From positions 3,534,001 through 3,598,000 of the forward strand of contig NZ_CP107772.1 in the NCBI RefSeq assembly GCF_036345155.1: DNA of 64,000 bases, in the 5' to 3' direction. The position numbers and the translations under genes are program-made. Each line of letters begins with the position of its first letter. The first letter of the stretch is position 1. Below are positions 1 through 64,000 of the stretch, in pieces. This DNA is from Streptomyces sp. NBC_00582 (GTDB taxonomy: Bacteria > Actinomycetota > Actinomycetes > Streptomycetales > Streptomycetaceae). A model generated the notes under the pieces. It was not told the origin of the DNA. It did no database searches and worked only from the letters and a program-made list of their open reading frames with translations.

Positions 1-104
1 AGCGCCCCTCGCAGGACGAACGCCCGGCGCCCGAGCGCATCGGCAGTCCTCTCCGCCGGATCGACAGGGCCGCACCGACCTCCCGCGGCCCGACGCTGAA
101 CGTG

Positions 105-129
105 TTCCCGCCGGCCGGTCCGAGGCCGG
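105..129 (+). promoter_or_regulatory. Hairpin upstream of the homoserine dehydrogenase gene
   Basis: A perfect 9-bp inverted repeat (CCGCCGGCC, then GGCCGGCGG, 7-nt loop) lies 30 bases before the start codon. It could be a leader hairpin or the terminator of a gene to the left of the window. No run of T follows it. Confidence 0.35.
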
Positions 130-158
130 CGGACGCACGAAGGAGAGGGAGGCTCTCG

Positions 159-1238
159 ATGACCCGCTACGACATCGCGCTCATCGGATTCGGCGGGGTG
201 AACCGCGCGCTCGCCGAGCTGATCGCCGCGCGCGGGGACGCCCTGGAGGCCGGACTCGGCTTCGCCCTGCGGGTGGTGGCCATCACCGACCTGCGCGCCG
301 GATCGCTGGTGAGGACCGACGGGGACGGCATCGCGCTGGCCCCGCTGCTCGCCGTCGCCCCGGGCGAGCTGGACTTCTCCGGCATGGCCGGAGGCAGCCC
401 GGAGCCGCGCAACGCGTGGGTGATCCGTGAGGTGCCAGCCGACATCGTCGCGGAGGCCACGTTCACCAACCCCACGGACGGCGAGCCCGCCCTGTCCCAT
501 GTGCGCTGGGCGATCGAGGCCGGCAAACACGTGTGCACCACCAACAAGGGCCCCGTCGCCCTGCACGGCCCGGCCCTGAAGGAGCTCGCCCGGCAGGCCG
601 GGGTGTCCTTCGAGTTCGAGGGGACGGTGATGTCGGGGACACCGGTCCTGCGCACCGCGCGCCGGATGTTCGGCGGTCTCGCCGTGCACGGCTTCGAGGG
701 CATCATGAACGGCACCTCCAACTACGTCCTCGGCCGCCTGGAGTCCGGTCTCTCCTTCGCGGACGCCGTCGCCGAGGCCCAAGCCCTGGGCTACGCCGAG
801 GCCGACCCGACGGCCGACGTCGAGGGGTACGACGTCCAGCTCAAGGTCATGATCCTCGCGAACGAGGTGCTCGGCGCCGACCTGCGGCGCGTGGACGTGC
901 CCTGCACCGGCATCTCCGCCCTCACCGCCGAGGACGTACGGCGGGCCGCCGCCGAGGGACTGCGCTGGAAGCTGGTCGGTTCCGCCGAGCGGCACGCCGA
1001 CGGCGGCGTCACCGCCCGGGTCGCGCCGGTCGCGCTGCCCGCCGAGCACCCGCTGGCCGGGGTCTCCGGTCCCACCAACGCCCTCGCCTTCCACACCGAC
1101 CTGCTGGGCACCGTCACGATCGGCGGGCCCGGCGCCGGCCGTACCGAGACGGCGTACGCCCTGCTGTCGGACGTCATCGGCATCCACGACCGGACCAGCG
1201 CCGGCACCGCGATCCTCCAGGAGGCCCGCCGTGGCTGA
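159..1238 (+). CDS. Homoserine dehydrogenase family protein, short form
   Basis: A 359-residue NAD(P)-dependent dehydrogenase of the homoserine dehydrogenase family, which reduces aspartate-4-semialdehyde to homoserine in the cytoplasm. The N-terminal Rossmann loop [10 protein letters not shown] is at residues 9-18, the TTNKGP strand near 127, and the family signature [12 protein letters not shown] near 183, followed by the acidic substrate-binding stretch [14 protein letters not shown]. There is no C-terminal ACT domain, so it is shorter than the usual 430-residue actinobacterial Hom and may be a second, feedback-insensitive or differently specific copy. The ATG at 159 was chosen because AAGGAGAGG lies just upstream; an upstream ATG at 102 has no ribosome binding site. 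Its end overlaps the next gene by 8 bases, so the two are probably co-translated. A role in a specialised aspartate-derived pathway is inference. Confidence 0.85.
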
Positions 1239-2663
1239 GACCGTGGTCGAGACCCCCGCGCTCACCTCCCCGCCGCCGGCCGGCGAGGGCATGTCCCCCG
1301 TCCGCAGCCCGTACACCGGCGAGACCATCGGCTCGGTCTGCCTCACCCCCGCCGACGCCGTGGACGAGGTCCTGCGGCGGGCCCGCGCCGGCCGGACGAC
1401 GGCCCGCGCGCTGTCCCGCGCCGCCCGGGCCGCCGTGCTCGACGGCGCGGCCCGGCTGATCGAGGAGCGCGCCGAGTCCTTCGCGCGGCTGATCGTCTCC
1501 GAGGCCGGCAAGACCCTCGTCCAGGCCCGCAAGGAGACCGCGCGCGCGGTCAACACCCTGCGGCTGTCGGCGGCCGAGGCCCGCCGCAACGCCGGTGAGG
1601 TCGTGCCGTTCGACGCCTACGCCGGGTCGGAGGGCCGCACGGGGTGGTTCACCCGGGAGCCGCTCGGGATCGTCGTGGCCGTCACGCCGTACAACGACCC
1701 GCTGAACCTGGTCGCGCACAAGCTGGGCCCGGCGATCGCGGGCGGCAACGCGGTCGTGCTCAAACCGTCCCTGCTCACCCCGCTGTCGGCGCTCAGGCTC
1801 GTCGACACGCTGGTGGAGGCCGGGCTGCCAAAGGAGGTGGTGACCGTCGTCAACGGCGGCGCCGAGCTGGGCGCGGCCCTGGTCGCCGCGCCGGACGTGC
1901 GCATGGTGTCCTTCACCGGCGGCTTCCGCACCGGTGAGGCCATCGCGCGCTCGGCGGGACTCAAGAAGCTCGCCATGGACCTGGGCGGAAACGCGCCCGT
2001 CGTCGTGCTGGCCGACGCGGACGTGGACGCGGCCGTGCAGGCGTGTGTGTCCGGCGCGTTCTGGGCGGCCGGGCAGAACTGCATCGGCACCCAGCGGATC
2101 CTGGTCGAGCGGGGCGTGTACGAGGCCTTCCGGGACGCCTTCGTGGCACGGACCCGGCGGTTGCGCGCCGGGGACCCGGCGGACGAGCGCACCGATGTCG
2201 GGCCCCTGATCAGCGAGCGGGCGGCGGCCGCCGCCGAGGCCGTGGTCGCCGCGGCGCTCGCCGACGGGGCCCGGCTGCTGTGCGGGCACTGGCGGGACGG
2301 TGCCCTGTACGCGCCGACCGTGCTGGAGGACGTGCCGGGCACGGCGGCCGTCTGGCGGGAGGAGGCGTTCGCGCCCGTGGTGGTGCTCCAGGCCGTCGAC
2401 TCCTTCGAGGAGGCGATCGAGCGGGCCAACGAGATCGACTTCGGTCTGCACGCCGGGATCTTCACCTCCTCCCTGGACCGGGCCATGGCGGCGGCACGGC
2501 GGCTGGAGGCCGGGGGCGTGATGATCAACGACTCCTCCGACTACCGCTTCGACGCGATGCCGTTCGGCGGGTTCAAGTACGGCAGCATGGGCCGCGAGGG
2601 CGTGCGCTTCGCCTACGAGGAGATGACCCAGCCGAAGGTCGTCTGCCTCAACGGGGCCGGGGG

Positions 2664-2667
<4 letters not shown>
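1231..2667 (+). CDS. Aldehyde dehydrogenase family protein
   Basis: A 478-residue NAD(P)-dependent aldehyde dehydrogenase that oxidises an aldehyde to an acid. The catalytic cysteine is in [10 protein letters not shown] near residue 283, the cofactor-binding region includes [11 protein letters not shown] and VLKPS, and the late EEAFAPVV and [11 protein letters not shown] motifs are present. The general-base motif normally reading ELGGK is MDLGGN here, so the glutamate is an aspartate and the lysine an asparagine. The GTG start at 1231 overlaps the homoserine dehydrogenase stop, and a GGAGG-like site (CCAGGAGGCCC) precedes it. The gene ends with an ATGA overlap onto the aspartase remnant. Because it sits between two aspartate-family genes, a semialdehyde substrate is possible, but this is inference. 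Confidence 0.9.
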
Positions 2668-3155
<488 letters not shown>

Positions 3156-3175
<20 letters not shown>

Positions 3176-3596
3176 CCACGCGGGACAGCGCCAGCGCCGT
3201 CACCGTGTCCCGTACACCGGGCATCTGGGCGATCTGCTCCCAGATGCCCTGTACGCGTTCCAGGGAGGCGGCCTCCACGGTGACCAGCAGGTCGAACTGA
3301 CCGCTGAGGACGTCGCAGGAGACCACCTCGGGGATGCGCCGGAGCGCGGCGAGGACGTCTCCGCCGCGCATCCGGTCCTGGCGGTACACCAGGACGTGCG
3401 CGGTCACCGTCGTCCGGTCCGGCCCGTCCGACGGGCGGACGATCGTGTAGCCGCAGATGTGCCCCTGCCGTTCGAGGCGCTCGACGCGCTGACGCACGGC
3501 GTTGCGGGACAGCCGGATCCGCTGGCCGAGTTCGGCGTGGGAGATCCGGGCGTTGCGGGTGAGTTCGCTGATGATCTGCTCGTCGATGGTGTCCAC
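3156..3596 (-). CDS. Lrp/AsnC family transcriptional regulator
   Basis: A 146-residue feast/famine regulator. The N-terminal helix-turn-helix is LDEQIISELTRNARIS-like (residues 3-50) with the recognition stretch LSRNAVRQRVERLERQG. The C-terminal half is the RAM ligand-binding domain, with strands VTAHVLVY and CDVLSGQFDLLVTVEA and the loop MPGVRDTVTA. It is convergent with the dead aspartase and overlaps its tail by 20 bases. It lies downstream of the cyclase on the same strand, beyond a strong hairpin terminator, and three 15-bp direct repeats sit immediately upstream of its start. It probably senses an amino acid and controls neighbouring amino-acid genes, possibly the permease operon; targets are inferred from position. 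Confidence 0.88.
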
Positions 3597-3601
3597 GGTG
3601 C

Positions 3602-3646
3602 TGTCTCCTGACGGGATGTCCCCTGACGGCCTGTCCCCTGACGGAC
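3602..3646. repeat. Three tandem 15-bp repeats upstream of the Lrp gene
   Basis: Three consecutive near-identical 15-bp units (TGTCCCCTGACGGnn; the first has one C-to-T change) lie directly before the minus-strand Lrp start codon at 3596. They may be simple expansion or repeated binding sites on one helix face for the Lrp protein itself. Confidence 0.7.
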
Positions 3647-3650
3647 GGGA

Positions 3651-3681
3651 AGCCCCGGCGGCCGAGGTGGCCGCCGGGGCT
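3651..3681 (-). terminator. Hairpin terminator of the permease-phosphatase-cyclase operon
   Basis: A perfect 13-bp stem (AGCCCCGGCGGCC / GGCCGCCGGGGCT) with a 5-nt loop lies 24 bases after the cyclase stop and before the Lrp gene. Confidence 0.8.
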
Positions 3682-3704
3682 GCGGTGTGCCGGTCCGGGG
3701 CGGT

Positions 3705-4469
3705 TCAGTCCTGGTGGTGCAGTGCGAAGACCCGGGCCGGGAAGCCCGAACCGCCCTGCGGCTTGGGCCAGGTGGCGACGATGAGCGCGCCGGCCTCGGG
3801 CACCCGGTCGAGGTGGGCCATCAGCTCGATCTGCCAGCGGTCCCGCTCCAGGACATAGCTCTCCAGACTGAAGTCGCCTGCGGAGGTGGCGAGTCCGGGG
3901 TCGGTGTCGGTCTGCTCATGGCCGATCGCGGTGATCCCGGCCTCCTCGAAGAGGTACCGCAGGACCTCGGCCGACCAGCCGGGGTAGTGGCTGACGCCCG
4001 CCTCGTCCTTGTTGGCCATCGCCGCCGGGTCGGGCCAGCGCAGGCCCCAGCCGGTGCGCAGCGCCACGAACGCCCCTTCCGGGATCCGCCCGTTGCGGGC
4101 CTCCCAGGCCGCCACGTCGTCCAGGGTGGGTACGGCGTCGGGGTCGGCGGCGACCCGCTCACTGATGTCGAGGACGACCAGGGGCAGGATCATCTCGTCG
4201 ACCGGTATCTCGTCGAGCGGGCGCGCCCCGGCCACGAAGTGCACGGGCGGGTCGACGTGGGTGCCCCACTGGCCGACGATCGTGTACAGGTGCACGTTGA
4301 AGCCGTCGCCGCGGGACATGTCGAAGGGCATCTCGCGCTTCTCGTCCGGGAAGGCGGGGAAGTGCGGCTGGCCCGGGTGGAAGGCGTGGGTGAGGTCGGT
4401 GCGGACCGTCTTCGCGATCAGGTCCCGGTGCAGGGCCCACAGCGGCGGCTCGGTGGTGGTGAAGGTCAT
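3705..4469 (-). CDS. Cyclase/kynurenine-formamidase family metal hydrolase
   Basis: A 254-residue member of the cyclase family (PF04199), whose characterised members are metal-dependent amidohydrolases such as kynurenine formamidase and isatin hydrolase. The metal-binding motif is GTHVDPPVHF near residue 65. Later GHEQTDTD and a tryptophan-rich ALRTGWGLRW segment are typical of the longer actinobacterial branch. The ATG at 4469 was chosen because it overlaps the upstream phosphatase stop (ATGA); longer in-frame extension lies inside that gene. It is the last gene of a three-gene operon with an amino acid permease and a HAD hydrolase. The substrate is not determined; hydrolysis of an N-acyl or cyclic amide derived from an imported amino acid is a reasonable guess. 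Confidence 0.83.
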   Translation of the reverse strand: MTFTTTEPPLWALHRDLIAKTVRTDLTHAFHPGQPHFPAFPDEKREMPFDMSRGDGFNVHLYTIVGQWGTHVDPPVHFVAGARPLDEIPVDEMILPLVVLDISERVAADPDAVPTLDDVAAWEARNGRIPEGAFVALRTGWGLRWPDPAAMANKDEAGVSHYPGWSAEVLRYLFEEAGITAIGHEQTDTDPGLATSAGDFSLESYVLERDRWQIELMAHLDRVPEAGALIVATWPKPQGGSGFPARVFALHHQD

Positions 4470-5158
4470 GACGGTACGTCCTCTCTCTCGGCGGCTTCCT
4501 CGTCCGCGGTGTCCAGCAGGTCGGTCAGTTGGGCCGGTGCGGTGACGGAGGCGACCGCGCCGGCCGACTCCGCCGGGCCTCCGTACCCCCACCGCACATG
4601 CACGGCGGGGATCCCCTCGGCGGCGGCGCTCTCGATGTCGTAGGCGCGGTCGCCGACCATGAGCGGCCGGCGGACGTCCGCGCCGCGCGCCCGCAGCCGG
4701 GCCAGGCACGCGCGGATCACCTGCCGTTTCGTCGTACGGCCGGCCGCGTCGGAGACCCCGCAGACGGCCGGCAGCCGGGGCGCGAGACCGAAGCGGCGGG
4801 TCATGAGCTCGGCCTGGTCCTCGACCTTGGAGGTCGCGACCCCCATCGGCAGTCCACGCCGGGCCAGGGCGTCGAGCAGCTCGCGGATCCCGTCGTACGG
4901 GGCCGCGGCCGACGCTCCGTGGCGGGCGTACTCGGCGCGGTAGGCGACGAGGGCGGCCCGTGCGGTGGGCTCGTCGAGGCCGACCACGTGCCGGAAGCTG
5001 TCGTACATCGGCGGGCCGACGAAGGCACGCAGGGCGGTCGCGTCGGGGACCGGGGCCCCGACGGACCGCAGGGCGCGGGCCGCGCCGGCGATCACACCGG
5101 GGGCGGAGTCCAGCAGGGTGCCGTCGAGGTCGAGGAGCAGACAGGTGGGCGGCTTCAC
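4466..5158 (-). CDS. HAD-superfamily phosphatase, phosphoglycolate phosphatase-like
   Basis: A 230-residue HAD hydrolase. Motif I is LLLDLDGTLLDS (residues 7-18) with both catalytic aspartates, motif II is the ATSK region near residue 112, motif III is a lysine/arginine in TTKRQVIRACL, and motif IV is MVGDRAYDIESA. The alpha-helical cap between motifs I and II is the small PGP/PpaX type. The GTG start at 5158 overlaps the stop of the upstream permease (GTGA) and the stop overlaps the downstream cyclase start (ATGA), so the three genes are translationally coupled. The substrate is unknown: a small phosphorylated metabolite is expected from the family. Confidence 0.87.
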   Translation of the reverse strand: MKPPTCLLLDLDGTLLDSAPGVIAGAARALRSVGAPVPDATALRAFVGPPMYDSFRHVVGLDEPTARAALVAYRAEYARHGASAAAPYDGIRELLDALARRGLPMGVATSKVEDQAELMTRRFGLAPRLPAVCGVSDAAGRTTKRQVIRACLARLRARGADVRRPLMVGDRAYDIESAAAEGIPAVHVRWGYGGPAESAGAVASVTAPAQLTDLLDTADEEAAEREDVPS

Positions 5159-6609
5159 GCGGTGGCCCCGGACGTGCGGTGCCGGCCGAAGCGCAGCCAG
5201 TGGTAGAGGTAGCAGCCCGCCACGAACGGGACGCCGAAGTACAGCGCCGTGGCCTGGGCCGGGTCCAGTGCGATGCCGATGAGCGAGGCCACGCACAGGG
5301 TGAGGGCGAGGAGCGGGACGACCGGGTGGAACGGGGTGCGGTAGGCGAGGGTCCGCGGATCGCCGCCGCCGCGCAGGAACGCCCGCCGGTGCATCAGCTG
5401 GGAGGCGGCGATGGACATCCACACCCCGACCGCGGCGAACCCGGCGATCGACACCAGGACCAGGTAGACCGTCTCGGGCGCCGTCACACTGCTCACCAGG
5501 GAGGCCAGACCGCCGAGCATGCTGAGCGACAGGGCGATGAGCGGGATGCCGCGCCGGCTGAGCCCGCGCAGTGCCTGCGGGGCCTGCTTCTCCTCGGCGA
5601 GGGAGAACAGCATCCGGGCGCAGGAGTACAGACCGCTGTTGCCGGCGGACAGCAGCGCCGTGATGATCACGAAGTTCATGACGTCCGCGGCGTAGGGGAT
5701 GCCGACGGAGGCGAAGACGGTGACGAACGGGCTCTCGTCCAGTCCGACCGTGTCGTACGGGATGGTCGCGGCGATCACCGTGATGGCGCCGACGAAGAAG
5801 ACCAGCAGCCGGACGACGGTTACCCGCAGCGCCTTGGGGACGGCGGTGGCCGGGTCCTCGGTCTCCCCGGCGGCGACGCCGATCAGTTCGGAGCCGGAGA
5901 AGGCGTAGAAGGCGGCCAGCACGGTGACGAGGACGCCGGAGAAGCCGTTGGGGAACAGGCCGTCCGGGGTGTCGAAGTTCTGCAGGAGGAAGGGGTGGGA
6001 GCCGCCCGAGGCCAGCGGGTGGAAGCCGAGCAGGGCCGCGCCGCCGAGCACGATGAGGGCGACCACGGCGACCACCTTGACCAGGGAGAACCAGTACTCG
6101 GTCTCGCCGAAGACGCGGGCCGAGAAGGCGTTCACCGCGAAGACGACGGCGGCGAAGACCACGCACCACACCCAGACGCCGACGGAGGGGAACCAGCGCT
6201 GCATCAGCAGCCCGCACGCCGTGAACTCGGAGCCGAGGGCGACGGCCCAGGTCAGCCAGTACAGCCAGGCGGTGGTGAAGCCGGTGGCGGGGCCGATCGA
6301 GCGGGAGGCGTAGATGTGGAAGGCGCCGGAGACAGGGTAGGCCACGGCGAGTTCCCCGAGGCAGGCCATCACCAGCCAGACGACGAAGGCGCCCACGAGG
6401 TAGGCGAGGACGGCGCCCAGGGGGCCGGCCTGGGAGACGGTGAATCCGGAGCTGAGGAAGAGCCCGGAGCCGATCACACCGCCCATCGCGATCATCACGA
6501 GATGCCGGGAGCGCATGGTGCGGCGCAGACCGTCGGAGGGCGGCTGGGGAGCGGAGTCGGCGGCCGGGGGGTTCTCCGGTACGGCTGAGGCGGAGGCTGA
6601 GACAGACAT
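5155..6609 (-). CDS. APC superfamily amino acid permease (AAT type)
   Basis: A 484-residue integral membrane transporter with about 12 predicted membrane helices. It starts with a short soluble serine/alanine/proline-rich tail and RRTMRSRHL, then the AAT-family first helix GGVIGSGLFLSSG. Helices 2-3 contain YPVSGAFHIYASRSIGPATG, the consensus substrate/cation loop of proton-coupled amino acid permeases; GSELIGVAAGETEDP matches the family helix 6 region. The ATG at 6609 has a strong GAGGAGA site 7 bases upstream. It is the first gene of the operon with a phosphatase and a cyclase. Substrate specificity (GABA, lysine, aromatic amino acids and others use this family) cannot be read from the sequence. 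Confidence 0.88.
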   Translation of the reverse strand: MSVSASASAVPENPPAADSAPQPPSDGLRRTMRSRHLVMIAMGGVIGSGLFLSSGFTVSQAGPLGAVLAYLVGAFVVWLVMACLGELAVAYPVSGAFHIYASRSIGPATGFTTAWLYWLTWAVALGSEFTACGLLMQRWFPSVGVWVWCVVFAAVVFAVNAFSARVFGETEYWFSLVKVVAVVALIVLGGAALLGFHPLASGGSHPFLLQNFDTPDGLFPNGFSGVLVTVLAAFYAFSGSELIGVAAGETEDPATAVPKALRVTVVRLLVFFVGAITVIAATIPYDTVGLDESPFVTVFASVGIPYAADVMNFVIITALLSAGNSGLYSCARMLFSLAEEKQAPQALRGLSRRGIPLIALSLSMLGGLASLVSSVTAPETVYLVLVSIAGFAAVGVWMSIAASQLMHRRAFLRGGGDPRTLAYRTPFHPVVPLLALTLCVASLIGIALDPAQATALYFGVPFVAGCYLYHWLRFGRHRTSGATA

Positions 6610-6769
6610 GACGGTCTCCTCTGCGGAGCGGGGGCGGGGTGCGGGTGTGGGGGGGGATCTGCAGGTCATGGCTGAGGGGTGGGGCCACTTTCGGCGGGGG
6701 TCGGGGTGCGGGGGTGCGCGCGGTGGGTGGGTGCGCGGAGGCGGGCGGGGCTCGGGGTGGAGCCCCGGG

Positions 6770-6844
6770 TGGAGCAGGGGTGGGGTGGAGCAGGGGTGGG
6801 GTGGAGCAGGGGTGGGGTGGAGCAGGGGTGGGGTGGAGCAGGGG
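6770..6844. repeat. G-rich 16-bp tandem repeat
   Basis: About 4.7 copies of the unit TGGAGCAGGGGTGGGG start at 6770, 6786, 6802, 6818 and 6834 (last copy partial). The plus strand carries regularly spaced runs of four Gs. The array lies in the intergenic region between the permease promoter and the end of the NIF3-like gene. Confidence 0.9.
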
Positions 6845-6922
6845 CCGGTCGGGCGGTGAAGCGGCGGTGGGCCGGAGGCCGGGCGCGGTCAGGCCGTGAG
6901 CGGCGGGTCGCCGGGGGGCCGG

Positions 6923-7408
6923 TCAGGCCGGGGTGACGAGGTCCAGGGGGGCGGAGAGCTCGATCACCGGGATCTCCCAGGGGTGGGCGTCGATGAGGCG
7001 GGCGAGGATCCTCGCCACCTCGTCGTCGTCCGCCGTGGCGTCGATGTGCGTGGTCACGGCCAGGGTCGAGGAGAGGAAGCGGCCACCGACCGAGCCGAGG
7101 GCGGGCCGGGCGCCGGGCCGCACGGTGAACCCCTCCGCGCCGAGGGCGACCTCGAAGACATCGCCGTAGACCCCGAAGTCCCCCAGTTCGGGCGAGGTCT
7201 CCAGGACCCGTAGCAGCGAGGCGAAGGACTCGTCGGAACGCAGCACATCGAGGTCGCCCCCCGCGCACGCGGCCAGCGTCGCCGCCCCCACCGGCCAGTA
7301 GACCTTGATCGTCCGGACCGTACGGCGCCGGACGGCGCCCCGGGCGTCACCCCGCGCGGCCCCCCGGTCCGGTCCGGCGGCTTCCGGAGTGATCGTCGTC
7401 ATAGCCAT
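6923..7408 (-). CDS. Stand-alone NIF3/CutA-like ferredoxin-fold domain protein
   Basis: A 161-residue protein. After a disordered alanine/arginine-rich start, IKVYWPVG opens a domain resembling the PII/CutA-like insertion domain of NIF3 (YqfO) proteins. The cues are a GVYGDVFEVALGAEGFTVRPGARPA-type segment (split here around residues 80-110), where NIF3 domains read FRP..GA.P.IG, and a terminal AHPWEIPVIEL strand matching the NIF3 AHPYEEPxxxI motif. The flanking metal-binding NIF3 core domain is absent. The start at 7408 has GAGGGA upstream and is divergent from the IclR gene, with a palindrome between them that may control both. Function is unknown; trimeric CutA/PII-type proteins often bind small ligands or metals. 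Confidence 0.6.
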   Translation of the reverse strand: MAMTTITPEAAGPDRGAARGDARGAVRRRTVRTIKVYWPVGAATLAACAGGDLDVLRSDESFASLLRVLETSPELGDFGVYGDVFEVALGAEGFTVRPGARPALGSVGGRFLSSTLAVTTHIDATADDDEVARILARLIDAHPWEIPVIELSAPLDLVTPA

Positions 7409-7456
7409 GCGTATGCGTCCCTCGTTGTCGGCGGCGGCTGATGCAAGGATGCTAGG

Positions 7457-7473
7457 CGTGCATTAAATGCACG
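7457..7473. promoter_or_regulatory. Perfect palindrome between the NIF3-like and IclR genes, likely operator
   Basis: CGTGCATTAAATGCACG is an inverted repeat with two exact 8-bp arms around a central A. It lies 48 bases from the start of the minus-strand gene and about 60 bases before the chosen IclR GTG start, a typical place for an autoregulatory IclR operator. The ATG at 7467 falls inside this site, which argues against that start codon. Confidence 0.6.
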
Positions 7474-7532
7474 GCAAGATGCAGATGCTGCACGTTCATG
7501 ATCGCGACGGAGGCCGGAGGTACAGTGCGCAC

Positions 7533-8297
7533 GTGGACTCGACCGTGGTGAAGGGCCTGGAGGCGCTGTCGGCACTCGCCCGGGAAACGGCGCGGGGCCT
7601 ACGCCACGGCTCCGCCGCGTCCGTCGCGGAACTGGCCCGGCGGATGGGCCGCGACCGCAGCCAGCTCTCCCGCACCGTCACGGCGATGACCGCGGAGGAG
7701 TTCGTCACCCGCGACGACGTCTCCGGCGGCGTCACCCCGCACTGGCGCCTGTACGCGGCGGCACGCGACCTCACCGCCCACCGTCTGCGCACCGACGGAC
7801 TCACGGCGCTGGAGGGCATGGCCACCGAGACCGGCGAGAGCTGCTACCTGGGCGTCCTGGTCGGCGACACCACCGTGACCGTCGCCGAACGGGTGCCGCC
7901 GGGCAGCCGGCAGCTCGGCTCGTGGATCGGCCGCCCCTACCCGGCCTACTGCAGCGACTGCGGTCAGGCGCTGCTGAGCGACGCCGACGACGACGAGGTC
8001 GCCGCGGTCTTCGCACGCACCGCGTTCGCACCCCACGGCCCCAACACCCCCACCGGACTGGACGACTTCCTGCGCCGGCTGGAGGTGACCCGGCAGCGGG
8101 GCTACTCGATCGTCGACGAGGAGGCCGAGCCGGGCCTCTACTCGGTCGCCGTGCCGGTCCGCGACTTCACCGACGAGGTCGTCGCCGCCGTCCAGGTCGT
8201 CGGACCGCGACGGCGCCTGGAACCGAAGACGGACGCCTGCGTGGCGGCGGCCCTGCGCTGGGGCCGCCGCCTGGAGACGGCACTGCGCGGCGCCTGA
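7533..8297 (+). CDS. IclR family transcriptional regulator
   Basis: A 254-residue DNA-binding regulator. The N-terminal winged HTH begins VKGLEALSALARE with the recognition segment ASVAELARRMGRDRSQLSRTV (split by helix turns at residues 28-50). The C-terminal effector domain carries SCYLGVLVGDTTVTVAERVP, the GRPYPAYCSDCGQALL segment typical of IclR proteins (normally TA.GKALLA), a RQRGYSIVDEEAEPGLYSVA loop and VRDFTDEVVAAVQVVGP. The GTG at 7533 was preferred because GGAGGT is 10 bases upstream; an ATG at 7467 lies in a palindrome and has no ribosome binding site. It is divergent from the NIF3-like gene and probably regulates it and itself. The effector is unknown. Confidence 0.85.
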   Translation: MDSTVVKGLEALSALARETARGLRHGSAASVAELARRMGRDRSQLSRTVTAMTAEEFVTRDDVSGGVTPHWRLYAAARDLTAHRLRTDGLTALEGMATETGESCYLGVLVGDTTVTVAERVPPGSRQLGSWIGRPYPAYCSDCGQALLSDADDDEVAAVFARTAFAPHGPNTPTGLDDFLRRLEVTRQRGYSIVDEEAEPGLYSVAVPVRDFTDEVVAAVQVVGPRRRLEPKTDACVAAALRWGRRLETALRGA

Positions 8298-8386
8298 TCA
8301 CGGCCGCCTTCCGGACCCCTGACCGCTCTCGGCCTCACAAGAGGGCTCGGTCGGGCCCCAGGGGCCGACCTGTCCCGGCCGGAGAG

Positions 8387-8977
8387 TCATGAGCCGGATG
8401 TCTGCTCCGGCGGTCCCATGGGGGCCGCAGCGTGCAGGCAGTACTTCAACCGTCGCAGGTACTCGTCGAAGGACTCGTCCGTACCCCACGTCTCGTAAGC
8501 GGTGCTCTGCGCGGCGAATGCCAGGTTCAGCTTGAGAGCCACGGTCATGGCGTCGCCTTCCGAGGTGCGCGACGCCGTCCATTCGCGCAGGTCGGTGAGG
8601 AACTGCTCGCCCACGACGTCCCAACTCGACTGCGCGAGGGCGGGGGAGCGGTCCTTCAGTCGCCGTTGCAGCGGGACGCGGTCGCTGAGGAGTTCGTTGA
8701 ATCCGACCAGGATCGCCGTCAGTGAGTCCCACAAGGGCTCGTCGTCGGGCCGGGCGGCCATGATCGCGCGCCACTGCTCCCGCTGCTCGGGGTCCTGGTC
8801 GAAGACGACGGCGTCCTTGCTGGCGAAGTAATTGAAGAAGGTGCTGCGGGAGACGCCCGCGGCGGCGGCGATCTCCTCGACACTGACGGCTTCGAACCCG
8901 CGCTCCTCGAAAAGCCGCAGTGCGGCGTTCCGGATGGCGCGCCAGGCTGCCAGCTTCTTCCGTTCACGCAGGCTCAT
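8387..8977 (-). CDS. TetR family transcriptional regulator
   Basis: A 196-residue repressor. The N-terminal HTH is intact: AIRNAALRLFEERGFEAVSV, then EEIAAAAGVSRSTFFNYFASKD, with the usual F.NYF.SKD ending at about residue 58. The C-terminal helical ligand domain is of the large TetR_C type. A strong GGGAGGAT site precedes the ATG. It is divergent from the epoxide-hydrolase-like gene at 9264, separated by a 286-bp control region, so it probably represses that gene. The end is convergent with the IclR gene. Confidence 0.87.
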   Translation of the reverse strand: MSLRERKKLAAWRAIRNAALRLFEERGFEAVSVEEIAAAAGVSRSTFFNYFASKDAVVFDQDPEQREQWRAIMAARPDDEPLWDSLTAILVGFNELLSDRVPLQRRLKDRSPALAQSSWDVVGEQFLTDLREWTASRTSEGDAMTVALKLNLAFAAQSTAYETWGTDESFDEYLRRLKYCLHAAAPMGPPEQTSGS

Positions 8978-9263
8978 GGCTCATCCTCCCGCATCGATCA
9001 TACAGAGCTGGACTCCGTTCATATTTACACGCAGTTCAAGTTTCTGTACGGTGGAGCTCGCAGCAGACGCGGTACGCGCCCCGCATGACCAGGTCGGCGT
9101 GTCTTCCGCGCGTTCCATCGGCGTGAGGAGAGGCCGGGGCACGAGGCGCCAACCGACCACGGACTGAAGGTCGCGTCCCGGTGCGTCCGTCCTCGATCCC
9201 CAGCGCGCTCAACCAAACGTTCTTCGATCCGGAGACCCGGCCGGAGACCCGATCACCCGTGCC

Positions 9264-9659
9264 ATGAAAGCGAGCCACACGATGATGAGTCCTGACGCAG
9301 TCGTACGTTCCCTCGCCGACAGCTGGAACGACCCCAGCCGCGATCCTGAGGCCGTCAGCAAGCACTTCGCCGAAGACGCCCGCTACCACAACATCCCCGT
9401 GGAGCCCATCCTCGGCCGCGCCGCCATCCACGACGCCTGCGTGGACGGCTTCAAGCAGTTCGACCGAATCCACTGGGACGTCAAGTACCAGGTCGCCTCC
9501 GGCAACGTGGTCATGAACGAGCGCGTCGACACCCTGCAATCAGGGGAACGCGTGATCGTGATCAGGGTCATGGGCGTCTTCGAGGTCAACGACGGCCTCA
9601 TCACTGAATGGCGCGACTATTTCGACATGGCAGAGGCCGGCCCCGCCTTTGGCCAGTAG
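9264..9659 (+). CDS. Limonene-1,2-epoxide hydrolase-like enzyme (SnoaL fold)
   Basis: A 131-residue cone-shaped alpha+beta barrel protein of the NTF2/SnoaL superfamily, closest by motif to limonene-1,2-epoxide hydrolases. YHNIPVEPILG is the family's N-terminal signature. The Asp-Arg-Asp triad can be placed: NERVDTL supplies Arg and Asp near residues 92-94, and WRDYFDMAEAG near the C-terminus supplies the last Asp. It would open an epoxide by one-step water addition. Neither the ATG at 9264 nor ATGs at 9282/9285 has a convincing ribosome binding site, so up to seven N-terminal residues are uncertain. It is divergent from a TetR repressor and followed by a strong terminator, so it is a single-gene unit. 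The natural substrate is unknown. Confidence 0.78.
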   Translation: MKASHTMMSPDAVVRSLADSWNDPSRDPEAVSKHFAEDARYHNIPVEPILGRAAIHDACVDGFKQFDRIHWDVKYQVASGNVVMNERVDTLQSGERVIVIRVMGVFEVNDGLITEWRDYFDMAEAGPAFGQ

Positions 9660-9678
9660 CGAAGGGCGGGCGACGGAA

Positions 9679-9726
9679 CGCGGGGGCGTACCTCATGACC
9701 CTGAGGCCATGAGGTACGCCCCCGCG
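9679..9726 (+). terminator. Long perfect hairpin terminator after the epoxide hydrolase gene
   Basis: A 19-bp perfect stem (arms CGCGGGGGCGTACCTCATG and its complement) with a 10-nt loop begins 20 bases after the stop codon. No T run follows, as is common in Streptomyces. Confidence 0.88.
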
Positions 9727-10033
9727 GTTCTCCGATGATGCCCGTGCCCTTGGCCCTCCAGAACTGGTTGCGCGGCCCGGGTGGGCCGACGTCCTGGATG
9801 CCGGGGGCCTCTCGAACTGACGCCCTCCCAGTCGACCGGCGGCCCCCCTGGAGGAGGGCCGGGCTTCGCCGTGGTGCTGGAGCATGCGGCGGCCGCCCCG
9901 GGCTGCCCGGTCAGGCGTCCTCGACCGGCCCGTCCTGCTTCTCGCCGAAGCGAAACACCTACATCGGCACCGGCTCGGCGGAGGTGTTCCGCGACGAGGA
10001 GTGAACGGTTCGAGCACGGCCCTGGAGGCTCCC
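9727..10033. other. Non-coding or decayed stretch between terminator and PucR gene
   Basis: No complete gene is seen. A short plus-strand segment ending in YIGTGSAEVFRDEE-stop (to 10004) and a minus-strand segment ending in RFGEKQDGPVEDA-stop (near 9915-9955) look like gene ends, but neither has a recognisable start or family. They may be debris of lost genes. Confidence 0.4.
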
Positions 10034-11065
10034 TTGCGTGAACTCATCGGCAGACTCGACGTGGCCGACGACGCCACGGCCGGTGCGCTGCGCGTCATCG
10101 ACCATTTCGACGGCCTCGTCGAGGAACGGGCCACCCTCGCGGCCGTGGTCCGGGCGGTGGCTGCCCTGGCGGGCTGCCCCGCCGGTCTGCACGACGCCGG
10201 CCGGGGCATCACACGTCGGCACGATCCCACCGGGCACCCCCTGCCCGAAACGCAGAGCCGTTCCTGGGCACAGACCGCAGTCCCGGGCCGGCCGGGCTCC
10301 TGGATCTGGCTGGAGCGCACCGGCGAGGCGCGGCCACTGGACGCGCTCGTCCTCGAACGCGCGGCCAAAGCGATCCACACACTCACGGGACACTCCGCCG
10401 ACCGTTCCGCCGACGCCGCGGTGCGGATCGCCTGCGACCCCGACGCCTCCGCAAGCGACCGCTCCGACGCCGCCAAACGGCTGGGACTCACCGGCCCCGT
10501 CACCGTCATCGCCTCCCCCGGACCGCTGCCACCCCACTCGACACGGATCGGCCGGCACATGGTCGCCCTGGTCCGCGGAACACCGGACCTGCCACCGGAC
10601 CTGCGAGCCGGGACCGCGATCGCCCAGGACCCGGCCCACCTGCCGACCACTCTGGAACAGGCCCGTCTCGCACTCCGGCTGACCGACCGGGCAAACGGCC
10701 CCGGCCCCTCCCAGCTGGCATACGACGACCTCGGCGCCCTCGCCGTCCTGGCCGAGCGGACCACGCCGCAGGAGGCGGCCGCCATCACCGACGTACTCCA
10801 CCTGGACCACATACGCGCCACCCGCCCCTGGGTGATCGACACCCTCCAGGCGGTGCTCGACCACGCCAGCCTGCGGCAAGCCGCGACCGGCCTCCACCTC
10901 CACCACTCGACCCTCCAGGAACGCCTGGCCTGGCTCGCGGCCCGGCTCGGATACACGGTGACGAAGCCCGGCGGGCGCCAACGCACCGCCGTCGCCATCG
11001 CTTACTGGCGGATCGCCCACAGCGAGACGAACTGGTCGACGACCACGGCCGAGAAAGGGCAGTGA
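10034..11065 (+). CDS. PucR/CdaR-type helix-turn-helix regulator
   Basis: About 343 residues. The C-terminal DNA-binding domain is of the PucR type (HTH_30): VIDTLQAVLDHASLRQAATGLHLHHSTLQERLAWLAARLGY is read in pieces across residues 280-320, where the order is a helix with L.A.L.., then A...L..H..TL..RL. The N-terminal half has no clear sensor fold. The start is uncertain: TTG at 10034 (LRELIGRLDV) has GGAGG at a good distance, while GTG at 10001 has only a too-close GAGGA; the frame is open further upstream. No adjacent transporter or catabolic gene points to its target. Confidence 0.7.
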   Translation: MRELIGRLDVADDATAGALRVIDHFDGLVEERATLAAVVRAVAALAGCPAGLHDAGRGITRRHDPTGHPLPETQSRSWAQTAVPGRPGSWIWLERTGEARPLDALVLERAAKAIHTLTGHSADRSADAAVRIACDPDASASDRSDAAKRLGLTGPVTVIASPGPLPPHSTRIGRHMVALVRGTPDLPPDLRAGTAIAQDPAHLPTTLEQARLALRLTDRANGPGPSQLAYDDLGALAVLAERTTPQEAAAITDVLHLDHIRATRPWVIDTLQAVLDHASLRQAATGLHLHHSTLQERLAWLAARLGYTVTKPGGRQRTAVAIAYWRIAHSETNWSTTTAEKGQ

Positions 11066-11390
11066 CCGATCAACGCGGATCTGTCGACCAGCAAGTCGCC
11101 AGGTGAGTGACACGACGATCGAGCAATGGCCCGTGGCCCAGTCGGCCCGGGCTGCCGAGGCCGGCAGCGCCAGTCGCGTCGGCACCGCTGCCCCGGCATG
11201 GCCCCCACACCGCGCGGATTGAGCCGGGTCGCTACGCGGTCGCGAGGGGACTCTCGACGACTGCCACAGGACGTCTTCGCCCGGCTGCCCGCTACAACAC
11301 CCACCGCCGCACTCACGCTCGTCGCGTGACCAGAGATGACGCTCGTCGGGCACCGATTCACTAGTGAACCGGAGCCCGGGCCGAGACGGG
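11066..11390. other. Intergenic region, no gene recognised
   Basis: A convergent 325-bp gap between the PucR-type gene and the minus-strand hydrolase. Short open frames exist on both strands but have no ribosome binding site or recognisable product. Confidence 0.5.
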
Positions 11391-12356
11391 TCAGTCGGCG
11401 TGCAGGGCCGTGCGCAGAGTGCTGATCGCCTGGTTGATGGCGGCTTCGGCGGCGTGAGTCTCGCGCAGAGCGTCGAGCATCACGAAGTCGTGGATGATCC
11501 CCTGGTAGCGGACCGCGGTGACGGGCACGCCTGCCTGGCGGAGCTTGTTGGCGTAGGCCTCGCCCTCGTCGCGCAGGACGTCGGCCTCGGCAGTGATCAC
11601 GAGGGCCGGGGGCAGATCACGCAGCTGCTCGACGGAGGCGCGCAGGGGGCTCGCGGTGATCTCGTCGCGCTGCTTCTCGTCGGCCGTGTACTGGTCCCAG
11701 AACCACTGCATGGCGTCGCGACGCAGGAAGTAGCCCTCGGCGAACTGGCCGTAGGAGGGCGTGTCGAAAGCCGCGTCGGTGACCGGGTAGAACAGCACCT
11801 GCTGCACCAGTGGGACGTCACCCCGCTCCTTGGCCATGAGCGTGAGCGCGGCGCTCATGTTGCCGCCGACCGAGTCTCCGGCGACGGCGATACGGGTGGC
11901 GTCGAGGCCCTTGGCCGCACCCTCGGTGACGATCCAGCGGGCGACGGCGTAGTTCTGCTCGATGGCGACCGGGTAGCGGGCCTCGGGCGAGAGGTCGTAC
12001 TCGGGGAAGACCACGGCCGCGCCCACGCCGACGGCGAGTTCACGCACCAGGCGGTCGTGAGTGTGCGCGTTCCCGAAGACCCAGCCCGCGCCATGGATGT
12101 AGAGGATCACAGGGAGAGTGCCGGCGGCTCCGGCGGGGCGGACGACGCGGGCGCGGACCCGGCCGGTCGGCCCCCCGGAAACGGTGACCCACTCCTCGTC
12201 GACGTCCGGCTTGGCGATGTCACCGGACTGGACCTCGTCGACGGTCTTGCGACCCTCGACCGGACCGAGGTCGAAGAGGTACGGCGGGTTCGCGGTGGCC
12301 TCGGCGAAGGACTGGGCGGCGGGTTCGAGAACGGGACGAGCGTTGGTGTCGGTCAT
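11391..12356 (-). CDS. Alpha/beta hydrolase, hormone-sensitive lipase family
   Basis: A 321-residue esterase/lipase of the HSL (bacterial family IV) group. The oxyanion motif is YIHGAGWVFGN (an HGAG variant of HGGG), the nucleophile elbow is GDSVGG near residue 160, the acid is probably Asp in EADVLRDEG, and the catalytic histidine is in GIIHDFVML. There is no signal peptide, so it is cytoplasmic. The ATG at 12356 has an excellent GAGGAGG site; the open frame upstream is not needed. A palindrome resembling MarR/OhrR sites lies about 90 bases upstream. Substrate: probably short-chain or bulky carboxyl esters. Confidence 0.88.
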   Translation of the reverse strand: MTDTNARPVLEPAAQSFAEATANPPYLFDLGPVEGRKTVDEVQSGDIAKPDVDEEWVTVSGGPTGRVRARVVRPAGAAGTLPVILYIHGAGWVFGNAHTHDRLVRELAVGVGAAVVFPEYDLSPEARYPVAIEQNYAVARWIVTEGAAKGLDATRIAVAGDSVGGNMSAALTLMAKERGDVPLVQQVLFYPVTDAAFDTPSYGQFAEGYFLRRDAMQWFWDQYTADEKQRDEITASPLRASVEQLRDLPPALVITAEADVLRDEGEAYANKLRQAGVPVTAVRYQGIIHDFVMLDALRETHAAEAAINQAISTLRTALHAD

Positions 12357-12447
12357 GGCGACCTCCTCGGTGCGGGTGCCGCGGAACACTCCTGACGGTA
12401 GTCCCGGTCGGAAGCGGTGGCACAGCAAGAAGAGTAGCGAGCGATTA

Positions 12448-12461
12448 AGTCGTGCACAACT
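12448..12461. promoter_or_regulatory. Inverted repeat upstream of the HSL hydrolase, possible MarR-type operator
   Basis: AGTCGTGCACAACT is a palindrome with one mismatched pair centred on TGCA, flanked by TTA and AATTA in an unusually AT-rich patch. The position, about 90 bases before the hydrolase start, suits a repressor site. No MarR gene is adjacent. Confidence 0.4.
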
Positions 12462-13022
12462 AATTAGGGCCCGATATATCCGAGGAGACTCCAACCGCTG
12501 ATGAAGGCGGCCGCCACCTCGGTGAACGGCATCAACGTCGCAAGCCTCGCCGGCGGCGGCTTCACCGCCCGATCAGGAACCCTCGAGAAGAGCCGCACCC
12601 ATTCTCTTGTCCTGAGCGCGATCCGACCGTACGCTCCCCTGAGCACAAGACGTCCGATGAATCATCTCACGACGGACTGCCATCCGCGGGTATTCAAGGG
12701 ACCGATTGTGAAAACTTCCAGTTACGTTGACGCATCCGAGCCGCTCCCCCGGCGACTCCATGCGAGCCACCCGAAGAATGAACCTGAATCATCGGAGCTT
12801 TCGATTCGGGGACACCTCCTCGAGGAGCATCAATGCCGCTGTTCCCCTGCAGCCTCACGCGCCGGTGCGTCGGCAACCCTCCGCAGGACATTGGCTCACG
12901 GTTGGTTCGGGCTCCGTTACCCCCCGGTCCGCGCCCGGATCGCCACTGACTCCCACCCCCTCCAGTCCCCCTACCGAGCGCTCCGCACTCGGGTCGTGCT
13001 TCACAAGGAAGTGATCACGCAT
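12462..13022. other. Long upstream region of the glycosidase gene
   Basis: The gap between the divergent hydrolase and glycosidase genes, less GC-rich than the genes around it. The plus-strand frame stays open from 12501 into the glycosidase but does not read like protein. The probable ribosome binding site is AAGGAAG near 13003. No other feature was identified; it likely holds the regulated promoter of the secreted enzyme. Confidence 0.5.
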
Positions 13023-15824
13023 ATGTACGGCTACCGAAGAACGGCAGCACTGGGCGCCTCCCTCGGCCTCGCGCTGACCGCGGCACTCTCTCTTTCAACC
13101 CCCGCCCCCTCCGCCCAAGCGGCGACGGCGACGACCGCCTGGCAGTCAGGGGCGTTCCAGGTCGACACCCCGAACCTGGTCCGCCGCTCGAACGTGGTCC
13201 TGGTCAGGCCCAACACGGTCCAGTCGCAGTTCATGCCGCTCGGCAACGGAACGCTGGGCGCCGCGGTGTGGGCGGCGGGTGGGTTCACCGCCCAGCTCAA
13301 CCGCTCCGACACCTTTCCGCAGCGCAAGTCACCGGGCTGGCTGACCATACCGGGGCTGTCCGCACTCACCAGCGCCCCGGACTTCACCGCCCACCTCGAC
13401 CTCTACGACGGCACACTGGTCGAGTCCGGGGGCGGCATGACCGCCACCATCTACACCCGCGCGGACAAGGACGAGCTGGTCGTCGATGTCACCGGTGCCG
13501 ATCCGGGCTCCGCGCAGACCGCGCAGCTGGCCCTGTGGTCGGGCCGCTCCCCGCAGGCGCTGGCCTCCGGGAAGATCGCCACCCTCGGCGAGACCTGGGT
13601 GGACAACACCCAGAGCGGGGCGACCGGGGACACGTTCGGCTCGCTCGGCGCTATCACCGCCGGCGGGCAGGGCGTCAGCGCGAGCGTCGTCGACTCCAAG
13701 ACCGTCAAGGTCTCGTTCACGCCCAACGCCGACGGCAGTTTCCGGGTCGTCGCCGCCGCCCCGCACTGGACCGGCGGCGACGCCCAGGCCACCGCCACGA
13801 CCCTGCTCGGCAGCGACGCGACCACCGCCTCCTCCACTCTCAAAGCGTCCCACCTGTCCTGGTGGCACTCCTTCTGGGGCAGAGTCGGTCTGATCAAGCT
13901 CTCGTCCTCCGACGGCAGCGCCGACTACATGGAGAACCTTCGCGTCCTCGACCTGTACGGCGCCGCCGCGCAGAGCCGCGACACCTACCCCGGCTCGCAG
14001 GCCGGCATCGCCGACCTGTTCTCCGCCTACCAGGACAGCCACAGGTGGGACCCGGGCGCCTGGTGGCACTGGAACACCCGCATGCAGGTCCAGGCGAACC
14101 TCTCCGCCGGCGCCTTCGACCTCAACGCCCCCTACTTCCGCCTCTACCGTGACAACCTGACCAACATCCAGGACTGGACCAAGGCCCACATGGGCAACCG
14201 TGCGGGCATCTGCGTCCCGGAGACGATGCGTTTCAACGGCGTCGGCTACGAGAACGGAAGCAACTACGCCGCGCTGAACTGCGACTCCGCGACCAGCGCC
14301 ACCTGGAACGCCCGCACCATCAGCACCGGCGCCGAGGTCGGCCTGTGGGTGTGGCAGCAGTACAAGATGACCGGTGACCAGTCGTTCCTGTCCGCCAACT
14401 ACCCGCTGATGGCGGAGGCCGCCCGCTTCCTGCTGGCCTACTCCACCACCGGCGCCGACGGTTTCCTGCACACCTTCCCCTCCAACGCGCACGAGACGCA
14501 GTGGGACGTCCACGACCCCACCACCGACATCGCCGCCATGCAGGCCCTGTTCCCGGTGACCGTCCAGGCCGCGCAGGCACTGGGCCGTGACGCCGATCTC
14601 GTCACGCAGCTCAACGCCGCGATCCCCAAGATCCGCCCCTTCGCCCGCACCGACATCGCGACCAAGAGCCAGCTGCTCTCCGCCGCCGACGACGCCGCCG
14701 GCGCCAACATGCTCGCGCCGTCCTACGACCCGTCGGCGACCAAGCACAACAGCGAGAACATCGGCCTTGAGCCGGTCTGGCCGTACAACCTGATCGGCGA
14801 CTCCGGAAGCCTGACCGACCTGGCGAAGCGCACCTTCACCAACCGCCCCAACAAGCAGGAGAACGACTGGAGCAACGACCCCATCCAGGCCGCCCGCCTC
14901 GGACTGGGCAGCGACGTCGCCAACACCCTCATCGGGCTCACCAAGAAGTACCAGACACTCCCCTCGGGCCTGGCGACTTTCGTGGGCAACGAACCCTACG
15001 GTGAGCAGCAGGGTGTGGTCGCCGCGGCGCTGGGCGAGGCGCTGGTGCAGGACTACGACGGCCTGGTGCGCATCGCCCCCGCCCTGCCGTCGGGCTGGGA
15101 CGCGGACGGCACGGTGTGCATCCAGGGCGGCAGCAAGGTCTCCGTCCAGGTCCGCGGCGGAACGGTGACCACCGTCGGCATCAACGCCGGCTCCACCGGC
15201 ACCATCGCCGTCCGCAACCCCTGGCCCGGCCAGCAGATCCAGGTCGTCGACGGCGACGACGAGAGCACCGTCGTGGTCACCTCGACCACCGCCTCCCAGA
15301 TCGCCATCCCCGCCGTGAACGGCCACTCCTACCTCGTCCAGCAGGTCTCCGACCCGGTCGGCGGACGCACGGTGACCCCGGTGACCGGCACCCCCGCCAC
15401 CCAGCCCCGCACCCTCGGCTCCGTGTCGATCGGCCTGACAACCACCGGCAGCCTGGTCAGCGCCGCCTCCAACCGCTGCATGGACGACCCGGGCGCCAGC
15501 ACCACCAACGGCACCCAGATCGACATCTGGGACTGCGGTGGGGGTGCGAACCAGAAGTGGACACCCGGCGCCGGCAACACCCTGACCGTCCTGGGCAAGT
15601 GCCTGGACGCCAGCGGCGGCGGAACCACACCCGGTACCAAGGTGATCATCTACACCTGCAGCGGTTCCGCCAACCAGCAATGGACCTTCAAGGCGGACGG
15701 CAGCATCCAGGGCGTGCCGTCCGGCCTGTGCCTGGACGTCACCGCAGGCGCCACCACCAACGGCACCAAGCTCCAGCTCTCGACCTGCACCGGCGCCGCC
15801 AACCAGCGCTGGACCAAGGTCTGA
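13023..15824 (+). CDS. Secreted GH95-like glycoside hydrolase with C-terminal ricin-B lectin domain
   Basis: A 933-residue exported enzyme. Residues 1-33 are a Sec signal peptide (MYGYRR, hydrophobic core, then APSAQAA cleavage region). An N-terminal beta-sandwich begins with PLGNGTLGAAVWAAGG, followed by an (alpha/alpha)6 toroid. There, SNAHETQWDVHDPTTDIAAM resembles the GH95 catalytic region SPEN...PTMD, and the DSHRWDPGAWWHWNTRMQ segment is typical of related fucosidase-like proteins. Residues about 810-933 form a ricin-type beta-trefoil with three repeats ending in NQKWTP, NQQWTF and NQRWTKV. The ATG at 13023 starts exactly at the signal peptide, with AAGGAAG upstream. It probably removes L-fucose or a related sugar from plant or fungal glycans outside the cell. 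The exact GH family is inferred from motifs only. Confidence 0.8.
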   Translation: MYGYRRTAALGASLGLALTAALSLSTPAPSAQAATATTAWQSGAFQVDTPNLVRRSNVVLVRPNTVQSQFMPLGNGTLGAAVWAAGGFTAQLNRSDTFPQRKSPGWLTIPGLSALTSAPDFTAHLDLYDGTLVESGGGMTATIYTRADKDELVVDVTGADPGSAQTAQLALWSGRSPQALASGKIATLGETWVDNTQSGATGDTFGSLGAITAGGQGVSASVVDSKTVKVSFTPNADGSFRVVAAAPHWTGGDAQATATTLLGSDATTASSTLKASHLSWWHSFWGRVGLIKLSSSDGSADYMENLRVLDLYGAAAQSRDTYPGSQAGIADLFSAYQDSHRWDPGAWWHWNTRMQVQANLSAGAFDLNAPYFRLYRDNLTNIQDWTKAHMGNRAGICVPETMRFNGVGYENGSNYAALNCDSATSATWNARTISTGAEVGLWVWQQYKMTGDQSFLSANYPLMAEAARFLLAYSTTGADGFLHTFPSNAHETQWDVHDPTTDIAAMQALFPVTVQAAQALGRDADLVTQLNAAIPKIRPFARTDIATKSQLLSAADDAAGANMLAPSYDPSATKHNSENIGLEPVWPYNLIGDSGSLTDLAKRTFTNRPNKQENDWSNDPIQAARLGLGSDVANTLIGLTKKYQTLPSGLATFVGNEPYGEQQGVVAAALGEALVQDYDGLVRIAPALPSGWDADGTVCIQGGSKVSVQVRGGTVTTVGINAGSTGTIAVRNPWPGQQIQVVDGDDESTVVVTSTTASQIAIPAVNGHSYLVQQVSDPVGGRTVTPVTGTPATQPRTLGSVSIGLTTTGSLVSAASNRCMDDPGASTTNGTQIDIWDCGGGANQKWTPGAGNTLTVLGKCLDASGGGTTPGTKVIIYTCSGSANQQWTFKADGSIQGVPSGLCLDVTAGATTNGTKLQLSTCTGAANQRWTKV

Positions 15825-15829
15825 CCATC

Positions 15830-15873
15830 GCCGGGCCTGGGCGGAACCTGCACTCGGCTCCCCCAGGCCCGGC
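15830..15873 (+). terminator. Hairpin terminator after the glycosidase gene
   Basis: A 12-bp stem GCCGGGCCTGGG / CCCAGGCCCGGC with a 20-nt loop starts a few bases after the stop codon. Confidence 0.75.
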
Positions 15874-16016
15874 CAATCATGGAACGTGTCACGCCGCCAC
15901 GAGACGACCGGGCGTTGGGTCTTCGGGCATGACGATCCGCACGTCACCACGGAATATGGCTACTTGGGCCACGTCTGGCGCTGCGCACCCGGGGCTCGGC
16001 TCGTGGCGTACACCTG

Positions 16017-17990
16017 TCAGATCTCGCGACCGGCCCGGTGTCCGTGGACGATGGCGATCTCGATGTCCCGCGGCTGGTAGCAGTCACCGATCGCCTGGAC
16101 GTCCGGGTGCTGCTTCGCCAGCTGTCGGTAGAGCGAGTCGTCCGCGATGCCACCGGCGGCTACGACGACGGTGTCGATGCCTTCGATGGTGTCGGGCTCC
16201 CAGGTGACGACATTGAACGTGGTGACCGATCCGTCTTCGATCTCATGGATCGCGGTGTGGGTCTGCAGCTCGACTCGGGGGCTGTTCATGAGCGCTTCGA
16301 GCAGATGGTGTCGCGCGGGCGACGGCATTTCGGGGGCCACGGTCTCCATCCCGGTCACGAACCTGACGTTGTGTCGCTTGGCGGCGAGGTGGTCGGCTGT
16401 GGTGGCCCCTTCCGCCCGGCCGCCGACGTCGAACACAAGCACGTTCGTACCGGCCACGGTGTGGTCGGCGAGGACTTCTCGCGCAGTGTGCACGTGCGGG
16501 AGGTTTGCGCCGGTCACCTCCGGAACGAAGGGCGTGGACCCGGTGGCGACGAGGATGACGTCGGGAGACTCGGCCAGAACGGTCTTCGCGTCGGCCTCCA
16601 CGCCGAGCCGGATATCCACCCCGACCTTCGGCAGCTGCCGTTCGAACCAGAGGATGACCTCCTCGAAGTTGCCGCGTTTCGGTGTCGTCATGACGAGATT
16701 GACCTGGCCGCCCATGCGCTGGCCGCGTTCGAAGAGGACCACCTCGTGTCCCCGCGTGGCAGCGGTGCGGGCCGCCTCCATGCCGGCCGGCCCGGCGCCG
16801 ACGATGACGACCCGCTTCGGTGCGTGAACCGGATCCAGCTCTCCCCACGCCTGTTCCCGGCCGGTGACGGGGTTGTAGATGCACCCGACGCCAAGACCTT
16901 TGTCGACATGGCCGACGCAGGACTGGGTGCAGGCGATGCAGGTGCGGATGTCGTCGGTGCGACCTTCCCGCGCCTTGTTCGGGAAGTGCGGGTCGGCGAT
17001 GAGGGTCTTCGCCATTCCGACGATGTCGAGCTTTCCGTCGGCGATGCTCTGCTCCGCGAAGGCGGGTGAGTCCTGACGACCCGCTCCGGTGATCGGCAGT
17101 TCGATGCCGGCGTCCTTCATGGCCTCGGACAGGTGGACGAAGGCTCCGGTCTCGAAGTAGTGGCTGGGCCAGTGCGCGCGACCGCTTCGAGGGACGGAGG
17201 TGATGGCCTGCCAGATGCTGATGTAGTCGACGAGTTGCTCCGCTTCGAGGATCTTCGCCAGCTCGATGTGCTCGGGCAGACTCATGCTGTAGTCCACACC
17301 GTCGTCGTAGAGCCGGACGCCGAGAATCCGGTCCTTGCCGATGCCTTCGCGCGTCACCTCGAGCACTTCGTTGAGGAACGTCATCCGTTCACTCAGGTCA
17401 TGGCCGCCGTACTTGTCGTCGCGGCGGTTGCCGTGCGGGTGCAGGAAGTTGGCGAACAGGTAGTCCATGCCGATGGCGAGCTCGATCCCGTCGAAGTCGC
17501 AGCGACGCATGCGGTGCGCGGCGGCGCCGAACGACTCGACGATCCCTTCCACTTCGCCGGTCGACAGCTCGTGGGGCATGAACAGGGGCACCGAATACTC
17601 GGGGGTCGGGACCGGCGACGGGGCGACGATGTCACGACGAAGGAATCCGGCGTGATCCATGAGCCGACGTCCACGGTGGCCGAGCTGCGCGATGAGGGGG
17701 ACGTCGAACTCGTGGCACCCCTGCGCCATCTTGCTGAACGCGTCCATGGTCGCGTCGCCGTAGGTGGCCAGCGAGAGTGAGGCGTCGCCGTCGTAGACGG
17801 GAACCGTGTGTCCGGTGACGATGACACCGGCGCCGCCCTTGGCCCGTTCGCGAACGTAGTAGGCGTACGCATCGGTCGGGGTGCCGTCCCCCAGTTGGAA
17901 GTGTGCGGCGTGACCGGTGTTCATGATCCTGTTTTTCAGGATGTACGGACCTACCTGAATCGGGCTGAAGAGGTTCGGGAAGTCTGTCAT
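16017..17990 (-). CDS. Fe-S flavoprotein ene-reductase (2,4-dienoyl-CoA reductase/OYE family)
   Basis: A 657-residue protein of the FMN/[4Fe-4S]/FAD family that includes 2,4-dienoyl-CoA reductase and trimethylamine dehydrogenase. Residues 1-340 form the OYE-type FMN barrel (FSPIQVGPYILKNRIMNTGH at the N-terminus; AQLGHRGRR; HPHGNRRDDKYGG). The cluster ligands are in CIACTQSCVGHVDKGLGVGC (C-x2-C-x3-C-x11-C). The C-terminal half is an FAD/NAD(P)H module (VVIVGAGPAGMEAARTAA; late AIGDCYQPRDIEIAI). It would reduce a carbon-carbon double bond with NAD(P)H. The ATG at 17990 has CCAGGA upstream. It lies downstream of an APC permease on the same strand and next to the LysR-controlled molybdenum-hydroxylase cluster. 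That suggests a ring-reduction step, comparable in logic to 6-hydroxynicotinate reductase; this role is inference. Confidence 0.87.
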   Translation of the reverse strand: MTDFPNLFSPIQVGPYILKNRIMNTGHAAHFQLGDGTPTDAYAYYVRERAKGGAGVIVTGHTVPVYDGDASLSLATYGDATMDAFSKMAQGCHEFDVPLIAQLGHRGRRLMDHAGFLRRDIVAPSPVPTPEYSVPLFMPHELSTGEVEGIVESFGAAAHRMRRCDFDGIELAIGMDYLFANFLHPHGNRRDDKYGGHDLSERMTFLNEVLEVTREGIGKDRILGVRLYDDGVDYSMSLPEHIELAKILEAEQLVDYISIWQAITSVPRSGRAHWPSHYFETGAFVHLSEAMKDAGIELPITGAGRQDSPAFAEQSIADGKLDIVGMAKTLIADPHFPNKAREGRTDDIRTCIACTQSCVGHVDKGLGVGCIYNPVTGREQAWGELDPVHAPKRVVIVGAGPAGMEAARTAATRGHEVVLFERGQRMGGQVNLVMTTPKRGNFEEVILWFERQLPKVGVDIRLGVEADAKTVLAESPDVILVATGSTPFVPEVTGANLPHVHTAREVLADHTVAGTNVLVFDVGGRAEGATTADHLAAKRHNVRFVTGMETVAPEMPSPARHHLLEALMNSPRVELQTHTAIHEIEDGSVTTFNVVTWEPDTIEGIDTVVVAAGGIADDSLYRQLAKQHPDVQAIGDCYQPRDIEIAIVHGHRAGREI

Positions 17991-18151
17991 GTAAGAGTCC
18001 TGGGTCTTGTGCTCGGTCGTGGCGCCGGCCGGTCGTTGAGCCGAGTCGTCCCTGCGCTCGCCGGCGCAGGGACACTCCGGTCGACGTTCATCTCTCGCGA
18101 CTGGCTGGTCCGTGTCGCGTGGCGCCGAGGGTCGGGTGCGCTGCCGGACGG

Positions 18152-19804
18152 CTAAACCGGGTTGGCCGTCCGCATCTCGCGGGACTCGAGGTTGAGTTCG
18201 CCGTCGCTCGGGGCGTACTGCTGTGCCTTCTCGGTCGGCAGCCGCGTCGCGATCGCCAGGTGGTAGACGGCGAGACTGAAAGCGACCATGACCGCGGTGT
18301 CCCAGTAGGGGAACGACAGGTAGCCCAGGCCGCTGGGGTGGCTGGCTTGGCCGAAGGTGCCCATGTAGCTGATGGCCGCTGTCCCCAGGATCCAGATCCA
18401 CACCCACCAGGAAGAGCGGAAGTCGAGGTCGGGTCGGTCCTCGGCTTGCTGGAAGCCACGGTTGACGAAGAACACCGCGTAGCCGGTGGCGATGGCGACG
18501 AAGACCTTCCAGTCCGTTTCCCAACCGGTCCAGTACACGAGGAGGTTGGCCGCAGCGAAGCCCAGAGGCGCCCAGAGACCAGCCGGTCTGAGTCTGAAGG
18601 GACGGGCCGCGTCGGGGAATGAGCGCCGGAGCGACCCGAGCGCGATGGGAACGCCTGCCCACAGCATGGCCGTCGCGGAAGTGAGGAATCCGAGGAGGGA
18701 CTGCCAGCTCGGGAACGGCAGCAGGCACAGCAGGCCGACCACGAAACTGATGATCACGCCGATGACGGGGACGCCACGCTTGTCGACGCGAGTGACCACG
18801 TCGGGGATGTACCCGTTGCGCCCCATCCCGTAGGTGACTCGCGCGGTCGAGGTGACGTAGGCGATTCCGTTGCCGGACGGGGAGACGACGGAGTCGATGT
18901 AGACGATCGCGGCGATCAGGCCCAAGCCGAGAGACGTGGCCAATGCCGCGAACGGACCAGTGGTGACGTCGACGCTGGTTCCTTCCCAGCCGTGCGCCAG
19001 TTTCGCGGGTGAGAGCGCGCCGATGTACGCGACCTGAAGGCCTATGTAGAGGATCGAGCAGACCACAAGGGAGCCGAGGAGCGCGAACGGTATGTTCCCG
19101 CCGGGGTTCTTGGTCTCGGCGCCGAGCTGAACGGCCTGCTCGAAGCCGGTGTAGGCGAACACGATGCCGCCGATGGCGACAGCGGCCAGCACGCCGTGGA
19201 AGCCGTAGGGCGCGAAGCCGTGAGAGTGGAAGTTCGACGGTTGGAAGCGGGCGAACAGGACAGCCACGATGACCAGCACGATGGTGCCGATCTTCCACCA
19301 GGTGATCGCGTTGTGAACTCGGCCCAGGGCCTTGATCGCGAACAGGTTGAGCACGACGAAGATCGCCAACAGTGAGACGGCGACGACATAGCCGAGCGGG
19401 GTCAGGGTCCCGTCGGCGTGGAACAGGTTCAGGTGCGTGTACCCCTCGGCGTAGCTGAGGACGCCCTCGACCTCGATGGGGGCGGTCGCCGCTCCGTAGA
19501 TCCAGGCCATCCAGCCGATACCGAATCCGGCGAGGGTGCCGTGGGAGTAGTGGACGAACCGGGCCGAGCCTCCGGCCACGGAGAACATCGCGCCCAACTC
19601 CGCATGGTTGAAGGCGATGAGTACGAGAATCGCGATCGCGACAAACCAAGCGAGCAGCGCCGCTGGGCCGGCAATGGCGGCAGCGTTCATCGCACTGAAC
19701 AGCCACCCCGTTCCGATGATCGAGTTGATCGTGATCTGAAGGATGTTCATGCGGGACAGTTGGCGTGTGAGGCCCTGCGGGGCTACATCGACACTCGCAC
19801 TCAC
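18152..19804 (-). CDS. APC superfamily permease of the N-heterocycle/amino acid cluster
   Basis: A 550-residue membrane transporter with about 12-13 hydrophobic helices. The first helix contains INSIIGTGWLFSAMNAA, the APC signature region; a later FAYTGFEQAVQLGAETKNPGGNIP matches the helix 6 and intracellular loop of the family in pieces, and MGRNGYIPDVVTRVDKRGVPV is the conserved loop before helix 9. The GTG start at 19804 follows TAGGAGA. The gene ends about 160 bases before the ene-reductase, so both are probably one transcript. The LysR gene lies upstream. It probably imports the substrate degraded by the cluster; the compound is unknown. Confidence 0.88.
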   Translation of the reverse strand: MSASVDVAPQGLTRQLSRMNILQITINSIIGTGWLFSAMNAAAIAGPAALLAWFVAIAILVLIAFNHAELGAMFSVAGGSARFVHYSHGTLAGFGIGWMAWIYGAATAPIEVEGVLSYAEGYTHLNLFHADGTLTPLGYVVAVSLLAIFVVLNLFAIKALGRVHNAITWWKIGTIVLVIVAVLFARFQPSNFHSHGFAPYGFHGVLAAVAIGGIVFAYTGFEQAVQLGAETKNPGGNIPFALLGSLVVCSILYIGLQVAYIGALSPAKLAHGWEGTSVDVTTGPFAALATSLGLGLIAAIVYIDSVVSPSGNGIAYVTSTARVTYGMGRNGYIPDVVTRVDKRGVPVIGVIISFVVGLLCLLPFPSWQSLLGFLTSATAMLWAGVPIALGSLRRSFPDAARPFRLRPAGLWAPLGFAAANLLVYWTGWETDWKVFVAIATGYAVFFVNRGFQQAEDRPDLDFRSSWWVWIWILGTAAISYMGTFGQASHPSGLGYLSFPYWDTAVMVAFSLAVYHLAIATRLPTEKAQQYAPSDGELNLESREMRTANPV

Positions 19805-20315
19805 GCTGTCTCCTAGTCGCTCGTGGTGAGGTGGGGCTGAGGTGGCTCGCGACCCCGGTACGCGACGTGACGAGCACGCGCTTTGCAGACATCGAGGCCC
19901 CGGGCCCCCGATCAGCGTGGGGCCAAGTCACGCACGTCCCGCCCTCCAGGTAAAGCGGGGAAAGATGGATGGAACCGTTAAGAAATGCTTCTTGTTCCGC
20001 CGGGGCACACCGCCAGAATCCGTTGACCGACGTTCGGCGTGTTGTGCGGCCGAAAGAGCCCCGCCAGGTGTTCCTGGCGGGGCTTTCGTGATCACGCCGG
20101 CGCCAGGGTGGGCGCGTAGACGTCGTGGTCAGGGTCGTGCCGGGTCGGTGGGCATGGGGATGTCGTCCCGGACGCGGCGCAGCGTGCGTCGCCCTCGTCG
20201 ACGATGGCCTTGCCCTCGGTCAGCGGCGAGCAGCGCCGCCCGGCGAAGGCCCACGGCACCCACGGCAAGATCATCGGACACCGGGCGAGACAGCGGGTTG
20301 ATGACCCGCAGGGTC
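19805..20315. other. Intergenic region with possible gene debris
   Basis: A 511-bp gap between the permease start and the LysR end. It holds the permease promoter, a hairpin at 20057-20084, and a minus-strand stretch (about 20100-20290) where two frames together read like a frameshifted protein end (VRDDIPMPTDPARP, then HDVYAPTLAPA-stop). The family was not recognised. Confidence 0.45.
20057..20084. terminator. Hairpin terminator between LysR and the permease
   Basis: A perfect 12-bp stem AGCCCCGCCAGG / CCTGGCGGGGCT with a TGTT loop, followed by TTTC on the plus strand and preceded by GAAAG, so it can act in both directions. Confidence 0.8.
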
Positions 20316-21239
20316 CTAACGGTTGGTGATGCTGGGCCTGCTGTGCTGGTAGGCCTGCCGGAGTGCGCCGCGCACGGCGACGAGCGCGGGGTTGCGGTGT
20401 GAGCCGGCCCGGCAGGTCGTGACGATTTGCCGTACGTGCGAGGCCGCCATCTGGCGCAGGTGGAACCGCGGTTCGCGGTCGAACCATGTGAGGTCCGGCA
20501 GGAACGCCGCCGCGTGGCCGCTCGCGACGAGTTGCGTTTGCACCAGTACGTCAGGGGTTTCGTGTGCCACTCTCGGTTCGAAGCCGGCTTGGCGGCAGGT
20601 GGCCATGGCCCAGTACCGTCCCGGGCTGCCTTCTGGTTCGAGAACCCAGGGACAGTCGGCAAGGTCGGCAAGAGCCACCTCGCTCGGTTCGCGTCCTTCG
20701 GGCGGTCGCAAGAACGCGACGCGGATGGGATCTTCGGCAACCACGTCGAAGTTCATCTCGCTCGAGCGGTTGGTCGGATGGTCGACGTAGTTCTCACCGC
20801 AGACCAGATCGAACTCGCGCGCCAGTAGACCGGGCAGGGCGACTTCGGGCTCGGCTTGGGTCAGCTGCACCTGTAGTCCGGGGTGGCCCTCCGCCAGCGA
20901 GGTCAGCATCGCGGGCACGAGTGCGAGCGCGGCCGTCTGGATCGTGGCGAGTCTGATCGTACCCACGACGGTGTCCAGCGACGCGAGGATGTCTGTCTCG
21001 GCACGCTCCAACTGCTCCAGCACGGCGGCTGTGTGAGCGACGAGGATGTGCGCCTGCTCGGTGAGTCTGATGCGCCGGCCGTCCGGCTCGAAAAGCCTCG
21101 TTCCGATCTCTTCCTCGAGCACGGCCAGCTGTTGGGAGACGGCTGACGGGCTATAGGCCAGCGCGGCCGCGACCGAGGTGACGGTGCCACGTTGCGCCAG
21201 CTCTCGAAGCAACCGCATGCGGTGGAGATCGAACTTCAC
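20316..21239 (-). CDS. LysR family transcriptional regulator
   Basis: A 307-residue LysR regulator. Residues 1-60 form the winged HTH (MRLLRELAQRGTVTSVAAAL, then SPSAVSQQLAVLEEEIGTRLFE). The rest is the two-lobed effector domain, with IRLATIQTAALALVPAML, FDLVCGENY and VLVQTQLVASGHAAAFLPDL. It starts about 700 bases from, and divergent to, the catabolic genes that begin at 21942, the standard arrangement for a LysR activator and its target operon. It therefore probably senses a pathway intermediate and controls the tautomerase-to-XdhC operon and perhaps the permease/ene-reductase pair. Confidence 0.9.
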   Translation of the reverse strand: MKFDLHRMRLLRELAQRGTVTSVAAALAYSPSAVSQQLAVLEEEIGTRLFEPDGRRIRLTEQAHILVAHTAAVLEQLERAETDILASLDTVVGTIRLATIQTAALALVPAMLTSLAEGHPGLQVQLTQAEPEVALPGLLAREFDLVCGENYVDHPTNRSSEMNFDVVAEDPIRVAFLRPPEGREPSEVALADLADCPWVLEPEGSPGRYWAMATCRQAGFEPRVAHETPDVLVQTQLVASGHAAAFLPDLTWFDREPRFHLRQMAASHVRQIVTTCRAGSHRNPALVAVRGALRQAYQHSRPSITNR

Positions 21240-21735
21240 ACCCGGAACCTACCATGAAGAAATTCTGAAAGATATTGGACAAGTTTCCGCGCTATTCATG
21301 AACCAACTGTCGCGGCATCCTGTGTTGCACCGGCGCTAATGTGCCGCACCGGCTCGCTGGCCACCTCGGCGTTGCCACGGAGTGCACGTCCGACGGCGAA
21401 GGCAGGAGCGGCGATGGAATCCCAGGAACGCGGCGTGCGGACCACGCGGTTACCCGGCGCCGGATCGAGGCCGAAGCGCGAGATCAACAGTGCGCAGACG
21501 TCCTGACCGGCGTCCCGTGCAGTCGCGGGACCGCCGTCGGCGGATCTCGCGGTGATCTCGTCACCGCCGGCGGTTCGATCCGCCGGAGACGGTGCTGCTC
21601 GGGCGCGGTCCTGTCCCATTCGGTCGGGACATCGCCGTGGGTCGCGGGCTGGACCCTCGCCATCTTCTCCTGCGCGTTGGCCGTCCGCCCGCGATCGGTG
21701 CTCGTCGAACAGAACCCTACGAAAGGAGAAGCTCC
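21240..21735. other. LysR/catabolic operon control region
   Basis: The first ~60 bases before LysR are AT-rich (GAAGAAATTCTGAAAGATATTGG region, read in parts) and are the likely LysR-binding and promoter area. The rest has open frames without recognisable protein. A possible GAAAGGAG ribosome binding site at 21720-21727 serves the decayed SDR frame. Confidence 0.45.
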
Positions 21736-21960
21736 ATGCATTCCCGGGTGGCCGCGGTCACGGGCGGGTCGAGCGGACTCGGAGAGGCCGCGGAGCGACG
21801 CCTGGCCGCCGACGGATACGACGTCGCGACGAAGACCAGGGAGTTCGGCAACGGTGTGCGCGCGACGGTCGGCGGATCACCGTGGATCCGTCCGGTGGGC
21901 AAGCCGACCGCGACGGGTGCTCGTTCGGACGGGAGTGTGCTGTGCCGCTGGTGGATGTGA
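21736..21960 (+). pseudogene. Chimeric remnant: SDR N-terminus joined to an AA_synth-like fragment
   Basis: A 74-codon frame with a good ribosome binding site (AAAGGAG). Residues 1-34 are the start of a short-chain dehydrogenase/reductase: RVAAVTGGSSGLGEAAERRL contains the TGxxxGLG cofactor loop. It then switches abruptly to EFGNGVRATVGGSPWIRPVGK, which closely resembles the segment EFGQGVRDAVGGEAWISSVSK in the neighbouring AA_synth protein (22127-22699). It ends inside the start of the tautomerase gene. The likely origin is a deletion between an SDR gene and a duplicated AA_synth gene. It cannot encode a working enzyme of either family, but its translation may feed ribosomes into the overlapping tautomerase start. 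Confidence 0.7.
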
Positions 21961-22130
21961 CGTGGTACGAGGGGCGCTCGCACGAGCAGAAGGAGGAGCT
22001 CGCGCGCGCGATCTGCGAGGCCTTCGTGGAGATCGGCGACGCACGTCCGGACACGGTCCACGTGATCTTCCGAGACATAGACCCCGCGCAGTGGTTCAAG
22101 TCGGCAGGACTGTTGGAGGAAGAGCGATGA
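21942..22130 (+). CDS. 4-oxalocrotonate tautomerase-like protein
   Basis: A 62-residue tautomerase. The protein starts with GTG followed directly by CCG, so removal of the initiator exposes the catalytic N-terminal proline (PLVDVTWYEGR), the defining feature of the family. SHEQKEELARAICEAF is the conserved helix and TVHVIFRDIDPAQWF the second strand, with Arg in the usual region. It overlaps the end of the SDR remnant and ends in an ATGA overlap with the next gene. Such enzymes move double bonds between enol and keto or enamine and imine forms; here it could isomerise a ring-opened or reduced heterocycle intermediate. Confidence 0.82.
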   Translation: MPLVDVTWYEGRSHEQKEELARAICEAFVEIGDARPDTVHVIFRDIDPAQWFKSAGLLEEER

Positions 22131-22699
22131 CCCTGCGGATCCGCAAGATCCTGACCGTCCGGGAAGAGACCCGGTCCGAGGGCGGCCAGGACGCCGACCG
22201 ACCTCTCGTCAAGGCGGCCGCGATCGCCGTGCTGAGCAACCCCTACGCCGGCCTGCCCTACTCCGACGGCCTCGCGGCCATCACCGACGACAACTACGAA
22301 CTCGGGCACTTGTTGGCCTCCACCGCTGCCGAGACGCTCGGACTCGAGGTCGAGGGATACGGCAAGGCATCCCTCGTGGGCGTCAACGGTGAGATCGAGC
22401 ACGGCGTCGCACACAAGATCGGCGAGTTCGGCCAGGGCGTCCGCGACGCGGTGGGCGGCGAGGCGTGGATCTCCTCGGTCAGCAAGCGCTGCGGCCCCGG
22501 CGTACAGATCGACGTCCCCCTTGCCTACAAGGACGAGATCTGGGTCCGCTCGCACTACGACGCCTTCACCCTCTTCGTCCCCGACGCACCGCTCGCGAAC
22601 GAGGTGGCCGTCATCGTGGCCGTCTCCTCCCGCGGCCGGCTCAACGACCGCGTCGGCGGCATGACGGTCGAGGACGTGAAGAACCAGGAGACGTCATGA
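22127..22699 (+). CDS. AA_synth (DUF1185) family protein
   Basis: A 190-residue protein of the amino acid synthesis family (PF06684). This name is historical and no general reaction is established. Motif cues include VREETRSEGG near the N-terminus, AAIAVLSNPYAGLPYSD, GEIEHGVAHKIGEFGQGVRD, the conserved KRCGPGVQIDVPLAYKDE and SHYDAFTLFVPDAPLANEVA. ATGA overlaps on both sides place it firmly in the tautomerase-enamidase operon. Its constant company with a cyclic-amide-type hydrolase suggests a catabolic role on a small carboxylated compound; that is inference. A fragment of a second copy lies at the end of the SDR remnant upstream. Confidence 0.72.
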   Translation: MTLRIRKILTVREETRSEGGQDADRPLVKAAAIAVLSNPYAGLPYSDGLAAITDDNYELGHLLASTAAETLGLEVEGYGKASLVGVNGEIEHGVAHKIGEFGQGVRDAVGGEAWISSVSKRCGPGVQIDVPLAYKDEIWVRSHYDAFTLFVPDAPLANEVAVIVAVSSRGRLNDRVGGMTVEDVKNQETS

Positions 22700-23847
22700 G
22701 CACCCTCGACATCATCAATCTCGCCGGCGCCGTCAGCGGCCGGCTCGGTGACCCGCTCATGGAGATCGAATCGGTCCGCTGCGTCGACGGGAAGATCGCG
22801 GCGCTCGGCGTCGACGGTGAAGCCGGCGACGCCGACGTCACCCTCGACGCCAACGGCGCGATCCTCACCCCGGGCCTCATCGACACCCATGTGCACGTCA
22901 CCTTCGGCGACTGGACTCCCCGACAGCAGACCGTCGGCTGGATCGAGAGCTACCTGCACGGCGGCACGACCCTGATGATGTCGGCCTCCGAGATCCACGT
23001 CCCCGGGCGTCCCAGCGACCGCGCCGGCCTCAAGGGCCTCGCGATCGCAGCGCAGAGATCCTGGGAGAACATCCGTCCGGGCGGCGTCAAGGTGCTCGGG
23101 GGTTCGGTCATCATCAGCCCCTCCCTGAAGGAAGAGGACTTCGCGGAGCTCGCCGCCGAGCGCGTCGGCCTGGCGAAGGTGGGATTCGGTGCCTTCGAGA
23201 GCCAGTCGGAGGCAGCCCCGCTGGTACGCGCAGCCCAGGCCGCCGGGTTCATCGTCATGAACCACACAGGCGGCGCGTCCGTTCCCGGGTCCGCGGCCGT
23301 CTCGGTCGACGACGTCATCGCGCTCGGCTGCGACATCGTCGGCCATGCGAACGGCGGCACTACGTCCCTTCCCGACGAGCATCTCAAGGCCGTCTTCGAG
23401 GCGCCCGGAGCTCTCCAACTGGTTCAGGCCGGCAACCTGCGCTCCAGCCTGCTGATGCTCGAGATCGCCAAGGAGCGCGACGAGCTCGACCGCATCCTGA
23501 TCGCCACCGACTCGCCCACCGGCACCGGCGTGATGCCGCTCGGCATGATCAAGACGGTCGCCGAGTTCTCCTCTCTCGGTGGCCTCAGCGCCACGGACGC
23601 CCTCGCGCTCGCCACCGGGAACGGCGGCCGGGTGCTTCGCCGCCGCGAGGGCATCATCGAGACCGGCCGCCCCGCCGACCTCGTACTCATGCAGCCTCCC
23701 AGCGGAGGCGTCGCCACCGACGCGCTCTCCGCCATCGAGCGCGGGGACATCCCCGGCATCGGCGGTGTCGTCATCGACGGCGAGGTCCGAGCGCTGCGTT
23801 CCCGCAACACCCCCGCCCCGGCCAGGCTCGCGACCCAACGGTCCTGA
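22696..23847 (+). CDS. Enamidase-like amidohydrolase
   Basis: A 383-residue metal-dependent amidohydrolase. Metal ligands include the DTHVHV motif (His65, His67) on strand 1, histidines in IVMNHTGG and DIVGHANGG, and Asp in IATDSPTGTGVMPLG. The pattern, especially HANGGTTSL and TDSPTGTGVMPLGMIK, resembles the enamidase of Eubacterium barkeri nicotinate fermentation. That enzyme hydrolyses 1,4,5,6-tetrahydro-6-oxonicotinate to 2-formylglutarate and ammonia. It starts in an ATGA overlap with the AA_synth gene. In this cluster it would hydrolyse a reduced N-heterocycle made by the molybdenum hydroxylase and ene-reductase. The E. barkeri comparison is from memory of the family, not from alignment. 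Confidence 0.78.
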   Translation: MSTLDIINLAGAVSGRLGDPLMEIESVRCVDGKIAALGVDGEAGDADVTLDANGAILTPGLIDTHVHVTFGDWTPRQQTVGWIESYLHGGTTLMMSASEIHVPGRPSDRAGLKGLAIAAQRSWENIRPGGVKVLGGSVIISPSLKEEDFAELAAERVGLAKVGFGAFESQSEAAPLVRAAQAAGFIVMNHTGGASVPGSAAVSVDDVIALGCDIVGHANGGTTSLPDEHLKAVFEAPGALQLVQAGNLRSSLLMLEIAKERDELDRILIATDSPTGTGVMPLGMIKTVAEFSSLGGLSATDALALATGNGGRVLRRREGIIETGRPADLVLMQPPSGGVATDALSAIERGDIPGIGGVVIDGEVRALRSRNTPAPARLATQRS

Positions 23848-23875
23848 CTCTTTCCCGATGCGCAAAGGACACGCC

Positions 23876-24379
23876 GTGGACCTGAAGACACTTCGTACGA
23901 CCGACCAGCGGTGGGAGATCGCCCTCCTGAGCGGCCCCAACACCACCAGCCAATTCCAGCCTGCCGACGAGTTCGAGCGTGAGCTGCGGACGTGGGGTGA
24001 CAGCCTCGGGATCGCGGTTCGGCACGTCCAGTCCAACCACGAGGGCAAGCTGCTCGAATACGTCCACGCGAACGCCGGCCAGGTCAACGGGTTCCTCGTG
24101 AACCCCGGCGGCCTGGTGCGCGTCGGCGAGTCCTTGCGGCACGTCCTCAAGGACGCCAGGAAACCCGCCATCGAGCTGCACCTGAGCCAGGAGGAGCTCC
24201 GAGGCGAATCGATCTTCGCCCCCAGCGTCACCGGAATCTTCGCCGGTCCCGGCCGGCACGCGGTCCTGGGAGCCCTGGTGGCCCTCTCCCTCGCGCTCGA
24301 CGACCTCGACTTCCTCAACCCCGAGGGAACAAGCGAGATCAACCGCTACCACGGCAACCCACGCTCTCTCTACGGCTGA
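23876..24379 (+). CDS. Type II dehydroquinase-like protein A (catalytic loop missing)
   Basis: A 167-residue flavodoxin-like protein of the type II 3-dehydroquinate dehydratase (AroQ) family. Conserved pieces are ALLSGPN on strand 1, QSNHEGKLLEYVH, GFLVNPGGL and IELHLSQEEL, the last with the histidine equivalent to AroQ His101. The flexible loop that in true enzymes carries the essential Arg and Tyr (RxxxxYG after GPN) is replaced by TTSQFQPAD, so it is not a normal dehydroquinase. The GTG at 23876 was chosen for the AAAGGA site 7 bases before it; an in-frame ATG at 23858 lacks one. It is followed after 14 bases by a second paralogue that does keep the loop, so the two may form a mixed oligomer. 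Confidence 0.78.
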   Translation: MDLKTLRTTDQRWEIALLSGPNTTSQFQPADEFERELRTWGDSLGIAVRHVQSNHEGKLLEYVHANAGQVNGFLVNPGGLVRVGESLRHVLKDARKPAIELHLSQEELRGESIFAPSVTGIFAGPGRHAVLGALVALSLALDDLDFLNPEGTSEINRYHGNPRSLYG

Positions 24380-24393
24380 CCCGGAGGCTTCAG

Positions 24394-24882
24394 ATGACCA
24401 ACACGGACACCGCAGACACCGCGGGCGCCGAGGACGGCAGGCGCCTCCGTTTCGCGCTGCTCAACGGCCTGAACATGACCAATCTCGGCCGACGCGACAG
24501 GAACATCTACGGGAGCATCGCCTCCCTCCAGGCGCTCGAAGACCTGGTCACCGGGGTCGGCGACGCCGTCGGTGTCGACGTGACCGCCTTCCACTCCAAC
24601 CACGAAGGCGACCTCGTCGACTTCCTCGAGGCCAACCCGGACATGGACGGCTACATCATCAACCCCGGCGGGCTCTGGGCATTCGGCGACCCCACTCGCA
24701 TCGCCCTGGAGGAGACCGGCAGGCCGTTCGTCGAGGTGCACTTCGCCAATATCTTCGCGACCGGGCACCTCTCCACGTTCACCCGGTCCTGCGACGCGAC
24801 CGTCATGGGGCTGCGTCACCACGGCTACCTCGGAGCAGTCGTCGCGCTGGCCGCATCGGTCCGCGCAGCCGCCAGGAACTGA
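24394..24882 (+). CDS. Type II dehydroquinase-like protein B
   Basis: A 162-residue AroQ-family protein. Strand 1 and the lid loop read LLNGLNMTNLGRRDRNIYGS, keeping the Arg and Tyr expected in the active loop. SNHEGDLVDFLEAN, YIINPGGL and VEVHFANI keep the Asn and His positions. However, the substrate-binding THTSxAL segment is WAFGDPT, and the Arg after the EVH strand (AroQ Arg108 position) is lost, so quinate-type substrate binding is not expected. GGAGG precedes the ATG by 6 bases. Lying in tandem with protein A inside a catabolic operon, it is more likely a lyase/hydratase for a pathway intermediate than a shikimate enzyme. Confidence 0.8.
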   Translation: MTNTDTADTAGAEDGRRLRFALLNGLNMTNLGRRDRNIYGSIASLQALEDLVTGVGDAVGVDVTAFHSNHEGDLVDFLEANPDMDGYIINPGGLWAFGDPTRIALEETGRPFVEVHFANIFATGHLSTFTRSCDATVMGLRHHGYLGAVVALAASVRAAARN

Positions 24883-24982
24883 CCACGGTTCCGCAACCCG
24901 TACACCCCGGATCGATATGCCGAACACTCAACGCCGAGACGCCCATGGTCCAGACGCAGGAGCCATGACAAGGAGGACGGAG

Positions 24983-25855
24983 ATGTCCGAGCTCGACGTC
25001 GGCGGCTACAGGCGGCCCGACAACCTTTCCGAACTCCTGACCCTGCTGGACCGCCGCCCGGCGTCGGTGCTCGCCGGCGGCACCGACCTCGTCGTGATGC
25101 GTGCCGACGGGACGGTAGACCGCGCACACGACATCGTCGACATCAAGGGCGTCCCCGACCTGCGGGGGATCAGTCTCGACGCGGACGGCACGCTCACCAT
25201 CGGCGCCGCCACCTCCTTGCGGGAGCTGGCCAAGACGACCGTCATACCGCCCAACGCGATCACCGACGGAGCCGCGCTCGTCGGCGGCTGGCAGACCCGC
25301 GCACGCGGAACGATCGGGGGCAACATCTGCCGGGCCTCACCGGCAGGCGACACCCTCCCCGGGGTACTGGCAGCAGACGCTCAACTGGAACTCGCCTCCA
25401 CCACCGGGACACGACTGGTGCCAGGACACGACTTCTTCACCGGGCCGGGCCGGACGGTCCGCGAACCCGATGAGCTGCTCACACGGATCATCGTTCCCGC
25501 GTCCTTCGGCGCCTCCGCATATCTGCGGTTCACCTATCGTCTCGCGATGGACTTGGCCGTCGTCGGCGTGGCAGCCCATCTGGAGATCGAGAACGGACGC
25601 TGCGTCGCCGCCCGGGTGGCGCTCGGCGCCGCCGCGGCCACCCCTGTGCTGGCCCCCGACGCCGCCGACGCGCTCGTCGGGACGGAGCTGGACGAAGCCT
25701 CCGTCGAGGCCGCCGCCCAGCTGGTGCTCAACACCGCCACCCCCATCGACGACGGCCGGGGCTCACGTGCCCACCGGCGCACCGTGCTACCAGTGCTCGC
25801 CAAGCGCGCGATCGGCATCGCGCTCGAGCGGGCGCGAGGAGGACACCAACGATGA
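24983..25855 (+). CDS. Molybdenum hydroxylase FAD-binding (medium) subunit
   Basis: A 290-residue FAD subunit of a xanthine dehydrogenase/CO dehydrogenase-type hydroxylase (CoxM class). The FAD-binding motifs are VLAGGTDLVVMRADG (residues 30-44), IGAATSLRELAKT and TIGGNICRASPAGDTLP, followed by the CO_deh_flav_C domain with FGASAYLRFTYRLAMDLAVVGVAA in pieces. The ATG at 24983 has AAGGAGG at ideal spacing; upstream in-frame ATGs are 5' of this site. It hands electrons from the 2Fe-2S subunit to an external acceptor. It overlaps the next gene by ATGA. Confidence 0.92.
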   Translation: MSELDVGGYRRPDNLSELLTLLDRRPASVLAGGTDLVVMRADGTVDRAHDIVDIKGVPDLRGISLDADGTLTIGAATSLRELAKTTVIPPNAITDGAALVGGWQTRARGTIGGNICRASPAGDTLPGVLAADAQLELASTTGTRLVPGHDFFTGPGRTVREPDELLTRIIVPASFGASAYLRFTYRLAMDLAVVGVAAHLEIENGRCVAARVALGAAAATPVLAPDAADALVGTELDEASVEAAAQLVLNTATPIDDGRGSRAHRRTVLPVLAKRAIGIALERARGGHQR

Positions 25856-26325
25856 CTGCACGCATGACCCTGCGCGTCAACGGCTCGGACCACGACATCG
25901 CGGTCGCGCCCGACACGCTGCTCCTGGACGCCCTCCGGTACGAATGCGGCCTCACCGGCGCGAAGCTCGGATGCGGCACCGGCGACTGCGGTGCGTGCAC
26001 CGTCACCGTCGACGGCGAAGCGGTCAACAGCTGCCTCATGTACGTGCTGGAATGCGAAGGACACTCGGTGGAGACGGTCGAAGGCGTCACCGCGGGCGGG
26101 ATCGGCGCCATCGTCGCCGAGGAGTTCGTGAAGGCCGACGCCGTCCAGTGCGGCTTCTGCAGCCCCGGAATCATCATGTCGACCTGCGCGCTGCTCGCCA
26201 GAACCGAACCAGGAGCGGCCACCGACGAGGACATCAAGGAAGCGCTCGCCGGCAATCTGTGCCGCTGCACCGGCTACCTGCCGATCCTGGACGCCGTCCG
26301 GCGAGCGAGCGGGGCACCGCGATGA
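25852..26325 (+). CDS. Molybdenum hydroxylase 2Fe-2S (small) subunit
   Basis: A 157-residue iron-sulfur subunit (CoxS class) with two [2Fe-2S] clusters. The plant-ferredoxin-type N-terminal domain uses C41-x4-C46-x2-C49-x11-C61 (LGCGTGDCGACTV ... NSC). The C-terminal helical domain uses QCGFCSPG and LCRCTGY. All eight cysteines are present, so the subunit should be functional. ATGA overlaps join it to the FAD and molybdenum subunits. Confidence 0.95.
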   Translation: MTARMTLRVNGSDHDIAVAPDTLLLDALRYECGLTGAKLGCGTGDCGACTVTVDGEAVNSCLMYVLECEGHSVETVEGVTAGGIGAIVAEEFVKADAVQCGFCSPGIIMSTCALLARTEPGAATDEDIKEALAGNLCRCTGYLPILDAVRRASGAPR

Positions 26326-28667
26326 GCGCAGAAGAGTCCGACCAGTACCTGAACGTCGGCACCCGGCTCATCCGCCGCGACGCGGCCGAGCGCCTCACCG
26401 GCCACACCGCCTACACCGAGGACATCCGCCTCCCGGGGATGCTCTACGGCGTCCTCGTGCAGTCGCCCGTCGCGGCCGGCCGGCTCCGCCGCATCGACGT
26501 CGACCGGGCAGCGGCACTCGACGGGGTCGTCAAGGTACTGACGGCCGAGGACGTGACGGACCGCCGCTACGGGAACTACGTCAAGGACCAGCCGATCTTC
26601 GCCCGTGACCGGGTCAGGTTCGTCGGCGAACCCGTCGCGCTGGTCGCGGCCACCTCCCTGGCCGTCGCCCGCCGAGCGGCAGGCCTGGTCGAGGTCGACA
26701 TCGAGGCGACCACACCCGTCGTCGACCTCCGAGAGGCACTGACGAGCACCGAGGTGCTGGTGCACGACCGAGACACGAACGTCATCGAGGACGTCCACAT
26801 CTCGCGAGGCGACGTCGACGCCGTCTTCCATACGGCACACGCCGTGGTGCACACCGAGATCGAGTCGCACCGGGCACACCAGGCCTACCTGGAACCACGA
26901 GCCGTGACCGCCGCGCCCGCACCCGGCGGGTTCTCGCTGATCATGAGCACCCAACAGCCGTTCGGGGTACGCGCCCAGCTCGCCGAGCTGTTCGACCTCC
27001 CCACCGGCGCCATCGAGGTGCGGGTGCCCGCCATCGGCGGCGGCTTCGGCGGCAAGCTGCACCTGCTGTTCGCACCCCAGGCAACCGCGATGACCCTGGC
27101 CACCGGTCGCCCCGTCCAGATCGTCTGCTCCCGCGCGGAGGACATGGCGACCGGCAACCCGCGCGAGAACTCGATCGTGCGCATGTCCAGCGCGGTCGAC
27201 GAATCGGGCCGCATCCTGGCCCGCAGGTGCGACGTCGTGCTCGACGCCGGCGCGTACGCGATGGACACCCCCGTCCTGACCTCGATGGCCGCGTTCTACG
27301 CGACCGGCCCCTACCGCATCGACACCCTCGACATCCGAGGACGTGCGGTCTACACCAACACCTGTCCCACCGGCTCGTTCCGCGGCCCGTCCGGCCCGCA
27401 GATGGTCTACGCCGCCGAGGCCCAGATCGAGGACATCGCCCAACAACTCGGGCTCGACCCCGCAGAGGTCCGACGACGCAACTTCATCGGCGAAGGCGAC
27501 CGCGGCCCCACCGGCGAGCTCATCACCCTCCGCGGGACGACCGAGGAGTGCATGCGGGTCGTCGAGAGCCGCCTCCAGCGATGGCGGCAGGCCGACGTCG
27601 CCCCGGGCGACCACCGGCGACGCGGCTACGGGCTCGCCTGCGCATGGTGGTCCACCCTCGGCACGCCGTCGGCCGCGGCCGTCGAACTGCACGAGGACGG
27701 CACCGCGACGCTCTCCTCGGGCGGAACCGAGATCGGGACCGGCGCCATCTCGACCGCCTTGCCGAGCATGGTCGCCGAAGAGCTCGGACTGCGGCTCGAC
27801 CGCGTCATCCTGAAGTCCGGCGGCACCCGGGACTCACCCTACGACTCAGGCTCCCGTGGCAGCCGCACCATGTTCGCCACCGGCAACGCCACGGTCCTCG
27901 CCGCTCGCGCCGTCGCCGAGCAGATCAGGAACGAAGCGTCACGGCTGCTCGAGGTCGACCCTGCCGACCTGGTGCTCCGCGAAGGGCGTGTCGAGGTCAA
28001 GGGCGCCCCGGAGACCGGCATGACCATCGCCGAAGTGTCCGCATCCGCTCACCTGCATTCCGGCCCGGTGGTCGCGACCGGTCGATACCGAGCAGAGCTC
28101 GCCCCCGTCGAAGGCTCCGACCTGCAGGGCGCCCGCTTCCTCAGACTGGGTGAGCCCACCTTCCACTGCCACGGCGTGGAGATCGCCCTGGACGAGGAGA
28201 CCGGACGCGTCGACGTCCTCAACTTCGTCGCCGTCCATGACGTCGGCAGGGTCGTCAACCCCGTCGGCGCACGCGGACAGGTCGAGGGAGGCGTTGTGCA
28301 GGGCATCGGCTACGCCCTGACGGAGAACCTCCGGACAAACGACGCGGGCGTCATCGTCAACGGCAACCTCCACGACTACCGGCTTCCGACCATCGCCGAC
28401 GTACCGCCGAACATCGAGACCGTCTTCATCGAGACCAACCACTCGCACACCGGACCGTTCGGAGCCAAGGGCCTGGGCGAGCCGCCGGTGATCCTCCCGG
28501 CGGCGGCCATCGGATCGGCGCTCCGTGACCTCCTCGGAGTACAGCCGTACCACCTTCCCCTGGATGCGGACCGGGTTGTCCTCACGATGGCCGAGCGGGG
28601 CTCTCGTCCGGCGCCGGGGTCGCCTCCGTCGACAGCGCGCCCACCGAAACCGGAGGTCGGGGGGTGA
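26322..28667 (+). CDS. Molybdenum hydroxylase catalytic (large) subunit
   Basis: A 781-residue molybdenum-cytosine-dinucleotide-type subunit of the xanthine dehydrogenase/CoxL superfamily. The ald_Xan_dh N-terminal domain (residues 1-140) contains TGHTAYTEDIRLPGMLYG. The molybdopterin-binding part has GGGFGGKLH, TGSFRGPSGPQ, SGGTEIGTG and DVGRVVNPVGARGQVEGG in pieces, and the active-site glutamate in GAKGLGEPP. The CO dehydrogenase CSFR active-site loop is absent: TGSFRGPSGPQ is the corresponding segment and has no selenyl-cysteine-type Cys, so it is a hydroxylase of carbon atoms next to a ring nitrogen or of aldehydes, not a CO dehydrogenase. Substrate by context: an N-heteroaromatic compound such as a pyridine carboxylate. 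The C-terminal end is proline/serine-rich. Confidence 0.92.
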   Translation: MSAEESDQYLNVGTRLIRRDAAERLTGHTAYTEDIRLPGMLYGVLVQSPVAAGRLRRIDVDRAAALDGVVKVLTAEDVTDRRYGNYVKDQPIFARDRVRFVGEPVALVAATSLAVARRAAGLVEVDIEATTPVVDLREALTSTEVLVHDRDTNVIEDVHISRGDVDAVFHTAHAVVHTEIESHRAHQAYLEPRAVTAAPAPGGFSLIMSTQQPFGVRAQLAELFDLPTGAIEVRVPAIGGGFGGKLHLLFAPQATAMTLATGRPVQIVCSRAEDMATGNPRENSIVRMSSAVDESGRILARRCDVVLDAGAYAMDTPVLTSMAAFYATGPYRIDTLDIRGRAVYTNTCPTGSFRGPSGPQMVYAAEAQIEDIAQQLGLDPAEVRRRNFIGEGDRGPTGELITLRGTTEECMRVVESRLQRWRQADVAPGDHRRRGYGLACAWWSTLGTPSAAAVELHEDGTATLSSGGTEIGTGAISTALPSMVAEELGLRLDRVILKSGGTRDSPYDSGSRGSRTMFATGNATVLAARAVAEQIRNEASRLLEVDPADLVLREGRVEVKGAPETGMTIAEVSASAHLHSGPVVATGRYRAELAPVEGSDLQGARFLRLGEPTFHCHGVEIALDEETGRVDVLNFVAVHDVGRVVNPVGARGQVEGGVVQGIGYALTENLRTNDAGVIVNGNLHDYRLPTIADVPPNIETVFIETNHSHTGPFGAKGLGEPPVILPAAAIGSALRDLLGVQPYHLPLDADRVVLTMAERGSRPAPGSPPSTARPPKPEVGG

Positions 28668-28792
28668 AGTGGTTCCAGAGCCTGGTGCGCTTCCTCAGCG
28701 GCGCCTTCGACGGCGTCACCAAGGCATGGAGCAAGGGCGACCCCTCGTCGCCGCCGGAGCCGCCGTCGCCGCCGGTCACGCCCCCGTGGTGA
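28664..28792 (+). CDS. Small 42-residue protein coupled to the molybdenum subunit
   Basis: A short gene not seen by length-limited gene callers. Its GTG overlaps the large-subunit stop as GTGA, with GGAGG 7 bases upstream. The product has an amphipathic N-terminal helix (MKWFQSLVRFLSGAFDGV) and a proline/serine tail (SSPPEPPSPPVTPPW). It resembles no family known to me. The exact four-base overlap and good ribosome binding site are the same signals used throughout this operon, so translation is likely. It may be a membrane tether, assembly factor or regulator for the hydroxylase. Confidence 0.6.
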   Translation: MKWFQSLVRFLSGAFDGVTKAWSKGDPSSPPEPPSPPVTPPW

Positions 28793-28892
28793 GACACCTG
28801 ACGCCGGGTGCCCATCCAAGCTCAGCCGGCCACCGTCACCGCGACGGCCGGATCGTCGGAGCCCGCCCCTCACCTCCACGGAGACAGGCCCC

Positions 28893-30044
28893 ATGCTGAA
28901 CATCGCGCGGACACTGCTCTGCTGGTTGCGCGACACACGCCCCTTCGCCCTGGCCACCGTCGTCGACGTCCGCGGCAGCGCACCCCTGCCCATCGGCACA
29001 GCCGTAGCGGTGAACGCGGACGGCGACGCGGTCGGCAGCGTCTCCGGCGGCTGCGTCGAGGGCGCGGTCTACGACATGTGCCGGCAAGTGCTTCGCGAGG
29101 GGGGCACCCCTCACCGTGCCCGGTTCGGGTATTCCGACGACGACGCCTTCGCGGTGGGCCTGACGTGCGGCGGCGAACTCGATGTCCTCGTCCAGGCTGT
29201 CGATCCCGCGGCGCAGTCGCACATCGGCGCGGCCCTCGACGAGGTTGTGCAGGGCCTGCCCGTCGCCGTGGCCCAGGTCGTGGACGGGCCGGCCGATCTC
29301 CTCGGGGCGACACTCGGCGTTCTCGGGGACGGCCAGGTCATCTCCGGGACGCTGGACAACGGCCCGGTGGACACCGTGGTGGTGGACGAGGCCCTTGCCC
29401 TGCTGCGCGCGGGGCGCACCGCCCGCGTCACGCTGGGCGGGACCGGACAGGGCTGCCCAGGGCCACTGTCCGTCCTCGTGCATGTCCACGCGTCCCGCCC
29501 GCGCATGCTGGTTTTCGGCGCCGTGGACTTCGCCGCCGCTCTCAGCCAGGCCGGGGCCTTCCTGGGCTACCGGGTCACGGTGTGCGACGCCCGGCCCGTC
29601 TTCGCCACCGCGGCGCGCTTTCCGTACGCGGACGAGGTCGTGGCCGACTGGCCCCACCGCTACCTGGAACGCACCGAGGTGGACGCGCGTACCGCCGTGT
29701 GCGTCCTCACTCACGACGCGAAGTTCGACGTTCCCCTGCTGCGTCTGGCGCTGGCCCTGCCCGTCGGCTACATCGGCGCCATGGGATCCAGGCGTACCCA
29801 CGACGAACGCCTGCGCCTGCTGCGGGAAGAAGGCGTGAGCGAAGAACAGCTGGCCCGGCTGTGCTCCCCGATCGGCCTGGACCTCGGTGCGCGCACACCC
29901 GAGGAGACGGCGGTGTCCATCACAGCGGAGATCATCGCCCGGATCGGCGGGGGCACGGGCCTGCCCCTGTCCCGGGGCACGGGCCCGATCCACCACACCG
30001 CGCCGCTGGTCACAGGCCCGCGATCACGTTCCAGCGCCGGGTGA
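28893..30044 (+). CDS. XdhC/CoxI family molybdenum cofactor insertion protein
   Basis: A 383-residue XdhC-type chaperone, which binds and matures (sulfurates, protects) the molybdenum cofactor before its insertion into xanthine dehydrogenase-type enzymes. The N-terminal XdhC_CoxI domain contains ATVVDVRGSAPLPIGTAVAV in pieces, GSVSGGCVEGAV and GLTCGGELDVLV, with the two conserved cysteines. The C-terminal Rossmann domain has RMLVFGAVDFAAALSQ, VLTHDAKFDVPLL and YIGAMGSRRTHDERL. It follows the three hydroxylase subunits and the small gene. Its last 35 bases run antisense into the end of the potD-like gene, and the last residues do not look conserved, suggesting the original end was lost or moved at an insertion boundary. 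Confidence 0.9.
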   Translation: MLNIARTLLCWLRDTRPFALATVVDVRGSAPLPIGTAVAVNADGDAVGSVSGGCVEGAVYDMCRQVLREGGTPHRARFGYSDDDAFAVGLTCGGELDVLVQAVDPAAQSHIGAALDEVVQGLPVAVAQVVDGPADLLGATLGVLGDGQVISGTLDNGPVDTVVVDEALALLRAGRTARVTLGGTGQGCPGPLSVLVHVHASRPRMLVFGAVDFAAALSQAGAFLGYRVTVCDARPVFATAARFPYADEVVADWPHRYLERTEVDARTAVCVLTHDAKFDVPLLRLALALPVGYIGAMGSRRTHDERLRLLREEGVSEEQLARLCSPIGLDLGARTPEETAVSITAEIIARIGGGTGLPLSRGTGPIHHTAPLVTGPRSRSSAG

Positions 30045-31200
30045 ACTCCAGCCGTTCCGTGGAGGTGATGTCGCGGGCGACGGCGAGGCGGGCGCGCATC
30101 CGGTCGTCGGGGAAGATCAGCGGATTGTCGGCGAGGGCGGCGGTCTCCTCGTCGTCGGAGTCGGCGAGGACCGCCTGGGCGGCGGGGACGGGACAGACGT
30201 AGTTGACCCAGGCCGCGAGTTCGGCGGCGGCCTCGGGCTCGTAGTAGTAGTCGACGAGCCGCTCCGCGTTGGCCTTGTGGCGGGCGAGGTCGGGGATCAT
30301 CAGGGAGTCCGACCACAGCTCCCCGCCCTCCTCGGGGACGACGAAGCGGATGTCGGGGTTGTCCGCCTGGAGCTGGATGACGTCCCCCGAGTACGCCTGG
30401 CAGGCCAGGACGTCCCCGCCGACCAGGTCCTTGGTGTAGTCGTTGCCGGTGAAGCGGCGGATCTGTCCGCTCCTGACCTGCTTCGACACCTGGTCGCACA
30501 CGGTGTGGAAGTCGTCCGCCGTCCACCGTGTGATGTCCACGCCGTTGCCCTGCATCAGCAGCGCGAACGCCTCGTCCAGCCCCGAGAGCAGGGTGACCCG
30601 GCCCTTGAGATCGCTCGCCCACAGGTCGGCCACGCCGCGGATCTCGCGGCCCAGCTCGCGCCGGTTGTAGGCGATGCCGGTGATGCCCGACTGGTAGGGC
30701 ACGGTGTACCTGCGGCCGGGGTCGAAGGCGGGGGAACGCAGCAGCGGGTCCAGATACTCGGCCACATGCGGCTGACGGTCCCGGTCCATCTCCTGGACCC
30801 AGCCCAGCCGTACGAAACGCGCGCACATCCAGTCACTGATGACGATCAGGTCCCGGCCGGTCTCCTGGTGGTTCATCAGCGAGGGGCTGATCTTGCCGAA
30901 GAACTCGTCGTTGTCGTTGATCTCCTCGACGTAGTCGACGGATGTCCCGGTGCGTTCGGTGAAGGCGTCCAGCGTCGGGCGGCGCGTCGGGTCGTCGTCG
31001 TCCGTGTCGATGTACAACGGCCAGTTGGCCCAGGTCAGCCGTTTGTCGGCGGCCGAGGCATCAGGTGCGGCCCGGTCACCGGGCTGCACATAGGCGGCCT
31101 GCACCCCACACCCGGCGAGAGCGCCGACGGCGGCGGTGGAGCCGAGGCCCCGGAGAAGCGTGCGGCGGGAGAGCGGGGATGTCCTCGGTGTGAGCGCCAT
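30010..31200 (-). CDS. Polyamine ABC transporter substrate-binding lipoprotein (PotD-like)
   Basis: A 396-residue periplasmic-type binding protein of the spermidine/putrescine PotD family. The N-terminus combines a twin-arginine motif (SPLSRRTLLRGLG) with a lipobox LAGC at residue 31, so it is probably a Tat-exported lipoprotein. Mature features include LTWANWPLYIDTD, VDYVEEINDNDEFFGKI, DLIVISDWM, the VPYQSGITGIAYNRREL hinge and NYVCPVPAAQAVL, all PotD-like. The ATG at 31200 gives the canonical signal; a TTG 36 bases upstream is an alternative. The ATPase and permease genes that should follow are not present in the window: the gene ends against the converging XdhC gene. It lies downstream of the aldehyde dehydrogenase of polyamine catabolism. 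Confidence 0.88.
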   Translation of the reverse strand: MALTPRTSPLSRRTLLRGLGSTAAVGALAGCGVQAAYVQPGDRAAPDASAADKRLTWANWPLYIDTDDDDPTRRPTLDAFTERTGTSVDYVEEINDNDEFFGKISPSLMNHQETGRDLIVISDWMCARFVRLGWVQEMDRDRQPHVAEYLDPLLRSPAFDPGRRYTVPYQSGITGIAYNRRELGREIRGVADLWASDLKGRVTLLSGLDEAFALLMQGNGVDITRWTADDFHTVCDQVSKQVRSGQIRRFTGNDYTKDLVGGDVLACQAYSGDVIQLQADNPDIRFVVPEEGGELWSDSLMIPDLARHKANAERLVDYYYEPEAAAELAAWVNYVCPVPAAQAVLADSDDEETAALADNPLIFPDDRMRARLAVARDITSTERLEFTRRWNVIAGL

Positions 31201-31342
31201 GGCCGCAGCATGTCGCCCGGGGCTGTGGACGGACAATGGACAAGGCGTCCGTTCCGCTCCGCGCCGCTCGACGCAGCGTCGATTCCGGGGGGAACCGGGT
31301 CCCGGCCGTCACCGCGGCCGGGACAGGCGGCAGGGGAACACC

Positions 31343-31379
31343 GCGGCCCCGGACGGGAGTCGGTCCCGGCCGGGGCCGC
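31343..31379 (-). terminator. Hairpin between the aldehyde dehydrogenase and potD-like genes
   Basis: A 10-bp stem GCGGCCCCGG / CCGGGGCCGC with a 17-nt loop lies about 45 bases after the aldehyde dehydrogenase stop. A 9-bp tandem repeat (GAGGACGGA, three copies, 31393-31419) lies between the stop and the hairpin. Confidence 0.65.
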
Positions 31380-31424
31380 GCGGCGCGTCGTAGAGGACGG
31401 AGAGGACGGAGAGGACGGTCTGGA

Positions 31425-32864
31425 CTACGCGTCCAGGGACGTCATCACGTGCTTGATGCGCGTGTAGTCGTCGAAGCCGTACCCCGAGAGGTCCTTGCCG
31501 TAGCCGGACTTCTTGAAGCCGCCGTGCGGCATCTCCGCGACCAGCGGGATGTGGGTGTTGATCCACACGCAGCCGAAGTCGAGCTTCTTCGACATCCGCA
31601 TCGCGCGCCCGTGGTCCTTGGTCCACACCGAGGAGGCGAGGGCGTACTCGACGCCGTTGGCCCACCGCACCGCCTGCTCCTCGTCCGAGAAGGACTGGAC
31701 GGTGATGACCGGGCCGAAGACCTCCTTCTGGATGATCTCGTCGTCCTGCTTCAGCCCGGAGACGACGGTCGGCGCGTAGAAGTAGCCCTTGTCGCCGACC
31801 TGGTGGCCGCCGGCCTCGACCTTGGCGTGCGCGGGCAGCCGCTCGATGAAGCCGGAGACCTGCCGGAGCTGGTTGGGGTTGTTCAGGGGGCCGTACAGGA
31901 CGTCCTCGTCGTCCGGCTGCCCGGTCTTCGTCTCGGCCGCTGCCTTGGCGAGCGCCGCGACGAACTCGTCGTGGATCGACTCCTGGACGAGGACGCGGGT
32001 GGCCGCCGTACAGTCCTGGCCGGCGTTGAAGAAGCCCGCCACCGAGATGTCCTCGACGGCCTTCGGGATGTCGGTGTCCTCGAAGACGACGACCGGCGCC
32101 TTGCCGCCCAGCTCCAGGTGGACGCGCTTGACGTCCTTGGCCGCGGACTCGGCGACGGACATGCCCGCGCGCACCGAGCCGGTGATGGAGGCCATCGCCG
32201 GGGTGGGGTGCTCGACCATCAGCCGGCCGGTGTCACGGTCGCCGGTGACGACGTTGAAGACGCCCTTGGGCAGGATCGAGCCGAGGATCTCGGCGATCAG
32301 CACGGTGGAGGCGGGGGTGGTGTCCGAGGGCTTCAGGACGACCGTGTTGCCGGCCGCGATCGCCGGGGCGAACTTCCACACGGCCATCATCATCGGGTAG
32401 TTCCACGGCGCGACCTGCGCGCAGACGCCGACCGGCTCACGGCGGACGATGGACGTCATCCCGTCCATGTACTCGCCCGCGCTGCGCCCCTCCAGCATCC
32501 GGGCCGCCCCCGCGAAGAAGCGGATCTGGTCGACCATCGGCGGGATCTCCTCGGAGCGGGTCAGCCCGACCGGCTTGCCCGTGTTCTCCACCTCGGCCGC
32601 GATGAGTTCCTCGGCGCGCTCCTCGAAGGCGTCCGCGATCTTCAGCAGGGCCTTCTGCCGCTCGGCCGGGGTGGTGTCCCGCCAGCCCGGGAAGGCCGCG
32701 GCGGCGGCCGCCATCGCGGCGTCCACGTCCGCCGCACCGGACAGCGGCGCGGTCGCGTACGCCTCGCCCGTCGCGGGGTTGACCACCTCGGTGGTCCGTC
32801 CGTCGGCGGCGTCCCGGAACTCACCGTCGATGTAGTTGCGCAGACGACGCAGCTCGGTGCTCAC
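31425..32864 (-). CDS. Gamma-aminobutyraldehyde dehydrogenase-like enzyme
   Basis: A 479-residue NAD-dependent aldehyde dehydrogenase with all catalytic motifs intact: APWNYPMMM and VLKPSDTTP (cofactor site), HLELGGKAPVVV (general-base Glu), FFNAGQDCTAATR (catalytic Cys near residue 281) and EVFGPVITV. Its closest pattern is the betaine/4-aminobutyraldehyde group (PatD/Prr), including VEYALASSVWTKDHGRA and HGGFKKSGYGKDLS near the end. The GTG start has GGAGGG upstream. The neighbours are a PotD-like protein, an Lrp regulator and a putrescine/GABA-type aminotransferase, so it probably oxidises 4-aminobutanal from putrescine to GABA. The Lrp gene is divergent, with a 165-bp control region between them. 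Confidence 0.9.
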   Translation of the reverse strand: MSTELRRLRNYIDGEFRDAADGRTTEVVNPATGEAYATAPLSGAADVDAAMAAAAAAFPGWRDTTPAERQKALLKIADAFEERAEELIAAEVENTGKPVGLTRSEEIPPMVDQIRFFAGAARMLEGRSAGEYMDGMTSIVRREPVGVCAQVAPWNYPMMMAVWKFAPAIAAGNTVVLKPSDTTPASTVLIAEILGSILPKGVFNVVTGDRDTGRLMVEHPTPAMASITGSVRAGMSVAESAAKDVKRVHLELGGKAPVVVFEDTDIPKAVEDISVAGFFNAGQDCTAATRVLVQESIHDEFVAALAKAAAETKTGQPDDEDVLYGPLNNPNQLRQVSGFIERLPAHAKVEAGGHQVGDKGYFYAPTVVSGLKQDDEIIQKEVFGPVITVQSFSDEEQAVRWANGVEYALASSVWTKDHGRAMRMSKKLDFGCVWINTHIPLVAEMPHGGFKKSGYGKDLSGYGFDDYTRIKHVMTSLDA

Positions 32865-33029
32865 TGCCGGCCCTCCAAGTCCAGGTGTCCATTCACTGAG
32901 ACACCCACATTAGTCCGCAGGCCCACGTTTTCAACACCCCCGCTCGGGTCAAGGCTGCGGAATCCGCAGATCTCGATGACGTAAACAACGAATTTCATCG
33001 CCTCGGCCTTGCGGAACTGTCGAGACGTC

Positions 33030-33554
33030 GTGCACAGTGAGGCCGTGGCCAGTCGAAGCGCAGAGCACAGGGACGGCGGGAACTCCCGTGAGTCCAGGAA
33101 CGGCACCCCCCATCTGGATGCCGTCAGCCTCGCCATCATCGAGCAGCTGCAGCAGGACGGCCGCCGGCCGTACGCCGCGATCGGCAAGGCCGTCGGCCTG
33201 TCCGAGGCGGCCGTGCGCCAGCGCGTGCAGAAGCTGCTCGACCAGGGCGTGATGCAGATCGTCGCCGTCACGGACCCGCTCACCGTGGGTTTCCGGCGTC
33301 AGGCGATGGTCGGGCTGCACGTCGAGGGCGATGTGGAGTCGATAGCCGAGGCGCTCACCGACATGCCCGAGGTCGAGTACGTGGTGATGACCGCGGGCTC
33401 GTTCGACATCCTCGCCGAGATCGTCTGCGAGGACGACGACCACCTGCTGGACGTCATCAACAAACGCATCCGTGCCCTGCCCGGCGTGCGCTCCACCGAG
33501 AGCTTCGTCTACCTGAAGCTGAAGAAGCAGACCTACATGTGGGGAACCCGATAA
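33030..33554 (+). CDS. Lrp/AsnC family regulator of polyamine/GABA catabolism
   Basis: About 174 residues. LDAVSLAIIEQLQQDGRRPY, AAIGKAVGLSEAAVRQRVQK is the HTH domain; the RAM domain carries VGFRRQAMVGLHVEGDVES, VEYVVMTAGSFDILAEIVCE and LPGVRSTESFVYLKLKKQ. A GTG at 33030 or 33045 is the likely start; neither has a strong ribosome binding site. The 3' end overlaps the aminotransferase start, so the two are co-expressed, and the divergent aldehyde dehydrogenase is the other probable target. Confidence 0.88.
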   Translation: MHSEAVASRSAEHRDGGNSRESRNGTPHLDAVSLAIIEQLQQDGRRPYAAIGKAVGLSEAAVRQRVQKLLDQGVMQIVAVTDPLTVGFRRQAMVGLHVEGDVESIAEALTDMPEVEYVVMTAGSFDILAEIVCEDDDHLLDVINKRIRALPGVRSTESFVYLKLKKQTYMWGTR

Positions 33555-34921
33555 CCGTGACCGAGAAGGACCTCAGCCGCACCGCGTACGACCACTTGTG
33601 GATGCACTTCACCCGCATGTCCTCGTACGAGAACTCGCCCGTGCCGACCATCGTCCGGGGCGAGGGCACCCACATCTACGACGACAAGGGCAAGCGCTAC
33701 CTGGACGGCCTCGCCGGCCTGTTCGTGGTCCAGGCCGGCCACGGCCGCACGGAGCTGGCCGAGACCGCCTTCAAGCAGGCGCAGGAGCTGGCGTTCTTCC
33801 CGGTGTGGTCCTACGCCCACCCCAAGGCCGTCGAGCTGGCGGAGCGCCTCGCCGACCACGCGCCGGGCGACCTCAACAAGGTCTTCTTCACCACGGGCGG
33901 CGGCGAGGCCGTCGAGACCGCCTGGAAGCTGGCCAAGCAGTACTTCAAGCTCACCGGCAAGCCGACCAAGCACAAGGTCATCTCCCGCGCGGTCGCCTAC
34001 CACGGCACCCCGCAGGGCGCCCTGTCCATCACCGGCCTGCCGGCCCTGAAGGCCCCCTTCGAGCCGCTCGTGCCCGGCGCCCACAAGGTGCCGAACACCA
34101 ACATCTACCGCGCCCCGATCTTCGGCGACGACCCCGAGGCCTTCGGCCGCTGGGCCGCCGACCAGATCGAGCAGCAGATCCTCTTCGAGGGCCCGGACAC
34201 GGTCGCCGCGGTCTTCCTGGAGCCGGTCCAGAACGCGGGCGGCTGCTTCCCGCCCCCGCCCGGCTACTTCCAGCGGGTCCGCGAGATCTGCGACCAGTAC
34301 GACGTCCTGCTCGTCTCCGACGAGGTCATCTGCGCCTTCGGCCGGCTCGGCACGATGTTCGCCTGCGACAAGTTCGGCTACGTCCCGGACATGATCACCT
34401 GCGCCAAGGGCATGACGTCCGGCTACTCCCCCATCGGCGCGTGCATCGTCTCCGACCGGCTCGCCGAGCCGTTCTACAAGGGGGACAACACCTTCCTGCA
34501 CGGCTACACCTTCGGCGGCCACCCGGTGTCGGCGGCGGTGGGCCTCGCCAACCTCGACCTGTTCGAGCGCGAGGGGCTGAACCAGCACGTCCTCGACAAC
34601 GAGTCCGCGTTCCGCGCGACGCTGGAGAAGCTGCACGACCTGCCGATCGTCGGCGACGTCCGCGGCAACGGCTTCTTCTACGGCATCGAGCTCGTCAAGG
34701 ACAAGGCGACCAAGGAGTCCTTCGACGCGGACGAGACCGAGCGCGTCCTGTACGGCTTCCTCTCGAAGGCCCTCTTCGACAACGGCCTGTACTGCCGTGC
34801 CGACGACCGCGGCGACCCGGTCGTCCAGCTCGCCCCGCCGCTGATCTCCAACCAGGAGACCTTCGACGAGATCGAGCAGATCCTGCGCGCCACGCTGACG
34901 GAGGCGTGGACGAAGCTGTGA
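33539..34921 (+). CDS. Class III aminotransferase (putrescine/GABA/beta-alanine type)
   Basis: A 460-residue pyridoxal-phosphate aminotransferase. The PLP-binding lysine is in MITCAKGMTSGYSPIGA, the ring-nitrogen aspartate in LLVSDEVICAFGRLG, and TTGGGEAVETAWKLAKQY is the phosphate-binding turn. LDGLAGLFVVQAGHGR and GYTFGGHPVSAAVGLAN are typical of the omega-amino-acid:pyruvate/putrescine aminotransferase branch. GTG at 33539 (overlapping the regulator by 16 bases) and GTG at 33557 are alternative starts; the second matches the conserved TEKDLSRT beginning. Together with the aldehyde dehydrogenase it would carry putrescine to GABA or GABA to succinic semialdehyde. A terminator follows. Confidence 0.9.
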   Translation: MGNPITVTEKDLSRTAYDHLWMHFTRMSSYENSPVPTIVRGEGTHIYDDKGKRYLDGLAGLFVVQAGHGRTELAETAFKQAQELAFFPVWSYAHPKAVELAERLADHAPGDLNKVFFTTGGGEAVETAWKLAKQYFKLTGKPTKHKVISRAVAYHGTPQGALSITGLPALKAPFEPLVPGAHKVPNTNIYRAPIFGDDPEAFGRWAADQIEQQILFEGPDTVAAVFLEPVQNAGGCFPPPPGYFQRVREICDQYDVLLVSDEVICAFGRLGTMFACDKFGYVPDMITCAKGMTSGYSPIGACIVSDRLAEPFYKGDNTFLHGYTFGGHPVSAAVGLANLDLFEREGLNQHVLDNESAFRATLEKLHDLPIVGDVRGNGFFYGIELVKDKATKESFDADETERVLYGFLSKALFDNGLYCRADDRGDPVVQLAPPLISNQETFDEIEQILRATLTEAWTKL

Positions 34922-34940
34922 TCTTCCGCTGAGGTGATCA

Positions 34941-34996
34941 GCACCGGCCCCGGTGCCTGCCGTTCGAGTGAGAAACGGCGGCCCGGGGCCGTGTGC
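34941..34996 (+). terminator. Hairpin terminator after the aminotransferase
   Basis: An extended stem with outer arms GCACCGGCCCCGG and CCGGGGCCGTGTGC (one bulge) and an inner GCCGTT/AACGGC pairing, 20 bases after the stop codon. Confidence 0.75.
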
Positions 34997-35121
34997 TGTA
35001 CCGATGCCCGCCGCCGCCTCCTTAGCGTGCTCGTGACCGATCGGCCCTGCCTTCGTTCCCCCTTCGTTCCTCCGGACGGGGGACAGGCGCGGAATACGGA
35101 TCTGAACCGAGGTGTACGCCC

Positions 35122-36714
35122 ATGGAGGCCCCGCCGGACAACGACGTGCTCTGGGCACGCTCGCTGCACTTCACGCACCGCGACGGGTCACCGGCGCTCG
35201 GCGGGGTCTCGCTGGGCGTGCGGGAGGGCGAGATCTTCGCCGTCAGCGGGCCGCGCGGCAGCGGCAAGACGACCCTGCTGCACTGTCTGTCCGGCCTGGT
35301 GCCCGCCCAGCGCGGCGAGGTCTGGTTCAACAGCGTCCCGGTCCACACCATGGGCCCGATGGCCCGCGAACGGCTCCGCCGCGACCGCTTCGGCTGGATC
35401 GACCCGGCGCCGGTCCTCGTCCCCGAGCTGAACGTCTGGGAGAACGCGGCCCTGCCCCTGATGCTGCGCGGCACCAGCCGTCGCCGTGCGAAGGCCGTCG
35501 CGCTGGAGTGGCTGGACCGTCTGGACGTCGGCGACCGCGCCCGCGCCCGTCCGCACCAACTGACCCAGGCGGAACGCCAGCGCGTCTGCATCACCCGCGC
35601 CCTCGCCCCGGCCCCCTCCATCCTCTTCGCCGACGAACCGACGGCCCCGCTCCACCGGGCCGACCGCGCGCAGGTGCTGCGCACCCTCACCACCGCGGCC
35701 CGCTCCCACGGCATCACGGTCGTCCTCGCCACCCACGACCAGGAAACCGCCGCCCTGGCCGACCGCCGCGTCACCCTCCTGGACGGCCGCCAGGTCACCA
35801 CCCTCCACCTCCCCCCACTCCCCACGGACCCGAAGAGCCCCGAAAAAGGAAAGAAGAGAAGAGAGACGGAAACCGCGGGCCGCTCGGCGCCCCGCGCACA
35901 CACGGAGGCCGTGACCCAGCCAGGAGCCCCCGCCCGTCCGCAGGCCACCGCCCGTCCGCAAGCCACCGCCCGGACACAGGCCACCGGCCGGACGCAGGGT
36001 GCCGACCATGCGCAGGCCACCGACCAGGCGCAAGCCGGTGGAGCAGCGGAGGCCGTTCGCCGGGCGGAGCCCCGTGAACAGGCGGAAGCCGCCGACCGGC
36101 CGGGAGCCGTCGGACCGGCCGAAGCCGTTCGACAGGCTCAGCCCCATGAACAGACGGAAGCCACCGACCGGGCGAAAGCCGTTGGACGGGCGGAGCCCCG
36201 TGAACAGGCGGAAGCCGCCAACCGGCCGGGAGCCGTCCCACCGGCCGAAGCCGACCGACAGGCTCAGCCCCGTGAACAGACGGAAGCCGCCAACCGGCCG
36301 GGAGCCGGTGGACGGGCGCAGCCCCGTGAACAGACGGAAGCCGCCAACCGGCCGGGAGCCGTCCGACCGGCCGAAGCCGTTCGACAGGCGGAGCCCCGTG
36401 AAAAGACGGAAGCCGCCAACCGGCCGGGAGCCGGTGGACGGGCGCAGCCCCGTGAACAGACGGAAGCCGTCGGACGAGCGGAAGCCGTTGGACGGGCGGA
36501 GCCCCGTGGGCAGGCGGGGGACCGGGAGGAGTCGCAGGGCCGGGGCACGGCGGAGGGCCCGGGCAGCGTGGGGCGTTCGGCGGAGTCGGGAGGGCAGGGC
36601 GAGGTGGTCGGGGCCGGGGAGACGGGGAGTCGGGGCAAGCGGGACGGTCGGGGGGATCCGGGTGGTCAAGGTGGGGCGGAAGGGCGGGGGGCCGCGTGCT
36701 CGCTCTCCGTCTGA
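35122..36714 (+). CDS. ABC transporter ATPase with a long repetitive C-terminal tail
   Basis: A 530-residue protein. Residues 1-235 are a LolD/MacB-type ABC ATPase: Walker A GPRGSGKT (43-50), Walker B ILFADEPTAPLH, the H-loop LATHDQET. The signature motif is LTQAERQR instead of LSGGQ, so it is degenerate but recognisable. Residues 240-530 are a low-complexity tail made largely of repeats of the kind AEPREQAEAANRPGAV and AQPREQTEAANRPGAG, ending in a glycine/glutamate-rich stretch. This tail is absent from normal 230-residue ATPases of this group. The gene overlaps the permease gene by 19 bases, so they are one export or FtsX-like unit. It is unclear whether the tail is kept in the mature protein. 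Confidence 0.8.
   Translation: MEAPPDNDVLWARSLHFTHRDGSPALGGVSLGVREGEIFAVSGPRGSGKTTLLHCLSGLVPAQRGEVWFNSVPVHTMGPMARERLRRDRFGWIDPAPVLVPELNVWENAALPLMLRGTSRRRAKAVALEWLDRLDVGDRARARPHQLTQAERQRVCITRALAPAPSILFADEPTAPLHRADRAQVLRTLTTAARSHGITVVLATHDQETAALADRRVTLLDGRQVTTLHLPPLPTDPKSPEKGKKRRETETAGRSAPRAHTEAVTQPGAPARPQATARPQATARTQATGRTQGADHAQATDQAQAGGAAEAVRRAEPREQAEAADRPGAVGPAEAVRQAQPHEQTEATDRAKAVGRAEPREQAEAANRPGAVPPAEADRQAQPREQTEAANRPGAGGRAQPREQTEAANRPGAVRPAEAVRQAEPREKTEAANRPGAGGRAQPREQTEAVGRAEAVGRAEPRGQAGDREESQGRGTAEGPGSVGRSAESGGQGEVVGAGETGSRGKRDGRGDPGGQGGAEGRGAACSLSV
36050..36520. repeat. Degenerate tandem repeats coding the ABC ATPase tail
   Basis: Repeated modules such as CCCCGTGAACAGACGGAAGC, GCCAACCGGCCGGGAGCC and GGACGGGCGCAGCCCC recur in changing combinations, with period multiples of three. 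All keep the ABC reading frame open and also leave several other frames open on both strands. Unit changes suggest ongoing expansion and shuffling. Confidence 0.8.
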
Positions 36715-37931
36715 CCCGCAGCGCGCATCCCGCCGTACAACTGCGTCGCCTGCTGGTGGCGGCGGCGTCGGCGGCGACCGGCTTCCTCCTTCTCTCCACC
36801 CTCGGCCACGCCCTGACCCACCCCGAGGCCGCCCCGGGCTCCCTGCTGCGCCTGGCCTGGTGCACGGTGCCCCTGGCCGCCACCGTCCACCTCGCCCTCG
36901 CGGTCGCCCGCACCGACCCCGGCACCCGCCCCCGTCCGGGTCTCGCCGCCATCGGGCTGGGCCCGGCCCGGCTGATGGCCGTCTCGGCCACCACCACGGC
37001 CCTGGCGACCCTGCTCGGCTCGACGCTGGCCCTCCTCCTCTTCCTCCACCTCCGCGGCGACCTCACCGGCATGCCCTTCGACGGAGCGGCGACCGACTTC
37101 CTCGCGGCGGACCACCCCCTCCCGATCCCGGCGGCCCTCACCCTCCTCTCCCTGGCCCCCGCCACCGCCTCCACCGCGGTAGCCCTGACACTGCGCCCGA
37201 GAGACACCCTCGTCGCCCGTAAGGCAGCGGGACAGGTGGACGCGGGCGGCACCCCGCAAGCGCCGGACAGCGCGACCCACCCCCCGGCCACGACCGACGG
37301 CACCGAGCAAACCCCCGACCACCTGCCCAACCCCACCGCCCTCCCCTGGGGCGCCGCCCTGCTCGCCAGCGGCCTCGCCGTGGAGGGCTACGCCAGCCGC
37401 ACCTCCACGGCCACCGACCTCCCCCTCCCCACCGGCCTGCCCACCGCCCCCTCCGCGGTCCTCCTCGGCTGGACCCTCACCGCGATCGGTCTGGCCCTCG
37501 CCGGCCCCGGCCTCACGCACCTCTGCGGCCGCCTCCTCCAGACCGCCCGCCCCGGCGCCCTCCGCCTCCTCGCGGGCCGCGGCCTCATGCAGGAGGCGTC
37601 CCGTATCGGCCGCCCCCTGGGCGTGGTGTGCGCGGTGGCCTCGGGCGCGTACACGGTGGCCGCCCTGTACGACCCCGCCGACCCCTCCTCCGGCCCGCTC
37701 ACCACCCTCGGCGCCGCCGTCGTGGCCTGCTCCACCCTCGCCACGCTCTGCACGGCCGCCGTCGAGGCGAGACAGGCCCGGGCCGACACCACCGCCGCCC
37801 TGCTCCGCCTCGGCGCCCCCAGCAAGACCCTGCGCACCGCCGCCGCCCTGCGCACCGGCGCCCTGCTGGCCCTCTTCGTCCCGCTCACCGTGATGGTGGC
37901 CGAGCTCGCGTCCCTCCCCCTGGCCCGCTGA
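36696..37931 (+). CDS. Membrane protein, FtsX-like permease partner of the ABC ATPase
   Basis: A 411-residue membrane protein beginning at a GTG that overlaps the ATPase end. Hydrophobic segments occur near residues 18-38, 55-70, 93-118, 145-165, 220-232, 250-275, 305-325, 330-350 and 385-405. A hydrophilic proline/threonine-rich loop lies at about 175-215. The arrangement of paired helices with an intervening extracellular loop and a C-terminal bundle fits a divergent FtsX/MacB-type permease, but no clear FtsX motif is visible. Substrate unknown. Confidence 0.7.
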   Translation: MLALRLTRSAHPAVQLRRLLVAAASAATGFLLLSTLGHALTHPEAAPGSLLRLAWCTVPLAATVHLALAVARTDPGTRPRPGLAAIGLGPARLMAVSATTTALATLLGSTLALLLFLHLRGDLTGMPFDGAATDFLAADHPLPIPAALTLLSLAPATASTAVALTLRPRDTLVARKAAGQVDAGGTPQAPDSATHPPATTDGTEQTPDHLPNPTALPWGAALLASGLAVEGYASRTSTATDLPLPTGLPTAPSAVLLGWTLTAIGLALAGPGLTHLCGRLLQTARPGALRLLAGRGLMQEASRIGRPLGVVCAVASGAYTVAALYDPADPSSGPLTTLGAAVVACSTLATLCTAAVEARQARADTTAALLRLGAPSKTLRTAAALRTGALLALFVPLTVMVAELASLPLAR

Positions 37932-38053
37932 GCACCCCGTACGAAAAAAGATCGCGCCCGCCGATGAGTTCCGCGCGACACCCCGGTCTACCCCTTCGAA
38001 CAGCACGCGACGAGACGCACACCCGACCCGCACATCCTCGATGGGAGAGACCG

Positions 38054-38473
38054 ATGACCGCCCCCGCCTACCAGCAGATGATCTTCGTCAACCTGCCCGT
38101 GAACGACCTGGCCGCCTCGAAGAAGTTCTTCACCGAGCTGGGCTACTCGATCAACCCCCAGTTCAGCGACGACAACGCGGCCTCCGTGGTCATCAGCGAC
38201 ACGATCGTCGCGATGCTGCTGACCAAGCCGTTCTACGCGACCTTCACCCAGAAGGAGATCGCGGACGCCACGAAGACCAGCGAGGTCCTCGTCGCGCTGA
38301 GCGCACGGAGCCGCGAGCAGGTCGACGAACTGGTCGACCGCGCCCTCGCCCTCGGCGGCACCCCCAGCGGCCAGACCCAGGACATGGGCTTCATGTACGG
38401 CCGCGCCTTCGACGACCTCGACGGCCACACCTGGGAGATCGTCTGGATGGACCCGTCGGCCGTCGAAAGCTGA
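38054..38473 (+). CDS. VOC (glyoxalase/bleomycin resistance) family protein
   Basis: A 139-residue vicinal-oxygen-chelate protein. The two beta-alpha-beta-beta-beta modules are visible: QMIFVNLPVNDLAASKKFFT, then ELGYSINPQF with VVISDTIVAMLLT; and VLVALSARSREQVDELVDRA with a final DLDGHTWEIVWMDP, the metal-ligand-type DxxGHxWE motif of PhnB/28-like VOC proteins. GGGAGAG precedes the ATG. It stands alone between a membrane protein and a pseudogene. The reaction is unknown. Confidence 0.85.
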   Translation: MTAPAYQQMIFVNLPVNDLAASKKFFTELGYSINPQFSDDNAASVVISDTIVAMLLTKPFYATFTQKEIADATKTSEVLVALSARSREQVDELVDRALALGGTPSGQTQDMGFMYGRAFDDLDGHTWEIVWMDPSAVES

Positions 38474-38607
38474 CCCGCCTGCCGCGGCACCAGCATGGGC
38501 GGGTGCACCCGACGACACCCGCCCAGCCGTTCGACGGTTCCCACGATCGTGAGATCGAGTCCCTCGCCGAATTCGACTAGGTGGTCCGCGACTTCGGCAC
38601 CCTCTCC

Positions 38608-38649
38608 CTCCCCCACTCTCGGCTTCGCTCGAGCGGGGGGACCCCCATC
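38608..38649 (+). repeat. Short palindromic interspersed repeat, copy 1
   Basis: A 42-bp unit beginning CTCCCCCACTCTCGG and ending GGGGACCCCCATC, inserted in the LOG pseudogene. A very similar sequence in opposite orientation is 370 bases away. I recall this repeat as common in Streptomyces intergenic regions; copy number needs a genome search. Confidence 0.75.
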
Positions 38650-39017
38650 GGGTCCAGTCCGTCGACCTGACGGACCGTACGGACGTCCTGCTCGGGCTCG
38701 ACACCTCGGCCGCCCTGTTCCTCGGCTGCCCGATGGCCCCGGACGCGGCGGCCAAGGCCCGCGCCTCGGGCGCCCAGGTGTTCCCGCCCGTACCGGGCCT
38801 GTCCTTCGATCCGTACCGCGGCTTCGTCTACACCCCCGACGAGTTGTTCGACGGCCTCGACGAGGGCTACGACGCGACCCCCGACGCCCGCACCTACGCC
38901 TGGTTCCGGCAGACCAGGACCGACGGGGACATCTTCGGCTCGATGCTCCGCTCGATCCACGACGACGCCGTCTCCGACGCGCTCGACGAACTCCTCGTCG
39001 GCGCCCGGGTGGTGGGC

Positions 39018-39060
39018 GATGGGGGCACCTCCCGCGCGACCGTATTCGAGCGTGGGGGAG
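39018..39060 (-). repeat. Short palindromic interspersed repeat, copy 2 (inverted)
   Basis: A 43-bp unit beginning GATGGGGGCACCTCCC and ending GTGGGGGAG. Its reverse complement aligns with copy 1 along its whole length with about a dozen differences. It replaces one or two codons of the LOG gene and breaks the frame. Confidence 0.75.
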
Positions 39061-39812
39061 GGCGGGCACGCCATGGCGCGCGGCACGGACGCGTACGCCG
39101 GCGCGGCCCGTCTCGGCCGTGAACTCGCCCGTGAGGGGCTCACGGTGGCCACCGGGGGCGGACCCGGCGCCATGGAGGCGGCCAACCTCGGCGCCTACGC
39201 CGCCCCGTTCGACGCCGCGACGCTCACCGACGCCCTGCGACTGCTCGCCAAGGCGCCGACGTTCACGCCCTCGGTCACCGACTGGGCGCGGGCCGCGTTC
39301 GAGGTCCGCGCCACCTGGCCGGGCGGCGGCCCCTCGGTGGGGATCCCGACCTGGTTCTACGGCCACGAGCCCCCCAACCCCTTCGCCGCGCACATCGCCA
39401 AGTACTTCTCCAACGCCCGGGCGCCGCCGGGACCGTACAGGAGATCTTCGACAACGCGACGCCCAACTACTACGAGTCGCGGGGCGAGCCGACGCCGATG
39501 GTGCTGGTCGACCGGGAGCACTGGACACGGCGGCTGCCCGCCTGACCTCTGCTGTGTTCCCTCGCCCGGGAGCGGTCGATGGAGTCCCGTATCGCCCTCG
39601 TTGACCGGATCGAGGAGGCTCCCGCGGCATTGAAACGTCTCGCCGGGTAATGAGCGGGCAAAGCCAACCGCTGGGAGCGGTCCCCGCATTGACACTTCTT
39701 ATGGAACGCTTATAGACCTGTGTGTCTGCTGGGGATGGTGACGCACTCGGCATCACCGGGGGCGCCATCTCCCCCTCCACCCCCCGCAGTTGCGCTCCCC
39801 CTAAGGACAAAC

Positions 39813-40520
39813 GTGTCCCTTTCCCGCCGTACCGCCGCCCGTTCGGTGCGTTTCCTCGGTGTCACCGCCGCCTCCGCCGCCCTCGCGCTCAGCGCCGCCG
39901 GCAGCGCGCTGGCCTGCGAGATAGGTGACTTCTCGGCAGCCGCCGGATGTGACGGCACGAAGGGCGTCATCACGGTCACCGACAAGGACGCCTCGGGCGT
40001 GCCCGCCGTCGTCACCGTGTTCCTCGAGAACAACGGCGCCGACCTCCGCCAGGTCGGCGAGCAGACGGTCGAGGGCTCCAGCAAGGGCACCACCATCACC
40101 TTCACCGAGGACTGGGAGCCGGGCGCGGTCTACCGGATCCACATCAAGGCCGTCAAGAAGAAGAAGATCCTCGTCGACGACGACATCGCCGGCAACCTGA
40201 CGACACCCGCCGAGGCCTGCGCGCCGGCCGAGGAGACCATCTCGCCCTCCCCCAGCACCTCCGCCTCCGAGTCCGGGACCCCGTCGGACACCCCGTCCAC
40301 GCCCGCCGGCTCGGACTCCCCGAACCCCTCGGACTCGTCGGACGACAACGCCGCGCCCTCCGCGAGCAACGCCCCCTCGCCCGCGGCCCAGGAGTCCAAC
40401 CTCGCCGAGACCGGCGCCTCCAACACCGGCCTGATCGCCGGCATCGCCGCCCTGCTCGTCGTCATCGGCGGCGGCGCGATCTTCTTCGGCATGCGCCGCC
40501 GCGGCTCCAACGGCCGCTGA
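39813..40520 (+). CDS. Sortase-anchored surface protein (LAETG)
   Basis: A 235-residue exported protein. The GTG at 39813 has AAGGAC upstream and begins a signal peptide ([20 protein letters not shown], ending ALACEI). The mature N-terminal domain of about 90 residues contains three cysteines (ACE, GCD, ACA) and a beta-rich [20 protein letters not shown] segment. A serine/proline/threonine-rich wall-spanning stretch follows. The C-terminus is a sortase signal: LAETG, hydrophobic helix, then RRRGSNGR. LAxTG is the motif used by Streptomyces class E sortases, so it should be covalently linked to peptidoglycan on the cell surface. No sortase gene is adjacent. Confidence 0.88.
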
Positions 40521-40530
40521 CCCACCGTCC

Positions 40531-40557
40531 GGGCCCGCCCTCACCGGGGGCGGGCCC
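40531..40557 (+). terminator. Hairpin terminator between the surface protein and the thiamine transporter
   Basis: A 10-bp perfect stem GGGCCCGCCC / GGGCGGGCCC with a 7-nt loop. It sits in the convergent gap and can serve both strands. Confidence 0.75.
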
Positions 40558-40592
40558 GCACCCGTCGGCCGGACACCGCCGTGTGCGGCCCG

Positions 40593-41612
40593 TCAGTCCA
40601 GCACCACGGTCTCCGTCGCGTCGAACGTCACCCCGACCGTGCCGCCGGCCTCCGGCGCGTCCCGCAACGCGCACGCCGCCTCGAGCCGCGGTGCGCCCTC
40701 CGGCTGAAGGTGTACGGCGACATGCGTGCCCCGGAAGGTACGGGCGGCGACCGTACAGCGCAGGCCCTCGTCGGCGGGGACGAGACGGACGCCGGCGGGG
40801 CGCACCAGCAGGGTGCGCGGCCCCTGCGGGGAGCCGTCCGGCACCGGCACCTTGCCCCAGGGCGTCACCGCGACCCCGTCGGTGACCTGCCCCTCCACCA
40901 CGTTCTCGAAGCCGAGGAACCGCGCGACGAACGCGTCCGCCGGCCGCTGCCACACCTCAAGAGGCGTACCGGACTGGGCGATCCGCCCGTCCCGCATCAC
41001 CACGACCCGGTCGGCGAGGGCGAACGCCTCCCCCTGGTCATGGGTCACCGCGAGGACCGTGGTCCCCAATCGGCCGAACAGCTCCCGCAGTTCGACGACC
41101 AGCCGCTCCCGCAGCGAACGGTCGAGCTGGCCGAGCGGTTCGTCGAGCATCAGCAGCCGGGGCCGGGGCGCGAGGGCACGGGCCAGCGCGACCCGCTGCT
41201 GCTCGCCTCCGGAGAGCGCGGCGACGGCCCGCCCGGCGGCACCCGGGAGTCCGACGAGGTCGAGCAACTCCCCCACCCGCTCCGCCTGTTCCTTCCTGGA
41301 CGCGCCGTGCATCCGCAGCCCGAACGCCACGTTCCCACCGACGTCCCGCTGCGGGAACAGCTGATGGTCCTGGAACATCAGTCCCAGCTCCCGCCGGTGC
41401 GCGGGCACCCCCGCCTGGTCGCGTCCGTCGAGCAGCACCCGCCCGGAGTCGAGCGGCTGAAGCCCCGCGACCACCCGCAGCAGCGTCGACTTGCCGCTGC
41501 CGCTCGGCCCGAGCACACACACGATCTCGTGCTCGCGGACCTCCAGGTCCACCGCGTCGAGCACCGCCCGCCCGCCGAACCGCACGGTGGCGGACTCAAG
41601 GCCCAGCAGCAT
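40593..41612 (-). CDS. thiQ: Thiamine ABC transporter ATPase (ThiQ-like)
   Basis: A 339-residue ABC ATPase. Walker A is GPSGSGKST near residue 38, the signature is ALSGGEQQRVALARALA, Walker B LLMLDEPLGQLD and the H-loop AVTHDQ. A C-terminal TOBE-type domain of about 110 residues makes it resemble the PotA/FbpC/ThiQ group. It is the third gene after the TPP riboswitch, its ATG overlapping the permease stop by one base (TGATG), which supports a thiamine-transport role. It powers import of thiamine or thiamine pyrophosphate. Confidence 0.85.
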   Translation of the reverse strand: MLLGLESATVRFGGRAVLDAVDLEVREHEIVCVLGPSGSGKSTLLRVVAGLQPLDSGRVLLDGRDQAGVPAHRRELGLMFQDHQLFPQRDVGGNVAFGLRMHGASRKEQAERVGELLDLVGLPGAAGRAVAALSGGEQQRVALARALAPRPRLLMLDEPLGQLDRSLRERLVVELRELFGRLGTTVLAVTHDQGEAFALADRVVVMRDGRIAQSGTPLEVWQRPADAFVARFLGFENVVEGQVTDGVAVTPWGKVPVPDGSPQGPRTLLVRPAGVRLVPADEGLRCTVAARTFRGTHVAVHLQPEGAPRLEAACALRDAPEAGGTVGVTFDATETVVLD

Positions 41613-43282
41613 CAGAACTCCCCCGTCCGGTCGGTCCGCAGCCGCTCCAGCACCAGCAGGGCCACCGCGCACACCAGCATCAGAATCGTCGACAGGGCCA
41701 TCGCCTGCCCGTAGTTGAGCTCACCGGCCCGCCCGAGCAGCCGCGCCACCGCCACCGGCAGCGTCGGGTTGTCGGGCCGCGCGATGAACACCGTCGCCCC
41801 GAACTCCCCCAGCGACACCGCGAAGGCGAACCCGGCCGCGACCAGCAGCGCCCGCCGCACCATCGGCAGGTCCACCTCCCGCCACACCCGCCACGGCGAC
41901 GCCCCCAGCACCGCCGCCGCCTCCCGCAGCCGGTGGTCCACCGCCCGCAGCACGGGCAGCATGGTCCGTACGACGAAGGGGACCCCGACCAGCGCCTGGG
42001 CGAGGGGGACCAGGATCCAGCCGGCCCGCAGATCCAGCGGAGGCTCGTCCAGCGTGATCAGGAACCCGAAGCCGACCGTCACCGCCGACACGCCCAGCGG
42101 CAGCATCAGCAGCGCGTCGAAGCCCCGCACCAGCCGACCGGCGTCACGGCGGGTGAGGGCCGCCGCGGCCAGTCCGCCGATCACCACCGCGAGGGCGGTC
42201 GCGGCGACCGCGTACTCCAGCGAGTTGCCGATCGCCTCGATCGGCGGCACCAGGAAGACATTGCCCTCCTCACTGGTCAGCGCCCGGTAGTAGGCGAAGT
42301 CCGGTGCGTCGAGGGACCGCTGCACCAGCACGGCCGGCGGCAGCACCAGCAGCAGCGCGATGCTCGCGAGGACCCCGACCAGCAGCGCCCACTGCCCGGC
42401 CCCGCGCGGCCGCCGGGCCGTGAGGTTCGCGTCCACCAGCCGCAGCGCGGTCTCCCGCCGCCGTACGGTCCAGGCGTGGACGGCGAGGATCGCGCCCACC
42501 GCCAAAAACTGGACGATCGTCAGGACGGCGGCCGTGGAGAGGTCGAAGATCTCGGAGGTCTGCCGGTAGATCTCCACCTCCAGCGTGGAGAACGTGGGCC
42601 CGCCGAGGATCTGGACGACCCCGAAGGAGGTGAAGGTGAAGAGGAAGACCATCAGCGCGGCGGCGGCGACGGCCGGTCCGAGGGCGGGCAGGGTCACCGT
42701 GCGCCAGGCCCGCAGCCGGGACGCGCCCAGCATCCGCGCGGCCTCCTCCTGCCGGGGGTCCAGCTGCGCCCACAGCCCGCCCACGGTCCGTACGACGACC
42801 GCGTAGTTGAAGAAAACGTGCGCGAGCAGGATCGCCCACACCGTCGTGTCCAGCCGTACGCCCCACAGCTCGTCCAGGAGACCGCCGCGCCCGACGAGCG
42901 CGAGGAACGCGCTGCCGACGACCACCGTCGGCAGCACGAACGGCACCGTCACCACGGCCCGCAGCACCTGCTTGCCCGGGAAGTCCAGGCGCGCGAAGAC
43001 ATACGCGCCCGGCAGCGCCACCAGCAGGGTGAGCACGGTGGACACGACAGCCTGCCAGGTGGTGAACCACAGGACGTGCCGGATGTCGGACTGGCCCAGG
43101 ACCTCGGCGACCCGCCCGACCTCCCACGTCCCGTCGGCCTTCAGCCCGCGCGCCACGATGGCGGCGACGGGATAGGCGAAGAAGAGCCCGAAGAACGCGA
43201 CGGGCAGGGCCATCAGCCCGAGCCGCGCCGCGCTCCCGGAAGGCCGTCGGGCCTTGGTCACCTCAGTACGAGCGAGGTCCAT
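41612..43282 (-). CDS. thiP: Thiamine ABC transporter permease (ThiP-like, fused two-domain)
   Basis: A 556-residue inner-membrane permease with two binding-protein-dependent transport domains in one chain, as in ThiP and FbpB. Each half has about six helices and an EAA loop: QEEAARMLGASRLRAWRTVT in the first half and LREAAAVLGASPWRVWREVD in the second. The ATG at 43282 lies inside the end of thiB; a GTG at 43261 that overlaps the thiB stop (GTGA) is an alternative start. It forms the membrane channel for the ThiB/ThiQ partners. Confidence 0.87.
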   Translation of the reverse strand: MDLARTEVTKARRPSGSAARLGLMALPVAFFGLFFAYPVAAIVARGLKADGTWEVGRVAEVLGQSDIRHVLWFTTWQAVVSTVLTLLVALPGAYVFARLDFPGKQVLRAVVTVPFVLPTVVVGSAFLALVGRGGLLDELWGVRLDTTVWAILLAHVFFNYAVVVRTVGGLWAQLDPRQEEAARMLGASRLRAWRTVTLPALGPAVAAAALMVFLFTFTSFGVVQILGGPTFSTLEVEIYRQTSEIFDLSTAAVLTIVQFLAVGAILAVHAWTVRRRETALRLVDANLTARRPRGAGQWALLVGVLASIALLLVLPPAVLVQRSLDAPDFAYYRALTSEEGNVFLVPPIEAIGNSLEYAVAATALAVVIGGLAAAALTRRDAGRLVRGFDALLMLPLGVSAVTVGFGFLITLDEPPLDLRAGWILVPLAQALVGVPFVVRTMLPVLRAVDHRLREAAAVLGASPWRVWREVDLPMVRRALLVAAGFAFAVSLGEFGATVFIARPDNPTLPVAVARLLGRAGELNYGQAMALSTILMLVCAVALLVLERLRTDRTGEF

Positions 43283-44331
43283 GACTTGACCCACTGGTCG
43301 CGGTTCTCGGCGATCTTCGCCGGGTCCATGGTCTGGGGGTCCTTGGCGGCGGGCCCGTACTCCGTGAACTCGGCGGGCACGCTCGCGCCCTCCACCACCG
43401 GGTAGACGAACATGTTGAGCGGCATGTCCTCCTGGAACTCCTTGGAGATCAGGAAGTCGATGAGCGCCTTGCCGCCCGCGCTGTTCCTCGCGTTGCTCAG
43501 CAGCCCCGCGAACTCGATCTGCCGGAAGCAGGTCCCGGTCGCGACCCCGGTCGGGGCGGTGCTGGGCTTCGGATCGCCGTAGATCACCTCGGCGGGCGGG
43601 GAGGAGGCGTACGACACGACGAGCGGCCGGTCGGCCCCCGCCTTCCTGCCTCCGGCGGAACCGGAGAACTCCTCGTTGTAGGCCTGCTCCCAGCCGTCGA
43701 CCACCTTCACCCCGTTGGCCTTGAGCTTCTTCCAGTAGCCCTCCCACCCGTCGTCGCCGTACTTCGCGGCCGTGCCGAGCAGGAAGCCGAGGCCGGGGGA
43801 GGAGGTGGAGGCGTTCTCGGTGACGAGGAGGTTCTTGTAGGCGGGCTTGATCAGATCGTCGTAGGACGTCGGCGGGGCCAGCTTGTGGTCGGCGAAGTAC
43901 TTCTTGTCGTAGTTGACGCAGATGTCGCCGTAGTCGATGGGCGTGACCCGGTGCTTGCCGGCGTCGAGCTGGTACGCGGTGCCGACCTGGTCGAGCCCCT
44001 TGGCCCGGTACGGCTGGAAGAGACCGTTGTCGAGGGCGCGCGAGAGCAGGGTGTTGTCGACGCCGAAGAAGACGTCGCCCTGCGGGTTGTTCTTGGTGAG
44101 GACGGCCTTGTTGACGGCCTGGCCCGCGTCGCCGTCCGTGAGGACCTTGACCTTGTACCCGGACTGCTTCTCGAAGTCGGCGAGCACGCTCTTGGAGACG
44201 GCCCATGAGTCATGGCTGACGAGGGTGACGGTCTTGGTGTCCGACGCGCCGCTGGTGTCGGACGACCCGCACGCGGAGAGCGCGAGCAGGCCGAGGCCGA
44301 CCGTCGCCGCCGCAAAGGTCTTGGTGTGCAC
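43258..44331 (-). CDS. thiB: Thiamine-binding lipoprotein (ThiB-like)
   Basis: A 357-residue substrate-binding lipoprotein: signal peptide with lipobox LSAC (Cys21), then TVTLVSHDSWAVSKSVLADF, DVFFGVDNTLLSRAL, TPIDYGDICVNYDKKYF and GSAGGRKAGADRPLVVSYAS, all typical of ThiB/TbpA proteins. It is the first gene of the operon, directly downstream of a TPP riboswitch and expression-platform hairpin. GGAGGA precedes the ATG. It captures thiamine forms outside the membrane and delivers them to ThiP. Confidence 0.9.
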   Translation of the reverse strand: MHTKTFAAATVGLGLLALSACGSSDTSGASDTKTVTLVSHDSWAVSKSVLADFEKQSGYKVKVLTDGDAGQAVNKAVLTKNNPQGDVFFGVDNTLLSRALDNGLFQPYRAKGLDQVGTAYQLDAGKHRVTPIDYGDICVNYDKKYFADHKLAPPTSYDDLIKPAYKNLLVTENASTSSPGLGFLLGTAAKYGDDGWEGYWKKLKANGVKVVDGWEQAYNEEFSGSAGGRKAGADRPLVVSYASSPPAEVIYGDPKPSTAPTGVATGTCFRQIEFAGLLSNARNSAGGKALIDFLISKEFQEDMPLNMFVYPVVEGASVPAEFTEYGPAAKDPQTMDPAKIAENRDQWVKSWTSLVLR

Positions 44332-44366
44332 TGGATGTCCTCCTGGGGTTGACCAGGAAGAACGCG

Positions 44367-44394
44367 GCCCCGCCCGGGGAGGCCCGGGCAGGGC
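44367..44394 (-). terminator. Expression-platform hairpin of the TPP riboswitch
   Basis: On the minus strand GCCCTGCCCGGG, loop CCTC, CCCGGGCGGGGC forms a strong stem between the riboswitch and thiB. It probably terminates transcription or hides the ribosome binding site when TPP is bound. Confidence 0.6.
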
Positions 44395-44410
44395 ACAACA
44401 GCTTGAGCGA

Positions 44411-44502
44411 TGACCGAACTTCCTACCCAGAATGACCTGGGCGAGGTTCAGAGGGTCTGCGGCCCGATTGCCGCACTCTCAGCGCTGTGGCGCTCCCCTG
44501 TC
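44411..44502 (-). ncRNA. TPP riboswitch (THI element)
   Basis: On the minus strand the conserved core is present in order: ACAGGGGAGC (P1/P2 strand), GCTGAGAGTGCGG with the invariant CUGAGA, CCGCAGACCCTCTGAACCT, and the pyrophosphate-sensing GGGTAGGAAGTTCGGTC. It lies 80 bases before thiB, so the thiamine transporter should be shut down when cellular TPP is high. Confidence 0.93.
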
Positions 44503-44562
44503 GGAATATGAAGATGTGGGTGGGACGAAGATGCGGTTATGACGATATGACGTGGCCAGATT

Positions 44563-45669
44563 TTAGCGCTCGGTGGCCGCCAGCTGACCACAGGCTCCGT
44601 CGATCTCCTGACCACGGGTGTCCCGGACGGTGACGGGTACCCCGTGCGCCGCGATCGCCTCGACGAAGGCCTTCTCGTCCTCGGGCCGGGAGGCCGTCCA
44701 CTTCGAGCCGGGGGTCGGGTTCAGCGGGATGAGGTTGACGTGCACGGGCCTGCCGCGGAGCAGACGCCCGAGCCGGTCACCGCGCCAGGCCTGATCGTTG
44801 ATGTCCCGGATCAGCGCGTACTCGATCGACAACCGCCGCCCGGACTTCTCCACGTAGTCGAAGCCCGCGTCGAGCACCTCCCGCACCTTCCACCGCGTGT
44901 TCACGGGCACGAGGGTGTCGCGCAGCTCGTCGTCCGGCGCGTGCAGGGAGATCGCGAGCCGGCACTTGAAGCCCTCGTCGGCGAACCGGTGGATGGCGGG
45001 CACGAGCCCGACGGTCGACACGGTGATGCCCCGCTGCGAGAGCCCGAGCCCGTCCGGAGCGGGATCGGTGAGCGCCCGGATCGCCGTGACGACCCGCTTG
45101 TAGTTGGCGAGCGGCTCCCCCATCCCCATGAAGACGATGTTGGACAACCGCGCCGGCCCGCCGGGAACCTCGCCGTCGCGCAGCGCCCGCATCCCGTCCA
45201 CGATCTGGTGCACGATCTCGGCGCTGGACAGATTCCGGTCGAGCCCCGCCTGCCCGGTCGCACAGAACGGGCAGTTCATCCCGCACCCCGCCTGCGAGCT
45301 GATGCACATCGTCACCCGGTCCGGGTACCGCATCAGCACCGACTCGACGAGCGTCCCGTCGAACAGCCGCCACAGCGTCTTGCGGGTGGTGCCCTCGTCG
45401 GTCGACAGATGCCGTACGACGGTCATCAGCTCGGGAAGCAACGCCTCCCGCAGCTTCTCGCGCGCCCCGGCCGGGATGTCGGTCCACTCCGCCGGGTCGT
45501 GCGCGTACCGCGCGAAGTAGTGCTGCGAGAGCTGCTTGGCGCGGAACGGCTTCTCACCGATCTCCGCGACCGCGTCCTTCCGCTCCGCAGGCGAGAGATC
45601 GGCAAGGTGCCGCGGCGGCTTCTTGGCTCCGCGCGGCGCGACAAACGTGAGTTCTCCGGGCTTAGGCAT
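44563..45669 (-). CDS. rlmN: 23S rRNA (adenine-2503-C2)/tRNA methyltransferase RlmN
   Basis: A 368-residue radical-SAM dual-specificity methyltransferase that methylates A2503 of 23S rRNA and A37 of some tRNAs. The cluster motif is [57 protein letters not shown] and [10 protein letters not shown] follow the family order, and the second catalytic cysteine is in DIDGACGQL near the C-terminus. Length and motifs are complete. The ATG at 45669 is at the conserved beginning [13 protein letters not shown]. Confidence 0.96.
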
Positions 45670-45798
45670 GGCTGTACCAGTGTCGCAGATCCAATGGGGT
45701 GACCAGCGGCTGCCGCTTGCACTCCTGTCGTTACTAGTCGCACCAGTCGCTGGTGAGCAGCCCCGGACGGCCCGGGGGCGGCCCGGCATCGGCACGGC

Positions 45799-46296
45799 TC
45801 ACTCAAGTGGCTGGGTCGCCACCCGCAGCTGTTCGCTGTAGAGCCAGGTGAAGGTACGGTCCGGCTCGAGGCGCGCGTCTCCCCAGTGGATCACGTGGAT
45901 GCCGCTCTCTGGGTCGGTGGTGAAGAACAGGCACACCAGCTTCGTGGACGCGCCCAGCGCCTCGAAGGTCTCGTGCAGATCCTCGTACTCCTCCGTCGTG
46001 TACTCGTCATCCAGCGGGAAGAGGCCCTCCTCCGGCTCCGGCCCGTGACTCAAGAGCATGCGACGGCGGGTAGGGGAAGCGCCGGCAGCCAACCGCGCCC
46101 GTTCAAGAGGCTTGAGCCGGTTGGCGAACTTGAAGGGGAAGAGCGCATGGTCATTGATGACGGCGTACTCGTACCCACGTAGGTCCCGCACGGCTTCTCC
46201 CAGCTCCCGCGCAGTGTCCGCCAGGTTCTCGCGCACCGCCTCCGCCAAGGTCGAGCCGTAAGGGCTGCGCTTTTTCAGCCTTGCGGTGAGGTGCAC
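45799..46296 (-). CDS. Hypothetical protein
   Basis: About 165 residues starting at a GTG (46296). It contains LADTARELGEAVRDLRGYEY, FKFANRLKPLERARLAAG, an acidic DDEYTTEEYEDLHETFEAL stretch and a C-terminal CLFFTTDPESGIHVIHWGDA segment. I do not recognise the family. The frame is open upstream but that part does not read like protein. It lies between rlmN and small accessory genes. Confidence 0.55.
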   Translation of the reverse strand: MHLTARLKKRSPYGSTLAEAVRENLADTARELGEAVRDLRGYEYAVINDHALFPFKFANRLKPLERARLAAGASPTRRRMLLSHGPEPEEGLFPLDDEYTTEEYEDLHETFEALGASTKLVCLFFTTDPESGIHVIHWGDARLEPDRTFTWLYSEQLRVATQPLE

Positions 46297-46366
46297 TGCG
46301 TGAGCCCGTGCATGGGCCCTCGCCAGTTGCTCCGGGATTGCTTCGACGAGCCTGCCGGCGTGCGTC

Positions 46367-46477
46367 GAAGTCGCGAAGGCCGAACACGTGGAGATTGCCC
46401 AGGAGCGGAACCTAGGCGTCGCCTTCAACGCGCGCGCCATCAAGGAAAACCGTCGTCGCACCGCCTCCGCGCGATGA
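46367..46477 (+). pseudogene. C-terminal fragment of an unidentified protein
   Basis: This frame ends AKAEHVEIAQERNLGVAF, then NARAIKENRRRTASAR-stop, with natural-looking charged helices and no start or upstream domain. A strong hairpin terminator follows at 46484. It may be the tail of a lost mobile-element gene; the family is not identified. Confidence 0.35.
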
Positions 46478-46483
46478 GCAGTG

Positions 46484-46523
46484 AGAACGGCCCCCTGACC
46501 TGGATGATTGGTCGGGGGCCGCT
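46484..46523 (+). terminator. Hairpin terminator after the fragment
   Basis: Arms CGGCCCCCTGACC and GGTCGGGGGCCG pair with one bulged base around a 9-nt loop, just after the fragment's stop codon. Confidence 0.7.
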
Positions 46524-46646
46524 GTGCTGTGCCGTGCCCGCTCGCGCCCGTGGTCCACCGTGGCTCCCTGTCCTGTCGGGCAGGGATGGGGCACGCGCCG
46601 GGGGCTCCTGCTCCGGGGTGATCGATCATGCCGCATGATGGCCTGC

Positions 46647-47084
46647 ATGTCGCTGACCTTTGGCCCGGACCGTCAGACCCGCGAGTTCCAGTGTGATTGC
46701 TGCCAAGCTCCGATCGAGCGCTCATGGAACTTCGTTCACGCTGACGGTGCGCCCCACGCCGTTTACTTCGCGAACTGCTACCACCACAAGGACAGAGATC
46801 ACGATGCATGGATAGACGTGATCTTCGGGACTTGGGGGGCTGGAGCGGAACAGTGGACCGACCATGTTTCCTTCGCCTGCCGCGTCGGTCCAGTCGTCGG
46901 GCAGAGCACTCCTGCTTCGACCTTAGTAACTGCCGGGCTCGCGCATCCCGACGGTCCGCTGTTTGGCACCAAGCTCGACCGTGAGGCGGCTCTCCAACAC
47001 CCGAGGCTGGCGGAGTTCTGGGAGGTGTCCGACTACATCCTGGAGCACGACCCGCTAGTGCGCGGCCACATCTACGGGCGCTGA
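46647..47084 (+). CDS. Hypothetical protein with a CxCC cysteine motif
   Basis: About 145 residues from ATG 46647 (ATGs at 46635/46638 are alternatives; no strong ribosome binding site). It begins with FQCDCCQAPIERSWNFV, a possible metal site, then AVYFANCYHHKDRDHDAWID, IFGTWGAGAEQWTDHVSFAC and a conserved-looking VSDYILEHDPLVRGHIY end. It resembles small Streptomyces proteins of unknown function. Isolated between other accessory genes. Confidence 0.6.
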   Translation: MSLTFGPDRQTREFQCDCCQAPIERSWNFVHADGAPHAVYFANCYHHKDRDHDAWIDVIFGTWGAGAEQWTDHVSFACRVGPVVGQSTPASTLVTAGLAHPDGPLFGTKLDREAALQHPRLAEFWEVSDYILEHDPLVRGHIYGR

Positions 47085-47266
47085 CTCACGGAGATCCGCC
47101 GGGTCGACGGAACCAGCGGGGCGCTGTCCATCGGTTCAGGACAACGGGTCCAGCGCTGACCGCCGCTGTCCGCGTTTGTTGGTGTCAGCAGCTGGTGTCA
47201 GCCGCCACTCACAGCCTTGACAAGCGTTGCGCCCGCCTCCTGCTCCGTAGGCCTCGACCGCACGCC

Positions 47267-47623
47267 CTATCCCATGGAACGCGCGAAGGCGGCCTTCTCC
47301 TCCCTGAGGGCTTCCTCGTGCTCGGGCTTCAGCGTGATCGGAGCGCCCGCACGTTCCAGGAGGACGAGTGAGGTGACCAACAGGCCGCGCGCCAGACCGT
47401 GTATCACCAGAGACGAGGTCGAGGAGTAAAGCGTGTACAGCCCCTGCACGAAGGCTCGGAACGTCGACAGCTCTATGTCACAGCTGCCCTGGGGGGTCGG
47501 GGTCAGGCCAGTCGGCAGCTTCACAAACTCCGCCGCGCCCCGCGCAAGGGAGGCGTACAGCCTTCCACTGTGGTAGCCCGCCTCCCAGAGAGTCTCTCCG
47601 CCCAGTTCATAGGGGTAGCTCAA
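47267..47623 (-). CDS. DUF6086-like small protein
   Basis: A 118-residue protein with a TTG start (GGAG 8 bases upstream): MSYPYELGGETLWEAGYHSG, KLPTGLTPTPQGSCDIELST, FRAFVQGLYTLYSSTSSLV and a helical LLVTSLVLLERAG end. The order matches my memory of DUF6086 proteins (FELGD.TLW..., LPSGIGP...C.ID...F..FV). No function is known. Such proteins are frequent in accessory parts of Streptomyces genomes. Confidence 0.6.
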   Translation of the reverse strand: MSYPYELGGETLWEAGYHSGRLYASLARGAAEFVKLPTGLTPTPQGSCDIELSTFRAFVQGLYTLYSSTSSLVIHGLARGLLVTSLVLLERAGAPITLKPEHEEALREEKAAFARSMG

Positions 47624-47954
47624 TCTGCGATCTCCACACTCTGAGGCCGATCTCAGGGCCTGCCGCGCTTAGTTGCTCGAACCGTATACGTCGGAGCCGC
47701 ATCGCTACCCACCACCCTCCGGTGGACGGGATGGGAGCTCCCCGCGCACACCTCTACGAGCCCGTGGCCCGGAACGGCGCCCCCTCCATCCCGGTGTCGG
47801 CCGATCCCCCGCCGGAGGCATCGTCCTGACCGCAGGCCGCTCTATGCGGTGATCGGCTCATGGCTACCGGGCCTACGCCGAGCAGGCCGAAGGCAGGAGC
47901 GCGGGCGCAGCCAGAGCCGGGAAGCGCGCCCGGCGGAGCGGAGCGCAGCCCGGG
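47624..47954. other. Intergenic region before the integrase remnant
   Basis: No gene recognised. Contains a GC-rich stretch around 47910-47950 leading into the integrase fragment. It may hold the decayed 5' part of that gene. Confidence 0.4.
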
Positions 47955-48200
47955 CTTGACTTCGACGGAGGCACCATTCGGGTGGTCCGGCAGGCCAAGC
48001 GGATTCGCGGCAAGGCCGTGTTCGCTCCTCCGAAATGCAACTAGGAGCGCGACATACCACTGCCTCCCTCAGTGGCGGGGGCTCTGCGGGTCCACATGGA
48101 CGCCTTCAAGCCGGTTGAGATCACGTTGCCCTGGCGCAAGCCGGACGGCCCGAAGGCGTCGGTACCTGCGCCGCGTGCCGTGGCCGATGGTCGCTGTCGA
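47955..48200 (+). pseudogene. Tyrosine integrase fragment
   Basis: One frame reads LDFDGGTIRVVRQAKRIRGK, AVFAPPKCN, stop (TAG at 48042), then ERDIPLPPSVAGALRVHMDAF and ITLPWRKPDGPKASVPAP. This matches the mid-part of actinobacterial phage/plasmid-type tyrosine integrases (DLDFDxxxIRVxRQ...FxPPKxxxxRxVPLP). The N-terminus, the catalytic Arg region upstream and the C-terminal HxxR...Y part are missing; the DUF4265 gene begins on the other strand right after. It marks an old integration event between rlmN and cdsA. Confidence 0.78.
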
Positions 48201-48222
48201 TCGCCCCCGGTCACCTGGGTCC

Positions 48223-48711
48223 TCACGCGCTCCACCACTCGTCGCCGGCACAGCCGACCTCGTACTGCCACCACCCTTCCTCCTGCCCCTGCTTCAGGAG
48301 GGCCTTGATGCCGGCGAGGTCCGCGTCGGCCGGGGCGGTGAAGGCCACCAGGGGGAAGTCCTCGCTGAAGACCTCTCCGCCGAGGTCGAACGCGGCCAGG
48401 CGCCGATGCACGGCCTGGGGGCTGCGTCCCAGGGGGCCGCTCGGGACGGGCACCACCCGGATCGTGCAGTTGCCGGCGGAACCGACCCGTCCGAGGGCCC
48501 AGTGCCGCCCGTCGGAGTCGGTCCGGAACCGAACGACGTCACCCTCGGCGACGCCGTTCTGCAGGAACGGGACGTTCCGGATCCTGGCCGTGTCGGCACT
48601 GAGCCTCGTCGCCCACAGGCCCTCCGTGTCCTGTGGCAGCCAGCCCTCGCGCGGCACGAACCGGAACCACACCTTGATGTTCTCGTCCTCGTGCTCCATG
48701 GCCACCATCAT
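48223..48711 (-). CDS. DUF4265 domain-containing protein
   Basis: A 162-residue protein of the DUF4265 family: IKVWFRFVPREGWLPQDTEG, WATRLSADTARIRNVPFLQN, GVAEGDVVRFRTDSDGRHW and a C-terminal DADLAGIKALLKQGQEEGWW followed by YEVGC. The family is scattered in actinobacteria and of unknown function. ATGs at 48711, 48708 and 48699 are possible starts. Its 3' end abuts the integrase remnant. Confidence 0.7.
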   Translation of the reverse strand: MMVAMEHEDENIKVWFRFVPREGWLPQDTEGLWATRLSADTARIRNVPFLQNGVAEGDVVRFRTDSDGRHWALGRVGSAGNCTIRVVPVPSGPLGRSPQAVHRRLAAFDLGGEVFSEDFPLVAFTAPADADLAGIKALLKQGQEEGWWQYEVGCAGDEWWSA

Positions 48712-48744
48712 GCGCGAGCCGACGGGCCGGGCGTCACCGTCCCG

Positions 48745-49194
48745 CTACGCCGTCTCGTGCTCCAGCCGGCTCTTCAGCAGCCGTTCGTTCAGCGGCAGCT
48801 CCTTGCGGACCTGGGGGCGGACGACCAGCGGCAGCAGGACCTTGCCGATGCCCCTGCCCTCGAAGTCGAGTTCCATGGTGACGCGGGAGCGGTGGCCGCC
48901 CTCGAGCGGGGTGATCTCGCCGTGGACATGGCCGCGGACGGGGCCGTCGACGCCCTGCAGGCCCCAGGCGTGCGGGGGGTCGTACTCGGTGTACTCCATG
49001 GTCATCGGCATCTCCCGACGGCCGACGTGCCGGGTGACACGCAGCCGGGAGCCGACGTGCGGCGGGCCGGGGTCGAGCAACTCGGCCGACACCGCGCTCG
49101 CCTGCCACTCGGGCAGATGGGACGGGTCGATGAGGTAGGCCCACACATCGTCGGGGCTGCGGTCCACGTCGATCGATTCACGGAAGCCGGACAT
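48745..49194 (-). CDS. SRPBCC (polyketide cyclase-like) family protein
   Basis: A 149-residue START/Bet v1-like protein: FRESIDVDRSPDDVWAYLID, PSHLPEWQASAVSAELLDPG, GSRLRVTRHVGRREMPMTME and the strand GHRSRVTMELDFEGRGIGKV. The fold binds hydrophobic ligands in a deep cavity; specific function unknown. The ATG at 49194 was preferred over 49203 because AAAGGGG ends directly before 49203 and is correctly spaced for 49194. It is separated from cdsA by a strong terminator. Confidence 0.78.
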   Translation of the reverse strand: MSGFRESIDVDRSPDDVWAYLIDPSHLPEWQASAVSAELLDPGPPHVGSRLRVTRHVGRREMPMTMEYTEYDPPHAWGLQGVDGPVRGHVHGEITPLEGGHRSRVTMELDFEGRGIGKVLLPLVVRPQVRKELPLNERLLKSRLEHETA

Positions 49195-49288
49195 GAGGCC
49201 CATCCCCTTTCATGACATTCCAGAGAAGAGGGATTTTTCTGGACTTCCAGGGAAAATCTTCCCACTCAGCCGCCCATGGGGCAAAGGC

Positions 49289-49328
49289 CGCGGGCCCCCG
49301 TCCTGGTCGTTCCGGACGGGGGCCCGCG
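49289..49328 (-). terminator. Hairpin terminator of the frr-cdsA transcript
   Basis: A 15-bp perfect stem (CGCGGGCCCCCGTCC and complement) with a 10-nt loop lies 22 bases after the cdsA stop codon. Confidence 0.88.
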
Positions 49329-49350
49329 AGCAGCGCGTGGGGCGTGTACG

Positions 49351-50559
49351 TCAGCCGGATCCGACGAACAGCACGAGCAGCAGCCAGACGACCGGAGCCG
49401 TCGGCAGCAGGGAGTCCAGACGGTCCATGATGCCGCCGTGGCCCGGCAGCAGGGTGCCCATGTCCTTGATGCCCAGGTCCCGCTTGATCATGGACTCGCC
49501 GAGGTCGCCGAGCGTGGCGCTGGCGGCGACCGCGAGGCCGAGGAGCAGCCCCTGCCACCACCTGCCGTCGTCGATCAGGAACTGCATGCACAGCGCGCCC
49601 ACGACCATCGCGAACGACACCGCGCCCAGCAGGCCCTCACGGGTCTTGCCGGGACTGATGCGGGGAGCGAGCTTGTGCCTGCCGAAGCGCCAGCCGACGG
49701 CGTAGGCACCGGTGTCGCTGACGACCGTGAGCAGCAGGAAGGTCAGGACCCGCTGCGGTCCGTCGTCGGCGGTGAGCATCAGCGCGACGAAGGTGGCGAG
49801 GAAGGGCACGTAGAACGCGGCGAAGACGCCGGCCGTGACGTCCTTGAGGTAGCCCTCCGGCGGTTCCGTCATCCGCCAGACCAGCACCGCGAGCGCGGTC
49901 AGGGCCATGGCGACCCAGGCTCCCTCGGGCCCGCGCACATACCCGGCGACGACCATCGCGGCACCGCCGAGGGCCAGCGGCACCAGCGGCGCCTTGATCT
50001 CCTTGCGCTCCTGCAGTCTGCTGGTCAGTTCCCACAGGCCCACGACGACGGCGACTGCTATCACCCCGACGAACACGGCCTTGACGATGAACAGCGACAC
50101 GACGATCAGCGCACCGAGCCCGACCCCGACGCCTATGGCGGCACCCAGGTCTCGGCCCGCGCTCTTCTTCTGCGGAGCGGGCGCGGGCTGTGGGGCGTCG
50201 GGCATGTGATCCGGATTCTGCGGCACCCCCGCGGGGGGCTGTGCCGACGGGGTCTCGTGGCGGAACGTCTCCGCACCGTAGGACGCCGGGTCGGGCGCCA
50301 TGGGGCGGTACGCCTCGTCGCGGAACGAGGGGCCGCCCTGCCGAGCGGCCCCCGGGTCGTCATCCTGGTTTCCGCCCTGCGCGGGTACGTCGGGGACGAT
50401 GGGCATGGGGCGAGTGTGCTGCGCCTCAGGCGCATCGTACGCGGGACCCGCCGGGGCGGCCCCTTGGACAGGCCCCTGGTAGGCCCCCTGGTCGGTGGGC
50501 CCCCAGTACCCGGCCTGTGTACCGGCTGGTGGCGGAGAGCCCCAGGAAGAGTCGTTCAT
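49351..50559 (-). CDS. cdsA: Phosphatidate cytidylyltransferase
   Basis: A 402-residue membrane enzyme that makes CDP-diacylglycerol from phosphatidate and CTP, the precursor of all phospholipids. Residues 1-130 are a proline/alanine/glutamine-rich soluble extension typical of Streptomyces CdsA. The rest has about eight membrane helices. The CDS signature is intact near the C-terminus: VVSDTGAYAVGWRFGRHKLA with PRISPGKTREG, and GHGGIMDRLDSLLP. The ATG overlaps the frr stop by one base (TGATG). Confidence 0.95.
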   Translation of the reverse strand: MNDSSWGSPPPAGTQAGYWGPTDQGAYQGPVQGAAPAGPAYDAPEAQHTRPMPIVPDVPAQGGNQDDDPGAARQGGPSFRDEAYRPMAPDPASYGAETFRHETPSAQPPAGVPQNPDHMPDAPQPAPAPQKKSAGRDLGAAIGVGVGLGALIVVSLFIVKAVFVGVIAVAVVVGLWELTSRLQERKEIKAPLVPLALGGAAMVVAGYVRGPEGAWVAMALTALAVLVWRMTEPPEGYLKDVTAGVFAAFYVPFLATFVALMLTADDGPQRVLTFLLLTVVSDTGAYAVGWRFGRHKLAPRISPGKTREGLLGAVSFAMVVGALCMQFLIDDGRWWQGLLLGLAVAASATLGDLGESMIKRDLGIKDMGTLLPGHGGIMDRLDSLLPTAPVVWLLLVLFVGSG

Positions 50560-51116
50560 CAGACCTCGAGCAGCTCCGCTTCCTTGTGCTTCAGGAGCTC
50601 GTCCACCTGGGCGACGTACTTCGCGGTGGTGTCGTCGAGCTCCTTCTCCGCACGGCGGCCCTCGTCCTCGCCGACCTCGCCGTCCTTGACGAGCTTGTCG
50701 ATCGCGTCCTTGGCCTTGCGGCGCACGGACCGGATGGACACCTTGGAGTCCTCGGCCTTGCCCTTGGCGACCTTGATGTAGTCGCGGCGGCGCTCCTCGG
50801 TGAGCTCGGGGAACACCACGCGGATGATGTTGCCGTCGTTGCTGGGGTTGACGCCCAGGTCGGAGTCGCGGATGGCCTGCTCGATGTTGCGCAGCGCCGT
50901 CTTGTCGAACGGGGTCACGACCGCCATGCGCGGCTCCGGCACGGAGAACGAAGCCAGCTGGTTGATCGGCGTCGGCGCGCCGTAGTAGTCGGCCACGATC
51001 TTGTTGAACATCGCCGGGTGCGCACGGCCGGTGCGGATCGCGGCGAAGTCCTCCTTGGCGACCACGACGGCCTTCTCCATCTTCTCCTCGGCCTCGAGGA
51101 GGGTCTCTTCGATCAC
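50559..51116 (-). CDS. frr: Ribosome recycling factor
   Basis: A 185-residue ribosome recycling factor, which splits post-termination ribosomes with EF-G. Conserved parts: [60 protein letters not shown] and the C-terminal coiled-coil. The GTG at 51116 gives the standard length and has AGGAG 6 bases upstream; the long upstream extension of the frame is not coding. Between pyrH and cdsA as in all Streptomyces. Confidence 0.96.
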
Positions 51117-51291
51117 CACTTGCTCCTGCGTGTCTTGAGTAAGGCCCGGCTGCGGTTCACTGTCGGTGGCGGCGGCCGGCTGCGTCGCGTCTTCTTCCTG
51201 CACGGTTCCCGACCGGCAGGACATTGTCCATCCTCCGACCAGGGTCCGTCCCCCGGTCAGGTGTTGTCGTACGAACCCGAGGATCCGCCGG

Positions 51292-52050
51292 TCAGCCCCG
51301 GCTGCCCGCTTCCCCCACCAGCGTGCCGATCTTCTCACCCTTGACGGCGCGGGCGATATTGCCCTCGGCGAGAAGCTCGAAGACGAGGATCGGGAGCTTG
51401 TTGTCGCGGCACAGCGTGATGGCCGTGGCGTCGGCGACCTTGAGGTCGCGCGTGATGACCTCGCCGTAGCCGAGGGCGTCGAACTTGACGGCCTCGGGGT
51501 TGGTCTTGGGGTCGGAGTCGTAGACGCCGTCCACCCCGTTCTTGCCCATGAGGAGGGCCTCCGCGTCGATCTCCAGGGCGCGCTGGGCGGCGGTGGTGTC
51601 GGTGGAGAAGTACGGCATGCCCATACCGGCGCCGAAGATGACGACGCGGCCCTTCTCCAGGTGGCGCACGGCGCGCAGCGGGATGTACGGCTCGGCGACC
51701 TGCCCCATGGTGATGGCGGTCTGCACGCGGCTGTCGATGCCCTCCTTCTCCAGGAAGTCCTGGAGGGCGAGGCAGTTCATGACCGTGCCGAGCATGCCCA
51801 TGTAGTCCGAGCGGGCCCGGTCCATGCCGCGCTGCTGGAGCTCGGCGCCGCGGAAGAAGTTGCCGCCGCCGATGACGACGGCGATCTCGGCGCCGTCGCG
51901 GACGACGGCCGCGATCTCACGGGCGATCTTGTGCACCACGTCGGGGTCCACGCCCAGGCCCCCGCCGCCCGAGAATGCCTCACCGGACAGCTTCAGCAGA
52001 AACCGGCCGTGTACTTTGCCGTCGTCGCTCTTCTGGGCCTTGGTGGTCAT
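51292..52050 (-). CDS. pyrH: UMP kinase
   Basis: A 252-residue hexameric UMP kinase (UMP to UDP). Motifs: [55 protein letters not shown] and [20 protein letters not shown], with [20 protein letters not shown] near the nucleotide site. The ATG at 52050 is the conserved start; the upstream ATG at 52095 lies in the leader. A hairpin-rich 190-bp gap separates it from tsf. Confidence 0.96.
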
Positions 52051-52088
52051 GGGAGATCCCGCCTTTTCACGTGGTGCACATACGAAGA

Positions 52089-52183
52089 AGGCCATTGCCG
52101 GTGGGGTGTCGTTCGCAACCCGTGCGCGGCAATGGCCTCCTCGTCAGATCTGCTGTCGTCCGTCACGCACGCGCGCGTGACGG
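52089..52183 (-). terminator. Two hairpins between tsf and pyrH
   Basis: A 12-bp inverted repeat AGGCCATTGCCG / CGGCAATGGCCT (52089-52138, 26-nt loop) and a 9-bp stem CCGTCACGC / GCGTGACGG (52160-52183). The hairpin nearer tsf is probably its terminator or an attenuator; the other may mark the pyrH promoter leader. Confidence 0.6.
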
Positions 52184-52241
52184 CGTACCGGGACGACTGC
52201 TTACGACCCTATAGCGGCCGGGCGTCCGTCGCGGTACGGAC

Positions 52242-53078
52242 TCAGATGCCGACCTTGATGCGCGAGAAGCGCTTCAGGGTGACACCGGCCTCGTCCAGGA
52301 CCTTCTGGACGGACTTCTTGTTGTCGAGCGCGTACGGCTGACCGAGCAGCGTCGCGTCCTTGAAGAAGCCGTTGAGACGACCCTCGACGATCTTGGCGAT
52401 CGCGGCCTCGGGCTTGCCCTCGGCGCGGGTGGTCTCCTCGGCGATGCGGCGCTCGGACTCGACGACCTCGGCCGGCACGTCCTCCTTGGCGAGGTACTTC
52501 GGCGCGAAGGCGGCGATGTGCTGGGCGACGCCGCGGGCGACCTCGGCGTTCGGCTTGTCGAGCTCGACGAGGACACCGATCTGCGGGGGCAGGTCGGGCA
52601 TCGTGCGGTGCAGGTACGCGGTGACGAAACCGTCGTTGAACTGCGCGAAGCGGTCCAGGACGATCTTCTCGCCGAGGTTGGCGTTGGCCTCGTCCACGAA
52701 CGCCTGGACGGTCTTGCCGGCCTCGATCTCGGAGGCGAGGAGCGCGGCGAGGTCGGCCGGGGAGGTCGCGGCGACGTGCTCGGCGATGGCCTTGGCGACG
52801 CTCTGGAACTTCTCGCCCTTGGCGACGAAGTCCGTCTCGCACTTCAGCTCGACCAGGACACCGGAGGCGTTGTCGTCGGCGATGATCGCGACCACGGCGC
52901 CGTTCTCGGCGGAGCGGCCCTCGCGCTTGGCGACGCCCTTCTGGCCCTTGATACGGAGCGCCTCGACGGCCTTCTCGACGTTGCCCTCGGCCTCGTCCAG
53001 CGCCTTCTTGCAGTCCATCATGCCGGCGCCCGTGAGCTCACGGAGCTTCTTGACGTCGGCGGCGGTGTAGTTCGCCAT
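52242..53078 (-). CDS. tsf: Elongation factor Ts
   Basis: A 278-residue guanine nucleotide exchange factor for EF-Tu. The N-terminal LRELTGAGMMDCKKAL helix, the first EF-TS domain with VVAIIADDNASGVLVELKCE and TDFVAKGEKF, and the second domain with PPQIGVLVELDKPNAE are intact. The length is typical. It is downstream of rpsB with a hairpin in the 160-bp gap. Confidence 0.97.
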   Translation of the reverse strand: MANYTAADVKKLRELTGAGMMDCKKALDEAEGNVEKAVEALRIKGQKGVAKREGRSAENGAVVAIIADDNASGVLVELKCETDFVAKGEKFQSVAKAIAEHVAATSPADLAALLASEIEAGKTVQAFVDEANANLGEKIVLDRFAQFNDGFVTAYLHRTMPDLPPQIGVLVELDKPNAEVARGVAQHIAAFAPKYLAKEDVPAEVVESERRIAEETTRAEGKPEAAIAKIVEGRLNGFFKDATLLGQPYALDNKKSVQKVLDEAGVTLKRFSRIKVGI

Positions 53079-53181
53079 GAGTCTGTGAATCTTTCTCGAA
53101 GTCGGGAAGATCGAAGATCAACACGGTCTGGGAGCTTCCAGTGAGCGGGAGCTCTCCGACTCTGTGCCGACCTACGGGTGA

Positions 53182-53218
53182 ACGGCGGGGGCGGACTTCA
53201 TGTCGGCGCCCCCGCCGT
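53182..53218 (-). terminator. Hairpin between rpsB and tsf
   Basis: An 11-bp perfect stem ACGGCGGGGGC / GCCCCCGCCGT with a 15-nt loop, 20 bases after the rpsB stop. It may reduce read-through into tsf, giving the usual unequal expression of the two genes. Confidence 0.7.
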
Positions 53219-53238
53219 CAACCGTGACGCTGGGGCGG

Positions 53239-54120
53239 TCAGGCCTGCTCGGCGTCCGCGGCCGGGGCCTCGGCGGGGGCCTCGACGGCCTCGGCGGCGG
53301 GGGCCTCGGCGGCCGGAGCCTCAGCGGCCGGAGCCTCGTCGGCCTTCTTCTCGCCCTCGAGCAGGTCGCGCTCCCACTCGGCGAGCGGCTCGCCCGCGGC
53401 CTTCTCGCCCTTGTCGCCGGTGGCGACGCCGGAGCGGGCGATGAGGCCCTCGGCGACGGCGTCGGCGATCACACGGGTGAGCAGGGTGACGGAGCGGATC
53501 GCGTCGTCGTTGCCCGGGATCTTGTAGTCGACCTCGTCGGGGTCGCAGTTCGTGTCGAGGATGGCGACGACCGGGATGTTCAGCTTCCGGGCCTCGCCGA
53601 CCGCGATGTGCTCCTTCTTGGTGTCCACGATCCAGACGGCGCTGGGAACCTTGGACATCTCACGGATACCACCGAGGGTCTTCTCCAGCTTGGCCTTCTC
53701 GCGCGAGAGCACGAGAAGCTCCTTCTTGGTCAGACCGGACGCGGCGACGTCCTCGAAGTCGATCTGCTCGAGCTCCTTGAGGCGCTGCAGACGCTTGTAG
53801 ACGGTCGAGAAGTTGGTGAGCATGCCGCCCAGCCAGCGCTGGTTGACGTAGGGCATGCCGACGCGGGTGGCCTGCTCGGCGATGGCCTCCTGCGCCTGCT
53901 TCTTCGTGCCGACGAACATGACCGTGCCGCCGTGGGCGACGGTCTCCTTGACGAACTCGTAGGCGCGGTCGATGTACGACAGCGACTGGAGCAGGTCGAT
54001 GATGTAGATGCCGTTGCGCTCGGTGAAGATGAAGCGCTTCATCTTCGGGTTCCAGCGACGGGTCTGGTGACCGAAGTGGACGCCGCTCTCCAGCAGCTCC
54101 CGCATCGTGACGACGGCCAT
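53239..54120 (-). CDS. rpsB: 30S ribosomal protein S2
   Basis: A 293-residue S2 protein: [59 protein letters not shown] and [17 protein letters not shown] are all conserved. It has the long alanine/glutamate tail ([12 protein letters not shown] repeats) usual in Streptomyces S2. The 280-bp upstream region holds the promoter and is divergent from the M23 peptidase. Confidence 0.98.
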
Positions 54121-54400
54121 GGCCGTTCTCCTTGGGTTTCTCGGTTGTGCCGCGGATGCCGGACGGCTCCCGCGCCTGACGCCCGCGGTGCGCCGAGCCA
54201 CAAAGGACCGAGGGGCGCGGATACCGGAGAACCGGCCTTGGCCGGCCCCCGATACCGGGGCGTGCGAAGTCGACCCGGTGACCCGGATCGCCAGAAGAAG
54301 TGTACGGGACCGGCGGGGTACCGGGTGACGCCGCTCTCCACAACCGGCGGGTTGTCCACAGCCCCGGCCGTGATCGGCACGATCGCGGGACCGTTCTCCC

Positions 54401-55087
54401 ATGAACGCACTGCGCCGGACCTGCCTGCTGCTGCTCCTGCTGCTCCTGCTGACGACGGTGCCGGCCTGGGCGGATCCCCCACCCGGACCACCGGAGGCAC
54501 CTCCCCGGGTCCCGGCGATCGCCCGGACCTGGCCGGTGGGCACCCGACCGTCGGTCCTCCGCGCCTGGGAGCCCCCGCCGACGCCCTACGCCCGGGGCCA
54601 CCGCGGGGTCGATCTGGCGTCCGCACCCGGCACACCGGTACGAGCGGTGGCGGCGGGCCGTGTGTCGTACGCGGGCCGGGTGGCGGGGAGGGGCGTGGTG
54701 TCCGTGGAACTGACGGGCACGGACCTCAGAACGACGTACGAGCCCGTACGGCCCCTCGTCGCGAAGGGCGCCGAGGTCACCCCGGGCCAGGTGATCGCCG
54801 AGGTGGAACCCACGGGCTCCCACTGTGCGACGACCTGCCTGCACTGGGGCCTGCGGCGGGCCCGGACCTATCTGAACCCGCTCGACCTGCTGCCGGCCTG
54901 GCTCCTGCGCAGAGGCCCGTCACGGCTGCTCCCGCTCGCGGCTCAGCCGCACACGCCCCGCAGCACCATCCGCACTGCGGCCTCGGTGATCGCCTCCGGC
55001 GCCTCTGCGGCCCCCAGCTCGATCCTGCGCACGGCCGAGTCCACGACCCCCTGCACGAGCATCGCCGCCAGCCGGGGCTCCGCATGA
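54401..55087 (+). CDS. Secreted M23 (LytM-type) peptidase-like protein
   Basis: A 228-residue exported protein. A leucine-rich signal peptide (residues 1-25, ending PAWADP) precedes a proline-rich linker and an M23 domain: [20 protein letters not shown] with the zinc-ligand Hxxx[21 protein letters not shown], and the final [19 protein letters not shown] with HxG. The family cleaves peptidoglycan cross-bridges. The first conserved H is present in GHRGVDL and the HWGL motif supplies another; the set looks complete for a LytM core. The last 48 residues (from 54943) are antisense to the TetR gene and look unconserved. Confidence 0.82.
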
Positions 55088-55533
55088 CCCACCTCCCCGA
55101 GCGCCTCCACGATCATGGCCACGAGTCCCCCGTGCGCGGCCCGGATCTTCTCCCGGGCCCCGGCGTCCAGCTCGCTCGCCGAGATCGCCACTACGGCCCG
55201 GTGCCGCCGGTCCCCCACCAGCGCCAACTGCCGCCGCACATAGGCCTCGACCTTGGCCCGGGGCCCGTCGGCCGCGGCCATCGCCGCCTCGACCTCCGCC
55301 GCCCACACGGGGAAGTCGACCGCGCACAGCTCCTCGACGACGGCCGCCCGCGACCGGAAGTACTCGTAGACGGACGAGCGCGCGAGCCCCGTCCGTTCGG
55401 CGAGCGCGGGGAAGGTCAGCGCCTCCGTCCCGCCCTCGGACAGCAGGGAGCGTGCCGCGTCCAGCAGGGCGGCACGCTGCATCGACCGGTGCTCGGCCAC
55501 GGAGGCCGCTCGAATCCTTGGCACGTCGACCAC
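54943..55533 (-). CDS. TetR family transcriptional regulator
   Basis: A 196-residue regulator with a GTG start. The HTH region AALLDAARSLLSEGGTEALT, FPALAERTGLARSSVYEYFR is clear, ending SRAAVVEEL. The ligand domain is of the small TetR_C type. It lies between whiG and the M23 peptidase gene, and its 3' end overlaps the peptidase 3' end by 145 bases. The target is unknown. Confidence 0.86.
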   Translation of the reverse strand: MVDVPRIRAASVAEHRSMQRAALLDAARSLLSEGGTEALTFPALAERTGLARSSVYEYFRSRAAVVEELCAVDFPVWAAEVEAAMAAADGPRAKVEAYVRRQLALVGDRRHRAVVAISASELDAGAREKIRAAHGGLVAMIVEALGEVGHAEPRLAAMLVQGVVDSAVRRIELGAAEAPEAITEAAVRMVLRGVCG

Positions 55534-55594
55534 TGTACGGACGTGGCACGCCGGAGGGGAGTGACTGCGCCCGCCGCGCCCCCGTCGAGCCGGT

Positions 55595-56437
55595 TCAGCG
55601 ACCGAAGCTCGCCAGTTTCGCGCGGAGCTGGAGCACCGACTTGGTGTGGATCTGGCTGACCCGGCTCTCGGTCACACCCAGCACGTTCCCGATCTCGGCG
55701 AGGGTCAGCCCCTCGTAGTAGTAGAGCGTGACGACGGTCTTCTCACGGTCGGGCAGGGTGTTGATCGCCCTGGCCAGGAACCGTCGCAGTTCCCGGTCCT
55801 CGGCCACCTCCACGGGGTTGTCCGCGGCGGTGTCCTCCAGGGTGTCCATGAAGCTGAGCCCGTCGCCGCCGTCGTCGCCGACGTGCAGCAGTTCCTCCAG
55901 GGCGACCACGTTGGCCAGCGAGAGCTGGCTGAAGACCGCGTGGAGCTCGTCGACGCCGATGCCCATCTCGGCGGCCACCTCGCACTCCGAGGGGGTCCGC
56001 CGCAGCCGCGCCTCCAGCGTCGCGTACGCCCGCTCGACGTTGCGCGCCTTCTGCCGTACGGACCGGGGGATCCAGTCCAGCGCCCGCAGTTCGTCGATCA
56101 TGGCACCCCGGATCCGGGTGATCGCGTACGTCTCGAACTTGATCTCCCGGTCGAGGTCGAACTTCTCGATCGCGTCGATCAGCCCGAAGATCCCCGAGGA
56201 GACGAAGTCGGCCTGCTCCACATTGGGCGGCAGACCCACGCTGACCCGGCCGGCGACGTACTTCACCAGCGGCGAGTAGTGCAGGATCAGCTGCTCCCGC
56301 AGCCGCTCGTCCCCCGTCGCCTTGTACGACCGCCACAGCTCGTCGAGCGTCGAGGGAGCGGGCGGCCGCACGCTGCCACCGTCGCGGGCGGCTGGGGGGA
56401 CCGCCGCCCGGTCGGACCCGGAGGTGTGCTGGGGCAT
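55595..56437 (-). CDS. whiG: Sporulation RNA polymerase sigma factor WhiG
   Basis: A 280-residue sigma factor of the FliA/WhiG type, which in Streptomyces starts sporulation of aerial hyphae by transcribing whiH and whiI. Region 2 contains [20 protein letters not shown] and [19 protein letters not shown]; region 3 [20 protein letters not shown]; region 4 [20 protein letters not shown] and [14 protein letters not shown]. Length and order are complete. In S. coelicolor WhiG activity is held by the anti-sigma factor RsiG (known for the family, gene not here). Confidence 0.96.
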
Positions 56438-56720
56438 TCGTCGCCTTGTGCCGTTCTGCCGTGAAGTACGTGGAGTCGGGGGTACCTGGGTGTCCTGCTG
56501 CTCTGAAGTCGCTCTGCTGCCGTTCTGTACCGGAATCCTCGTGAGCGTAGCGTGACTGGAGTGTCGCGGTGCGCGAAGGGCGGGTCCGCGCTGGTGCGCA
56601 GATACGTTCCGTTGACCGCCCCACGGGTCGCGGCGGTCGCTCCGGCTGACCGGGGCGGGGCGTCAACTACGGGAAATCGCAAGGCCTTCGGCGTTCCCCC
56701 GGACGGCCGAACACGCTCGG

Positions 56721-57881
56721 TCAGCACGGCTGTGGACCCCCTCGAACGGAGACGATCGCCTGGCGTGTCAACTTCCAGCCGTCGCCGTGTCGTTCGACGT
56801 AGCCGAGTGCTCTGAGTTCGTACAGCCTGGCGATCGCGTCGTCCGGGGTGGTTCCGGCGCCGAGGGCGACCTCCGCGGCGCGGGCCGGGCGGCGGGCGGG
56901 GAGGGCGGCCAGGACCCGGCGGGCGCCCGGTTCCAGCAGGTCGCGGGGGAGCACCGGGCCGTGTCGGGCCGGGGCGAGTTCGCCCATGTCCCCGACGATC
57001 TCGACGACTTCCGCGGCGTCGGTGACCAGCTCGGCCTCGCCGCGCAGCAGCTCGTGCACCCCGGCGGACAGTCCGCTGGTGGCCGGGCCGGGGACGCCCA
57101 TGGTGTGCCGGCCGAGCCGTTGGGCGGCCCGTGCGGTGACCAGGGAGCCGCTGCGGTGGGCGGCCTCCACCACCACCGTGCCGCGGGTGAGTGCGGCGAT
57201 CACCCTGTTGCGGAGGATGAATCTGCTGGGCGTGGGATGGTCGCCGGGCGGGAGCTCGCCCACGACCAGTCCCTGCTCGGCGATCCGGTTGATCAGCTCG
57301 GTGTGGCCGCGGGGGTAGGGCCGGTCGACCCCGCAGGCCAGCACGGCGACGGTGGCGCCGCCGGCGCCGAGGGCGCCCCGGTGGGCTGCGCCGTCCACGC
57401 CGTAGGCCCCGCCGGAGACGACCACCCAGCCGCGCTCGGCGAGGCCGGCGGCGAGGGTGGCGGCCATGTGGGCGCCGTACTCGGTGCAGGCGCGGGCGCC
57501 GACGACGGCGACGGAGCGCAGACCCCAGATGCGCAGGCCGGGCCGCCCCCGCACCCACAGTCCGAGCGGGCGGGCGTCGCCGAGGTCGTCCAGGGTGCGG
57601 GGCCACTCCGGGTCCCCCGGACACAGAAACCGCACCCCGGCCGCCCGGGCCACCTCCAGATCCCGCTCCGGTGCGGCCGCGTCGGCCCGCGCCCTGAGCC
57701 CCTTCCACCGCCGCTCGCCCACCCCGGGCAACGGCTCCCCGTCACCCCGCAACCGCCGCACCACCTCCGCGCTCCCCCACTCCCGCACCCACCGCCCACC
57801 GACCTCGTCACCGGGCTCGAACACCCGACCGAGAAACACCCGGTCGAGCCGGCCGGAGTCCGGCTCGCCGGTGCTGTTCAC
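56721..57881 (-). CDS. dprA: DNA-processing protein DprA
   Basis: A 386-residue DprA/Smf protein, which protects single-stranded DNA and loads RecA in transformation and recombination. The extended Rossmann fold shows SVAVVGARACTEYGAHMAAT, VVSGGAYGVDGAAHRGALGA, VLACGVDRPYPRGHTELINR and RFILRNRVIAALTRGTVVVE. A C-terminal winged-helix DML1-like domain follows (DDAIARLYELRALGYVERHG). The GTG overlaps the comM stop (GTGA), so it was co-translated with comM; since comM is interrupted upstream, expression of dprA now depends on transcription through the inserted element or an internal promoter. Confidence 0.94.
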   Translation of the reverse strand: MNSTGEPDSGRLDRVFLGRVFEPGDEVGGRWVREWGSAEVVRRLRGDGEPLPGVGERRWKGLRARADAAAPERDLEVARAAGVRFLCPGDPEWPRTLDDLGDARPLGLWVRGRPGLRIWGLRSVAVVGARACTEYGAHMAATLAAGLAERGWVVVSGGAYGVDGAAHRGALGAGGATVAVLACGVDRPYPRGHTELINRIAEQGLVVGELPPGDHPTPSRFILRNRVIAALTRGTVVVEAAHRSGSLVTARAAQRLGRHTMGVPGPATSGLSAGVHELLRGEAELVTDAAEVVEIVGDMGELAPARHGPVLPRDLLEPGARRVLAALPARRPARAAEVALGAGTTPDDAIARLYELRALGYVERHGDGWKLTRQAIVSVRGGPQPC

Positions 57882-58516
57882 GTGAGGGCCCCGAGAGCCA
57901 TCGGCACACCGCGGGGCACCCCGGTGCGCAGTTGCAGGGCCAGGGCGACGTCGGTGGCGTCGGGCCGGTCGTGGCCGACGAGGTCGGCGACGGTCCAGGC
58001 GACCCGCAGGACGCGGTCGAGCCCGCGTGCGGTGAGCACGCCCCGCTCCAGGTTCCGCTCGGCCTCGTCCATCGCGCCGGCCTGCGCGTGCCATCGGCTG
58101 CGCAGGTCCCGCCCCGGCACCTCGCTGTTGGTCCGCCACGGGGTGCCCGCGAGTCGCGCCGCCGCGCGCTCACGCGCGGCCCTGACGCGGTCGGCGACGG
58201 TCGCCGTGGATTCGCCTCCGGGGCCGCGGTGGGCGAGTTCACGCCGGCTGACGGGGTCCACCTCGACCCGCAGGTCGACCCGGTCGAGCAGCGGGCCGGA
58301 GAGCCGGGCCTGGTAGCGGCGGATCGCCGACGGCGGGCACTCGCACAGGGTGTCCCGCTGGGAGAAGCGGCCGCAGGGGCAGGGGTTGGCCGCGAGCACC
58401 ATCAGGAAGCGCGCCGGGAAGCGCACCACTCCCGCGCTGCGGGCGATCACCACATGGCCCGCCTCCAGGGGCTGCCGCAGGGCGTCGAGGGTCTGGGTGC
58501 TGAATTCCGGGGCCTC
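57878..58516 (-). pseudogene. comM: comM (YifB) 3' part, separated by the insertion
   Basis: The C-terminal 212 codons of the AAA+ helicase ComM (Mg-chelatase-like). Reading resumes after the element with EAPEFSTQTLDALRQPLEAG, then VVIARSAGVVRFPARFLMVL, AANPCPCGRFSQRDTLCECP with the zinc cysteines, RRYQARLSGPLLDRVDLRVE and the helical C-terminal Mg_chelatase_C domain. The codon frame is in register with the 5' part across the element, so precise excision would restore the gene apart from about 3 bases at the joint. An internal GTG at 58453 could start a truncated product without the Walker motifs. Confidence 0.92.
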
Positions 58517-58519
58517 CTC

Positions 58520-58535
58520 GACTTTTCCGAACGGC
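58520..58535 (+). repeat. Left terminal inverted repeat of the comM element
   Basis: GACTTTTCCGAACGGC, exactly complementary to 63278-63293. Located at the joint with comM codon GAG (58516-58514). Confidence 0.9.
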
Positions 58536-58571
58536 GAAGCGCATGCAACGCTGCTGACCTGGGGTGATGCG

Positions 58572-58811
58572 TCACGTAGGTGTTCGCGACGTGGTGTTCT
58601 CAGTGCCCAGTGCGCTCTCGATCGTGTCCGCGTGGAGGGAGAAGGCGGCGCTGAACGCCTCGCTGGCCGGGTCGAGACCGAAGTGGGTTGCCATTGCAGC
58701 TTCGACGGTTTCGCCGCACTCCTCGAGGAACCGTTCCAGCTCTCGCAGCAGCCGGACGAGTGAGGCGGCCTGGTCGCGGTGGAGGTGGATCACGGCTGGG
58801 GGATTCGTCAC
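58572..58811 (-). CDS. 79-residue protein of the comM element
   Basis: The last gene of the element operon, starting with a GTG that overlaps the tnpC-like stop (GTGA). The product is mostly helical and acidic: HLHRDQAASLVRLLRELERF, LEECGETVEAAMATHFG and a C-terminal TIESALGTENTTSRTPT tail. No family is recognised. Classical Tn554 has only three transposition genes, so this may be an accessory transposition or regulatory factor. Confidence 0.65.
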   Translation of the reverse strand: MTNPPAVIHLHRDQAASLVRLLRELERFLEECGETVEAAMATHFGLDPASEAFSAAFSLHADTIESALGTENTTSRTPT

Positions 58812-59377
58812 GACCTGGTCTGTTCGAGGAGTTGGACTTCGAGGTCGGCGACGCGCTTGTCGGCGAAGCGGAGGTTGGACCGGGCGCCTTCGAGGCGTTC
58901 CTGCAGGGTCCGGTGCTCGCGGGTCAGCTGCTGAACGCGGTGCCGGAGGGTGGTGTTCTCGGTAGTCAGGGACTGAAGTGACTCGCCGGGGACCATCTGG
59001 TCGAAGTCGCGGATCTGGCCCATGAGCTCGCCGATCCGCTGCCGCTGGGACAGGACCTCCTTCTGGGTGCGAGTGAGCTCGGCCTCGGCGTTCAGCGCGC
59101 GTTCGCGCCAGGTCGCCTCGATCTGGTCGTGCTGCTGCTGGGCCTGACGGTCGTGGCGGCTGCGGCTGTCGGTGACGGTGTTCGCCACGAGCACGCGGGC
59201 CTCAGTGTTCTCGTAGAGAAACGTGGCGGATACGCCAGCGCGCTGGGCAATGCCGCGGATCGTGGGCCGGCCGCGTTCGCGGCGGAGCTGGCCGATCGCG
59301 GTGGAGACCTGTTCCAGCTTCTGCTGGGTCTGGGTGCGGCGGGCCGCGATGGCTGCTGCTGTGGATTCTGGCCTCAC
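58808..59377 (-). CDS. tnpC: TnpC-like protein (DUF6262), HTH plus coiled coil
   Basis: A 189-residue protein matching the third gene of Tn554-type transposons. The N-terminal part contains QVSTAIGQLRRERGRPTIRG, AQRAGVSATFLYEN, a helix-turn-helix. Residues 85-185 are a long heptad-rich coiled coil (AELTRTQKEVLSQRQRIGEL; LRHRVQQLTREHRTLQERLE). In Tn554 TnpC influences transposition frequency and orientation. GTG start overlaps the tnpB stop (GTGA). Confidence 0.8.
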   Translation of the reverse strand: MRPESTAAAIAARRTQTQQKLEQVSTAIGQLRRERGRPTIRGIAQRAGVSATFLYENTEARVLVANTVTDSRSRHDRQAQQQHDQIEATWRERALNAEAELTRTQKEVLSQRQRIGELMGQIRDFDQMVPGESLQSLTTENTTLRHRVQQLTREHRTLQERLEGARSNLRFADKRVADLEVQLLEQTRS

Positions 59378-61977
59378 GCGGCTTCCTCATCAGTCTCGGC
59401 TTCGTGGCGGGCGAGTTCCTGGGCGCGGAAGGCCGTGCTCCAGACGCGGCCGAAGTAGTCCTGCGGCCGGCGGAGGTCAAGGGTGAGCGCCTCGTCCAGG
59501 AGCCCGACAGCGGCCAAGGCCTTCTCCAGGCCGTCGATCGCGCGGGCGGTGGGCTCGAAGAAGTCGTGGAGGTAGTCGGCAACCTTGGGGTCGTCAGCGC
59601 CCTCGGCGACCGTGCGCCACTGCTCGCGCTTGCGGTGCCAGTAGACGAGGTCGGCGCCGGAGAGGACGAACTTGTCGCAGTTGTGGCAGTCCACGTTCCA
59701 GGGGCAGGCATCACCGTTGACGACAGGCTGGAAGGTGCAGAACCCGCCTTCGGCGGGGGTGGAACGGCGGGTGAGGTCGATCGCAAGGGCCTCGGCCTGT
59801 TCGCGGGTCATGTCCTCGCCGGCGGACAGGACCAGGCCCGGCTCCGCCGAGCCCGGTCCTGCGACCCAGACGGCGTTGAGAGCCTGTTCGAGCTTGGGAT
59901 CGGTGTTCGCGAGGTGGACGTAGTGCTCGGCCATCGCGTCGGAGACCTGGCCGAGATAGCGCTTCACATGGGTGAGGTTCGCGCCGGCCTTGAGGAGGTT
60001 GGTCGCCAGGGTGTGGCGGGCCTGATGGGCGACGCAATGAGCGAGATCGAGGGTTGCCACCCAGTCACTGAAAAGGCTCTGGAACCATCCGTAGCTGACA
60101 CTCTTGAGGAGTGACCGGTTGGTTCCGCGCCGAGGGAACAGGGCGATCTCCGACCGCTCCTGCGCGGTCGGCGGGCGGCCGTGCCGCTGGACGAACCGGG
60201 CGATGGTCTTGGCCTGGCGCTGCCCGATGGCCTGGAAGAGCCGCTCCGGGATGCGGATACCCTCGTCCATGTTCCCGACCTTGGTCTGGTCGTGCCAGAA
60301 CATCGGCAAGCCCTTGTAGCGGCCGATGCACTCCAGCCTCACTTCGAGAACCTCCCCGCATCGGCGCCCGGTCAGTACCAGCGCTTCCCAGACCAGCCGC
60401 AACCCACGATCCTCGACATCCATGTCGTCAAAACGCTGCAGGTTGGCCCCGTTGGCCAGTGCTCGGGCCATCTCGTCGGAGAACGGCTTGCGGCGCCCGC
60501 CCCGGCTGTTCCCTCCGTGGGGAAGAGCCACGACGAACGCGTTGTCCACTCCGAGCTGGGACGCCCGGCCGTTCTCCATCGCCGCGCGCAGGACCTGCCG
60601 GGCTCCGTCGAACACCCGGCTGACGGTCGCAGCCTTGACCGTATTGGGTTCACCCGTGCGGACGTCGTGGATGGCCAGGGACTTCAGTCCGTGCGACGCC
60701 CTGTAGCGCTGGTCGACCACGAAATCGAGCATGTGCTGGCGCGTCAGGAACGAGGGGTTGTGGCCTCCCTCCGGAGCACGGCTCTCCAGGAAGGCGGACA
60801 ACTCCATGCAGCCGCGCTTGGGGTTCGCGATCGGGGTGATGCTCCGCGGCGGATCGGTCAGCAGCCGGTTTTCGAGCCACTCCCAGAGAAGATCACGCAG
60901 CCACCGCTGCGACACCCCGGTCAGATCGACGTGGCCCGCGCTCTGCTTGAGCCGGACACCGAAGTGGTCCAGCTCGATGTAGCCGATCTCCTTCGTGTCC
61001 TCCCGCGTGAAGTAGAGCAACTGCAGATACCGGAGCATCCGCCTGGCGATCTTCGACACGTTGACGGAGTCCTGCCGGAACCGATCAAGATCAAGATCGG
61101 CCAGGGAGGAGACATCCTGAAGCCGGCAGTAGTTCACCACCCGCTGTACGAACGTCAACGGCCAGTGAGCCCCCTCGGTCGGGCCCTGGATGTGCTGAAC
61201 AATCGTCCATTTGATCTCCGCCCGCACCAGCGGCCGCAGCCCGAGCAGGGAAAGCCTTCCGTCCATCCGCGCGATCGGGTTCTCCTGCACGCACCAGCGC
61301 TCGAACGCCGCGCGGTCCTCGTAGAGGGCCTCCGGCCGCTCCGCCGGCAGGTGCTTGCCGGCCGCACCCCCGCATCGGGCTCCACCCGGCAGGCCGGCCG
61401 CCTTGTAGCGAGACCCGTGCACAACGCAGAAGCCGAGCCACTGCGCCGCCGGGTCCGAGCAGGCGACCACCCGGCATTTCCCGAAGTCCGGATACGGCTC
61501 CCGGCCGATCAGGAACACATCGACGCCGTCGGGCCTGCCCTTCCGACGCTGGTAAGCCTGCCAGGAGACGAGGTTCTCCGTGTGCAGGTAGCAGAGCCCC
61601 TCGCCTCCATAGGCCAAGGCGTGAGGGCAGACCAGGCAGGGCGTCCGACCCCGTCCCCCACGCGGCTGCAGGGGTTGCGCCTGGTCCCTGAACCCGACGA
61701 TGTCCCCGCCCGCCCGCTGCCACTCGCCCCATTCCCCGTCGTGGGTGCTGCAGAACTCCCGGGTGGTCTCACGGCCCCGCTCGCATCCCGCGACACGGCA
61801 TCGCCATCCGAAGGCTGGATGGTCGGGGCCGACCGTGATCACGTCGCTGCGGAACACGGGATCGAATCTCGGGGCCGCGATCAGCGTCTCCAGGAGTTCG
61901 AGCCGGTCGGTGGTCGTGCGCGTCGGCGACGTTGATCCGACGCCGACGATCGGAAGAAGCGGAAGGCGTGTGGTCAC
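59374..61977 (-). CDS. tnpB: TnpB-like large tyrosine recombinase with N-terminal zinc clusters
   Basis: An 867-residue tyrosine recombinase corresponding to Tn554 TnpB. Catalytic motifs in the C-terminal third: the first Arg in VLTGRRCGEVLEVRLE, HQARHTLATNLLKAGANLTH (HxxRH), and the nucleophile Tyr in YLGQVSDAMAEHYVHLANT. The N-terminal 200 residues contain three Cys/His clusters (CRVAGCERGRETTREFCSTH; CLVCPHALAYGGEGLCYLH; CRVVACSDPAAQWLGFCVVH), likely zinc fingers. A further Cys-rich segment NGDACPWNVDCHNCDKF lies near the C-terminus. The GTG at 61977 overlaps the tnpA stop and follows GGGGGAG; the ATG at 61992 is less likely. Confidence 0.85.
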   Translation of the reverse strand: MTTRLPLLPIVGVGSTSPTRTTTDRLELLETLIAAPRFDPVFRSDVITVGPDHPAFGWRCRVAGCERGRETTREFCSTHDGEWGEWQRAGGDIVGFRDQAQPLQPRGGRGRTPCLVCPHALAYGGEGLCYLHTENLVSWQAYQRRKGRPDGVDVFLIGREPYPDFGKCRVVACSDPAAQWLGFCVVHGSRYKAAGLPGGARCGGAAGKHLPAERPEALYEDRAAFERWCVQENPIARMDGRLSLLGLRPLVRAEIKWTIVQHIQGPTEGAHWPLTFVQRVVNYCRLQDVSSLADLDLDRFRQDSVNVSKIARRMLRYLQLLYFTREDTKEIGYIELDHFGVRLKQSAGHVDLTGVSQRWLRDLLWEWLENRLLTDPPRSITPIANPKRGCMELSAFLESRAPEGGHNPSFLTRQHMLDFVVDQRYRASHGLKSLAIHDVRTGEPNTVKAATVSRVFDGARQVLRAAMENGRASQLGVDNAFVVALPHGGNSRGGRRKPFSDEMARALANGANLQRFDDMDVEDRGLRLVWEALVLTGRRCGEVLEVRLECIGRYKGLPMFWHDQTKVGNMDEGIRIPERLFQAIGQRQAKTIARFVQRHGRPPTAQERSEIALFPRRGTNRSLLKSVSYGWFQSLFSDWVATLDLAHCVAHQARHTLATNLLKAGANLTHVKRYLGQVSDAMAEHYVHLANTDPKLEQALNAVWVAGPGSAEPGLVLSAGEDMTREQAEALAIDLTRRSTPAEGGFCTFQPVVNGDACPWNVDCHNCDKFVLSGADLVYWHRKREQWRTVAEGADDPKVADYLHDFFEPTARAIDGLEKALAAVGLLDEALTLDLRRPQDYFGRVWSTAFRAQELARHEAETDEEAA

Positions 61978-63164
61978 TCGGACTCCCCCCAAACCGTCCG
62001 CAGGGCCGAGCCGAACTCGGGGGAGTGCAGGTCCGGGTGCCCGTAGACCTCGTCGACCATCTGGGCCGACGCCCAGTTGCCGACCGTCTTGGCGATCATG
62101 CTGTCACCGCCGGTGACGTCCATGACGTCGTTGGTGAACTGGTGGCGGAATGCCTGCGGCTTGATCCGTCCTGGCAGGCCGGCCCGGCGCCCCGCCCGGC
62201 GCAACACGCTTCGCGCCGCGTCCGCGGTCCACGGCTCGCCTCGGGCGGGGCCCGCCAGCTGGATCAGCAGCATGCCGTGCGCGGAGGCGTACCGCCTGTA
62301 CTCCGTGGTCATGTAGACGAAGTAGCTACTGATCATTGCCGGGCTGACCAGGTAGATCTCCCCTTTGGTCACCACGCCGTCGACCACAGCCCAGTCCGGC
62401 TTGATCTTCGCCGCTGCCCGGTTGGGATTGCCCCTGCGATGGCACACGTGCACGTGTGGCGCCTTGCAGTCCCCGCACTCCGCATTCTCGCGCAGGTGCA
62501 GATCGGACAGGTGAAGGCCCGCCAGCCCCCCGATCCGCATCGTGGTGTCGGACAGCCAGGTCACCACCATCCGGTCACGAGCCGTGTTCACGGCGCCCAG
62601 CAGGCCTTGCCGAGCCCCGTCGGGCAGCATCTTCGGGTGACGGCGCTTGGCGGGTCGGCTCGGGCCAAGAGGGTTGGCCGGCATGGACTTCTTCACGTGC
62701 CCCAGGAAGGCCCGGCTGCGGTCGGCCTTCGTCGGCAGTCGCCTCCCGGCAAACTCGGCCACCAGCGCGTCGTTGACCCCACCACCAGCGCAGACGTGCA
62801 GGTAGAAGCCCTTCAGGCACGCCGCGGCGACCTGAAGCGCCGAGTCCCCGCAGGGGCGCTTCGGCGGAACCCGCCACGGCTGCCCGTGGGGCATCATCAC
62901 CTTCGCGCCGATCGCTCCCATGTAGCGATGGAGGTCCAGGAGTCGCACCTTCTCGGTCGACAGCCCTTCCCGAACACGCCAGCGCAGGTGATCGACGAGG
63001 CAGTACGCGTACGTCTTCTGCGTGCCCGAGCCATCGAACTGACGTAGGAACCCGTCCGACTCCTCGTCGACCAAGCCGTCGGGCCACAAAATCGTGTACG
63101 CCCATCCACCGCCCGCAGGAACCGTCTGGACCCGCAGGTCCTGCAGGACCATCCCTGTTCGCAC
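61974..63164 (-). CDS. tnpA: TnpA-like tyrosine recombinase
   Basis: A 396-residue tyrosine recombinase corresponding to Tn554 TnpA. Active-site region: DTTMRIGGLAGLHLSDLHLR with the first Arg, QAFRHQFTNDVMDVTGGDSM with the second Arg-His, and VGNWASAQMVDEVYGHPDLH with the Tyr. The position of the usual His before the second Arg is Q/P, so one charge-relay residue differs. A mid-protein CGDCKAPHVHVCHRRG segment may bind zinc. The GTG start follows GGGAG. It is the first gene inside the right end of the element, with about 110 bases of promoter region before it. Confidence 0.85.
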   Translation of the reverse strand: MRTGMVLQDLRVQTVPAGGGWAYTILWPDGLVDEESDGFLRQFDGSGTQKTYAYCLVDHLRWRVREGLSTEKVRLLDLHRYMGAIGAKVMMPHGQPWRVPPKRPCGDSALQVAAACLKGFYLHVCAGGGVNDALVAEFAGRRLPTKADRSRAFLGHVKKSMPANPLGPSRPAKRRHPKMLPDGARQGLLGAVNTARDRMVVTWLSDTTMRIGGLAGLHLSDLHLRENAECGDCKAPHVHVCHRRGNPNRAAAKIKPDWAVVDGVVTKGEIYLVSPAMISSYFVYMTTEYRRYASAHGMLLIQLAGPARGEPWTADAARSVLRRAGRRAGLPGRIKPQAFRHQFTNDVMDVTGGDSMIAKTVGNWASAQMVDEVYGHPDLHSPEFGSALRTVWGESE

Positions 63165-63248
63165 GTCAGCTCCCGTCCGTCATGTTGACTACGTAACGGA
63201 AGAGTTCCAGGGTGTTCGGTAAATCAGTCCATAACGTGCTGAAATGTC

Positions 63249-64000
63249 CTACTGACGGACTATCAAGTGACGCAAGGGCCGTTCGGAAAAGTCCAGGAAG
63301 AGCACGCCCCGGTGGGCCAGCGAGACGGCACCGGGGCGGGGGACGCCGGGTCCGCCGCCGACCAGCGACTGCATGGTGGCCGAGTGGTGCGGGGCGCAGT
63401 ACGGGGCGACGTCGATCAGCGGCTTGCCCGGTGGCAGCAGCCCGGCGATCGAGTGGACCGCCGTGACCTCCAGCGAGGCCTCCCTGGTCAGGGTGGGCAG
63501 GACGGCCGGCAGCCGTTCCGCGAGCATCGTCTTGCCCGCCCCCGGCGGTCCCTCCAGGAAGAGGTGGTGTCCGCCGGCCGCGGCGACCTCCAGGGCCGTC
63601 CGTGCCGAGCGCTGCCCCACCACGTCGGCGAGATCGTGTCCCTGGTCGTGCTGCGCGGCGCCGACGCTGTGCACACCGGTGGCCGCGCCCGTGCCGGGCA
63701 TGCGCAGTCCGGCGAGGAGTGGATCGGGGCGGCCCAGGTCGTCCGGATCCTCCTCGGGCACGGGTTCGTCCGCGAGGACCGCGATCAGCTGGCGCAGACT
63801 GCGCACCCCGAGTACGGAGACGCCCGGCACCAGGGAGGCCTCGGCCGCGGCGCACTCGGGGACGACGACCTGTTCGTAGCCCGCCTCCGCCGCGGCCAGC
63901 ACGGCGGGAAGGATGCCCCGCACCGGGCGCACCCGCCCGTCCAGGCCCAGCTCGCCGATCATCACGATGTCGGCGAGGACCCGGGGGTCGATCCGTTCCG
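63249..64000 (-). pseudogene. comM: comM (YifB) 5' part, cut off by the insertion; runs off the window
   Basis: The ComM N-terminal and AAA+ part, continuing past the right edge. From the edge it reads ERIDPRVLADIVMIGELGLD, VRPVRGILPAVLAAAEAGYE, a linker, DVVGQRSARTALEVAAAGGH and Walker A GPPGAGKT. After GVLFLD, the Walker B aspartate, it enters the element and ends 14 residues later at a stop (63249). The truncated protein keeps Walker A but loses the second half of the ATPase and the zinc and C-terminal domains, so it should be inactive as a branch-migration helicase for transformation-type recombination. Confidence 0.92.
63278..63293 (-). repeat. Right terminal inverted repeat of the comM element
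   Basis: GCCGTTCGGAAAAGTC on the plus strand, exactly complementary to 58520-58535. Its outer GTC is also the comM Asp codon (GAC on the coding strand). Confidence 0.9.

What the first reader, a model, noticed from the sequence alone, without database searches (positions are those of the whole stretch)
16017..30044. Candidate new N-heteroaromatic degradation system
One locus combines a three-subunit molybdenum hydroxylase with XdhC, an Fe-S ene-reductase, an enamidase-like hydrolase, a Pro1 tautomerase, an AA_synth-family protein, two dehydroquinase-like proteins, an APC permease and a LysR regulator. The order hydroxylation, ring reduction, enamide hydrolysis matches the logic of anaerobic nicotinate fermentation, but here in an aerobic actinomycete with extra, unassigned enzymes. 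I know no described Streptomyces pathway with this set.
Basis: partly seen in the sequence, partly recalled or inferred. Interest (0 to 1): 0.85.

Follow-up and report, generated by a model that had tools for sequence, protein, structure and literature searches.

The report
Mobile N-ring-opening gene cluster
A Streptomyces gene cluster, whose core is shared with plasmids of distantly related soil bacteria, probably breaks open a nitrogen-containing ring compound, but marker residues and a missing key enzyme suggest that it is not the known nicotinate pathway that it resembles.

Summary
The gene set is real and lies where stated (16017-30044). It is not a chance neighbourhood: three named Streptomyces carry it, and two alphaproteobacterial plasmids (Mesorhizobium pWSM4875, Shinella p3_Teo12) carry its core at 42-66% identity: AA_synth, enamidase-like, both dehydroquinase-like genes, Mo hydroxylase, OYE-type flavoenzyme.

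The nicotinate reading is weakened. Aerobic nicotinate breakdown via THON is already in print. Three plasmid clusters that I read with a labelled 6-hydroxynicotinate reductase have a Glu-type enamidase, like the E. barkeri enzyme. The window's enzyme has Lys there, as do the seven others from clusters with the dehydroquinase-like pair, and its genome has no such reductase. The 'ene-reductase' lacks FadH's NADPH motif and lies near ETF genes in several relatives. The dehydroquinase-like pair has lost dehydroquinase active-site residues. A Brevibacterium-like genome keeps AA_synth, enamidase and the pair without close Mo hydroxylase or OYE homologs.

Best reading: a mobile catabolic cluster opening a non-nicotinate N-heterocycle; substrate unknown, no reaction shown. 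Bonus: AA_synth (PF06684) is present in 53 of 72 enamidase loci, directly beside it in 47, suggesting that it finishes enamide hydrolysis.

The parts
16017..17990 (-). OYE/TMADH-family Fe-S flavoenzyme ('ER'); probable ETF-linked dehydrogenase, less likely an NAD(P)H ene-reductase
   Evidence: Pfam Oxidored_FMN + Pyr_redox_2 (on the longer open frame); best PDB match NCR 6qkg, E 1e-90; 64-66% identity to the Mesorhizobium and Shinella plasmid copies; lacks FadH NADPH motif
18152..19804 (-). APC-family amino-acid-type permease, likely uptake
   Evidence: AA_permease_2 140 bits
20316..21239 (-). LysR regulator, divergent to the + strand genes
   Evidence: LysR_substrate + HTH_1; 61% identity to the LysR beside the Brevibacterium-like cluster
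21736..21930 (+). scar: in-frame remnant of an SDR N-terminus joined to an inner piece of a second AA_synth
   Evidence: tblastn: SDR 72% over 32 aa, AA_synth 50% over 36 aa
21942..22130 (+). 4-oxalocrotonate-type tautomerase, Pro next to the GTG start
22127..22699 (+). AA_synth (PF06684) protein, proposed enamine/enol processing partner of the enamidase-like enzyme
22696..23847 (+). enamidase-like amidohydrolase, Lys type
   Evidence: 2vun E 9e-95 over full length; K161 where 2vun has E164
23858..24379 (+). dehydroquinase-like protein A, first lid with Arg/Tyr deleted
   Evidence: family of 91 clusters
24394..24882 (+). dehydroquinase-like protein B, keeps the first lid, lost other active-site residues
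24917..25855 (+). Mo hydroxylase FAD subunit
   Evidence: 54-58% identity to the plasmid copies
25852..26325 (+). Mo hydroxylase 2Fe-2S subunit
   Evidence: 54-56%
26322..28667 (+). Mo hydroxylase molybdopterin subunit
   Evidence: 63-64%
28893..30044 (+). XdhC-type protein, likely for Mo-cofactor insertion
   Evidence: XdhC_C 145 bits

Best explanation
A mobile catabolic cluster for a small, amino-acid-like N-heterocycle that is not nicotinate. The permease takes it up. The Mo hydroxylase oxidises the carbon next to the ring nitrogen to a lactam (inferred). The flavoenzyme, feeding ETF, dehydrogenates a C-N or C-C bond (inferred; a DMGDH-like oxidase occurs without it in the Brevibacterium-like genome). 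The dehydroquinase-like pair removes or shifts water to make the cyclic enamide (inferred). The enamidase-like hydrolase opens the ring (inferred from homology to 2vun). AA_synth and the tautomerase turn the released enamine/enol into a formyl acid and then a semialdehyde (inferred), oxidised by a semialdehyde dehydrogenase that is encoded in the two plasmid clusters but not among the genes of this one. Shown here: gene content, conservation, residue differences. Not shown: any reaction or the substrate.
For: Same core set on two plasmids of another phylum. Among 72,556 plasmid records the flavoenzyme is found at 60% identity or more in 2 of 433 matching records (still 2 of 611 at a looser limit) and DHQ-B at that level in 2 of 4. 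They are the same two records; these also hold DHQ-A at 55-56%, the Mo subunits, AA_synth and enamidase. Enamidase full-length homology to 2vun. Lys instead of Glu in 8 of 8 DHQ-type enamidases, the window's included; of 8 plasmid enamidase records read, the 3 with a labelled 6-hydroxynicotinate reductase are Glu and the 5 without are Lys; 2vun is Glu. No such reductase in the genome. ETF genes beside the flavoenzyme in L016, in pieces in L014, in the genome's second copy, and a few kb off in Shinella. Semialdehyde dehydrogenase above the SSADH cut-off in the Mesorhizobium cluster. Brevibacterium-like genome with AA_synth, enamidase, DHQ-A/B, SDR and DAO, while its best MoL and ER matches are 32% and 31%.
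Against: The flavoenzyme's best solved relative is NCR, ahead of histamine and trimethylamine dehydrogenases, which fits a reductase; that NCR is a dearomatising 2-naphthoyl-CoA reductase is recalled. HxnT of Aspergillus is a precedent for an OYE enzyme reducing a hydroxypyridine (PMC9304392, passages). ETF adjacency may be one event in related Streptomyces; ETF is not beside the window copy, nor in L015 or the Mesorhizobium stretch. A Glu/Lys difference in amidohydrolases does not prove a change of substrate. No substrate is known to me for any DHQ-type cluster. APC, LysR, tautomerase and XdhC find no match at E 1e-5 in the plasmid stretches read, so only the core is shared. The window cluster has no semialdehyde dehydrogenase, intact SDR or DAO.
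Confidence: 0.42

Rival explanations
1. One reading: nicotinate or another pyridine carboxylate is hydroxylated by the Mo hydroxylase, reduced by the OYE-type enzyme in place of the classical 6-hydroxynicotinate reductase, and opened by the enamidase.
For: Mo hydroxylase plus enamidase homolog in one locus; best solved relative of the flavoenzyme is NCR; AA_synth pairs occur in clusters with a labelled 6-hydroxynicotinate reductase; aerobic THON pathway exists (PMC3511419, passages); OYE enzyme HxnT reduces a hydroxypyridine in the Aspergillus nicotinate pathway (PMC9304392, passages).
Against: No 6-hydroxynicotinate reductase homolog; Lys-type enamidase; no FadH-type NADPH motif; two dehydroquinase-like proteins unexplained; the Brevibacterium-like genome lacks close Mo hydroxylase and ER homologs.
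Confidence: 0.3
2. A sharper form of the best explanation (its odds lie inside those): the substrate is a saturated, hydroxylated or N-methylated cyclic amine or imino acid. Amine dehydrogenation (flavoenzyme or DAO), imine oxidation to lactam by the Mo hydroxylase, alcohol oxidation by SDR and dehydration by the DHQ-like pair lead to the enamide.
For: DAO protein matches dimethylglycine dehydrogenase and sarcosine oxidase; ETF and ETF-QO annotated on the Shinella plasmid; SDR conserved in three clusters with a relic in the window; the flavoenzyme shares the missing NADPH motif with HpbA; amino-acid-type transporters in or near the clusters.
Against: The window's genome has no SDR match at E 1e-40 (150 of 176 candidates scored) and its best DAO match is 28%; Shinella's plasmid has no DAO match; all steps inferred.
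Confidence: 0.2
3. The enamidase-like protein is a general cyclic amide or imide hydrolase and the locus degrades a pyrimidine-, hydantoin- or imide-like compound.
For: Close enamidase homologs in Solirubrobacterales sit with other amidohydrolases, isochorismatase, DUF1989 and NMT1-type transporters; the AA_synth model has middling matches to barbiturase and cyanuric acid hydrolase.
Against: None of isochorismatase, DUF1989 or NMT1 is among the cluster's genes; AA_synth fold matches are tied with unrelated folds.
Confidence: 0.1

Closest known systems
Reductive nicotinate catabolism via THON (Eubacterium barkeri; aerobic Azorhizobium caulinodans; proposed for Bradyrhizobiaceae SG-6C)
   Same: Mo hydroxylase and enamidase homologs; AA_synth also present in three proteobacterial plasmid clusters that carry a labelled 6-hydroxynicotinate reductase
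   Different: No 6-hydroxynicotinate reductase in the genome, Lys-type instead of Glu-type enamidase, OYE-type flavoenzyme, two dehydroquinase-like proteins, tautomerase
Aspergillus nidulans hxn nicotinate pathway (PMC9304392, passages)
   Same: Mo hydroxylase (HxnS), OYE-family enzyme (HxnT), SDR (HxnW; relic here) and a hydrolytic opening of a reduced ring
   Different: Monooxygenases HxnX and HxnV and cyclic imidase HxnM in the fungus; no enamidase, AA_synth or dehydroquinase-like pair in the steps listed in the passages
DHQ-type cluster of Mesorhizobium sp. WSM4875 pWSM4875 and Shinella zoogloeoides Teo12 p3_Teo12 (no study found)
   Same: ER, DHQ-A, DHQ-B, three Mo subunits, AA_synth, enamidase
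   Different: They add SDR, semialdehyde dehydrogenase and an arylmalonate decarboxylase/maleate isomerase-like protein, plus DAO (Mesorhizobium) or RidA and ETF genes (Shinella); no match to tautomerase, APC, LysR or XdhC in the stretches read
Rhizobial LLM/flavin reductase/alpha-beta hydrolase/AA_synth/aldehyde dehydrogenase clusters, e.g. S. meliloti pSymA (trigonelline-type by recall)
   Same: AA_synth beside a hydrolase, with an aldehyde dehydrogenase
   Different: Different oxygenase and hydrolase folds; no enamidase or Mo hydroxylase in the stretches read
Type II dehydroquinase (AroQ)
   Same: Family PF01220; DHQ-B keeps the Arg/Tyr lid
   Different: THY histidine lost and second lid shortened in both; first lid deleted in A

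Membership tests
Reductive nicotinate (THON) pathway | 6-hydroxynicotinate reductase | tested here: not met
   Sulfitobacter protein annotated with that name finds nothing at E<=1e-5 in G000, G717, Mesorhizobium or Shinella records; the name is the record's own label and had no NCBIfam or Pfam match
Reductive nicotinate (THON) pathway | Enamidase of the Glu type, as in 2vun and in clusters with that reductase | tested here: not met
   Window K161/F164; 2vun and 3 of 3 reductase-linked enzymes E/L
Reductive nicotinate (THON) pathway | Mo hydroxylase acting on nicotinate | tested here: inconclusive
   Family membership met; best PDB relatives 4-hydroxybenzoyl-CoA reductase, 6-hydroxypseudooxynicotine dehydrogenase, quinoline oxidoreductase, with nicotinate dehydrogenase lower; specificity not readable
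Enamidase | Full-length homology and His/Asp residues of the metal site | tested here: met
   2vun E 9e-95; H65, H67, H190, H217, D272 conserved; their role as metal ligands is recalled
Enamidase | Hydrolysis of THON | not testable with these tools
   needs enzyme assay
NAD(P)H-dependent OYE/2,4-dienoyl-CoA reductase-type ene-reductase | FMN barrel, 4Fe-4S cysteines, FAD domain | tested here: met
   cysteine spacing read from the alignment
NAD(P)H-dependent OYE/2,4-dienoyl-CoA reductase-type ene-reductase | NADPH-binding GxGxxG of the second Rossmann domain, as in E. coli FadH | tested here: not met
   Gap there in the window, Mesorhizobium and Shinella proteins, as in HpbA; that this stretch of FadH binds NADPH is recalled
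ETF-linked amine dehydrogenase (TMADH/HpbA-like) | ETF genes beside the enzyme | tested here: inconclusive
   Present in L016, in pieces in L014, in the genome's second copy and a few kb off in Shinella; absent beside the window copy, in L015 and in the Mesorhizobium stretch
Type II 3-dehydroquinate dehydratase | First-lid Arg/Tyr, THY histidine and second lid (roles recalled) | tested here: not met
   A lacks the first lid in 4 of 4, B keeps it in 4 of 4; THY histidine lost and REEWR lid shortened in 8 of 8, some A proteins keeping an Arg there
PF06684 AA_synth | Profile match and fold | tested here: met
Rid/chorismate-mutase-like enamine-handling proteins (for AA_synth) | Shared fold beyond own family | tested here: inconclusive
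4-oxalocrotonate tautomerase | Pro right after the start codon (Pro-1) | tested here: met
   GTG-CCG start at 21942; Pfam 46.6 bits

The most novel reading that the evidence does not exclude
AA_synth (PF06684) proteins are the missing second half of enamide ring opening: they hydrolyse or tautomerise the enamine/enol released by the hydrolase, across many unrelated N-ring pathways, and a Rid protein can take their place. The dehydroquinase-like A/B pair is a heteromeric enzyme repurposed from shikimate chemistry to (de)hydrate an N-heterocycle, in a mobile pathway shared by Actinomycetota and Alphaproteobacteria whose substrate class has not been recognised.
Probability: 0.3. Interest if true: 0.75.

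Novelty: new variant of a known kind. Interest (0 to 1): 0.55.

Why it matters
It would add a ring-opening route for N-heterocycles whose core moves between phyla on plasmids. It would give a testable function to PF06684, whose structure paper (PMC2954203, abstract and passages) calls it a domain of unknown function and only suggests amino-acid metabolism; it is found on 386 of 72,556 plasmid records. It would explain a rare family that sources now name '3-dehydroquinate dehydratase'. The Glu/Lys marker, if it holds in a wider sample, gives annotators a simple way to keep these enzymes apart from nicotinate enamidase.

Tried and rejected
Rejected: the downstream aldehyde dehydrogenase (31425-32864) as the pathway's semialdehyde dehydrogenase; it passes the aminobutyraldehyde dehydrogenase subfamily cut-off and lies in a putrescine/GABA-type operon. 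Rejected: Shinella Teo12 as a clue to the substrate; the strain was isolated for TRIS growth, and the passages I saw place those genes on p2_Teo12 (PMC10848231, passages). Not helpful: papers on AA_synth with dehydroquinase (none); Mycolicibacterium HK-90 (unrelated listing); DHQ-A in 396 genomes of the phylum (beyond the window's own protein 13 genomes with 32-41% matches, ordinary AroQ by my reading); promoter and terminator scans (none); an operator guess (none). The viral structure library was not searched; from the E. coli collection only the fadH region was taken.

Results against the AA_synth idea: PMC9304392 (passages) calls the E. barkeri enamidase bifunctional, doing the deamination itself. 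PMC7913881 (passages) reports a PF06684 protein in a coumarin cluster, where no nitrogen is involved, and says that attempts to see an effect of it failed. AA_synth also sits beside an FAA hydrolase in Rhodococcus opacus. 19 of 72 enamidase loci lack AA_synth, 11 of them with long flanks on at least one side.

Weak points: Rid next to the enamidase where AA_synth is missing is seen in L034 and L036, a likely single event, and further off in L054; 3 of the 19 loci without AA_synth, found with one Rid query. The fold match of AA_synth to Rid is tied with unrelated folds. The 72 loci were found with two peptide patterns taken from close homologs, one covering residue 99, so the E99 count and the share of Lys are biased; the Glu/Lys comparison rests on 8 of the 25 plasmid enamidase records plus 2vun; the other 17 were not read. 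The joint clade of the Glu-type enzymes has support 0.16 only. In the tree five short sequences were dropped and deep supports are low (down to 0.36). Co-location of enamidase and DHQ-A in ten listed protein clusters is inferred from equal contig lengths only. DHQ-A's gap to AroQ is seen among 478 candidates that share exact words.
Full report
WHAT IS THERE. The window is bases 3534001-3598000 of an 11.1 Mb genome. The enamidase-like protein matches the solved E. barkeri enamidase 2vun over its full length (E 9e-95; 43% identity). Three named Streptomyces (S. turgidiscabies Car8, S. viridochromogenes NRRL 3413, S. caniscabiei) carry the same block (L014-L016; L014's contig ends before XdhC, and its permease is in two open frames). 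It is rare: an enamidase homolog is in 7 of 297 family genomes, the window's own included, and the other six are 48-50% identical.

CONSERVED ACROSS PHYLA. tblastn on 72,556 plasmid records found the flavoenzyme at 60% identity or more in 2 of 433 matching records (2 of 611 at a looser limit) and DHQ-B at that level in 2 of 4. DHQ-A covers at least 80% of the query in 2 of 12. The two records are the same each time: Mesorhizobium sp. WSM4875 pWSM4875 and Shinella zoogloeoides p3_Teo12. Both also hold AA_synth, enamidase (48%) and the three Mo subunits. ER is 64-66%, MoL 63-64%, DHQ-B 63-65%, DHQ-A 55-56%, AA_synth 42-43%. They add SDR, a semialdehyde dehydrogenase and an arylmalonate decarboxylase/maleate isomerase-like protein. 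Permease, LysR, tautomerase and XdhC find no match at E 1e-5 in the stretches read: the core is shared, not the whole block.

MODULES. Its best MoL and ER matches are 32% and 31%, so it lacks close copies of both. L017 (Actinomycetota MAG) has tautomerase, AA_synth, enamidase, DHQ-A, DHQ-B and DAO, then the contig ends. So AA_synth, enamidase and the DHQ pair are the constant part; Mo hydroxylase plus ER, DAO and SDR vary. The window keeps a scar of an SDR start joined to a piece of a second AA_synth (21736-21930). In the enamidase tree DHQ-type enzymes fall in three places: window, three Streptomyces and G717 together (support 1.0), L017 among Solirubrobacterales-type enzymes (0.88), Mesorhizobium and Shinella together (0.98) with an Agrobacterium vitis enzyme (1.0) (deep supports are low). 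This speaks for repeated assembly from parts.

MOBILITY. The same genome has a broken second copy at about C1:326.5-335.5 kb: ER (99.7%), APC (99.8%), LysR pieces and XdhC (98.5%), the middle being lost and other open frames, transposase-like by eye, in its place.

NOT THE NICOTINATE PATHWAY BY MEMBERSHIP. Aerobic nicotinate breakdown via THON is in print: PMC3511419 (passages) cites it for Azorhizobium and proposes it, from gene homology, for strain SG-6C. Of the 25 plasmid records with an enamidase homolog I read the surroundings in 8. Three (two Sulfitobacter, one Comamonadaceae) have a protein labelled 6-hydroxynicotinate reductase beside tandem AA_synth genes and UPF0280; the two Sulfitobacter also have Mo hydroxylase genes there. 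In those three and in 2vun the marker residue is Glu (E164 in 2vun); in the five others, as in the window, it is Lys. All 8 DHQ-type enamidases, the window's included, are Lys; among 78 aligned sequences 75 are Lys, 2 Glu, 1 gap. Sampling was by patterns from close homologs, so the 75 is not a census. The reductase has no match in the window's genome. That this residue bridges the two metals is inferred from its place and from recall.

THE 'ENE-REDUCTASE'. Solved relatives include NCR (308 bits, the best), dienoyl-CoA reductase (224), histamine (158) and trimethylamine (156) dehydrogenases. Against E. coli FadH the window, Mesorhizobium and Shinella proteins lack the GCGGIG NADPH motif, as does HpbA, annotated N-methyl-L-proline N-demethylase. 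ETF beta and alpha genes lie just downstream in L016, in pieces in L014, and in the genome's second copy; Shinella has ETF and ETF-QO a few kb away. L015 and the Mesorhizobium stretch do not. Against this, the OYE enzyme HxnT reduces a hydroxypyridine in the Aspergillus nicotinate pathway (PMC9304392, passages). I read the window enzyme as an ETF-linked dehydrogenase more likely than an NAD(P)H ene-reductase; it is not settled.

THE DEHYDROQUINASE-LIKE PAIR. DHQ-A lacks the ten-residue first lid with Arg/Tyr in 4 of 4; DHQ-B keeps it in 4 of 4. The THY histidine is lost and the second lid (REEWR) is shortened in 8 of 8, some A proteins keeping an Arg there, compared with three AroQ-like proteins (a fourth such row came out empty). 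Among 478 candidates from 5.8 billion proteins DHQ-A finds 91 clusters at E<=1e-20, the weakest at 5e-41, with names from Streptomyces, Mycolicibacterium, Brevibacterium, Agrobacterium, Rhizobium, Shinella and gammaproteobacterial MAGs. A dehydroquinase role is unlikely; a paired enzyme for another (de)hydration is my inference.

AA_SYNTH. Of 72 enamidase loci 53 have AA_synth; in 47 it lies within 150 bases of the enamidase frame, on the same strand. Of 25 plasmid records with enamidase at least 22 also have AA_synth (12 of the 25 are Sulfitobacter, not independent), against 386 of 72,556 records overall. The partners change: Rieske dioxygenase with LigB, HpaB, amidohydrolase/DUF1989/NMT1 sets. 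Without enamidase, AA_synth sits beside an alpha/beta hydrolase with flavin reductase, LLM and aldehyde dehydrogenase in two rhizobia and beside an FAA hydrolase in Rhodococcus. PMC7913881 (passages) calls TgnF of the trigonelline pathway a homolog that stimulates TgnE, but saw no effect of its own PF06684 protein. PMC2954203 (abstract and passages) solved the fold and suggests amino-acid metabolism. I propose that AA_synth acts on the enamine or enol left by enamide hydrolysis. The E. barkeri enamidase is described as deaminating by itself (PMC9304392), which speaks against a need for it there, and the fold comparison does not decide it.

VERDICT. A real, conserved, mobile catabolic cluster; the N-heterocycle class is likely, nicotinate less so; substrate unknown. 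Absence from print rests over open-access papers only.

Noticed in passing
L129 (own genome C1:317001-337000), about 9485-18492: A second, broken copy of the cluster: ER, APC and XdhC at 98.5-99.8% identity, LysR in pieces, middle lost and other open frames in place.
   Followed up: partly
window 21736-21930: In-frame chimera of an SDR start and an inner AA_synth piece, upstream of the tautomerase.
   Followed up: partly
L063, L076, L056, L065 and relatives: AA_synth-enamidase pair inside Rieske dioxygenase/LigB/DHDPS-like clusters of Aeromicrobium and Mycobacterium: possibly a bicyclic azaarene pathway.
   Followed up: no
L018-L032 and relatives: In Solirubrobacterales the enamidase, mostly with AA_synth, sits with isochorismatase, another amidohydrolase, DUF1989, class II aldolase and NMT1-type ABC transporter genes.
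   Followed up: no
L112 3048-3896, L133 4695-5624, L134 10753-11619: UPF0280 protein next to a labelled 6-hydroxynicotinate reductase and tandem AA_synth in 3 of 3 such clusters read: possibly an unrecognised nicotinate-pathway component.
   Followed up: no
L014 5247-6842: The APC permease gene of S. turgidiscabies Car8 appears as two open frames.
   Followed up: no
window 12501-15824: GH95-like glycoside hydrolase with ricin-B lectin domain.
   Followed up: no
window 30010-34921: Solute-binding protein, aminobutyraldehyde dehydrogenase, Lrp regulator and class III aminotransferase: putrescine/GABA-type operon beside the cluster.
   Followed up: partly
own genome C1:208936 and 10582174: Equal-scoring Mo-enzyme genes at mirror-image distances from the contig ends, as in terminal inverted repeats.
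   Followed up: no
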